DNA from: Corallium rubrum
Lineage: Eukaryota; Cnidaria; Anthozoa; Scleralcyonacea; Coralliidae
Length of the DNA: 64,000 bases
Assembly (NCBI GenBank): GCA_964035015.1
Contig: OZ036008.1
Location: 6,263,504 to 6,327,503, forward strand
Reading direction: 5' to 3'
Below, piece by piece: positions 1 to 64,000 of the stretch (the stretch's first letter is position 1; the number at the start of each line of letters is the position of its first letter). A program made the translations under genes and the position numbers. A model generated the notes under the pieces. That model did no database searches. It saw nothing but the letters and a program-made list of their open reading frames with translations, and had not been told where the DNA came from.

Positions 1-4
1 ACAA

Positions 5-754
5 ATGAGTCCTGAACAAGAGTTGTTCATTGTCTTAGCAAGGTTGAGATGTGGTCTCCTTGAGCAAGACCTTGCTGTAAGATGCAACCTGTCCACTAGC
101 CACCTCAGCCGGATATGCATTACATGGATTGATATACTTCATTCGCATCTGCGAGCAATACCAATCTGGGCATCCAAGGCATCCATCCAGAAAACTATGC
201 CAAGTTGTTTTCAAAACTCGTACCCAACAACTAGGGTCATATTAGACTGCACAGAATTATTTATTGAAATGGCATCTTCATACCGAACACAGAGTGCAAC
301 ATTCTCAAGCTACAAGCACCAGAACACAGCTAAAGGTCTTATTGGAGTAGCACCTAATGGAGCAGTTACCTTTGTTTCCGAGCTGTATCCTGGTAGAACA
401 AGTGACCAAAATATTACCAAGCACAGTGGTGTTTTACAACTATTGGAAGAAGGTGATTCAGTTATGGCTGACCGAGGGTTTGAAATTTTGGATGACTTGC
501 CGAAATGTGTCACACTAAACATTCCAGCCTTCATGAGGGGTAAAGACCAGTTATCTGTGGAAGAGGAGACAGAAACAAGGAGAATTGCCTCCTTGCGTCT
601 ACATGTTGAGCGGGCAATTGAACGAATTAAAAACTATAGGATACTCCAAGGAAGGTATCCAACAAGCATGATTGCAGAGCTAAATAAAATTTGGGTGATT
701 TGTTGTTACCTTGTTAATTTTTTACCTCCTTTAGTCAGTGATGGTAATACATAA
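5..754 (+). CDS. PIF/Harbinger-type DDE transposase, 5' partial
   Basis: Transposase of a PIF/Harbinger (IS5-like) DNA transposon; the family cuts and pastes DNA with a DDE nuclease. The 249 residues show a helix-turn-helix-like stretch at about residues 20-45 and a DDE_Tnp_4-like domain from about residue 75. The candidate catalytic acids are D81 in ILDCTE, D134 in GRTSDQNI and E202 in LHVERAIERIK; the family motif ADRGF is at 155-159. The frame is open to the left edge of the window, so the first ATG is probably internal and the N-terminus is cut off. No terminal inverted repeat can be seen because the left end lies outside. The frame has no internal stop, so it may be a fairly young copy. 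It converges on the YqaJ gene at 1622-2551. Confidence 0.85.
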   Translation: MSPEQELFIVLARLRCGLLEQDLAVRCNLSTSHLSRICITWIDILHSHLRAIPIWASKASIQKTMPSCFQNSYPTTRVILDCTELFIEMASSYRTQSATFSSYKHQNTAKGLIGVAPNGAVTFVSELYPGRTSDQNITKHSGVLQLLEEGDSVMADRGFEILDDLPKCVTLNIPAFMRGKDQLSVEEETETRRIASLRLHVERAIERIKNYRILQGRYPTSMIAELNKIWVICCYLVNFLPPLVSDGNT

Positions 755-1020
755 TAGATGAACTAAATTTTTGGTATAAAAAAGTCAGGTATTCAGATCT
801 TAGGAATAAAATGGGTTTTTTCATATCATTTGGTTGCGTTTAAATATTTGTTTTAATGTATGTTGTAATTGTTAGTGTGGTGAGGTCTGATACATAATCT
901 GTGATAAGAACTATTTTATCAGCCAGGGGGTGCATGCAGTAAATTTTTAACTTAAAATCAATTTTATACAGTTCGACAAACTGAATTCAAGAAACATTTT
1001 TCTATTCATGGAACTTAGAA

Positions 1021-1113
1021 TTAACCCATTGAGAGACATGCACCCCTCTGCTGAATAAAATCATCTGGTATTAACCAGAATATAGTGGTGTACCCTTGCC
1101 TTCAATGGGTTAA
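1021..1113. repeat. TTAA-flanked ~93-bp MITE (family copy)
   Basis: Short element framed by TTAACCCATTGA on the left and TCAATGGGTTAA on the right. TTAA as target site and ends starting CCC fit a piggyBac-like (or Kolobok-like) MITE. The interior holds the family core, a hairpin of the form TCTGG-N-CCAGA. More than ten relatives occur across the window. Confidence 0.7.
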
Positions 1114-1140
1114 TGTAGCAATGTTGACAAACATTGTGAA

Positions 1141-1402
1141 ATTACTACCTACCATTTACGTTCAAGCTTGAAGCATGAACTATTTTGCACATTTGTTTAC
1201 GTTTGAAAAGCTTACGTTTGACTAATTAACTTCCTCATTTTGACCAATAAAATGCATTTGTTCACATGAAATTCCTATGTGAAAAAACACAAGCAATTCA
1301 TTGGTCAAAACGAGGAAGTTAATTAGTCAAACATAGCTTTTCAAACATAAACAAACGTGCGAAATAGTTCATGCTTCAAGCTTGAACATAAATGGTAGTA
1401 AT
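1141..1402. repeat. Fold-back element, ~105-nt inverted arms
   Basis: Two long inverted arms of about 105 nt surround a loop of about 50 nt. The left arm begins ATTACTACC and the right arm ends GGTAGTAAT; both contain CAAGCTTGAAGCATGAACTA or its complement with few mismatches. It lies between the convergent transposase and YqaJ genes. It is either a MITE or the fold-back remains of a larger transposon; no clear target-site duplication was seen. Confidence 0.75.
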
Positions 1403-1621
1403 ACTGACATTATCCATGTGCAACTGGACAGGATTCTCATTTCACTTGCAATAAAATAAATATGCAAGGACGTTATTTTTCATTTTTGCCAAGGACTGTA
1501 ATGTACTGACTTATTATATATGCCTCTTGGTAACAATATAAACGTTATAAGCACCCAGCAGCTGCCAGGTAGGTCTAATAATTACTTAGTTCAATTTTAA
1601 TAATATTTATTTAACTGAATA

Positions 1622-2551
1622 TCATGCCTTTAGAATTTCAGGCATCATAAATTTGAAATAAAAATCTGAGAGTTTAGGAAGCATGTTCTTGTTCCATAAT
1701 TGTTTGTCAAAATAAATTCTTTCTATACAAATATCTTCCTGTGTATAAACAATGAAATCTAAAAAAGGTAACTGGCATAGTGCCATTACACCTAAACACT
1801 GAAAAAAATAATGATTTCTTTTTAGTGTTGGTTTTCCATCAATAAGGATCATACAGAAGGTTTTGTCAGAACATGCCTCTTGAATGGTCATGTCCCTCTT
1901 TGAAAATGGGCATTTTATTTCAATGGCATACCATTCACCATTTAATAAACTAAACCCATCAGGACTGCAAGTCAACCAGGGCCATTGTGGGTTGATGATG
2001 AGTCCACAATCATAAAGTTTAGCACTGGGAAGTTGTTCATTGTACTTCTCTTTTGCAACATGTTCATTTTCTAGCCCCCAATGACAAGCTGAGGTTGACA
2101 ATTTTTGGCCTCCAAGTACTTTTTTCAAAATAGTTTTTGGGTAGATGTCCATTTTTCTTTTGATCACTGAGCCAAAGTTAGGTCGAAGATTTTTGACATA
2201 ATTCTCTTTGAACAAGCGATATCCCATTTTCTTGTGGCGATGGGCGCCAGTGGGACGATGATCGGGCATTGTCTCCGAATTTTCCACCAAATGCTCATGA
2301 ATAAACGCGTATTGAAAGGCAGGAAAATCAAGAAGAGATCGAGTCCAACCATCTCCAGGCTGACTGATGGCAACATTTCCTTCGACATTTATATTGTTCG
2401 GACAAACGTTTTCCGCATCAAATGAACCTTCTACTGGCATCTCAGAGACCAAAGTCGTGCAAGAGTTCTAAAAAGAACTAGAGTTTGGCTGAGATGACAG
2501 AGAAATAACGCCAGAAGTAGATGGCTCCTCATCGATCATGTTGGACGCCAT
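1622..2551 (-). pseudogene. YqaJ-type nuclease gene with one in-frame stop
   Basis: Eukaryotic YqaJ/lambda-exonuclease-like protein, a family common in mobile elements. Visible motifs are GLENEHVAKEKY, SPDGFSLLNGEWYAIEIKCP and HYFFQCLGVMAL, matching the G..E..A, PDG..EIK and Y..Q motifs of the nuclease. A good start, ATG at 2551-2549, opens a frame of 27 codons that meets a TAG at 2470-2468. The same frame then runs unbroken to the stop at 1622. One stop therefore separates a natural N-terminus from the nuclease domain. This could be a pseudogene, a recent mutation or a read error; a protein starting at the internal Met near 2440 would still keep the whole nuclease domain. Whether it belongs to the same element as the upstream transposase is not shown. 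Confidence 0.75.
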
Positions 2552-2830
2552 ATTGCAACTTGGTCTTGCTGAATACATTTACCAGAATTCTTTGCGGCCT
2601 TCGCGAATAAGGGGAACCGACTATTATACGGACTGCTACACGCGTAAAAATCTCGCAAGTTGTTACAAATACAAATTTTAATTACTTCATCCCACAAGGG
2701 GCTTTTCAAGAGCAATTTACATTACTAAATTTCAAGTGGCAGTGTCGAAGGCATATTAAAGGCGCTCGAAGCAGCCGCCCGACGACACATTTATGACACA
2801 CATGTCAGACCACGAACCACAGACCTAGGT

Positions 2831-3056
2831 GTTGATTTTATGGAGGGAGGAAAAACGGAGAACCCCGCGAAAAACCCTCGAAGCACAGGAGAGACCAACT
2901 AAACTCTACCAGTGACTCTACTCACATGAGTGTCCCAAGCTCGAGAACGGGGTTATTCCCAGACGGTCACCTATCCAAGTACTAACCCCGTCGAACCGGG
3001 CTTAACTTTTGGTGAGAGGCAGCGCCCTAACAGCACACGCCACCCGTGCTCCCCAT
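2831..3056 (-). mobile_element. 5S rRNA-derived SINE, copy 1
   Basis: Read on the minus strand, 3020-2950 closely resembles the 3' half of 5S rRNA, including GGTTAGTACTTGGAT and the following GGTGACCGTCTGGGAATA, which cover the intermediate element and box C of the pol III internal promoter. A non-5S tail of about 120 nt follows, ending in a TCCTCCCTCCATAAAATCAA-like block. This is the layout of SINE3-type retroposons. A second copy sharing head and tail lies at 10,011-10,180. Confidence 0.8.
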
Positions 3057-3059
3057 TTT

Positions 3060-3460
3060 GTTGCCTGAACAATGCTGTAAAAACTTGTTGACATATGTGA
3101 ACAACATTGTTCATCATTGTTTCAACAAGTTGTTTACTGCTTGATGAAACAACAACCGTTGTTCACGCATGTTGTAACAACCGAAGAACGTGTTGATACA
3201 TCAACCATGTTCACCATTGTTGTAACATTGTTGTTCATCGTTGTTATTTCGTCATGCTGTTACAACATGCTGTATCATGTGCGAACAACGTTGTTGGCTA
3301 TAAAAAATGTGCTGTTGGAACAACTTGTTCATGACTGTTGATTTATCCGTGAACAAGTTGTTCGAACCAGAAGTGAACAACTTGTTGCATGACAACTTGT
3401 TCACGGCGAGCAGCGTAACATTGTTCACGTCTGTTGACAACCGTGAACAAATTGTGCGTT
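3060..3460. repeat. Dispersed GTTGTTCA-type short repeats
   Basis: About 400 bp saturated with variants of TTGTTCA, TTGTAACA and CAACAAGTTGTTCA in both orientations, many of them small palindromes. The unit is irregular. No gene is recognised here. Confidence 0.65.
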
Positions 3461-3876
3461 TTTACGCGTGTACATGTAGCTGTATTTGCCTGGATACCGT
3501 AACAGGCTTACATTTCCCTGCTGCTTGCAATGAACAAGACCCAATCTGAGGAATTACTTTATTTTTTTTCTCTATCCAGTTTCATAGTTTTAGTTATAAG
3601 TTAAGAATAATATATTTTACTACAATATTGCACAGTATATGCAAGCGGAAAAAATTAACTTTGCTGAACAAAAAAAAATATGTTCAGTATACAAGCTCAT
3701 AAAATAACAAAAAAAAATGACAGCTTATCACTGGAAATATCACTAAAACGATATTCTTCACAAAGGTGTAATACTACATTAGATCCTTCAAAAGTATGAT
3801 TACGAAGAGTGTCGACCCGATCCGAGCGTTGTAAGTAATAAATAACATTACATGTTTACAATCTCTGCACCAGGCA

Positions 3877-4190
3877 ATGATTTTCTGGAAATTTATGAAG
3901 ATTTTCTGGAAATTTACGAAATGTTTTCAGGAAATCTACAAAAATTTTCTGGAAATCTACGAACATTTTCTGTTAATAGAGCAAGATTTTTTGAAATTTA
4001 TCGAGGTTTTCTCGATATCTATGAAGATTTTCTGGAAATCTACGAAGACTTTTTTTGTAATTTACGAACATTTTCTGCATATTTACGAATTGCCGTTACG
4101 AAGATTTTTCTTTTTATTTACGAAGATTGTTTTGGAATTTTACGAAGATTTTCTGGAAATTCACGAAGACTTTCTTGAAGATTTTCAGGG
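3877..4190. repeat. 21-bp minisatellite
   Basis: Imperfect tandem copies of a 21-bp unit of the type GATTTTCTGGAAATTTACGA. Because 21 is a multiple of three, all frames stay open over several units, giving spurious proteins rich in Phe, Leu, Tyr and Glu. No gene is recognised from here to about 5.4 kb, which is AT-rich single-copy-like sequence. Confidence 0.75.
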
Positions 4191-5446
4191 CAAATATTTC
4201 CACTGTATTTGAAGATACCTTTACAACTCCAGAAGTTACTCTCAATCGAATCACAAATCCCCTTACTGTCTCTTAAATTTACAAATAATAAATTATGTAA
4301 CTTCAAAAAGGCTAGTTCAACTGACTCCATCACCGTACACTTTCTACTCGGTGTGCATTCTTGACATTCATTCCAAAACGCTTTGAGGGTGGGCCCTTGC
4401 TAGACCTCTGAGGATAACAGTTTATATGTAACTGATAGAGTTATCCAGTATAAATAAGGTTAGTTTAGTTTAGTTTTTTGTTTTGAAACAATTTGCTAGT
4501 TTTCCCCAACAAATTTTCACGCCATTTTTGGCCAACACGAAGAACTTTGTTTCCCACTGACCTACATGCTTACACTATTTCCACAAGTCTAATTTAAACC
4601 AAATATTCTCTTTAAATAAATTCCAGTATAAAGAAATAAAAACTAGATTGGTTCCCAACAAATTAAACTCATGGAAAAGTGGAGACAATGGCCAAGAATA
4701 TTTAAATTTTTTAGTAGTAAGCCCAAGGAATATAATACGGCCGTGAGACTTTTTTTCAAATCTTTGTCAAATTATATATTTGAAGTAATGTTCATAAGTT
4801 GTTTTGAAAACACACCATGTTATTTTGAAATTTTATTTTCCGAAATTTTTAATGTTTTTATTGACATTGTTTTCCGATTCTAATTTTATTATAGACGTCT
4901 TGTGAAATGATAATTTATCAGGTAATTATGTTTTTACAAATGCAGACGTTGAGTGAAAATGTTTGGATTCAGTCGTTGTCAATTGAACTAGCCCTGTGAA
5001 ATATAACAAGGAGGTTTCACACTGCTTTAAGAAACTATATATCACATAATAATAAGCGTTGTATATCCCCATTAGTTCAAAAACGCTTTGCTATAAATGA
5101 TAGTCTTTTACGCACAGATGCTGAATCAGCACCCCCAGTTCTGTATCATTTGTAGATTTATAATCGATTTCCTCGACATGACATATTGTATACCAAAGTG
5201 TCGCCTACTGTAACTGTTGAAAACTGTAGCTGGAATTGGTTTGTATTTCCTCTTGCAATGGTAGAGATCATTTAAGGCTGAAATGAAACAAAATAGGGAA
5301 CTGCTTATGATTTTAACCCATTCTTTGCCTAACACTAAATGATTTTACTCATCAAAAGGAGAATCCTCAGATATCCTAGGCAGCATTGGGGTACAAGTGA
5401 TTAACCTATTTCTGTCTAAGCCAGCCAAGAACGACCCGTTTTTTGC

Positions 5447-5575
5447 TTTAAAAGTAGCGTGCTGCGTAGGCAGTGTAGAAACAACAATCGAAATATAGTA
5501 AGGTTAGATATACTGCCGAAACAGAGAACGTAGGAATCTAACGTTTCGAGCGATGGCCCTAGTCATTGACTCCAT
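5447..5575 (+). repeat. Interspersed repeat ending AACGTTTCGAGCGA
   Basis: This repeat begins near GTAGCGTGCTGCGTAGGC and ends with AACGTTTCGAGCGATGG. Related copies are at 8908-9107 (followed by an inverted partial copy), 15,295-15,840 (reverse, split by a hAT MITE) and 43,813-44,880 (split by nested insertions). Shorter relatives begin at 9331 and 38,528. Its class is unknown; no protein is encoded. Confidence 0.65.
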
Positions 5576-5591
5576 TGAGTGGTCAGTCCCT

Positions 5592-5731
5592 CCACTCACT
5601 CACTCACCCACCCAAACACCCACCCACCCACTCACTCACTCACTCACTCACTCACTCACTCACTCACTCACTCACTCACTCACTCACTCACTCACTCACT
5701 TGCTCACTCACTCACTCACTCTCACTCATGT
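5592..5731. repeat. (ACTC)n microsatellite
   Basis: Near-perfect tetranucleotide array of CACT/ACTC units, about 140 bp long, following an interspersed repeat copy. Confidence 0.9.
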
Positions 5732-6092
5732 ACACTGGCCCGAGGCAAATTATCGATTTGGGGGCCCCTGATGTCATATGGTCATGTCTACAATTGGTCT
5801 TCTGGGTTGGCTAAAAATGAAGTTAGTATTACTGATCTTTACACTTTCTGCACCTCATATTTTCTTACGTCAAAATCTCAAAAATTTTAGGGGTCCATTC
5901 TCAAGTTGGGGGCCTGGGGCAACTTTCCCCCTAGACCCCCCCCCCCTCTCTCAGCAGCACAGGGTGTTGCATTTCCACAACTGGCTGGTCCCTGTTTGGG
6001 CCTAAAAAACCGGCTGCTACGCAGGCTATGTTTGGCCTTACAAAATATTCTCATTCCCACTAAAATCGAGGAGCATAATTTTCCATACCTCC

Positions 6093-9000
6093 TCAAACAT
6101 CTCCTTTGTCACTGCTTTCACTTTCCTTTCTTCTTTTCTCAATTATTCTCTCTGCTTGCTTTTGTTCATATTGCTTTTCATCCCTTGGTTTTGCTCCACC
6201 AAATATCTTGGATTGCTGCAACGCGTTAGCAACGTCGTTCACTGGGTCTTTGACACTGCGTGGGAGAAGCTTCAGTCTGGGACGGTGACTGCTCTCCTCT
6301 GGAAAATTGAAGAGCAATTAATTTAGTCATTGAGTAGTGTCCAGTCCCTCCTTTTCTCCATTCACTCACTCATGCACACTTGACACATGTATTCATCCAC
6401 CCACACCCAACCACTCAAACACCCACTCACTCACCCTAACTAAGCACACCCACAACCCCCTATTCACACAACCAGCTGCACACCCACTCACCCTACATAA
6501 TCACACCCACTTAAATACCCACCCACTCCCAAGTCCCAACCCTACCTAACCACACTCACCTATTTCTACACCTATTCACTCACCCTCGCACCTGTCCAGC
6601 CACCCATATACCCACTCACCAACCCAACCACACATACCCACTCACACACCCCACTCACCAACCCAACCACACACATACCCACTCACGCACTCCACTCACC
6701 AACCCAACCACACATACCCACTCACACACATACCCACTCACACACCCCACTCACCAACCCAACCACACACATACCCACTCACACACCCAATCACACACAT
6801 ACCCACTCACACACCCCACTACACATACCCACACACCCCACTCACCAACCCAGCCACACACATACCCACTCATCAACCCAACCACACACACCCCACTCAC
6901 CAACCCAACCACACACATACCCACTCACCAACCCAACCACACACATACCCACTCACCAACCCAACCACACACATACCCACTCACCAACCCAACCACACAC
7001 ATACCCACTCACCAACCCAACCACACACCCCACTCACCAACCCAACCACACACCCCACTCACCAACCCAACCACACACCCCACTCACCAACCCAACCACA
7101 CACACCCCACTCACCAACCCAACCACACACACCCCACTCACCAACCCAACCACACATATCCACTCACCAACCCAACCACACATACCCACTCACCAACCCA
7201 ACCACACACATACCCATTCACACACCCCACTCACTCACTAACCCAACCACACACACGCACACGCCACTCACCAACCCAACCACACACATACCCACACACA
7301 CACCCCACTCACCAACCCAACCACACACATACCCACTCACACACCCCACTCACTCAAATACCCCACTCACTCAAATACCCACCTACTCAACAACCCTACC
7401 TAAGCACTCACCTATACTTCATATACACAACACATTGACGTAACCAACCACATTTAACTTCTTGATTCTTACCATCTGTTGGTTCCTGGAAGTTCTCATG
7501 TGGCACTGGAGGTCCCCTGTTGTCCCTACGATTATAGCGTCCACCACCACGCACACCCTGTCCTCCAAAGCCACCACGGTCATGGAATCCACCACCACCA
7601 CCCACCACCACCACCTCCTCCTCGTCCTGTAAAGGTTCAATATGCCATTGTCAATGAAAAGATGATGACATACTGCACATGTATGGGGAACAAGCATGAC
7701 AAATGTAATGAAATACAATAGTTACCAGGGCTCAAAATAACGGCCGGTCACCAGTCAATGACCAGCCAAATTTTTAATGTGACCGGTCAAGTGTAAAGTA
7801 TATTCTATGCTAAACATGTAAAGTGTTTATGTGTTTAGTTATATATATACAAAAAACATGTAAAGTATATCCATAGTTATATATATACAAAAAACATGTA
7901 AAGTATATATATAGCATAGAATATACTTTACATGTTTTTTGTTGTGTTGTGTTGTGTTGTGTTGTGTTGTGTTGTGTTGTGTTGTGTTGTGTTGCGTTGT
8001 GTTTCGGGTTTTTTTTGTTGGGGGTTTCTTTGGTTATTTTTGTGTGGTTTTGTGTGGGGGATGTCGTGAAATTTGACCAGTCAAAAATCGCCTTTGACCG
8101 GTCACAATTGGAACTGACCAGTCACCATGACTGGTGTAACATGAAACGTTATTTTGAGCCTTGGTTACACTGTAGATGTGTACAGTACCTAGCCGACCCT
8201 AAGCCAACTCAAAAGTTATGTTTTATTCAAGCTAACTTGTGATTATATTATTCATTGGTTGGGTTTAACACTTTTACCACCAGACCTTTTCCCTTGATGA
8301 GTAAAATAATCTTGTGTTAGCCAGAGTAAAATACTAAAGGGCCACCACAGAGGTGAAAGGATTAAAACCTTTGTGTACTGTTCAAGTTTGCTTTTGGAAA
8401 TAACTTTGTAGTTTACTGTATGTACTAATGCTGTGTGTAGACTTATTTCCACAGTCTGTTAGTTGAAACAATATTAATGTTTGATCTAAAGTTCATATTG
8501 GGTGAGGACAATTGGTTACTCAGGTTGGGTTAGGTACTGCGTATTCACTGTCGGGTTGAGTTTGGGTTGTCAGATTTTCTCTGTTTCATTATTGGATCGT
8601 GTAAACCTGACTTTGTAGGAATTCTTGTCAGGTTGAATTGACTGCTTATAAATTATACTGTACATCACCACTATAAGTCTATAATATGGTAGGACATATG
8701 GTAGAACAATACTACTACATTACCATGGTCACGACCACCTTCGCGGTAATTATTGTCCCACTGTCTGTCACCAAAGTGTCTTCCTCTATCACCACCTCGA
8801 TCTCCACCTCCACGACCACCACGAAAACCTGTTAAAAAAAGAAACTCCATAAATACCATGCACAAATTGAAGAATTGGGTTGAGAGCATTGAAAGACTTA
8901 AAAATAAAAGTAGTGTGCTGTGTACACTGTGTTGAAACAACAATTGAAATATAGTAAGATTTGATATACATGTACTGCTGAAACAGAATGTAGGTAAGGA

Positions 9001-12000
9001 GTCTAGTGTTTCGAGTGAAGGCCCTTCATCATTCAAGTGTTAGACCCCTGACCTACATTCTCTGTTTCAGCAGTATATCAAACCTTACTACAGTATACTA
9101 AGTCAAGTTGAAAGCCTTTATAGACATCCTTGACTTGAGTAATGTTACAACACTGCTCAAGATGCAGAAAAAGGATAAGAGAGATCTCTCTGGCAGTATT
9201 ACAAATTACTGTACCTCCTCGTCCTCTCCCTCTGTCTCCTTTGTCCCTGTTTCTTCCTTCAGCTATATCCACCCGAAGTGTTCGGTTGTAATATTCCTAA
9301 AAATATCAGTATAAAACCAATGGTGTAAAAAAGTAGGGTGCTGTATACATGTATGTAGTGGCTTGGATATAGAAAAGTGAAAGATGGTAAAAACTGCTAA
9401 GATTTTAAACAATGAATATTGATGTTTTGAGTGTATCTGCTCAAATTATCAGTATAATGTATTAGCACTAAAAAATCACATCTATTTCTTAATAATGACT
9501 TCAGGTAAGTGAAAACCTTGAATTAAGTATTTCATAAGTTTTTTGGAGTATTTAAACTACAGTCCAGCTTGCCAATTGGCCATTTCCCCATTTCCCAAAG
9601 AGTTGAACTCTTTTGAGAAATGGCCAATTGTCATCTCAAAATCTAATAGATGAGAGTTCTCCCTTTGATGAGTAAAACCACCTGGCATTGGACTGAGTAA
9701 AATACAGTAACAAATTAACAGACCATTTTTGGCCAGTTCAGACAGGAATAGGTTGAAAATCAATTTAAATGCTTCACTTACAGCATTGTTGAACTCCAAA
9801 GCATCTACCAAAGACTTCTGGTCTTCAAATTCAACATAACAAAAGCCTAGATGGAAGAGCAAAAACATTTACTAAATGTTTATGAAATTTTAGTAAAATG
9901 ACTTAATCCATTGAGGGTAACATATGACAGTATTTAAATACAGTACTAATCAGATAACCTAATGCCCCCCCTGATGGAATTAATAGTATTAACTGGGGAA
10001 ACTATGGTCTTGATTTTACGGAGGGAGGAAAACCAAAGAACCCAGTGAAAAACCTTCGAGCCACAGGAGAGAACCAACAACTCTACTCACATGAAGCTAA
10101 TGTGGTCACCTATTTGAGTACTAACCCCATTCAACTGGGCTTAATTTCAGTGGATAGAGACAGCACACTAACAGCTCCCATTTGCCTTTGGAATTAAACA
10201 ATATTCCTGTACTATTGTATGGCTTTAAAATTATGAAATTGTCAACAGTAATAGTTTATAGGTATCAAAACCTTGTTTGTCCATTTCGAGTGTGACTACT
10301 ATAAGTGGGGCCACTTACAATGAAAACCAATCCCAATAAACCAAAATTTCTTTGCAATTCAGTACTTTTTCTTAGTGAAATGACTTTTATCCAATGTTGA
10401 CTGATTGGTCCAAATAATCGAAGTGGGAATTATTTTGTTTCCATTGCAAATTGTATAGGGTTTCATTGACTAGGTGGCCCCACTTACAGTAGTCACACTT
10501 ATGCATGCCAGATAAAAACCCACCATGACTATTTCCTATATTTACCTTTAAACTTATCAGTCTCCTTGTCTCTGACAAGGCGTATGTTTCTTATCTGCAA
10601 AAAAATGCAAATTTAGATTTAGCCTGCAATTATAATCTTGCCATAAGAAATTGAGCTTGAGGGAGAAGTTTTGGATGTTTTAATCATGTGTAATGGCTTG
10701 GCCAAACCATGTGGTTAGTAATAGCAAACTGAGAAGTTCTGGGTTGCTCGAAGCATCATTGAAACAGTAGTATAGCTGTACAGTACCATCAAGTCTTATT
10801 TAAAGTTTTACAGGAAGTACATGTACATGATTATTGTATAGATGTACTCATAGGAGTAATTTTAATTCAAATAACATGACAGTTGATGCATGGTGTGATG
10901 AGTCATGTAGAAGGGAAGGGAAGGGAAGGGAAGGGAAGGGAAGGGAAAGGAAAGGAAAGCAAGAGAAGAGAAGAGAAGAGAAGAGAAGAGAAGAGAAGAG
11001 AAGAGAAAATATATTCAATGTATAAAGCCAGGATAACTACATATTGTCCACCTGAGTAGACTTAATCCTTGATACTTTGCAGTTGGTTTTAGGTTGCTTT
11101 TGGCAGAAGTCTTTGGAGTTCATTCCAGGGTTCACAGGTTCGTATTGGTCCTATTGGGCTGGGCATTTGATATTGGCTAAGTAACAACTAAGTGGCCAAT
11201 CAAAAGCAAAGGTCAAACAAGCTTCGGGGCGGACTTCTGAGCATTTCCATCAGGAGCAACCTGAAACCGACTGTAACTTTATTTTTATATTACTGTACTA
11301 CTAATCCACAATTAGGGGTTTGATCTCAATTGGGACACAAGTTCCGATTCATATCCCAGGGCTTAAAATTTGAAATTTTCAGCAGTACCCAAGTGGTATA
11401 CCAGGTTTCTGAATTTGGTATCCCTCCTTGAAATCTAGTATCCCACTTTTGAATACTAAACATCTCAACTTGCAATATCTAAAATTAACTATAACTGTTT
11501 GTGACAGTGCCTGCATTACGCTACATTGCAAAACATTATGTTACATTATAAAATGCTACATTATATTCTAAGATGTTACGCTACATTGTAAGATGTTACA
11601 CTACATTCTAAGATGTTACATTACATTCTAAGACACTACACTACATTCTAAGACATTACACTACATTATAAGATATTATGCTACATTATAAGACATCACA
11701 CTCTATATAAGTTGTTACGGTACATTATAACACGAAACACTACATTATAAGATGTTACGTTACATTGTAAGACATTACATTATATTGTAAGACATTACAT
11801 CAGATGCTGTGGCTGTGCGCTATCAAAATTTTTATTGTATCCCATTTCCCTGTATCCCTGTCACAATTGTAATTATTTTATATTTGGTTTCTATTATTAT
11901 TATTATTATTGTTATTATTATTAACTCTTCTGTTGTGTAATTTGTGGCAAATTCATTAAATTCAAAAACAGAAGAGAAGAAAATAAAGAAGTGACAAAAT

Positions 12001-12680
12001 GCAAAAAAAGAAGGGACATAATGCAAAAAAATTTAATTTTAGTTGTGATAATACTGCACATTTATTTTGTAAACATTTTTGTTTTAACTACTTTAATTTT
12101 GTTCCAATTGAACACAATTAGTTCATTGATTACTATTGATATAAATCAATAATCACAGAAACCTTCATCAATTATCAAAATCAATCAATCAATAATCAAC
12201 TGTTATGGATTAATATCGATGTCAGAAATCGGGAATAATCACAAAGGATAAATATGAATAGTACCTGCAACAAAAAGACATCAAGTATGAATAAGAGAAC
12301 AAACCTTTAAGTTTGTAAATATTTGGTCAATATCTCCTTGCACCGTGTCTTGCGGCAATCCACCAACGAAAGCCGTGAATGGAGGTTCATCTGGGATCCT
12401 AGCTTGCCTTCCACCACCACCACCGTGGCCGCCATCACCATAATGACCACCACCACCAGGTCTCCGGTTCTGCCGATGCGAATCACCATGACCAGCACCA
12501 CCACTCCATCCTCCCTCTAACGAATTGAAATCACTGGAAGAAAAACGAAGCAAGAACTGCTCAAAAACACTCCTTAACTTCTCAACTTAACGCAACGTCA
12601 AGACACTACCTTGGCGGCCCGTCATAGCCAAAATTATTTCCACGATCGCCACCTTCTCCCCAACTCGAAGGGTCAGCCAT
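6093..12680 (-). CDS. EIF4H: Eukaryotic translation initiation factor 4H (eIF4H)
   Basis: RNA-binding cofactor that stimulates the eIF4A helicase during cap-dependent initiation. Exons on the minus strand: 12,610-12,680 (ATG), 12,305-12,533, 10,546-10,594, 9782-9846, 9215-9296, 8724-8828, 7473-7626 and 6093-6298 (TGA). An RRM spans residues about 74-148, with RNP2 AFVGGL in exon 2 and RNP1 KGFCYVEF across exons 3/4. VDIAEGR follows, then Gly/Arg-rich tracts, then the family tail [16 protein letters not shown] and [10 protein letters not shown]. All phases agree except exon 6 into exon 7, where a GGT run in exon 7 carries one extra base (around 7600-7603). After allowing for it, about 319 residues result, against 248 for the human protein. 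Introns carry MITEs, a 5S SINE and about 1 kb of satellite. The gene is divergent from MED31. eIF4B is the alternative, but the tail fits eIF4H better. Confidence 0.9.
6350..7400. repeat. CACCCACTCACCAACCC satellite in eIF4H intron 7
   Basis: About 1 kb of CA-rich tandem repeats, strongest at 6590-7370. Units of roughly 22-30 bp combine CACTCACCAACCCAACCACA with ACACATACC. Purine/pyrimidine strand asymmetry is extreme. It fills most of the 1.17-kb last intron of the eIF4H gene. Confidence 0.85.
7726..8163. repeat. hAT-like MITE with CAGGGCTCAAAATAACG ends
   Basis: Left end CAGGGCTCAAAATAACG and right end CGTTATTTTGAGCCTTG form 17-bp terminal inverted repeats. The interior carries repeated GACCGGTCA and GACCAGTCA blocks. 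It also holds a hairpin of ACATGTAAAGTATAT units at about 7797-7937 and a (TGTTG)n microsatellite at 7937-8000. It lies in eIF4H intron 6. No clean 8-bp duplication was found. Confidence 0.65.
10011..10180 (-). mobile_element. 5S rRNA-derived SINE, copy 2
   Basis: The minus strand again gives a 5S-like stretch (AAGCCCAGTTGAATGGGGTT followed by AGTACT and TAGGTGACC) and the same tail seen at 2831-3056. This copy is more diverged and has lost part of box C. It lies in eIF4H intron 3. Confidence 0.7.
10289..10501. repeat. Fold-back MITE, ~40-bp arms
   Basis: The left arm AGTGTGACTACTATAAGTGG continues as GGCCACTTACAATGAAAACC. The right arm is its complement, ending CAGTAGTCACACTT. The interior of about 130 bp is unique. 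It lies in eIF4H intron 3. Confidence 0.75.
10908..11006. repeat. (GGGAA)n then (AGAGA)n microsatellite
   Basis: Pure purine tract on the plus strand: GGGAA units, then GAAAG, then AGAAG/AGAGA units. Confidence 0.9.
11345..11840. repeat. MITE relative with internal ACATT-type minisatellite
   Basis: Starts CAGGGCTTAAAATTTGAAA and continues with GGTATCCC/TAGTATCCC blocks like those of the element at 13,338-14,241. The centre (about 11,515-11,805) is an 18-20 bp tandem repeat of the type TTACACTACATTCTAAGA. The right end is poorly defined. It lies in eIF4H intron 2. Confidence 0.6.
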
Positions 12681-12796
12681 GTTGGGAAAGAACAATGAAC
12701 TCACGGTCAAGGAGGCTGAGTACTAGTCTTCCTGTGCCCGTAGCGGTCAGCGGTTGTGTGCGTTTGATCATGCGTACATCAAATCAGATTTTCAAA
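12681..12796. promoter_or_regulatory. Bidirectional promoter between eIF4H and MED31
   Basis: Only 116 bp separate the eIF4H ATG (minus) from the MED31 ATG (plus), so both transcripts must start in or near this stretch. It is more GC-rich than its surroundings and has no evident TATA box. The role is inferred from position. Confidence 0.7.
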
Positions 12797-15700
12797 ATGG
12801 CTGAAGGAAGTCAAAAATTTACAGAAGGTACAGCATTTCATTTTTTCATGTCTAATTCTTTAGATTTATTGAATTTCTGTCTGTTTTTCCATAGGAAATA
12901 CGTTTGTGATTTATACTTATGAAATGTGTCACTATTTCACCAGTATTTAAGGTTATTTCTTAATAAAATTTAATTGCATACGATTTTAATTTTTCTATTG
13001 CTCTTATAAATCTTATTACTTTGTTCAGGTGGAGAGGAAGATAGAGTAAGATTTCAAGTGGAACTTGAATTTGTTCAATGTTTGGCGAATCCACATTATT
13101 TAAATTGTAAATATTTTTTGTTCTATGTACAGTAGATATCTTAAAAAGAGTAAAGGTAATGTTTTGGATTGGGCAGTGGTGGAAATTCATTTTTTCTGGT
13201 CAGGGGACAAAAGCCTCAAAATACCCAACAAATGCACAAAAAGCATTGGATTTTGACTGGTTTTTCCCCTTTTTGGAAGGTGGTGGGGGTGGTGGTGGCT
13301 GCCACCTTTTCACTTTAATATACATGAAACCTTATAACAGGGCTCAAGATTTGAATTTTTTACCAGTATCCAAGTGGATACTAGGGTCTTAAAATCTAGT
13401 ATCCCTATTTGAAATTTAGTATCCCAGATTTGGATAGTAGGTATTTCGATAAGCAGTATCCAAACAAGGTAAATAACTGCCGGACAGGTGTGTAAATGAA
13501 GTACACTGTACACTGAAAATTAATAATGATTGCTTGTTCAACAAGAAACAAAATGAAGATATTCATATATTTACAACTGTAATAAGTATATTTAAAATTA
13601 GTGTAATGTCATAGTGCACATACTACAGTACCATTATCACATTTAAAACCCGTCAAAATCAGACTCTGCAGACATCACCATGCGTGTCTTGTTGACGTTG
13701 TTGTATTCAGGTTGAGTCGGTTGATGATGACAAAGAAGGACCCTCATCACGAACTTGCGTACTTGTTTCAGCAGCTGTTGTTGAAGTTGGTCGTCTCTCT
13801 TGATTGTCTTGCTGATTTCGAACTACGTATCTCCACATTTTTGTAAAAACCTGCCGTAAACTATGTTCGAGCACATGCTTTTTATCTTGTGCTAGCAGGA
13901 AAAAACCATATCATAGGCATAGAAACACGAGTCAAATTTCATTATGTTGCGATGGCGACAGGAAATCGCGCGTAATCATTGGTTAATTTATCATGTTCTG
14001 AGCAATCATTGCCGAAAATAGACAGGCAGAAATTAACCTCGTGCTCTGGTCCATTCTGTTTTTGCGCGACAAACAACGAAAAAAATATTTTGACAAACAT
14101 TTCACCGCGCTGTACGAACTTCGCCAATATTTCGATTTTTTTTTTAGTATCCCATTGGGATACTAAGCCTATGATATCTAGTATCCAAAATTGAAATCTG
14201 GTATCCTGTGGATATTGGGATACCGCTAATCTTGAGCCCTGCTTATAATGGTGGTCTTAGCCTGTTGACAGATCTCATTAAATTATTTTTAAATTTATGG
14301 CTCTGCTTATGTTTGGACATTGATACTGCGATTTCCAGTGGAGTTTGGAACAGCTAAAGTTTTGCCGTTACTAAGTTAGTTGTTTGAAACTTGTAGTTGT
14401 GATATATACAAACAATGTCGTCAAGGCATTACATACTAGTGCCAGTGCCTTTGTTCTAAGGCATTGCCTTGCCCTTGGCAACTGCTTGATAACATCATTC
14501 GTATCATGTCACAACCACCATTTTTCAAACTGCTAAACTTTATACTGGCAAAACTTTTGCTGTTTTATTACCTGCTGTTATCACCCTGACAAAAAGGTAC
14601 AAGTACTTGCAAAGAGTTCAGAAGGACCCATATCAAATTTCAAAGTCTACAAAGTATGAAGCTCTGTTCAAAGTTAGAGCAATTAACTTTGCTAGAACTT
14701 CATGTTATAATTATATAATGAAGTTTGATGTTTAAAATGGAACTTATTAGCAACCTGCCAAGGAGTTGTCATAAACATTTGCAAGTCTGACAAATTTGAA
14801 TTATTTGTTCATTATTTGAAACATGGAGTCAAATCAAGTTACTCATTATTTCTTCCAGTTTTGGCCCAGAGAGGTTATTTTAAAGATTCTTCCTTTGTGA
14901 ATTATTTGAAATATCTTTTATATTGGAAGAAACCACAATACTCAAGATTTCTCAAGTAAGTTTGAAAAATAGCCATGCCATGCATGATGCATCATGTTTA
15001 GCAGGGCTGTATTCAGGAGATTTAAAACACCAGTTCTTGTACAGTACACTGGTTTGGGTGTCAAATTACTGTAGGTGCCCAAAAATTACAAATCACCTTT
15101 CACTCAGAATGCAGGAAATGATATTTCCATATTTCCAGGGAACATGCCCCTGGTCTTGTTCCTTTAACACTTTAATATTGTTACAAATTCACCACCAACT
15201 GGTGTGCCCAAATTATCTCTGGATATGGCACTGTCTACTGCTGCATGTTGTATTTGCTCAGATCTGTCACAGGTGAGTTGAAAAAATCATATAACTATGT
15301 TTCTGATGAAGGGCTTTCACTAGAGGTGAGCCGATCATCGGCAAAACATCGGCAGAGCCGATTAACGGCTAGTTTTTCTCACAATCGGCCATCGGCCGAT
15401 TGTCATCGGCCGATTGTCTTTCACCATCGGGTCGACTGTCTCATGACTCTCGTACTCGTATGTCTGCTCTCTCGTCCTCATTTATCATAGCCTGTGTACA
15501 GCCGCAACCCTCCCGTCAAAATCGGGGAGCGAGCGTCTGTGGTACGGCATCAATAATCACATTCTCGGTCACGTTACAAAATCGGTTTGCGCTCAAAATA
15601 CGAGAATTGGCTTGATGACTTCCTCTCATTGCAAAACTTGAGATGAATAAAACGACAAAACGGGAGCACTGAGCATCAGGTTAGCAAACATCGGTTTTGC

Positions 15701-16169
15701 CGATTAATCGGCCGATGGTTGGGAAATATCGTCTCTTAACAATCGGTATCGGCAATCGGCTTTTTTTTAACATCGGCTCACCTCTAGCTTTCACTTGATA
15801 CATTAGACTCCTACGTTCTCTGAAATTGCGAGTCTGTAGTATTATATTCATAGTACTGTATATATCATCTTTGGTTCTGTCAGGTGCTGTAATACCTGTA
15901 CACATTTGAACCTTGATAATTCTTAATACAAAAAAGCCCAATTGCTTATTGGCTCTGAAGAATACTCTGACTGTTTTGTCATTGACAGATACCCTCAGTG
16001 CCTGTTCTTCTTGGACCTACTTCAATATGAACATTTCAGACGAGAGCTGGTTAATGTTCCTTGTGCTAAATTTATTGATGAACAACAGTTGCTTCACTGG
16101 CAATATTATTTCAGTAAAAGAAGAAAAGTCAGTCTTCCCACTACTACAAACCAGGAACAAACTTCCTAG
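12797..16169 (+). CDS. MED31: Mediator complex subunit 31 (MED31)
   Basis: Subunit of the Mediator middle module, which links transcription factors to RNA polymerase II in the nucleus. Exons are 12,797-12,827 (ATG), 13,029-13,106, 14,859-14,955 and 15,989-16,169 (TAG). Joined in phase they give 387 nt and 128 residues; the human protein has 131. Diagnostic stretches are RFQVELEFVQCLANPHYLNF in exon 2, LAQRGYFKD and FVNYLKYLLYWKKPQY in exon 3, and YPQCLFFLDLLQYEHFRREL and CAKFIDEQQLLHWQYYF in exon 4. All donors and acceptors are GT-AG. Intron 2 contains a complete 904-bp hAT-like MITE and intron 3 a complete 466-bp one. The gene shares a promoter with eIF4H and converges on SLF1. Confidence 0.96.
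13338..14241. repeat. hAT-like MITE, CAGGGCTCAAGATT ends
   Basis: Terminal inverted repeats CAGGGCTCAAGATT and AATCTTGAGCCCT(G) are flanked by CTTATAA on both sides (13,331-13,337 and 14,242-14,248). The sub-ends contain TAGTATCCC blocks in opposite orientations. About 600 bp of the centre is non-coding by eye. It lies in MED31 intron 2. Confidence 0.8.
15321..15786. repeat. hAT MITE, TAGAGGTGAGCCGAT ends, 8-bp duplication
   Basis: Inverted ends TAGAGGTGAGCCGAT and ATCGGCTCACCTCTA are flanked by a perfect 8-bp direct repeat GCTTTCAC (15,313-15,320 and 15,787-15,794). The duplication length and TAGAGGTG end fit the hAT superfamily. Both sub-ends are packed with CATCGGCCGATT motifs. It inserted into an older copy of the AACGTTTCGAGCGA-type repeat inside MED31 intron 3. 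Confidence 0.9.
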
Positions 16170-16499
16170 TACTGGCAAGCATTTATGTATATATATACTG
16201 TACATTCCTATAAATATATTAGATGTATATACAGGTGAATTTGATGTGGAAAGGTGGAATGGGGAAAGCTGGGAATAACACACATACTGCATACATATTG
16301 ATTTAGGACAGGGCTATTCAACTACATGTACATTTTCATTGGCTAGATTTTGGCCAAGTAAATTTCAGAGGGAAAATACAGTAGCATTTAATCTTCTCTC
16401 AGAAACTACTGAGAAACAATAGAAGCAACATGCAATCAATTTGAGAAACCACTGTAAGATTTCATGAACCTTTATTTCTGAACAACATACTCCATAAAG

Positions 16500-16580
16500 G
16501 CAGTTTTCCACTGGGTGACATTTGTCGACCGACTCAACATTTTTCTTTTGTCTTGGAAATGTCACCTAGTAGAAAACCAC
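16500..16580. repeat. Small fold-back, TTTTCCACTGGGTGACATTT
   Basis: A left arm containing TTTTCCACTGGGTGACATTT pairs with AAATGTCACCTAGTAGAAAA on the right. It lies between the convergent MED31 and SLF1 3' ends. Confidence 0.65.
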
Positions 16581-16705
16581 CGGCTAATTTCCACTCAGGA
16601 AAATCTTCCCCAGGATAGGAATGGACAGGAAAGTTTCCTTTGTGTTAAGGTCATTAGTTCTGACCGAGAGCTCAGAAGACAAAGAAATTTTCCGGAACCA
16701 GCCTT

Positions 16706-16968
16706 TCCTAAGGGGTTGTTTACATGAATCTGGATTGAAATCCACAGGAAATCTATAAATGTTAGAAAACATGCATGCGTTGTTTGTTGTAGGTCACATT
16801 GTTCGTTGGTCACATTTTTCATTCTGATATCTGATTTTTCCAATGATATCTCTCACTGCATGCTTTTACACGATTCTGGAACAAAATTTCAATCCAGAAT
16901 GAGATTTCAACTGGAATGAGAACCAGATTGAAACTCAATCTGGGTTCATGCAAACAGCCCCTAATATC
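16706..16968. repeat. MITE with GGGG(T/C)TGTTT ends
   Basis: Left end TAAGGGGTTGTTTACATGAA and the right end TTCATGCAAACAGCCCCTAA are inverted. The interior repeats ATCTGGATTGAAAT and its complement. It lies between MED31 and SLF1; the rest of 16,170-17,400 is AT-rich with a TTAA-family MITE at 17,025-17,119 and no gene. Confidence 0.7.
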
Positions 16969-17400
16969 GTTGGTAGGGCCAAAAGGCATAACACAACCTC
17001 ACTTGGGGTCAAGAAATGTTGTTTTAACCATTTAACTCCCACCATGTCAGGAGGTCTTCGCTTGACGAGTAAAATCGTCTGGTGTTAGACAAAGTGCCAA
17101 ATGGGAATGAAAGGGTTAAGTTATCCATTTTAGCTGAGACCAATATACTGTTTTTATGAAATTTAATTTATATCAATTATAATTTACTCTCAAATGTTTA
17201 ATAAGTACTACATACTTTCAATATGAACATAATAATTAACAATAAAATCCTTTTTTGAATTTCTCCCAAACTTAAACTTTAAAATAAAATTTAACACAAC
17301 AAAATTCCCTTTAGATACTAAAAACTAGTTTATGTACTGTATAAGTGGATAATAGTAATTCTAATCTTAACATAATTAGCTTCTTAAAGATTATTGTAGT

Positions 17401-31798
<14,398 letters not shown>

Positions 31799-32161
31799 TC
31801 GGATTTACGACACACTCAACCATTGTTCACGCGCGAAAATTAAAACTTGCCGCCAAAAAAGCGCCAGCGACCAACCGTCTTTCCCCCCGCAAATTAACGG
31901 GAAATTGTCGCTCGTTTACATAGACAAAAATTTAAAGAATTGAAGAAATTTTGACCGAGTTCTGACTCAAAAATGTACCCCAAAATAAGTTTAAATTGTT
32001 TCGGGTTAATTAGATTTCCTAGTTGTAAATAATAAGCTTTGAATGGTATTTTTTATTGGAACTTAGGTTTTTGCGCTTAGCTTTTTTTCGCCTTTAACGC
32101 GTCATTTTTTGCTGTAGTTCGTCTATAATTGACGGAACTGAAAAGACGAGCATTTGTAATA
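31799..32161. promoter_or_regulatory. Bidirectional promoter region, SLF1 and Nudix-like gene
   Basis: A 363-bp interval separates the SLF1 ATG (minus) from the ATG of the plus-strand gene at 32,162. No repeats are seen within it. A shared regulatory role is inferred from position. Confidence 0.6.
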
Positions 32162-35100
32162 ATGGCAGATGTTGATAAACACGAAATTAGAATAAGAGTT
32201 GTACTCAGAGATTGCGAGAAGCGAAAGTATCTTGTTGTAAAAGAAAAAACAAACGGAGCTTGGTTGTTTCCTGCAGACGTCGTACGACAGGGCAAAAGTA
32301 TTGAGGAAACTACACGAGTTCTCGTCAAAAAGGTTAGTTTGGTACTTTGGTGTTTAATATTTGACAACTACCACTTTACAAATGACGTACTTTCCTGCGG
32401 GAAAAGCTTGTTAATAAAACGTTTCAGAAGCATTACCCATTGAATTCTTTTTCTACTCTGTTGCTTCAGTTCTACTAGTGAATTACCTTGTAATTTGCTT
32501 TGAATTTCTCTTAAATATGCAAGTTTAAAATATAAGCGTTTCACTTTGTTTTAATATTATTGTAATATTGATGTAATATTGTATTTCAGTTTTGGTTTGT
32601 AAACATTCATAAACATAACATTTTGTAAACATAATGTCTCACTCAATTCCCAGCGTGACCATCCCCCCCCCCCCCCCTCCCCAGCATTTGATGGGCATTA
32701 CATTTTTGCATTAGAGTACAGTATTGCAAATGCCCCACCATGGGGTCAGCATAGCTGTACAAAATCCCCACAGAGGGGTCTTGAAATTGATGCAAATGCC
32801 CCACCCATGGGAATTTAAAGAAGCAGATGTTTATATTGTCAGAAAACTGAAGCAGCCATGACCATCCATATTATTAAACATAAACATATTTTTTTAAAAT
32901 AAAGGTCAAAAACTACTTTCAAACATCTCAACTATGTTGTCCAAGCCTTTTTCCCAAAGCCAGGAAGCCACAGACAGCACATCATTCCCCTCAAACTCCT
33001 GTAAATCCACCATGATTGATCACAATCACATGTGCATGGCATATTGGTGTATTTTATAATACGGTTAAAGAACGGTCAGTAGACATGCAATATTTTTGGT
33101 GCTCGTGAGTCACTGTACCAGTATTTTTATGGCAAAAATAAATATATCATAGTTTTATATGAAAAAGCTAGAAAAGTGGACAAGCATGTATAATAGTATG
33201 AAATATGTGGTGTGCCTTTATAAAAGATAGAATTTTCATAATTGAGTATAGACTTACAGTTCTTATTTTTGCCAGGTTTCTTTTCAAGAAAATTACAACC
33301 AAGTATATACTATTTAGGCACTTTAACAAATTCCCCACCCTGGGGATGACCTGCAGAGGCAAATGCCCGACCCTGGGAACAGGTGAATCGTCGAATGCCC
33401 TTCAAATGCCGGGGGGGGGGCATGGTCATGCTTGGAATTGATTGAGACATAACTATTGCAGAAACAACTCATAAATGTTTCGTTGCAAATTTTTAACAAT
33501 TTTTATGCACTTAATTTGAAAAAGATATTTTTCTAATATCACAGAATAGTAGATACACCAGAAATCTGATTTGTATGAAGACTGGCACTACAGTCATTTG
33601 CACCTAAGTGGAAAAAACACCTGTCAAAACATGTTCAAAACATGTTAACCATTTTGAAATTGACACCGTGGGATTGGTAAGATGTGATTTGCTGAGGGCA
33701 CAAACATGTATGTATTGAAAGGAAACTTTATAAAAAATTATGTTTTGAAGGGAAACTTTTATGTTTGACATTGACATTAGAACATATTGTTTTGATGTGT
33801 GGTGTTTCCACTTAGATGCAAACGACTGTATACCATCTTATACCATTTCTGGTAAGTCCCACTGGCAGTTGATGGATGTTGTAGAATGGTGATATTTGAC
33901 AACTTGACATGTGCTAACCTCATACCCAGGGATGCTGAGTAATTAAAGAGCCTGGGTATGGTGACAGTTGGTGTATCTATTATTCTGTCCAAATATACTT
34001 AAATCAGTGATGGATTTACAGTGGTGTGTGTGGGGTATGCATCCCCCTGGCCTTGGCCACAGGAGTGCAGGGGGGTGCCAATTGCCTTGTCAAATCCAAG
34101 TACATTAACTCATTCCTGTCCGGGGGCTTCCCCAGAGGTGAATAAAATCGTCTGGCGTTAGCCAGAATAAAATACTAAAGACCAATTCGGACAAGAAAGA
34201 GTTAAAGGATGCATTCATTCAATGTCCGTGTAAACTTCATGCTATCATAATTATGATTCATAGATAATTCATATATTAGTTAGAGTGTATCATATGATTC
34301 ATAGGTATAAAAAAAATTTTCTGGTGGGCTTCACCCCCCTACCCCACCACCAGCTTGGCCCCTGGACCCTGCTAGGGGCTGTGTCCCCAGACCCCTGCTG
34401 TACCCTGCCTCGGTCATGCCCCACACTGCAGGCCTGATCTCACTTCGCTCGCTCAACACCAGATCAAGCTGGATCCATCAATGTCTTAAATTGTTGAGTG
34501 GTTTATGTGTTAGGGTATGTATGTGGTAAGCTTGGAGGCCCCTTTGGAATCTACAGTACAATTTCTGTATGCCAAAAGTGCACTGAAAAAAAGGAGAATA
34601 ATTATAGAGCAACAACACAGTTGTGTCACTGCCGGACATTGTCTGAGGAAATGTCCCAGCTATTTTAAACTTTTACTTCACAATGTCAATGTCTGACACT
34701 TAACATAATCCTCATTCTTCAGCTTCTTACTCTATCCCCCAGAGATACTGTACATGCATTAGCCAACACATTCCCATTGTGCCTCTTCATCTATGTCGAT
34801 AAGTGATTTGACAAGATGTGAAAATGTTAAATCATTTGCTCCATTTGTCATGCAGGTTTTGGGAACATCAACTGCCATTGTCCTTGAAAGATTTCTTAGG
34901 ATTCATCATTTGATTAAACCAGCTACACTTGAGTTCATCTATCTTGCTAGCTTGGATGACAATGCTCAGTTAAATCTATTGGCTGAAGAAGACACATCTG
35001 GCAGCTCATATGATGATTCACATTCATGGTTCTCTTTCTCTGATCTCAAGAAACTGGAAAGTGATTCTAAAGAATTTGCAATTGAAGCTAAAGAACTTCT

Positions 35101-38100
35101 TAATGCAATTGAAAAAGGTTGGTCCATGAGGGAATGGGATGCTTTAACCCATTGCTGCCTTAAGGCTGTCTGAGAGCAGGGCCGCTGAGACCCAGGATAG
35201 GCCTGGGGGAAGGGAGTCGCCCCTAAACATCTCAGATATCAGAGTTCATTAAGTTGGGTTCAATTTGACAAACAGTTTCTGTACAAATTTTAATTAGTAT
35301 GATGGTGTATTGGATGGTGTAATCCATCCATGTTTTCCATAGAGTTATAGAAATACGGCTTTTAGCCTGAATCACCACTTGCGTTTTCAAACTATTATTT
35401 TATAAAATATAATAATTATACATATTAATTATATGTCTATCCATATAAATTCTTTCTGATTAGAAAACAAAGGAAGTCCTCCCTCCATTCTTACCGAACA
35501 AGATGTTGATTTGAGGTGACAACAGATATTTTAAATTGTGGTCTTTCATACATTGTTTATATAGTAATGTAGTGTACTACTGGTCCAGTTACAAGTATTA
35601 TACAGTACATGTACCTATCGTAATTACATGTACTATAAAATATTTTAGTCAGATTTTACCCATACACTTAGGAGAAATTTCTGACCCCCAGACACTGGAA
35701 TCAAACCCACAACCTGTTGAAAGATTTTTTTTGAAAGACCTGAGACAGAGGTTTCCCAACGATGACTCAATTGTCTGGCATTAAGTCAGTAAAGTACCAA
35801 AAGGGAATTCAGATTTAAGAGGGTTAAAGGATGGATGTCTAAGAGTTCTTCCAATGAAGAATAGGCTATTTTTGACTAGCTCAGCTGTTTAAGGTTTATA
35901 ATTTCCAATACTACCAAAATTAGTAGAGTGTCTTTTCCGGAAGAAAAAACGTTGTCTGGAAGGTGGCCAAACGTTTATGTTTGATGACATCAGTGACTCG
36001 TGAATGCTGTGTGGCGTGTGAATGAATACAACAAAATAGACAAATTCAAATTAATTTTGAACGTTTAACAGAATTCGTTGAATTTGTTCACACGCCACAC
36101 TGCATTCCTGAGCCATTAACATCACAAAACATACATGTTTGGCCGCCTTCCAGACAACCTTTTTTCTTCTGGAAAAGACACTCTACTGATTTTGGTAGTA
36201 ATTTCAAACATTTTTGCTATTTATGTTGCAGGAGAAAAAATGAAGAAGATGACAAAGTTATTCATAAGAAAGATTTGAAAGATTCCAGTAAAACCTTGAA
36301 TGGTTTTCTTGATACCCTGTTAGTAGCAGCAAAATTTGGGAGTGCAGGTTGTTATACCTATATTATTAGACTTTTTTTTATTGCTGGGTTGAGTGACTTT
36401 GCTATAACTGGCCTTTTTCTCTGTTGATCCATAGTTTATAATAGAACACATACGGTACATGGTTTGGAAACTCATCCAAAGTGATTGTTCTATGTTTTTG
36501 TTCAAGTTTATGGAAATTTGTGCAATTTCACAGTATCGTATTTTTTGTATAATAAAGCAGTCATCCAATAGCAATGCTTGGGTTTGAATAGTGATTTGCT
36601 TCATCGTCACGTGTTGTGGTCCATCGTCACATGTCCATAGAATTTACTTCCATATAAGGAACTGGCCATTGTCACTTGTCAGTTCAACATGAGCATGCTT
36701 CATGTTAAAAGACATTATGGAGCTTCCAAACCATGTATATGTTCTATTAACAATGGTTGATCCATGCAGTCTGCGGTATGTGCACACAGTATGCAGTATC
36801 TATGTGGAAGTGCCAGAGGAGTAATACTATGTACAGTACTGCTCAGAAATAACGGTTACCTAACAAACACCGAAGTCAAACCTAGGTTTAACCTCAGCTT
36901 AATTGTAATAATAACTTTGTTCAGTGTTAGTTAAACTGTCTCTAAATTACTATGAATCAAAATATGGACTGTTTTCTGTATTACTAGATAATTTTATATG
37001 TAAAATTTAAGAATAACATAATGTGTTTTTAGAGAAGAAATTTGTGGAAAGTTTGTTCCAAAAATCTGTGGGGTCAGCAGAAAAAAGGATAAATTATAAT
37101 TTGTTTGGAAAACTGATGACTGAGTTATTACCAACACCAGACTTCTTAAATATGCAAAATGTTTTCAGGTACAGTATATCTGTTTATGAATTATTTGTAC
37201 TTGTTTTGAGCAAAAAAAAATGGAGATGTGGAAATTGTATAGAACTGTGCTTTGTTGTAGTATTGCTATTCAGCTAGTATATTTTGCTAACAATGCAATA
37301 ATTATTTGTAATACCAGTACTGCATTATTGTGAGCTGTACTGCTGTATTACAATATTGTGGTATACCAGTTTTAAGGGGCTGATGTTTTAATGAAATCTA
37401 CCATCCACAATGATGAAAAACCTGAACTGTTCTGTGTTCACATTAGTTTGTGGCTTTTATGGCATGATGCATGTTTTTAACATGAAATGTCTACACTGTA
37501 CACCTGTAGCACATCTCTCCCAAAAGTCCACAGTGTGTCCACTGTGCAGGTGTATCAACGATTTCAGTATACATGTACTGTCAAAGACTCCAATGTATAC
37601 TGTGTATTGAAAAATCATGATACACTATATCAGAAATACACTATATCAGAAATATCAGTACAACTAATACTAGTAAGAAGTCATATCATCAAACTCAGGT
37701 GTGTGATTTGACACTGGGTCTTCAGTATGTTGGTGTATACTGACCATCCCCACCACTTAACTTAGTAAATATAATTACCCATTGCTGCCTTGAGTGTTCT
37801 CTCTTGGATAAGTAAAATTGTCTGGCGTTTAATAGAGTAAAACAATAAAGGGACCATTTTTGGCTGGCCCCGACAGGAATGGGTTAATACATTTTTTCTA
37901 CCATAAGTCTTATCAAGTACCACTTTTACAATTCAGAGCATTTGACACTGAAGACAAAAACTATCTACATGCCAATGATGTACTGTATGGCTTGGCAGCC
38001 ATGGATCCCAGAACAGTTCATGGAGGAGTTCCTGCAGAATTGCGTTGTAGATATGTTTTCAAATACTACAATGAAAGCCAAACTGGATATCTGAATCTTG

Positions 38101-41100
38101 AAGAATTCAAGTAAGTTGCAAAATAGTGTTAATAAATTGTGTTTTCTAGCCAGTCCTCTGGCCAGTGACCCAAATCTGGGTTTTCATGCTATTTTAAGTT
38201 GGTTTCAAATCTTGGTCCATTCTGGCAATTGAGGTACATGTACTGGGTGGAAATTTTAATGTAAAGTACCAATTTAAATATAAAAATAATAATATAATAC
38301 ATTATAATACACCATACCAATTAAAGTACAATTAAATCGCATTTGATCACATTTAACCATTAACCTATTACTGCTTAGGATGTCTGAGGGCTCTCCCTTA
38401 GATGAATAAAATTGTCTGGCATTGGACAAAGTAAAAAAATAAATGGACCAATTTTTGCTGGTTCAGCTTAATACTATACTGTTAACAAAAATGTTTTCTG
38501 ACCACCCCAAGCTTCACCTGTGTAGAAAGGTAGAGTGCTGTATACAGACAGCAGGCCTGCAAATAATTTTTTGACATAGGACAAATGTCAGGCCAGAGCA
38601 GAAAGTGGTCGGACATGTAGAAATTCTGGCCAGACGGACTAAGGGTTTCCCTACTTTTTATAAATACATCCACTTATCATGATGGCATACACGAGGAATC
38701 AGAATAGATTTTTTATCTCGGAAATTAATGTCAGTAAACTAGTACTACATAATGCATCATGGTCCATTTTAAAAACAATCTATAGGAATAAGGATTGACA
38801 CAAAAATGAACTTATTGTAATTATTGATCAGCTCAAACAGACAGAATTTCCTTAATTCCTTTCTGTATACCTTTTACTAGCGAGTATTAAATGGACAAAA
38901 CATCTTAAAGACAATAACTATTAACTCAGTAAGCTTGAATTGACCGGTCAAAATGACCAGCCATGAGGTTTGGGTGGACAATAACGCGCAATCATGCCGG
39001 ACAATGTCCGATGACCAGCTGTTATTTGCAGGCCCGAGACAGTGGTTTGGATAGAGCAAAGTGAAAGGGGGTAAGCCATCAAGATTTTTAACTTACAATG
39101 AAATGCTGAAATTTCAAGCAGAGCCCTTCATCAGAGTAAAACATGTACTGTATACTGTAAACATTTTACTCTCACTGATCAAAGGCTCCGCTAGAAATGT
39201 TGGTATTTCGTTACTAAAAATCTTAGTACCTGTAGTTTAAATGTTTTGCTCTATCCCTTTGAGGTCTGGACCTCTCCCCATGCTGAATAAAATCCTCTGG
39301 CGTTAGCCAGAGTAAAAATACCAAAGACTCATCTTCAGGTTTCAAAGGGTTAAAGAGATAGGTTTTAACCCTTTGAGGACTGGACCTGTCCCTGTACTGA
39401 ATAAAATTGTCTGGCATTAGGCAGATAAAATACTAAAGACTTCATCTTCAGGCTTCAAACAGCTATTTTTTTACCTGCTCACTTCTGTTTCAAGAGGAAA
39501 GAATGGGTTACAAAATCTTTAATAACTCATAATTCATAATTAGGATTGTCATTCCTAACTTACAATATTTACAATAACTAGTGTTAATTTAAATAGCTAC
39601 AGCAGTTGCCCCATGTCTTTCCTCATTCATTGGAGGCAGATCTTCCCAACTAAAATCATACAAATTAAAACACTCTACAGAATAAAGATTTCCATCATCT
39701 TCATTCCATCCTCCCATGACAACGATCACGTTGCCAGTTATCACTGCACTGCAGCCTCTTCTCTTGGTCTTCATCGCTGGCAACAAATCACTCTTCCCAT
39801 TGGTTATGTTATAACACACAACAGTGTCTAACACATTGTCTTCCTTGTCTTCCCCTCCTATCAAAATGATACTGTCTTTCCAGGCAACAGTTGCCATGTA
39901 ACAGACAGCGAAAGGCAATGGGGCCAGAGATTGAAAACCAGTGCTAGCAATATCGTACACTAACACAGTGTTGAGAGCATCACTTGGTAGATCTGTTGTT
40001 GTTCCCCCAACAATGAAAACCTTGTCACCAAAACATTGTGCACCATGGTTTGTTCTTGATTCTGGCATACGCCCAAGCGACATGCATGAATAAGGATGCA
40101 TAAAATGTACTTTATAGATATCCTTAACAGCCATACCACCAGCTACACCTCCAAAAATGTATAAATTATCTTTATAAACCACACTTGTATGTGCTCGGGT
40201 TGTTCGTGGAAGTTTGCACGGGAAGTTTCTCCATTTGGCCCCATCTTTCCTCAATGGTAGTACTTCCATTCCATCTCCACAGTCCCATCCTCCACAGACA
40301 TACAATTGACCTTGGTGGATGAACGACGATGACCACCACCGACTTGATGTCATTTCAGGGAGGCAAGTCCACTTTCTCGTTGTCCAGTTGAACATTTCAA
40401 CTGACTTCAGACTAGCTCCTCCTGCAATGACAATATCTCTTCTCTCACTCATATTAAGCTGACTGATGTTAGGTTGCGAATGAGCTAGAGATGGTCCAAG
40501 GAAGTGATCAGCATTTTCCAGCTTTTGCTTCATACCATTACATTCTTTCTTGATTGCTGCCATCTCACTCTTTACTTCATTTATCTGTGCTTTCATTTGC
40601 ATTTTCATATCGCCCATCTGTTTATTCATATCAACCATCTGCTTACGCATGTCACCCATATGACGTGTCAGGTCTCTGCTCAGATTCATCACTACCTCTT
40701 TGATGTCCGACACTTCTTCTTTGGTTTCTTTTAAATCTCTCTTCATCTTATCAATTTCGTTCCTGGTCACATAGCAATGTAGTTGTCGTTTTCCATACGG
40801 AACCTGCTTGCCACAGACTTCACATTTCCCTTGTCGATGATCACAATCGTTGATCTCGTGATCGGCTTGATCTTTTCGGTTGATGATCACCTCACAGCCT
40901 TCATTGGAACAATGTACTGGACTGAACTCACAATTTTGAACATGAGCTTCAAGCATTTCCATCTTTACACTTTCGGGGCATCCTCTGTGAAAATTATCAC
41001 AACGAATCATCAACTGTGATAAGAGATCGGTGACCAGTCTCGAAGGTCGTAATGTTGCTAATGTTAATGGTTCAATACACGTTGGACATCTCGGCGTAGT

Positions 41101-42334
41101 TTGCAGGTGACGTGTTATACAGGGTTTACAAAACGAATGTTCATTCCTGACACATTGCATTGGCTTTCTCAACACATTTAAACAAATAACGCAGTGGAGA
41201 TTCTGAGGAACAGCAGTTTGGAAACGATCATCATCGATTGATCCTTCTTCGATGGACGCCATTGCTGTATAATTTCTTCAGGCTTCAGTCGTTTGTAGAA
41301 ACACTCTGCTGGTTTATTACACAGTACATATTAAGAACATACGTTGTTTAGTTTGACCGCACGATTATTTTTTATTTCTTGGTAACTAAAGATGATTAAT
41401 TAAAGTAAAATTACGAGCAGAACCGTCTAGGTGTGTTATTCAATGGAGGAGCTTCTGTTACAGTGCTTCCACAACTGAAATCCAGATTTCCTGTTTGTTG
41501 TCCTGAAATTTCCTGATATTTCCTGATATTTTATTTAGATTTCCTTGACATTATCACGTGATATCTTTTCGCATGACCCACCCAATTATCGGGCCAAATG
41601 AGCCTACTCGCAGGCTGTATGACCATGAAATTAACAAAAATGATGAAATAGTCCAATAGCGCCTACATTTTTTTTGTTCTAACTTTAACTTAAAACGTTT
41701 TGTAAAAGCAATTGTAAAATACATATTCATATTTTCATAATCAATCCATATAAAGGACGCGTAGAATAGAGAATAGAGCTCGCGAACTCAACTATCACCA
41801 TGGTAACACAAAATCTAAATGTTCATTGGTTCCAGGTTCGTAACTATTTGTAACCCTACCCCTCCCTCCGACAGTAATGATGGGAAATAGAAACCAGGCC
41901 ACTGCAGGTGAACCGCGAACAACAGAAAGCCAAAAATCCACGCTAAAGTTAAAATTTCTTTAAAATGTTCTCGATCTACTTAGATTTTTTGAGATTTCCT
42001 GATTTTCCTGAGATTTCCTGATTTTCCTGAGATTTTAACTCATCCTGAAAATTTCCTTTTCAAGTCAGGATTTCCTGAGAATCAGGGAATTTCCTGCAAA
42101 GTGGAAACACTGTTCTGTTATCAATGTCAAGCCCCAGGGGGGTGGGGGGGGGGGGAGCGCGGGGGACGCGGTCAACCCACGGGATATATGCCATATCCCA
42201 ACGCATAACAGGGAAATTTGACTTGACAAGCTCGAGGGACGGGATTTTTGACACATAAAATGATCCTTAATACTATATTTTAGCACTTAGGGAGGGGTAT
42301 TTTGACCAACAACGCTATTTTACCGAGGGGCCCT

Positions 42335-42366
<32 letters not shown>

Positions 42367-45300
42367 TTAATGGTTTCGTTTTCTCTCAAAGCAAGCCAGA
42401 CAAACACGTGATGTAAGATTCTAAGAAGTCCAGACACGCCTACATTCAATTTGTGGCAAGTAGATATTATAAAAAAATGTCAAGTAAACGATTTAGCAAG
42501 GCCGGACGGACATATAATGTTGGGAAAGCTCTAACAGATGACTTGAGCAGAAGCATTATTGATCAGATAGTGGAAAACGGTGGAGAAAGAGCAATGCCGC
42601 CATGAATAACAAATTAATCACTTTGAAACCCAGTCAAAGCTCCATAGCAACGTGACGTTTGCCCTTAGCAACAATAACGTTCGGAGTTTCAAATGATGAA
42701 ACAACGCCTTATTAATTGACCTTTTCACAATTGTCATATTAGTAAAAGCAACAATTCTTGGACGTGCAAGGATAGATTCATGACAAATGTATCGATCCTT
42801 ATACGTATGAGAATTATTGCTTTTACCAATATGACAATTGTTATGTTTAGATATTGTTGCCACGAAAGTATTTATAAAGAAAAAATTACCGCATTGTGTC
42901 TCAACACTACGCAATCCCCTTTTAATGGAGCTTGCTACCCATAATGCATAGATAGTGGACTTCAGTGCGAAGAACATATAACTAATATATACCAAATTAT
43001 TAATAAACGACTTTTTCTATTAAAACGGATTCGACAAAATTTACCTTATCATTCCCGTATCATGTTTTACCAGTCGTTATTAAATCTATCCTCACCTATT
43101 ATATTGTTGCACGGTTTGGGGTAACGCATCAAAGGAAAAACTTAATGATCTCCTGAAACTCCAAAAAAGATCGGCACGCATTATACTGGAGGCATCTACT
43201 GATGAATCATCAGTTGAACTATTTAAAAAGCTCGGATGGATTCCAATACATAATCTAATTAAACTATAGAAAACTTATATTAGTATTTACTGTATTAAAA
43301 AACAAAGCTCCATCAAACCTGTATAACTTATTTCAGTTTGTCGGTGAAGCACATAGTGTTAGCACAAGAGCGTCACTGACAGATCTGAAAGTTCCAAAAG
43401 TCTCTGGTGAGCTTGGTAAAACAAAGATTTCGTATATTGGAGCTTTGTTATTTAATTCGCTCCCTAACCGTTTAAAGGACACTAGAAATATTAGTATTTC
43501 AACTTTCATAAATGAACTAAAAAAATATTTTCTAAAACAAAATAATGGAGTGGCACACTTGGAGGATTTTGCCTGAATAAACTGTAAATTTAAACTAACC
43601 TGCAACTGTGTCACTTAATTATTTATTGATTTTTAACTAATGAAGGCCTTCTGGTAGAACACAATATGTAAAGATGTTTATACCTTCTTTTAAATGAAGT
43701 TCAATTCAATTCAATTCAATGGCGCCGCATGCTAGATATTAACAGGTGCAAAGCTCAATGAGCAAGCTCAAATGCAAATGGCGGTATGCCCATACATGCC
43801 ACAGTGAAATAAAAGTAGTGTGCTGCGTAGGCAGTGTTGAAATACAAATCGAAATATGGTAAAGCCCATAGGCGTAGAGTTTTGTTTTCGTCTAGGGGTG
43901 CTGAAGTGCTGAACAGGACCTTTCTAAGAATTTTCTCGTGGGGTGCGTTTACAAAAAGGGACTCTTCTAGGGGGGTCCAGGGGCATGTGCCACCGGAAAT
44001 GTTTTAAATTTAGAGTCTTGGAAATGCCATTTCCTGCATTCTGAGAGGTGATTTTTAAGAACACTGAAGGTCATGAAATGTCATAAAAACTAGTTAAAAT
44101 ACAACACATTTCAACAATTTTTCGATGTTGTGTTTACTGGGTTGACTTATCACTGTATATGGGTGCTTTTGGCTGACAGGAATGAGGCTGTAACAGTTAC
44201 TTTAGCCTAACGAGTAACCTATAATTTGTGAATGGTGATTGATGAGTCAGTTGCTGCAAAATTTCTGGGGGGCCCCCCATTGAGATTTCTCCGGGGGCTA
44301 AAGCCCCTCAGCCCCCCCCCCCCGTACTCTACGCCTACCAGGTGATCTGACCGTGAGGGAAAGGCCTGGAACTAGCAACCTAATAGAAATCCATTTTGCT
44401 GTATTGAATAACTTATTTCTTTCATTTTCCTTTATCAAACTGGTTGAAACTTTGTATTTATGTTCAGTGTTGAAAATGATAAGTCTATGCTAAATTTGGG
44501 AACAAAATAAAGTATATTTCACGAGATATTAAATAGTTTAATTCGAAAAATGGATTTCTATTTGACAACTAGTCCCAGTCCTTTTCCGTGTTTTCAGATC
44601 ACCTGGTATGGTAAACCCTGGTACTCATATGTCGCCGATGGTCGCCGACCCATGATTTAGATGCATGTTAAGTAAAAGAATAAAAGCACTGCTTTTCTGC
44701 ATTGTTCTTTATTACTTAACATGCTGCTGCACTTCCCATTTTAACATGCATCTAAATCACAAATCGCCGACGATCGACGACCATCGACGACATATGAGAA
44801 CCAGGCTTAAGGTTTGAGTACTGCCGAAATTATTAAACGTAGTTTCTAACGTTTCGAGCGAAGGCCTTTCGTCACGTTTGACAATCTTGATAATCACTCA
44901 TGAGATCATCAGCCAATTACAATAGTTCATTCAACCACCTGACTGAAGTTAGATACTCCAGTTAGGCCGCACGGGTTTTGCGCGGTGACCGTGTGACCGA
45001 GAAATATAATTAAGATTATGTCAGTCAGGGGCGGATCAAGCTTTAGCGGGGCCCCAGCGTAGACCTATGTCTTTTACCAATTTTTTACCAATATGACAAT
45101 TGTGAAAAGGTCAATTAATAAGGCGTTGTTTCATCATTTGAAACTCGGCTCCATTCGACCACCGAACGTTATTGTTGGCAAGGGCACAACGTCACGTTGC
45201 TATGGAGCTTTGACAGGGTTTCAAAGTGTTGATATTTTCTCACGGACCACGGCAAACATGGAATACAAAATAAATGCGTTCGGCAGATCCTATCGAAGTG

Positions 45301-48300
45301 AACTACCCTTATCAGACGACCTGCGTACGCTGATTATTCCAATTCTCACAATTAAGCCAAAGACAAGTTATTCCAAGCAAACACTGCCGTGTGAAAAGAA
45401 CGACATGACAAGTATTGACATCGGAAAGTTACACCCCTATTCGTCATTGATTTGATCTGTCAAACGTATAGTTATCATTGGACGTTTGTTTCAAAACCCC
45501 AAAAGAAAATAAGCTGAAACCACTAAAAGAGCGAAGGAATGACCTATGCATTGACCTCATCAAGAATATGTTACAGCCCACACATAAATTACGTGGTCTA
45601 CTACCAGACAAACATTCGAACATAAAAATGAGGGAAACTAGAGCGAACAATAATAAAATTTATAACTTTTTTTGTAGGGCAGAACGTTTTAAATGTAGTC
45701 CCTTAGTTTATTCAATTGATAGATATAACGAAAGTATAGATTCACAGTTTTGATATAAGTTTTACTATAGCTTTTTTAGAATTAGTAGTTTTCGATTTTA
45801 TTTATGCTACATATGAACATGTAAGCACATAATAATTTAGCTGTATTTTGCTATTGAAAATACAGCTAAATTATTATGTGCTTACATGTTCATATGTTCA
45901 AATGTGTAAACCATTACCTCAACAACTAGTTATTACGCTTGAACTCAAATGGTAGTAACACTCCTCGTGAAACTTATCTCGCTCGATCACCTGGTTCAAA
46001 AATGCAGTTTCACGAACTTTAATCTGCACCGTGTGACACGCAGCACCTTCAAACCTGTAGACGCATGTACGCAGTGCGTACCTATGTTTAATCATCCCCC
46101 GCGATTGCATGCATGGCTGCCGGCACGCGTGCTCCACTTCAGATACAAATTTCGAGGTTATGTGAAATTTCAGTGAATTTATTGTGATTTTTTTAGAATA
46201 TGCAAGAAATATTTAAAAAAAGCTAAACTACAACAGCAGTTGCGCCACTTCTTTTGGTCTTTATTGGGGCAAGTTCTTCCCAGGTATAAAGATCCGAATT
46301 AAAACATTCTGCAGACTTAAGATATCTTTCTTCATTATTATATCCTCCCAGGACAACTGTCATGTTTCCTGTGATCACTGCTGAACATCTTTCTCTCTTA
46401 TGTGTCATTGAAGGCAACATTTCACTTTTCTCATCAGTTACATTGTATTTCACAACAGTGTTTAATTCATTACCATTCTTATCTTTTCCTCCGAGTATTA
46501 TGATGTTGTCTTTCCAGGCAACAGTTGCCATGCTACAGACAGGAAAAGGCAATGGAGCCAGAGTTTTACAACATTTGTTTGTAATATCATACACTAACAC
46601 TGTGTTGAGAGAACCTCTTGAATCACCTGTTGTTGTTCCTCCGAAAATGGCAACCTTGTCACCAAAACATTGTGCACCATGATCTGCTCTTGGTATGGGC
46701 ATATGACCAACCACCTGGGAAGAATAAGGAGCTACTAATAATATTTTATGAATATCAGTAGTCACCTCACCATCACTGACACCTCCAAAAATAAATAAAC
46801 TATCTTCATAAACGACACATGTATGTCCATAGATCATGTGTGGAAGCTTGACAGGAAAGTTCCTCCAACGTGCACCATCTCGCCCCAACTGAAGTACTTC
46901 CATACTGTCACTCCCCATTCCTCCACAGACATACATGTGGCCACGATGGACAAACGACGATGAAAAACAACGTTCTGATGTCATTGCTGGGAGGAGAGTC
47001 CACTGTCTTGTTGTCCAGCTGAACACTTCGACTGTCCACAAAAACGTTTCACCATACCCTCCAGCAATGATTACATCGCGTTTCAAACCAGCCGGAGACG
47101 ATCTCTTTGCCGTCATTTCACAATTTATTTCACGTATCTTGCCTTCCATGGCATTCATCTGCTCCTTCATATCACCCATCTGCTCCTTCATATCACCCAT
47201 ATGACGTGTCACTTCTCTGCTCAGATTCATCACTATATCTTTGATGTCAGACACTTCTTTTTTGGTTTCTTTTAAATCTTTCTTCATCTCATCAACCTCG
47301 TTCCTCGTCACATAGCAATGCAGTTGTCGTTTTCCATACGTAACCTGTTTGCCACAGACTTCACATTTCCCTTGTCGATGATCACAGTCGTTGATCTCGT
47401 GATCAGCTTGATCTTTTCGGCTGATGATCACCTCACAGCCATCGTTGGAACAATGTACTGGACTGAACTCACAATTTTGAACATGGGATTCAAGTGTTTC
47501 CATCTTTACACTTTCGGGGCATCCTCTACGAAAATTATCACAACGAATCATCAACTGTGATAAGAGATCGGTGACTACTCTCGAAGGTCGTAATGTTTCT
47601 AATGTTAGTGGTTCGATACACGTTGGACATCTCGGCGTAGTTTGGAGGTGACGTGTTATACAGGGTTTACAAAACGAATGTTCATTCCTGACACATTGCA
47701 TTGGCTTTTTTAACACATTTAAACAAATGGCGCAGTGGAAATTCTGAGGAACAGCACTCTGAAAACGATCTTCGTAGCCTTCATCAGCCGAAGCCATTAT
47801 TAGGAAGCTGTGAACTTACATTACTGGTTGTTCTCCATAATCAGCTGGATTGACTGGGATGTTGTTTGATTTCGTGTTAGATAAAGTCGAGTGACTCCAG
47901 TAGGACGTTTATCTGAAGCTTATTCTAATAGTTTCGTTTTTGCTGCTTTGTTGAGTGAACGCCTAGATTGTGAAATCTAATCTGTTGCTAAAATGTGACG
48001 CAGTCGTTTATAAAGATAGTTGGCCAATGAAACAACCAACACTTGAGATGGGTCACTTGAACAGGTCAATCCCAACCAACGTCTTTGTTATTAGAAACCT
48101 CGAATCTCGTTGTTAAATTCTCCTTATTTCCCGAATCACGACAGCAAAGATTTCTAGATCTCGTTTCCCGTCATTTTTTAAAAATCGAAAATCTCGTCTA
48201 TTTTTGCAAGTATCCCGTTTCTCGTTATCAAAGTAGTCGGTATCCCACATCCTGTTAAGGCCATATAAAAAAAATTCCTTGATTCTCATCACAACATTTT

Positions 48301-51300
48301 GAAAATGTCGAAGAGGCGGGAGGTTTATATTTTATATTAAAATATAAAAAATATTCCATAAAATTTTGAAATTGGAGAGGGAGGTGTTTTTATATTTCCT
48401 TGTTTTCCGAAATGTATATAATAAAATACTTACGTAAAAAGGTTGACAGTTCCTATATTTTCCTTCAAAGTCACACCAAGGGCAAGGTCCCACCACACAC
48501 GCAATGAAATAATTCCGTTGCAGAAATTCTCGGCTTGGGACATCAAAAAAATCGAATATAAAATATAAAAAAATTAAGTTTCTGCAGATTTTTGGTCGGG
48601 CGGCACATTTATATTTTATAACAAAATAAAAACATATGTGCACGCGGGCTTCAAAATGTGATCGGGCGGTGATGAGAATCAAGGAATTTTTTTTATGTGG
48701 CCTAAACCTGTCGTGGAAACCTACGCTTTACCACGCGCGCGACCTTGCAATATTGATTAGTTGGCTTGCTAACAATACACGGCGACTCTTTGGCTAGCCT
48801 GCGTGCAGACCCCAGTTTTCCTGGCCAGTTGCTAAAAATCCGCATTTTAAACATCGAACTTCACATAATTACATGAAGTTTACTTAGAGTTAGTTGATCC
48901 ATAGTCAAGCGAGATATGGTCTGGAAACTCAGCTAAAGTCTTTGGTCTATCTTTTTGTTCGCCTTTATGCATTTTTGTGCACGGTGTACGGTCACTGAAC
49001 ACATTGTATTTTAGTATAATGAACGAATTGTCCAATAGCAACGTTTCAGTTCAATCACTCAACCGTCCTATTTAAATATTAATAAACCTAAAACAAAGGA
49101 TGTGCACGGTCATTATAGGCGCTTTGAAGTTTGCCGAGTTTCCAGACCATATCTCGATTGACTATGGTTGTTCTGACCTTCAGTAGAACTTCATATTATG
49201 TGAAGTTCGATATTTAAAATGCGAATTTTTAGCAACTGCTAAGTGCAATATTGCTATTAGACTTGCTCCAAGTCCGCCTCTTAGCGCTAGTTTCTGCGGG
49301 CGGGTAGAAAGGCGGGCGAGCGGAAAGGCAAGAGAGCGGAAAAGCGGAAGGAAAGAGGCGGACTTATTTCGCTTGCAAGGTTTTTGAATCTAATTAAATA
49401 TTCTGGCGGGAAATCGCTGAAATGTATATCGCCCTGTTTTGACGTGTTTCGGGTTGTCGTACATGCAATGGAAAGTGGTTCTACCCCTACTAAAACGTTT
49501 TCAAGAGTCTGTTTAACTCCAACTTCCAAAGATAGCACTTGTATAGCAATTTAGCCTGAATATAATTACTTCCCGAATTACGTCACCGGTCGAAAAATTC
49601 ACCGGTGAATTTTGGCGCGCTGCAGGTGGGAAAAGTCCTTTTCAACGAGGAACCGAAAGGTCAAAAATGTTTGAAAAGGACTTTGAGAAAGTCTATATTG
49701 CTATCAATGTTGCAAGGTCGCACGGGAAAGAACATCTGGTTTGACTGTAAGGCGGATTTCCCGAGTCCTCGCACGTTTCCACTGTATTTTCCACCACACA
49801 TGGGGTTTCAACTGTATTCCCAAACAAACAAACATGGCAACAGGCGACTGATGAAAGCGATAGCCGAGTTTTTTTTAACAAACTTCGAGGTGTTTGGATA
49901 TCCTGATGAAGCACTCTTCTGAGTGTTTGATATTGCATCTCAAACAAACACAGGGAGCCCATCTTGGCAGCGCGTGGGCACCTGTGGCAGACTCGAAAGA
50001 CGCGCGGGGGACTGTGGCAGGGGATTTAAAAAAACGAAAAACGGTTACCGGAAGCGGGAAAAAAGGCGGAAAACAGGAAAAAACGGGGGGAAAGGGGGGG
50101 GGGGGGGAGGGAGAGGAAAAAATATAAGGGATGAAAGTGATGAAACACCAAACCACAGAATAGTAATACAACCAGAAGTCCAACTCAAGTGAAAACTTGT
50201 CCGCATTTCTTCAATGCGCAGGCGCGATATTTTACGCCATCCGACGCCATTCTACGCCATCCTACGTCATCCTGGCAAGTTCCCCCGGCAGTTTTAACCT
50301 TCTTTTGAAGGACCAAACTGCCGGGGGAACTTGCCAGGATGGCGTAGGATGGCGTAGGATGGCGAGGAATCCAGATGCGCGAGGCGACATGCGCGAGGAC
50401 ATAAACTTCAAAGGTTCCGACGCGAGTTGGACTTCTGGTTGTATTACTATTCTGTGACCAAACGTTCAACGTGGAATATGTTCCGCAAGTAGCCAGTTTG
50501 GAATGAAGGGGCTCTGACCTTCACATGTTCGGTGCGCAGCTGTGTTTGCTGGTGCACAAATCGGCGCATGTTACCTGGCGCACAAAATTAGCCCAAAATC
50601 ACCAATGTCAGTAATAAGATTAATATTGGCATTTACATTTACATATATGTTCATTCAATCATTCAGCTTGGCGCACAAGGGAAAATTCAAACACGACTGT
50701 CCGGCGCACAGGAAATTTATATTCCAAACTGGGCAAGTAGCCGTCTCGTATCGTCGGGAGCCACCGTTGGAATACTGAAACCGACTGAAACTCAGAGTCA
50801 GATGAATGTGCAATAAATCAATAATCCTGAGACTTCCCGCTTTATCCGAAAAGCTTATCGTAGGATTTCCGATTTCGTAGCTAGCTACTTGCGGAACACA
50901 TCTCTCGAAAATACGATATGTAATTTAGCTGCAAAATCACGGCTAAAAGGTGAGGTTTTGCCTCATTTTGATTATATTTTGATAAATGAATCATTATCAC
51001 AACTACTTCGCTCAATCGTCTTACAATTTTAATACCTATAGGCGCTTAAAACGATGTTCAAAACAAGGAAGAGTTCGTGTAAATTTGTACACCACGATCG
51101 AGTGTGCCACAGGGTGCCCACGCTCTGCCAAGATGGGTCCCTGTGAAACAAATCGGTATTTTAAGAGAAAATCAAGGTGAAAGTTCGATTAATTTATGTA
51201 ATTTCAATATCCGCGCAAATTACACAAAGGAAATCATTACCGTGTCGATGGCTAGTTTTCCCACAGGGAGCCCATCTTGGCAATTTGGCATGTCAAAAAA

Positions 51301-54300
51301 AGCGCGTGAGTACCCCTGTGGCGATTTGAAAAAAACGAAGAACGATTACCGCAAGCGGGAAAAAAGGCGGAAAAAAAGGAAAAAACGGAGGGAAAGTGGG
51401 GGAGGGAGAGGAAAAAATATCACCACGACCGAGTGTGCCACAGTCCCCCGCGCGTCTTTCGAGTGCGCCACAGGTGCCAAGATGGGCTCCCTGTGGTTTT
51501 CCTCATGAATTACTAATGAGTTTGAAATGTTGACATAATTTGTTTTGATTGGTTAATTATTTACCGCGAGTACTTGCAGCGAGTAAAAAATAGTTCAATA
51601 AAAATTTCCAAGTAAAATAAATTTCCAACTATCTGCCACGAGCGCTAAAACACTCGCTGGGAGGACTGGAAATCCGTTTAAGGTGGCTCCCTATAGTTTC
51701 AATAAATACGCGCTATTTCATAGATAGATAGAATAATTTTATTTAACCACGCTTACATCATCAGCAAAAGCTGGTTTCCTTGATGGGCGTGTATAACAGC
51801 ATGAACAAAATTAGTAATGTTTACAACACGAGCGGCCGTGTTGTATTGAATTATACAATCACGAGCCGAAGGCGAGTGATTGTATATTCAATACAACAAG
51901 GACGCGAGTGTTGTAAACAACTTGTGAAATGAATAAATAGTAAAAATCCCTTTGGGATAATCATATTGAGATGCTAATTAGTTACAAGCACTAGTGGTTT
52001 GTATGGGGTTTACAGGGGTATACATGTGACGTAATTTCTGAAATTGGATTGGCTGCAAAACTCATGAATTATTAATGAATTTCACAAGTAATGTTTACAA
52101 CACGAGCGGCCGTGTTGTATTGAATATACAATCACGAGCCGAAGGCGAGTGATTGTATATTCAATACAACAGGGACGCGAGTGTTGTAAACAACTTGTGA
52201 AATGAATAAATAGTAAAAATCCCTTTGGGATATTCAGATGCTAATTTGCTAATTAGTTACAAGCACTAGTGGTTGTATCAGAAGAGTATACATCCACTAG
52301 TGGTTGTAACTAATTAGCATCATTGGTTTTAGTTTGTATGGCGTTTACAGGGGTAACATGTGACGTAATTTCTGAAATTGGATTGGCTGCAAAACTCATG
52401 AATTAGTAATGAATTTCACAATATTATTTACAAATCAAGAGTTAAGTAGTAAGTATAAGAGTAATTTAAATATTTACATGAGTATGTAAATTAGTATAAT
52501 TAGTGGGAAACATAAGTAGCGATTTTTCGTTGAAAACATGGAAGAGATTTACTCTCTCTTATGTTTGCTGGTAGGGAGTTCCATATGGAGGCTCCGTCGA
52601 ACATAAGACTCTTTTTCATACTGTTTGTGCATGGTTGTGGCAAACAAACTGTAGTGGAGCTGTCGCGAAGATTGTGATTCAAAACTTCTTTTTTGAAAGT
52701 AAAGAGGTCATTGAGACACTTTGGCCCCATGTCGTTTAATATTTTGAACATTATTTTAGTTTTAGCGTTTTTTTCTCAGTTCTTTAAGTGGTTCCCAAAT
52801 CCCATCCTAATGCATCTAATGCAGATTGCTGATCTACTTCATTAGGCATATTTGCTATAATGCGAGCAGCTCTGTTGTGACGTTTTTGCAAGCGTGTGGA
52901 CTGGGTTTCACCAAATACGTTCCAAACTTCACAACAATAGTTGAAGTATGGTTGCACTATGGCATTGTATACTGATAAAAATGTCTTTTTGTTAGCAAAT
53001 TCTCTTAAACGTCGAAGAGCACATAACCCTGACGTTATTTTCTTACATATATTTTCGGTATTACTTTTCCAGTTTAAGTGTTGGTCCACAATTACTCCCA
53101 GAGTTTTGCTTTCAGAAACTTGCTTAATTGGTTGGTCTTTAATAGTAATATTTGGTTGATGATCAGAGATTTTTTTTAGCAATACATTTTTTTAGCTCAT
53201 TATCTAATGTTATTCACAAGTTTAAAAATTTGTTAGATCAATACTAAGTAGACCTTACTATAGCAGAACTATCGCAGATATAAAATATCTATCAAAAAGT
53301 TCAATTATTTGCTGTTACCATGGTAATAATGACGTTGGAACTTTGGTATATTTTCAAATATTGTGTAATTGAAGCGTCATGTCTTCAGTTTGCTTCGGTG
53401 AAATTTTATAAAAATTGCTGAGATGATAGATACTGTTGTGGAGAATATCCATGCACAAAATCAGAGAAGGTTGTGTTACAGATTTTTCGCTTTAAAATTA
53501 TCGATTTAAAAAAGTTCTGTCTTACGAAAATTTTTTAAAATTGTATATACTTTAGAACTTTTTATAAACTATTTATTTACAAAATTTTAGCAAAATTCAC
53601 CGAAGAAAACGTCTACAAGTCTAACATCTATGTCGACGCGGTCATAGAATTTCGAATCGACAAGAACGCTATTTACGCATCAACACCTACAGTCACTATA
53701 CTTACCCGTATGGATGGTTAGGTGCAGACATGCATGTTTAAGAGTTTCCAGTCGTCGTTCGGTTACTTGGATACAGGTCTAGGATAAACGTCCGCGTCTC
53801 TTCTTTGACGACCTTCACTGTTTGATGCAAAAACTAACAAACAAATCGAATAATGACGACAAGATAAAAGATTGAGTTCTCAGAAGTCCTCAGAAGGTGC
53901 AGACGAACTCCAGATGAGAGAGAATCGGGATATTAATTATTGTCGTTTATATGAATCGTGACTTAATTCAAGTGTTTTACCTGACATCCCTTTTTTATAA
54001 ATAGCAAAAAATCAGATTGAAAGTTGTCAAAGTTGTGCACATTTTGCATTGACCTAATCACCGTCTCGCCACGAGTTTTGCGTGCTGACATTCCACTCAT
54101 AAGGTCATTTGCATCTTTATTATAAATACATACTTATTAATATGAATTACTTATCGCAATTTTCCCGCAATTACATCACTACCCGTGTATCTCAAAACTT
54201 CAGGTATAGCAAAGTTGTGACGTCACTGTACGTTAACTCAATATGATCTAACGCCGACCCTTTAATAGGCTTGCTATCGCCCCATGCCCTGCGCGTTCCT

Positions 54301-57300
54301 TTGTTGTTAACCTTGGTTATAAATAACCTCATTGCGTAGCGATACTATTTCTAGTCACCAGTCCCCTATTGAAATTACCGTAGGGAGCCGGAATTTTGCG
54401 TGGCGGAGCGGAAATTTTCTTTGAAGTAATATTAGGCATTTCACTCGATTACATAGCATGTTCTAGGGATTTTTGATGAAGGAAAATTTGAGTGTATAGA
54501 ATATATACATTTTAAGACCAAACCGGGACCAGTTGCGAAAAATGAAACTACACAGGCCTTCCGGCAGGAATTGCGACCTTGCGATTCTAGTGCAACGCTA
54601 CAGAGGGCGTTGCCGAGAGCTTGATCGCGAGTTCTGTTAAGGTGGTAACGCCAGGAGAGAATTGGGTTTATTAGAAGTAATATTGGGCATTTCACTTGAT
54701 TATATAGCATGTTTTAGGGATTTTTCGTGAAGGAAAATTCGAGTGTATAGAATATATACATTTTAAGACCAAACCGGGACCAGTTGCGAAAAATGAAACT
54801 GCACAGGCCTTCCAGCAGGAATTGAACCCACGACCTTGCGACTCTAGTGCAATGCTCTGACCACTGAGCCACGGAGTCCGTTGCCGTGAGCTTGATCGCG
54901 AGTTCTGTATACATTAAGGTGGTAATGCCAGGAGAGAATTGAGTTTATTAGAAGTGATATTGGGCATTTCACTCGATTACATTCCTTCACCAAAAATCCC
55001 TATAAATTTTCTTTGTCTTGTGATTTCTCGGGTGGAACTAATTAGAAAAGACAAAGAATAATTCCGCTCCGTGCGCAAAATTCCGCCTAGTGGAAAACCG
55101 GCTTAATACAGTGATGCGAGGGGCCGGTGAATCACTCCCGAAAAAGTGTACGAGATTTGTTTCACAAAAGTGAATACAGTCGAACACCTTTGCGATCTTT
55201 AAGAGGTGTATTCGCCAAAAAATGGTTGCACAGTGGGGGGGGGGGGGGGGGGGGGGGGTACGCATGTGGTAACCAGCTTTTTGTGTCTATATACGTAGTT
55301 TGTTTTCACTATAATTCTATAAAACAATCAATACAGCACTGACTTAAACATGTTCTCTCTCGGTTAATCTCAAGTGTTGATTATTACTGTTATTAAAGAA
55401 AACTGCTCACTGGAGCCCAAGATAGGTGTCTGTTTCCACTTAAGAGGGGTGCCCGCTTTATAAAGAAATGGCCAGGACCTTGCCTCGTCCACTTAAGATT
55501 GGTGTTGGATTAAGAGAGGTGTCGGATTATGAGAGGTGTCAGATTAAGAGAGGTGTCGGATTAAGAGGGGTGTCCGCTTAAAAGGGGTTCGACTGTATAA
55601 AGTACTGTGCCTCACTTCTTTGTTCTCCCAGGCAACCACACTCTTTCCGTTAACAATAAAATTAGCCTGGGAACTTTTGAGAAACATCAACAAACATATT
55701 TTTTACTCTTATAATATACCCAATTACCACCTGGCATTACTAGGGATTTTTAGATGTATATATTCTACACTCAAATTTTCCTTCACCTAAAATCCTGAGA
55801 ACATGCTTGTAATCAAATGAAATGCCCAATATTACTTATCATATACCCAATTCTCACCTGGCATTACCACCTTAATATATATACGGAACTCGCGATCAAG
55901 CTCTCAGCAACGCCCTCCGTGGCTCAGTGGTCAGAGCATTGCACTAGAATCACAAGGTCGTGTCCTGGTTTGGTCTTAAAATGTATATATTCTACACTCA
56001 AATTTTCCTTCACCAAAAATCCCAAGAACATGCTATGTAATCGAGTGAAATGCCCAATATTACTTATAATATACCAATTTCTCACACATCTCTTGCTGTG
56101 TTTACTTTTGCAAACTCATACATGCACAAACGTTTGATGGTGGTGTTTTAATAATGTATAAAACTTCGTACATGTAATTAGACATGCAAGAATTCAGAAT
56201 TGTGAAAAAAAGTTAAAACTGATTTCAGAGTTCCATGAACTGTGAATTTCAGTCAAAATGGAAATACCTTCCCACCTCTGTTTCTGCAGTTTGTTGTGTA
56301 TTAATTAATTCTTTGAACGTTTTCATGGTGATACAGCAGTATAAATAAGTTTTGTGGAAACACCACGTAAAATATTTCTTTGCTAAGCTTTCAGCCTGTT
56401 GACTCAGGCCTTCATCATAGCAATGATGAAGGCCTGAGTCAACAGGCCGAAAGCTTAGCAAAGAAATATTTTACATGGTGTTTCCACAAAACTTATTTAT
56501 ATTGTTGTGTATTACTGTATTTCTGTAGCCGCTACAGAAATGTGAGAAAAATCTAGTGATAAAAGTTGCTTATTCATGATTTATATTTGTTGGTATTGAT
56601 TTGGGAGAAACATTCATTATATCATGATTAAATTCCGTGAAAGCTAAATGATATTTTTATTCACATTTTTCGACAAAAAATTTTCCTCACACTTCAGTAG
56701 CGACTACAGAAATACAGTAATACACAACAAACTACAGAAACGGAAGTGGGAAGGTATTTCCATTTTGACTGTTACAAAGTCTTTTTTGAGAATGTGCAAC
56801 AAATATTTATATTTTAAAAACTACACTGAACTACAGCAGTTGCACCACTTCTTTTGGTCTTCATTGAGGGAAGTTCTTCCCAGGTATAAAGATCCAAATT
56901 AAAACATTCTGCAGACTTAAGATAACTTTCTTCATTATTTTGTCCACCCATAACAACTATCATGTTTCCTGTGATCACTGCTGAACATTCTGCTCTCTTT
57001 TGTTTCATTGCTGGCAACATTTCACTTTTCTCGTTAGTTACATTGTATTTCACAATAGTGTTTAATACATTACCATTCTTATCCTGCCCTCCGAGTATTA
57101 TGATGTTGTCTTTCCAGGCAACAGTTGCCATGTCATAGACAGCAAACGGCAATGGAGCCAGAGTTTCACAAGAGTTCTTAGTAGTATCATACACTAACAC
57201 TGTGTTGAGAGAATCACTTAATGATTTACCTGTTGTCATTCCTCCAACTATGAAAACTTTGTCACCAAAACATTGTGCACCATGGTATACTCTTGGTTCT

Positions 57301-60300
57301 GGCATATGACCAACCACCTGGGAGGAATAAGGAGCTACTAATAATATTTTATAAATATCAGTAGTTGCTACACCACCACTGTGACCTCCAAAAATAAATA
57401 AACTATCTTCATAAACGACACATGTATGTCCATGGATCTTGTGTGGAAGCTTGACAGGAAAGTTCCTCCAACGTGCACCATCTTGCCCCAACTGAAGTAC
57501 TTTCATACTGTCACTCATCCATCCTCCACAGACATACATGTGACCACGATGGACAAACGACGATGAAAGCCAACGTCCTGACGCCATTGCTGGGAGGAGA
57601 GCCCACTGTCTTGTTGACCAGCTGAATAACTCGGCTGTCGGCAGACCAATCGTTTCACCATCAAACCCTCCAGCAATGATTACATCGCGTTTCAAACCAG
57701 CCGGAGACGATCTCTTTGCCGTCATTTCACAATTCATTTCACGTATCTTGCCTTCCATGGCATTCAACTGCTTCTTCATATCACCCATATGACGTGTCAG
57801 TTCTCTGCTCAGATTCATCACTATATCTTTGATGTCAGACACTTCTTCTTTGGTTTCTTTTAAATCTCTCTTCATCTCATCAACCTCGTTCCTCGTCACA
57901 TAGCAATGCAGTTTTCGTTTTTTATACGCAACCTGCTTGCCACAGACTTCACATTTCCCTTGTCGATGATCACAATCGTTGATCTCGTGATCAGCTTGAT
58001 CTTTTCGGCTGATGATCACCTCACAGCCATCGTTGGAACATTGTACTGGACTGAACTCACAATTTTGAACATGAGCTTCAAGTGTTTCCATCTTTACACT
58101 TTCGGGGCATCCTCTGTGAAAATTATCACAACGAATCATCAACTGTGATAAGAGATCGGTGACTACTCTCGAAGGTCGTAATGTTGCTAATGTTAGTGGT
58201 TCGATACACGTTGGACATCTCGGCGTAGTTTGGAGGTGACGTGTTATACAGGGTTTACAAAACGAATGTTCATTCCTGACACATTGCATTGGCTTTTTTA
58301 ACACATTTAAACAAATGGCGCAGTGGAAATTCTGAGGAACAGGACTCTGAAAACGATCGTCTTCGTAGTCTTCAACAGCCGAAGCCCTTCCTCCCTCTCT
58401 GGCGCCTAGCAGCCAATCAAATGCCTAGTTCAATACGAACTTGTGAACCTCTGAACGAAACTTCTGAACTTGCGAACGAACTTCTGAACATTTCCGTCAA
58501 AAGTAACCTGAAAGCGACTGTGATCCTAGTTGTATATTACAATATTAATTTAGTTTAAAAGATTTGTGTTTGGGAATGAGTACTAACAGTCTATGTGAAG
58601 CCATTTCGTGATCTTGTATGAAACTTCACCCAATATAATTGGAACTAATCATAACGAGAGGTGTATCCATAGTCAATCGAGATATGGTCTGGAAACTCCG
58701 CTAAAGTCTTTGGTCTATCTTTTTGTTAGCCTGTGTACAGCCGCTCTCCCGTGAGAAGAAAATTTTGGGGTTCGAGGCGATAATCGTGTTCCAGGTCACG
58801 TGGATATTCCACGGATTCGTGGAACCATATCTGATTGGCCCTTACACAGTCTTATTGTATTACACAAGTTTTAATTGGCTGCTGATAGCATAAATTATAA
58901 TTTGGTTGAACGAAGATTCAACGAACATACGAGCGAAGTAAACAACTGCCGTATCTCGTTCGATTCTTCAAATTATCTTCTGATAACACGTAATTTATGG
59001 CAGCCACTGATACTGAAACCAAGCAACTTCAAATATTACAGATTCAGATTGATTGTATAACTGAAATAGTATTTTCCAACGGACAATCTATCGTCGGTAA
59101 GACTACGATTTAAAAATACCTAATTTTCGACATTTATAGGAGTTGGTTGTTATTATTAATCATGGCACATCTGAATTGACAATTGTGATACTGGAATTAA
59201 AACATACAACGACATTTATGAATATGATACAGTCAGTCAATCGGACAGTGTGGACAAAACGCTATGTTTTTGAAGCCACACACGAAATTGTACTTGACCG
59301 TGGTCGTGAAGTCTGACCTTTGGTTTATAGTAAATACGCTGTTCAAAGACTCTCGTTCTCGCACACACGTCTTTTTGATCAAATACAGTTTTTAATTTGT
59401 TAGTTTCTTCACGACATATAATAAAGAAACTTTGAAAGTATTATGAAGTTATTCAATAATTATTATAATTTACTTAAAATCCACGTGACCTGGAACACGA
59501 TTATCGCCTCGAACTCACAGACACTCTCTCCACACAGGCTATCTTTTTGTTCGCCTTTATGCATTTTTGTGCACGGTGCACGGTCACTGAACACATTGTA
59601 TTTTAGTATAATGAACGAATTGTCCAATAGCAACGTTTCAGTTCAAGCACTCAACCGTGCTATTTAAATATTAATAAACCTAAAACAAAGGATGTGCACG
59701 GTGTAAGGTACGGTTCAACATAAAATCACTGCTCATTATAGGCGCTTTGAAGTTTGCCGAGTTTCTAGACCATATCTCGATTGACTATGGTGTATCACTT
59801 CTGAAAATCTCGTATATTAAAGTGCATATAAACCCAAATTGCAGCAACTAGGCATCTGGGGCCCGTGGGATTGATTACTTCGGGGCCCTTTCCGATTTTG
59901 TGACCGCATTTCTAGGGGGGTTCGGGGGCATGCTCCCCCGGAAAATTTTTGAATCTAGTCTCTGAAATGGCATTTCCTGCAATTTGAGAGCACTTTTCAG
60001 CAAAATCTAATCACTCACACTCCGATTCAAAATCTGTTAAAGTGGGCAGATTCTTTGAATAGATTCATAACTGCATTCGTTCCATTCCGCATTGCCTGCG
60101 CGCAGACATTTTCCCAATCTCCGCGGATTGGGTAAAAAGTCAGTGCACACTGCACATGTTAATAAGGGCACTTCTTGCCAAAATTTTTTTGTGTAAATAT
60201 CCCCTACCCCCCCCCCCCCCGGTCGCGCCGCCTGGGTGTCAAAGCATCCCCCACCCCCCAAGAGAAGATTTTCAGTGTAAGACTCAAGACTGTCAGACAA

Positions 60301-63078
60301 AGTGGTGGGCCCTGAAGGTGCGACAAACCAGTAGAAGGGTCCAGGGAAATGCTCCCCCAGGAAATTTTTGATTTTCTAATGCTCTGAAACGCTATTACCT
60401 GCATTTTGAGGGCAGTTATAACCATCAGAAAGGGGGGTTCTATGGAACCTACGGATCTCGTCACAAAATGGCCAGGGCCCTAATTAAATCATTTTCCTTG
60501 GGGCCCATGGGGTTTACCCACCCTTCCCAATATGTATTTGCGCCACTGCATGCCAAATTGTTTATCATCTGAACTACGTTCTACATAGAGCAAACAGTTG
60601 TTCAGTGAAATATTTTTTCGATTGGAGCTATTCAATTATTTTTTTGCGATTCGCATTTCTAGTATGGTAATGAGATGACTTCTATGTCGGCATTTGGCTT
60701 TCTTTCTCTTTTTGGCAAGATAAACTACTTGAGAATATTTGTGGAAAAACTCATACAATATGGAACATGTTGTTCAAACACACCATTAATGGAAGAATTG
60801 GGTCAGGTCACTCCTGCAAATAAATATTGTATAGATAATGATGACTACTTCGGCGTCATCTCATTACCATTTTGAAAACAAAAATCTGTTGCTACAATCT
60901 AAAAAATATTTCGTTGTTCAACTATTTGCCAAAGGTAGAACGTACTTAGATGGTAAAAAACTGGGGTTATTTGCACTTTAAAAATCCCCAAATCTCAGAA
61001 AATTCGTAAAAATCATCAAATCATCAGAAAATCATCAAATGATCTCAAAAACAATTCTAAAAAATCGCCCCCAAATCTCAAAAATTCCCCAAAACTTCCA
61101 AAAATAACAAAAATAAAAAAAAACCCACAGGATTTTGAAAATCCCAAAAATCTCGTAGTACACTTTTTTTGGAGTGATACACCCCTCAAATCATAATACG
61201 TATGATTTTAAAATCAAGTTAAAACCGAGAGTAACGGTTAACTCCAATTTACTTCCAACTTAAATTTCCTTGAATTCTTGTTTAGACAAATGGTCCAAGA
61301 TATTTATAAAATGAAAGGTGAAACCATATCTGAAGAACAGTTGGATCTGAAGGTCAAACAACAAATCAGGTGAGTTCGATATCTATGATGCTGACTTTAT
61401 CTACTGAATACATACATTGATCTCTAAATAAACAGGATAGACCCTTCCCTATGGCCAGCAGTCAAAGATTTCGTGGCAGTCCGCCATCTTACGTAGTGGA
61501 ACATATGACGCATTGCGGCCTTGGAACTTGTTCCCAATCCTGAAGTTGACCAGCATAAGCAATCTTGACGTCGCACGGTCAGATTATCCGGGGGTAGGAA
61601 TATTATGTGTGCTGTGCCGGGGGAGTCGGAAAAGCCGTAAAGCGAACAACAGATGGCGGCGGTTCGTTTAGTTTTCACTGTTTAACAACAAATACAGTCA
61701 AACGATGGCAAGTACACAACACGAAATATTGTTAAGGCATTAAGATTACTATAAAAGACTTGAAATTGAATTCTTCGTAGATTTTATAGCCTGTCTTTCA
61801 GTTTATATTATCGTGAAGTTTCTTCGTTGTCGGCACTGAAGAAAAACAACGATATAGCTCAGTAACAGAAACAAATACAAGAAATTAACGTCTTAAACCT
61901 TATTAAGTACTTCTTGTGTCCTTACATTCGTTTAAATTTTCTCGGCCATATTGGTGTACAATCTTTATCCTATGGGAATTTAGCTCTATTCTTATTCAAA
62001 AATTTCGTATTGTTTTACCACTCCAATGGACAGTGTGACCAGGTTTTTACAAAGGAAATTACTACATCACGTGGCAAAAAATACCAAATTTGGCAAAAAA
62101 TTACTACATCATACCACCCCCCACCCCCCACCCCCTCCTAAATAGCAAAAATAACGACATTGCAAATTTCATTACGTGACACTTTTTACAAAATTAAAAA
62201 TGCCAAAATTTACAGCATAAGTTATTGACATTAACAGAAATAGGAAATTAAGAAAACAAAATAACAAATACGCGTACTTAACAAAACATCGTACAGTCTT
62301 TGAAATAATACGATATAAAGTTGATAGAAATGGATAAAATAAAATATTTCAAAAGAAATTAATGAGATAAATGTCCAGCAAAACGGTGTCAGCGTTTTTT
62401 ATTTATTGCCTGGTTTCGAATTTATGACTTATTTTGTCCAAATGTTGGTCGAAAAACAGCATTTTTTACTTTGGTCGTCAATAAAATCGGCAAAACTTGA
62501 CATATCAAAAAACGCTGACACCGTTTTACTGGAAATTGATCTCGGAATCAAAGTACAAAAAAACATTTTGAACAAAATAAAACGCTATTTACTCGAGTCG
62601 CCCCGAGTGAAGCCCTCTGGTTTTAATTACAAAATTCACAACTATTAACGGTTTGTGTTTATCGCGAAACCAAAGACGCCATTGTATTCTACAAATTCAT
62701 AGCTTTCTAACGATATCTATTTTATTTTTGTGGCATCAATTCTGACGAATTGAGAGCGCTTTACAGAAATGACCCTGAAAACCTTAACGAAGACCTTAAT
62801 GAATTTGATAATATATTTTATAGAATTATAGCTAGAAACCAGCTGTAGTAGTTTAGCCAGGAAACGCTACCGTCCTTTGTCATGAACATCGTTTGTTTTT
62901 TCTTCAGTATTTTTGGAAACGATTTAAGCGATAAATTGCCTTTGAGGGAATTTCTGGATGGTCTTGGACAGCTTAAATTCCGTGGAACGTCATTGTTATT
63001 TCGTCTCCCCAGTCCTCTTTGTGATATCGCGGCACGCAAAAGTACGTCCGACACAGCTTCTCGCCTGGCAAAGAAAAG
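32162..63078 (+). CDS. Nudix-like/EF-hand multi-exon gene, 3' partial
   Basis: Unnamed animal gene. Exons in window: 32,162-32,332 (ATG), 34,856-35,117, 35,464-35,515, 36,232-36,347, 37,033-37,168, 37,937-38,110, 61,286-61,369 and 62,908-63,078; a GT donor follows, so it continues past the edge. All seven joins keep phase, giving 388 codons so far. Residues 1-110 look like a Nudix fold (VVLRD, KYLVVKEK, WLFPADVVRQGKSIEETT), but the positions of the REXXEE box read VLVKKV, so catalysis by that box is unlikely. Two degenerate EF-hand loops lie at about 265-325 (DTEDKNYLHAND and NESQTGYLNLEE). LEEFK|QMVQDIYKM continues across a 23-kb intron. The last exon has LPLREFLDGLGQLKFRGTSL. A phosphatase domain further on is a vague guess only; no function is assigned. 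Confidence 0.75.
32643..33441. repeat. MITE with CAATTCC(C/A)AGC(G/A)TGACCAT ends
   Basis: The ~45-bp inverted ends include TCAATTCCCAGCGTGACCAT and poly-C on the left and poly-G with CATGGTCATGCTTGGAATTG on the right. Interior blocks AATGCCCCACC recur. It lies in intron 1 of the Nudix-like gene. Confidence 0.7.
33591..33828. repeat. Tc1/mariner-like MITE with TA duplication
   Basis: Inverted ends CAGTCATTTGCACCTAAGTG and CACTTAGATGCAAACGACTG are flanked by TA on both sides (33,589-33,590 and 33,829-33,830). The next bases GAAA..CACC and GGTGTTTC also pair. TA target sites fit Tc1/mariner. It lies in intron 1 of the Nudix-like gene. Confidence 0.8.
34108..34204. repeat. TTAA-family MITE copy (with list of relatives)
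   Basis: TTAACTCATTCCTGTCCGG opens and GGACAAGAAAGAGTTAA closes; the core is GTCTGGCGTTAGCCAGA. Relatives with the same core or ends lie near 1021-1113, 5312-5390 (reverse), 8266-8369, 9651-9757, 17,025-17,119, 27,351-27,465 (reverse), 28,502-28,573, 35,725-35,827, 37,780-37,888, 38,358-38,470, 39,252-39,352 and 39,367-39,450. Confidence 0.75.
35909..36200. repeat. Fold-back MITE next to an acceptor site
   Basis: TACTACCAAAATTAGTAGAG and CTCTACTGATTTTGGTAGTA are terminal inverted repeats; complementarity continues through TGTCTTTTCC, GTTGTCTGGAAGG and GGCGTGTGAA. It ends 31 bp before exon 4 of the Nudix-like gene. Confidence 0.8.
36429..36756. repeat. CCATAG-family element, copy 1 (diverged)
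   Basis: Ends CCATAGTTTATAATAGAACA and TGTTCTATTAACAATGG, flanked by a perfect 5-bp direct repeat TTGAT (36,424-36,428 and 36,757-36,761). Subterminal TGGTTTGGAAACTC matches the copies at 48,899 and 58,667. Confidence 0.75.
38552..39034. repeat. hAT-like MITE, CAGGCCTGCAAATAA ends
   Basis: Inverted ends CAGGCCTGCAAATAA and TTATTTGCAGGCC. The interior contains GACCGGTC and GGACAAATGTC/GGACAATGTCC blocks like those of the element at 7726. Flanks ACAGACAG and CGAGACAG may be a decayed 8-bp duplication. It sits in an older interspersed repeat in the 23-kb intron of the Nudix-like gene. Confidence 0.7.
39589..41262 (-). CDS. RING / TRAF-zinc-finger / Kelch protein, copy A
   Basis: Likely E3 ubiquitin ligase of an intronless family; substrate unknown. 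The 557 residues start with a C3HC4 RING (C24, C27, C37, H42, C45, C48, C59, C62). TRAF-type zinc-binding repeats follow at about 85-160 (CDNFHRGCPESVKM, HCSNEGCEV, GKCEVCGKQVPYGKRQLHCY). Then come a coiled coil at about 165-255 with tandem MGDM(K/R)KQM units, and five or six Kelch repeats from about 280 to the end (IVIAGGASLKSVEMFNWTTR, LYVCGGWD, LYIFGGVAGG, VFIVGGTT, IILIGGED, VIVVMGGWNEDDG). The ATG precedes ASIEEGSID; the stop is TAA at 39,591-39,589. The gene lies inside the 23-kb intron of the plus-strand Nudix-like gene, in opposite orientation. It appears intact. Confidence 0.88.
   Translation of the reverse strand: MASIEEGSIDDDRFQTAVPQNLHCVICLNVLRKPMQCVRNEHSFCKPCITRHLQTTPRCPTCIEPLTLATLRPSRLVTDLLSQLMIRCDNFHRGCPESVKMEMLEAHVQNCEFSPVHCSNEGCEVIINRKDQADHEINDCDHRQGKCEVCGKQVPYGKRQLHCYVTRNEIDKMKRDLKETKEEVSDIKEVVMNLSRDLTRHMGDMRKQMVDMNKQMGDMKMQMKAQINEVKSEMAAIKKECNGMKQKLENADHFLGPSLAHSQPNISQLNMSERRDIVIAGGASLKSVEMFNWTTRKWTCLPEMTSSRWWSSSFIHQGQLYVCGGWDCGDGMEVLPLRKDGAKWRNFPCKLPRTTRAHTSVVYKDNLYIFGGVAGGMAVKDIYKVHFMHPYSCMSLGRMPESRTNHGAQCFGDKVFIVGGTTTDLPSDALNTVLVYDIASTGFQSLAPLPFAVCYMATVAWKDSIILIGGEDKEDNVLDTVVCYNITNGKSDLLPAMKTKRRGCSAVITGNVIVVMGGWNEDDGNLYSVECFNLYDFSWEDLPPMNEERHGATAVAI
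42120..42360. repeat. MITE with ATCAATGT(C/T)AAGCCCC ends
   Basis: Inverted ends ATCAATGTCAAGCCCCAGGG and CCCTGGGGCTTAACATTGAT frame 241 bp that includes poly-G. The inner part has CCATATCCC and GGGATATATGG. It lies between Kelch copies A and B. Confidence 0.75.
42477..42605 (+). pseudogene. Short paired-like HTH fragment
   Basis: A 42-residue frame containing FSKAGRTYNVGKALTDDL and RSIIDQIVENGGE. It resembles the N-terminal part of paired-type helix-turn-helix DNA-binding domains found in transposases and Pax proteins. It stops at TGA (42,603-42,605), 11 bp before the fold-back arm at 42,617. A related fragment begins at 45,258. Probably the remains of a transposase, though the resemblance is short. 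Confidence 0.45.
42617..42842. repeat. Fold-back transposon, left part
   Basis: 42,617-42,745 is an inverted copy of 45,066-45,237: both include TTTGAAACCC, GTCAAAGCTCCATAGCAACG, AACAATAACGTTCGG and AAACAACGCCTTATTAATTG, or the complements. A short internal hairpin (ACAATTGTCATATTAGTAAA with GCTTTTACCAATATGACAAT) reaches 42,842. The two parts may be the split halves of one fold-back element or the terminal repeats of a 2.6-kb unit. Confidence 0.7.
43000..43600 (+). pseudogene. Non-LTR retrotransposon reverse transcriptase remnant
   Basis: Broken plus-strand reading shows VWGNASKEKLNDLLKLQKRS followed by ARIILEASTDESSVELFKKL and GWIPIHNLIK, the typical C-terminal part of reverse transcriptases of LINE-type elements. 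It is split by stops and shifts (a TAG follows IKL). No 5' end or endonuclease domain is seen. Confidence 0.75.
43861..44812. repeat. Nested cluster of three small DNA elements
   Basis: Three elements sit between the two halves of an AACGTTTCGAGCGA-type repeat (43,813-43,860 and 44,813-44,880). First, ends ATAGGCGTAGAG/CTCTACGCCTA (about 43,866-44,337). Second, ends CAGGTGATCTGA/TCAGATCACCTG (about 44,339-44,603). Third, ends CCTGGTACTCATATGTCG/CGACATATGAGAACCAGG (about 44,612-44,808), with TAA on both sides, which fits a PIF/Harbinger MITE. TATGGTAAA occurs on both sides of the first two. Confidence 0.65.
45066..45237. repeat. Fold-back transposon, right part
   Basis: Inverted partner of 42,617-42,745 with high identity. 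It contains a 10-15 bp insertion (CTCCATTCGACCACC region) that the left arm lacks. 2.2 kb of other debris lies between the parts. Confidence 0.7.
45258..45455 (+). pseudogene. Second short paired-like HTH fragment
   Basis: A 65-residue frame starting MEYKINAFGRSYRSELPLSD. The GR(S/T)Y....L(S/T)DDLR..II pattern matches the fragment at 42,477. The remainder (KPKTSYSKQTLP...) is not recognised. It begins 20 bp outside the right fold-back arm and reads away from it. A transposase remnant is the best guess. Confidence 0.4.
45478..45753 (+). pseudogene. C-terminal tail of a retroelement polyprotein
   Basis: The 91 residues include KPLKERRNDLCIDLIKNMLQ, PTHKLRGLLPD and CRAERFKCS. This resembles the ERR..LC...F/I..HKLH.LLP ... 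R..RFK.S ending of LINE-type reverse transcriptase proteins. No upstream RT is attached in frame. Confidence 0.55.
45810..45896. repeat. Perfect 40-bp hairpin
   Basis: Arms 45,810-45,849 and 45,857-45,896 are exact complements with a 7-nt loop (GCTATTG). The arm starts CATATGAACATGTAAGCACA. The lack of mismatches suggests recent origin or ongoing correction. Confidence 0.9.
46223..47797 (-). CDS. RING / TRAF-zinc-finger / Kelch protein, copy B
   Basis: A 524-residue paralogue of the copy at 39,589 with the same order of parts: C3HC4 RING (HCAICLNVLKKPMQC, SFCKPCITRHLQTTPRCPTC), TRAF-type zinc fingers (CDNFRRGCPESVKM, GKCEVCGKQVTYGKRQLHCY), a shorter coiled coil (MKEQMGDMKEQMNAMEGK) and Kelch repeats from about 240 (VIIAGGYGETFLWTVEVFSW, MYVCGGMG, LFIFGGVSDG, VAIFGGTT, IIILGGKDKNG, TVVLGGYNNEE). 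ATG at 47,797 precedes ASADEGYED. The frame is intact and intronless. Its 3' flank resembles that of copy C, so segmental duplication explains the family better than retrocopying. It lies inside the 23-kb intron of the Nudix-like gene. Confidence 0.88.
   Translation of the reverse strand: MASADEGYEDRFQSAVPQNFHCAICLNVLKKPMQCVRNEHSFCKPCITRHLQTTPRCPTCIEPLTLETLRPSRVVTDLLSQLMIRCDNFRRGCPESVKMETLESHVQNCEFSPVHCSNDGCEVIISRKDQADHEINDCDHRQGKCEVCGKQVTYGKRQLHCYVTRNEVDEMKKDLKETKKEVSDIKDIVMNLSREVTRHMGDMKEQMGDMKEQMNAMEGKIREINCEMTAKRSSPAGLKRDVIIAGGYGETFLWTVEVFSWTTRQWTLLPAMTSERCFSSSFVHRGHMYVCGGMGSDSMEVLQLGRDGARWRNFPVKLPHMIYGHTCVVYEDSLFIFGGVSDGEVTTDIHKILLVAPYSSQVVGHMPIPRADHGAQCFGDKVAIFGGTTTGDSRGSLNTVLVYDITNKCCKTLAPLPFPVCSMATVAWKDNIIILGGKDKNGNELNTVVKYNVTDEKSEMLPSMTHKRERCSAVITGNMTVVLGGYNNEERYLKSAECFNSDLYTWEELAPIKTKRSGATAVVV
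48259..48702. repeat. MITE with GGCCATATAAAAAAAATTCC ends
   Basis: 34-bp inverted ends, GGCCATATAAAAAAAATTCC continuing TTGATTCTCATCAC on the left and the complement on the right. Flanks are TAA on both sides (GTTAA|GGCC and GGCC|TAAAC), which fits a PIF/Harbinger-type 3-bp duplication. The interior is rich in ATATAAAATATAAA. Confidence 0.8.
48899..49167. repeat. CCATAG-family element, copy 2
   Basis: Ends CCATAGTCAAGCGAGATATG and CATATCTCGATTGACTATGG, extended by GTCTGGAAACTC/GAGTTTCCAGAC. Flanks TTGAT and TTGTT look like a 5-bp duplication with one change. The 269-bp element has an AT-rich interior. Confidence 0.8.
49948..50125. repeat. CACAGGGAG-family element, right end lost
   Basis: Starts CACAGGGAGCCCATCTTGGC and matches the complete copy at 51,262 through GGAAGCGGGAAAAAAGGCGG and a poly-G run, then diverges after GAGAGGAAAAAATAT. 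Confidence 0.65.
50154..50456. repeat. Fold-back element, CACAGAATAG ends, 7-bp duplication
   Basis: Inverted ends CACAGAATAGTAATACAACC...AACTC and GAGTTGG...CTATTCTGTG are flanked by ACCAAAC on both sides. The inner arms are highly GC-rich, with tandem GGATGGCGTA units and CAAGTTCCCCCGGCAGTTT facing its complement around a ~20-nt loop. Confidence 0.85.
51262..51495. repeat. CACAGGGAG MITE, complete, 7-bp duplication
   Basis: Inverted ends CACAGGGAGCCCATCTTGGC and GCCAAGATGGGCTCCCTGTG are flanked by GTTTTCC at 51,255-51,261 and 51,496-51,502. Partial copies are at 49,948, 30,785-30,880 and 51,090-51,145. Confidence 0.85.
51816..52345. repeat. ~265-bp tandem duplication with palindromes
   Basis: Two tandem copies starting near 51,823 and 52,087, each containing ACAACACGAGCGGCCGTGTT, then TACAATCACGAGCCGAAGGC with a complementary half, GCGAGTGTTGTAAAC, and the trailing TGACGTAATTTCTGAAATTG. 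The second copy has an extra inverted TTACAAGCACTAGTGG segment. Confidence 0.8.
52500..53185 (-). pseudogene. Non-LTR reverse transcriptase remnant, minus strand
   Basis: Two frames cover the C-terminal part of a LINE-type reverse transcriptase. 53,182-52,784 has SKTLGVIVDQHLNWKSN, KKITSGLCALRRLREF, NAIVQPYFNYCCEVW and LQKRHNRAARII. 52,751-52,500 has MFKILNDMGPKCLNDLF and GASIWNSLPANIRES. A frameshift after GWDLGTT separates them. The upstream palm domain and 5' end are missing. Confidence 0.85.
54425..54950 (-). mobile_element. Two tandem tRNA-derived SINE copies
   Basis: The second copy (about 54,675-54,950) on the minus strand has an A box in TGGCTCAGTGG (54,871-54,861) and a B box in GGGTTCAATTCC (54,829-54,818). 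These are followed by a shared body with CGCAACTGGTCCCGGTTTGG and AATATATACATTTTAAGACC or its complement. The first copy (54,425-54,670) has lost part of the tRNA-like head. Copies repeat every ~250-275 bp. Confidence 0.75.
55430..55600. repeat. GATTAAGAGAGGTGTCG short tandem repeat
   Basis: Six or more 16-18 bp units such as GATTAAGAGAGGTGTCG. Related wording (GTGTCCACTTAAGAG) recurs at 26,615-26,645 and 27,030-27,080. A poly-G run lies nearby at 55,236-55,258. Confidence 0.65.
55735..56080 (+). mobile_element. tRNA-derived SINE copies, plus strand
   Basis: Inverted relative of 54,425-54,950: GTGGCTCAGTGGTCAGAGCA followed by TTGCACTAGAATCACAAGGT, then AAAATGTATATATTCTACAC and the 3' part. 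The B-box region is deleted. A partial copy of the 3' part precedes it. Confidence 0.7.
56264..56762. repeat. Double fold-back next to Kelch copy C
   Basis: Outer arms: GGAAATACCTTCCCACCTCT and its complement at about 56,743-56,762, continuing through CAGTTTGTTGTGTATT. Inner palindrome 56,340-56,505: arms of about 78 bp, nearly perfect, with CTTTCAGCCTGTTGACTCAG and GCCTTCATCAT at the centre. The inner unit ends in GCCTGATGAAGGCC-type wording common in interspersed repeats. Confidence 0.8.
56814..58388 (-). pseudogene. RING / TRAF-zinc-finger / Kelch protein, copy C, start lost
   Basis: Third paralogue. The coding frame aligns with copy B from ASAVEDYEDDRFQSPVPQNF through RING, zinc fingers (CDNFHRGCPESVKM, GKCEVCGKQVAYKKRKLHCY), coiled coil and Kelch repeats (VIIAGGFDGET, MYVCGGWM, LFIFGGHSGG, VFIVGGMTTG, IIILGGQDKNG, IVVMGGQNNEE). 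The codon matching the start of copy B is AGG (58,388-58,386), not ATG, and an in-frame TAG lies a few codons further upstream. The next Met lies inside the RING (KKPMQCV), which would destroy it. The body has no stop or shift, so the loss is recent, or an upstream exon or non-AUG start rescues it. The C-terminus ends VVQCSF instead of VVV. Confidence 0.8.
58667..59790. repeat. CCATAG-family element, copy 3, with nested insertion
   Basis: Ends CCATAGTCAATCGAGATATG and CATATCTCGATTGACTATGG, flanked by TGTAT on both sides. At 58,728-59,538 an 811-bp second element interrupts it, with ends AGCCTGTGTACAGCC and CCACACAGG and a 13-bp duplication CTATCTTTTTGTT (58,715-58,727 and 59,539-59,551). The nested element has inner arms GGCGATAATCGTGTTCCAGG and complement near 58,779 and 59,490. 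Confidence 0.8.
59830..60560. repeat. GGGGGCATGCTCCCCCGG-type repeat debris
   Basis: Two copies of a repeat with GGGGGCATGCTCCCCCGGAA, TTTTTGAAT and GAAATGGCATTTCCTGCA (about 59,915-60,000 and 60,340-60,420). Relatives lie at 43,975-44,070, 30,455-30,530, 15,105-15,150 and about 5,890-5,940. No gene is recognised here. Confidence 0.55.
62371..62535. repeat. Fold-back, CCAGCAAAACGGTGTCAGCG ends
   Basis: CCAGCAAAACGGTGTCAGCG with TTTTTTAT on the left pairs with AAAAAACGCTGACACCGTTT and TACTGG on the right. It lies in intron 7 of the Nudix-like gene. Confidence 0.8.
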
Positions 63079-63137
63079 GTGATTCAAGCTTTTTATTTAT
63101 GGTATTGAAGTACTTCATTTATGAGTTTTTAATCTAG

Positions 63138-63998
<861 letters not shown>

Positions 63999-64000
63999 TG

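Follow-up and report, generated by a model that had tools for sequence, protein, structure and literature searches.

A candidate gene of Corallium rubrum in which a probably dead Nudix-like domain and EF-hands may be joined to a PPP-type phosphatase

PPP phosphatases are thought to draw their specificity mostly from separate partners. Calcineurin (PP2B) is composed of a catalytic A subunit and an EF-hand B subunit. The ribosomal protein mL46 has a non-catalytic Nudix fold and is not known to carry an EF-hand or a phosphatase.

In PPEF/PP7, an IQ motif precedes the catalytic domain on the N-terminal side, and the EF-hands follow on the C-terminal side (PMC1885993, PMC11559042). Non-catalytic Nudix domains are typically found within proteins of several domains, where their binding partners are small molecules or other domains; in the same review of the Nudix clan DBC1 is listed as non-catalytic, and a search of the review for the terms EF-hand, protein phosphatase and calcineurin gave no hit (PMC5389931). 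CCAR1/DBC1 is described as consisting of a catalytically inactive Nudix domain, an inactive EF-hand and an S1-like domain (PMC4287135). NUDT9 is inactivated by changes to REFGKK or RILGEE, and in sea anemone TRPM2 the double changes of the Nudix box to AILGEE or AEFGKK impaired the hydrolysis of ADPR and left gating by ADPR unchanged; invertebrate TRPM2, an ion channel, retains a canonical, active Nudix box (PMC6461439).

The stretch of Corallium rubrum DNA analysed here, hereafter the window, comprises 64,000 bases, none of them N, at positions 6263504-6327503 of contig C30 (genome 474 Mb, 312 contigs). On its + strand, eight phase-compatible exons lead from the ATG at 32162, which has an in-frame stop upstream, to a donor at 63078 and amount to 388 codons plus two bases. 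This agrees with the preliminary description, in which eight exons had been joined in phase over more than 30 kb. Directly after the window the assembly holds 5,000 N (64001-69000 in continued coordinates), the open frames at about 69.7-72.9 kb are read by eye as a LINE-type reverse transcriptase, and beyond them the same strand carries exons with the features of a phosphatase. We consider it reasonably probable that all these exons belong to one gene of about 47 kb, predicted to encode a dead Nudix domain, a four-EF-hand module like that of the neuronal calcium sensors and a C-terminal PPP phosphatase, their membership in one transcript being presumed. The features are as follows.

32162-32332, + strand: exon 1, with the start codon, the first Nudix-like half and VLVKKV at the Nudix-box position (from the sequence, splice sites, Nudix match and box alignment)
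34856-35117, + strand: exon 2, second Nudix-like half, leaving in phase 1
35464-35515, + strand: exon 3, linker, taken for its best splice score; the least certain exon
36232-36347, + strand: exon 4, linker, then a helix ahead of the EF-hands
37033-37168, + strand: exon 5, first EF-hand, poor
37937-38110, + strand: exon 6, EF-hand loops DTEDKNYLHAND and NESQTGYLNLEE
38111-61285, + strand: intron 6, 23 kb, containing three - strand RING-TRAF-Kelch ORFs
61286-61369, + strand: exon 7, EF-hand exit helix KQMVQDIYKMKGE and linker
62908-63078, + strand: exon 8, last EF-hand (poor) and linker toward the phosphatase, ending in phase 2 at a donor
75300-75406, 75504-75606, 76401-76540, 77053-77145, 77852-77936 and 78918-79043, + strand: predicted phosphatase exons, phase-compatible to the stop

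The 169 aa encoded by exons 1-3 and the start of exon 4 match NUDIX (PF00293) with an E-value of 2.4e-4 and 21.6 bits, against a gathering score of 21.1, and the match covers positions 3-130 of 134, which is nearly the whole profile. The statement that this segment aligns with the Nudix family is thus upheld; when all 388 aa are searched, the score is lower, at 18.5 bits (E 0.002), and lies under gathering. In the PDB, five rows were obtained for the Nudix part at E up to 10, namely mL46 (0.035), a kinase (0.52), ribosomal L46 (0.97), a kinase (1.0) and the MutT/NUDIX protein 3id9 (1.4); some of the Nudix proteins in this set are no better matched than the kinases. In the alignment to 3id9, which is a weak match, REMREE of the latter lies opposite VLVKKV, a sequence that departs from the Nudix box REUXEE; the residues required of a hydrolase therefore appear to be lost, as had been noted for the glutamates of REXXEE. 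Together, these observations support the prediction of a catalytically dead Nudix-like domain in frame with the EF-hands.

The EF-hand-like loops that had been reported to follow the Nudix part are confirmed by a match of the 388 aa to EF-hand_6 (33.1 bits against a gathering score of 25, E 3e-8), with EF-hand_7, EF-hand_8 and EF-hand_1 all under their own gathering scores. The closest PDB structures for the array are NCS-1 (E 1e-6), hippocalcin (7.8e-6) and KChIP1 (2.6e-5), and calcineurin B is also matched, at an E-value of about 0.009. Four EF-hands may be recognised by eye, namely a poor one in exon 5, DTEDKNYLHAND, NESQTGYLNLEE and a poor one, GNDLSDKLPLRE. The EF-hands had previously been called degenerate. 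Graded by eye against the EF-hand loop consensus, the two outer loops are indeed poor and DTEDKNYLHAND has Lys at position 5, but NESQTGYLNLEE is near canonical, so that the term applies to only part of the array.

Some of the exon boundaries are less secure than others. The donor of exon 2 at 35117 scores 2.3, and without splicing the frame of this exon is open as far as a stop at 35171-35173. For exon 3 there are 16 candidates that restore the phase, of which 35464-35515 has the highest summed splice score (4.2, the next being -1.0); an exon 3 at 35672-35750, used in the first model, was dropped in its favour on the splice scores. It is also possible that exon 2 is spliced straight onto a longer exon 4 beginning at 36072. 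Two further donors, at 36347 (-1.2) and 37168 (1.0), are weak by the matrix of this analysis.

Exon 7 was sought among open exons at 38150-63000 that accept phase 2 from exon 6, with an acceptor score of at least 2 and a donor score above 3. Five rows were found, led by exons 8 and 7. As a control, all phases of both strands were searched for summed scores of at least 9. The + strand yielded exons 7 and 8 alone, and the - strand four rows distributed over three sites, two of these sites being read as pieces of the Kelch ORFs. Since the - strand is as rich as the + strand, the splice score alone is no proof of exon 7, and its support comes mainly from its phase and from a reading that continues an EF-hand helix. 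The NCS-1 alignment crosses the junction of exons 6 and 7, and that of hippocalcin extends into exon 8. Moreover, the E-value of EF-hand_1 changes from 0.03 with exons 4-6 to 0.0023 with exons 6-8, a modest gain that supports splicing across the 23-kb intron. A search of Pfam with exon 8 alone yielded nothing at E up to 10. Another piece, at about 62720-62840 (GINSDELRALYRND...), previously joined to exon 8, was dropped after exon 7 was found; with exon 8 it had matched only T4_Rnl1_C (E 0.09, 13.5 bits, the cut-off being 27).

Intron 6 also holds three similar intronless ORFs on the - strand, at 39589-41262, 46223-47797 and 56814-58304 (557, 524 and 496 aa), with matches to a TRAF-type zinc finger, Kelch repeats and RING, the third being without the RING start. 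They have the appearance of a local family of E3-ligase-like genes. Elsewhere in the window, a DDE_Tnp_4 transposase with HTH (5-754, + strand, E 3.2e-48) and a YqaJ-like nuclease ORF (1622-2452, - strand, E 9.5e-9) are probably genes of mobile elements. A tRNA-Ala(AGC) is found at 21907-21980 (- strand) by both ARAGORN and Rfam, and a second tRNA match at 54811-54875 (- strand), found by Rfam only, may be a tRNA-derived repeat. A long simple tandem repeat (63133-63990, + strand) extends nearly to the edge of the window, up against the 5,000-base N run of the assembly. The genome as a whole has a single match to the GFP family; in the PDB, the best hits of its exon are red and green fluorescent proteins (310 distinct sequences, best E 3.6e-20), which come mostly from anthozoans and so agree with an anthozoan cnidarian as the likely source of the DNA.

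As had been stated, the gene runs off the edge of the window: exon 8 closes with a good donor (score 4.5) in phase 2, so that one or more exons must follow. The phosphatase exons span C30:6338803 (75300) to C30:6342546 (79043), an AATAAA lies after their stop, at 79801, and two of their ends (76540 and 79043) were set by eye, the donor at 76540 being under the threshold of the scan. When joined, they encode 217 aa, which match Metallophos (PF00149) with an E-value of 4.4e-19 and 70.1 bits over positions 55-190 of 191; this is the only Pfam family found at E up to 1. In the PDB, 92 distinct sequences are matched by the 217 aa at E up to 0.001, and the best 60 of these 92 are all PPP phosphatases or fusions thereof (E 2.2e-28 or better), with 117 bits for BSU1 and about 111, 106 and 104 for calcineurin A, PP5 and PP1, respectively; a two-domain calcineurin construct ranks first through its summed score. 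The PPP motif GNHE and the two later His motifs, VHGG and RAHE, are present. Judged by its sequence, the product of these exons covers about two thirds of a PPP-type Ser/Thr phosphatase, counted from the C-terminus. Neither GDxHG nor GDxVDRG was found in the readable sequence, and the place where they are expected is occupied by the 5,000-base N run. Because the first phosphatase exon starts in the middle of the domain, the exon preceding it should lie within the gap or close by; the start of the catalytic domain, and the splice that would connect it to exon 8, are putative. A whole-genome search for Metallophos gave 12 matches, none of them at this locus, by a scoring that proceeds exon by exon, and the exons here are short.

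The question of one gene or more is approached through the two places at which the exon series might be divided. That exons 1-8, perhaps with more in the gap, form a dead-Nudix/EF-hand gene neighbouring a PPP gene that starts within the gap is suggested by the N gap and the LINE-like element lying between exon 8, the splicing partner of which is unseen, and the first phosphatase exon. On that reading, the Nudix-EF protein would serve as an adaptor linked to calcium, which comes near to the idea of the preliminary description. We regard this arrangement as unlikely, considering that the two parts share strand and order and are each consistent in phase, that exon 8 leaves in phase 2 at a good donor, and that the first phosphatase exon begins in mid-domain. 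A division farther upstream, by which exons 1 and 2 would be a short Nudix gene of their own ending at 35171-35173 and an EF-hand gene (with or without the phosphatase) would start downstream, could draw on the open frame of exon 2 and on the uncertainty of exon 3. It is nevertheless quite improbable: the donor of exon 2 scores 2.3, and the best-scoring exon 3 restores the phase. Moreover, neither AATAAA nor ATTAAA occurs in 35119-36240, which argues only weakly in a stretch of 1.1 kb with a background of 1.8 per kb, and there is no ATG-led exon between exons 2 and 4 with a donor score of at least 0 that can be joined to exon 4. When searched in the genome, exons 2 and 6 each match only themselves, so that these single-copy exons provide no paralogue to arbitrate between one gene and more.

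It may further be asked whether the locus has been broken by repeats and by loss of the catalytic start, in which case the full protein would not be made. The LINE-like element and the N gap in the middle of the locus, and the two early phosphatase motifs that were not found, are what a decaying gene might display, but all 14 of the 14 exons are open and in phase within each part, and the later catalytic motifs are intact; decay is accordingly given a very small probability. Much the same module pair, an inactive Nudix domain with an inactive EF-hand, is an unusual feature of CCAR1/DBC1 (PMC4287135), and the gene might on that ground be taken for an orthologue. This is highly improbable, because the DBC1, S1-like and SAP families are all absent from the seven Pfam rows obtained at E up to 10, and the domain order differs from that of CCAR1 and CCAR2 (DBC1), a phosphatase following here. 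Membership was rejected on the lack of these matches and on the position of the sole S1-like match in the genome (PF14444) on another contig, at C22:5560638-5560799; that match (40 bits) may itself mark a CCAR1 orthologue. The genome search with PF14443 had no match anywhere, controls included, and is hence uninformative. The preliminary description had recognised no named family. This is right in so far as CCAR1/DBC1 does not fit, but it passed over CCAR1/DBC1 as a known family of dead-Nudix/EF-hand proteins.

The single gene that we favour may be compared with the other systems in turn. With PPEF/RdgC (PP7) it would have in common a PPP catalytic domain and EF-hands in one polypeptide; in contrast, the EF-hands here are upstream of the phosphatase, the predicted Nudix fold comes first, and the frame stops at 79043. 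No IQ family is among the seven Pfam rows of the 388 aa, which come from a general search. The phosphatase part has calcineurin A as one of its best PDB matches, but the EF-hand module would here be fused in one chain, by a putative join across the gap, and is better matched by sensors of the NCS type than by calcineurin B. TRPM2 with its NUDT9-H shares a Nudix fold inside a larger signalling protein, the Nudix box being vestigial in the vertebrate form. The mitoribosomal mL46 provides the best PDB row of the Nudix part.

In the literature searched, no description of a Nudix-EF-PPP architecture was found; eukaryotic protein databases may contain unnamed relatives, and proteins of this architecture may occur in invertebrate databases. 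NCBIfam yielded no family at E up to 1. Pattern matches numbered 16 in viral contigs and 170 in prokaryote contigs, and none was confirmed as a relative, as expected for an animal gene.

In the proposed working of the one-gene protein, the PPP phosphatase would be the output module and the EF-hand module N-terminal of it a built-in subunit of the calcineurin B type. Through the latter, and mainly via its single near-canonical loop, changes in Ca2+ would be translated into activity or into access of substrates. The Nudix head, presumed to be non-cleaving, might bind a nucleotide-type ligand or a partner protein and so set when or where the phosphatase works. Phosphatase activity, Ca2+ binding and any Nudix ligand are all functions that we infer from the sequence. 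The preliminary description had suggested a pseudo-enzyme acting as a sensor or scaffold; the dead Nudix domain joined to EF-hands accords with it, but a likely effector, encoded by the PPP exons downstream on the same strand, had been missed, and it is more plausible that the Nudix part forms the regulatory head of an enzyme than that it is an isolated pseudo-enzyme. A more specific reading, which we hold to be speculative and rather unlikely, is that of a phosphatase with two inputs, in which the dead Nudix domain detects a metabolite of the nucleotide type (such as ADP-ribose, NAD or an inositol pyrophosphate) and, jointly with the fused calcium sensor, gates one PPP domain. No such two-input arrangement for PPP phosphatases was found described in the literature searched.

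Should two genes be involved, what is left is a dead-Nudix and EF-hand protein. If the single chain is real, with a calcium sensor and a retired Nudix domain on the same polypeptide as the phosphatase, it would be an unusual case among animals of built-in regulation, and it would make it possible to test directly whether dead Nudix domains are metabolite sensors outside TRPM2 and DBC1.
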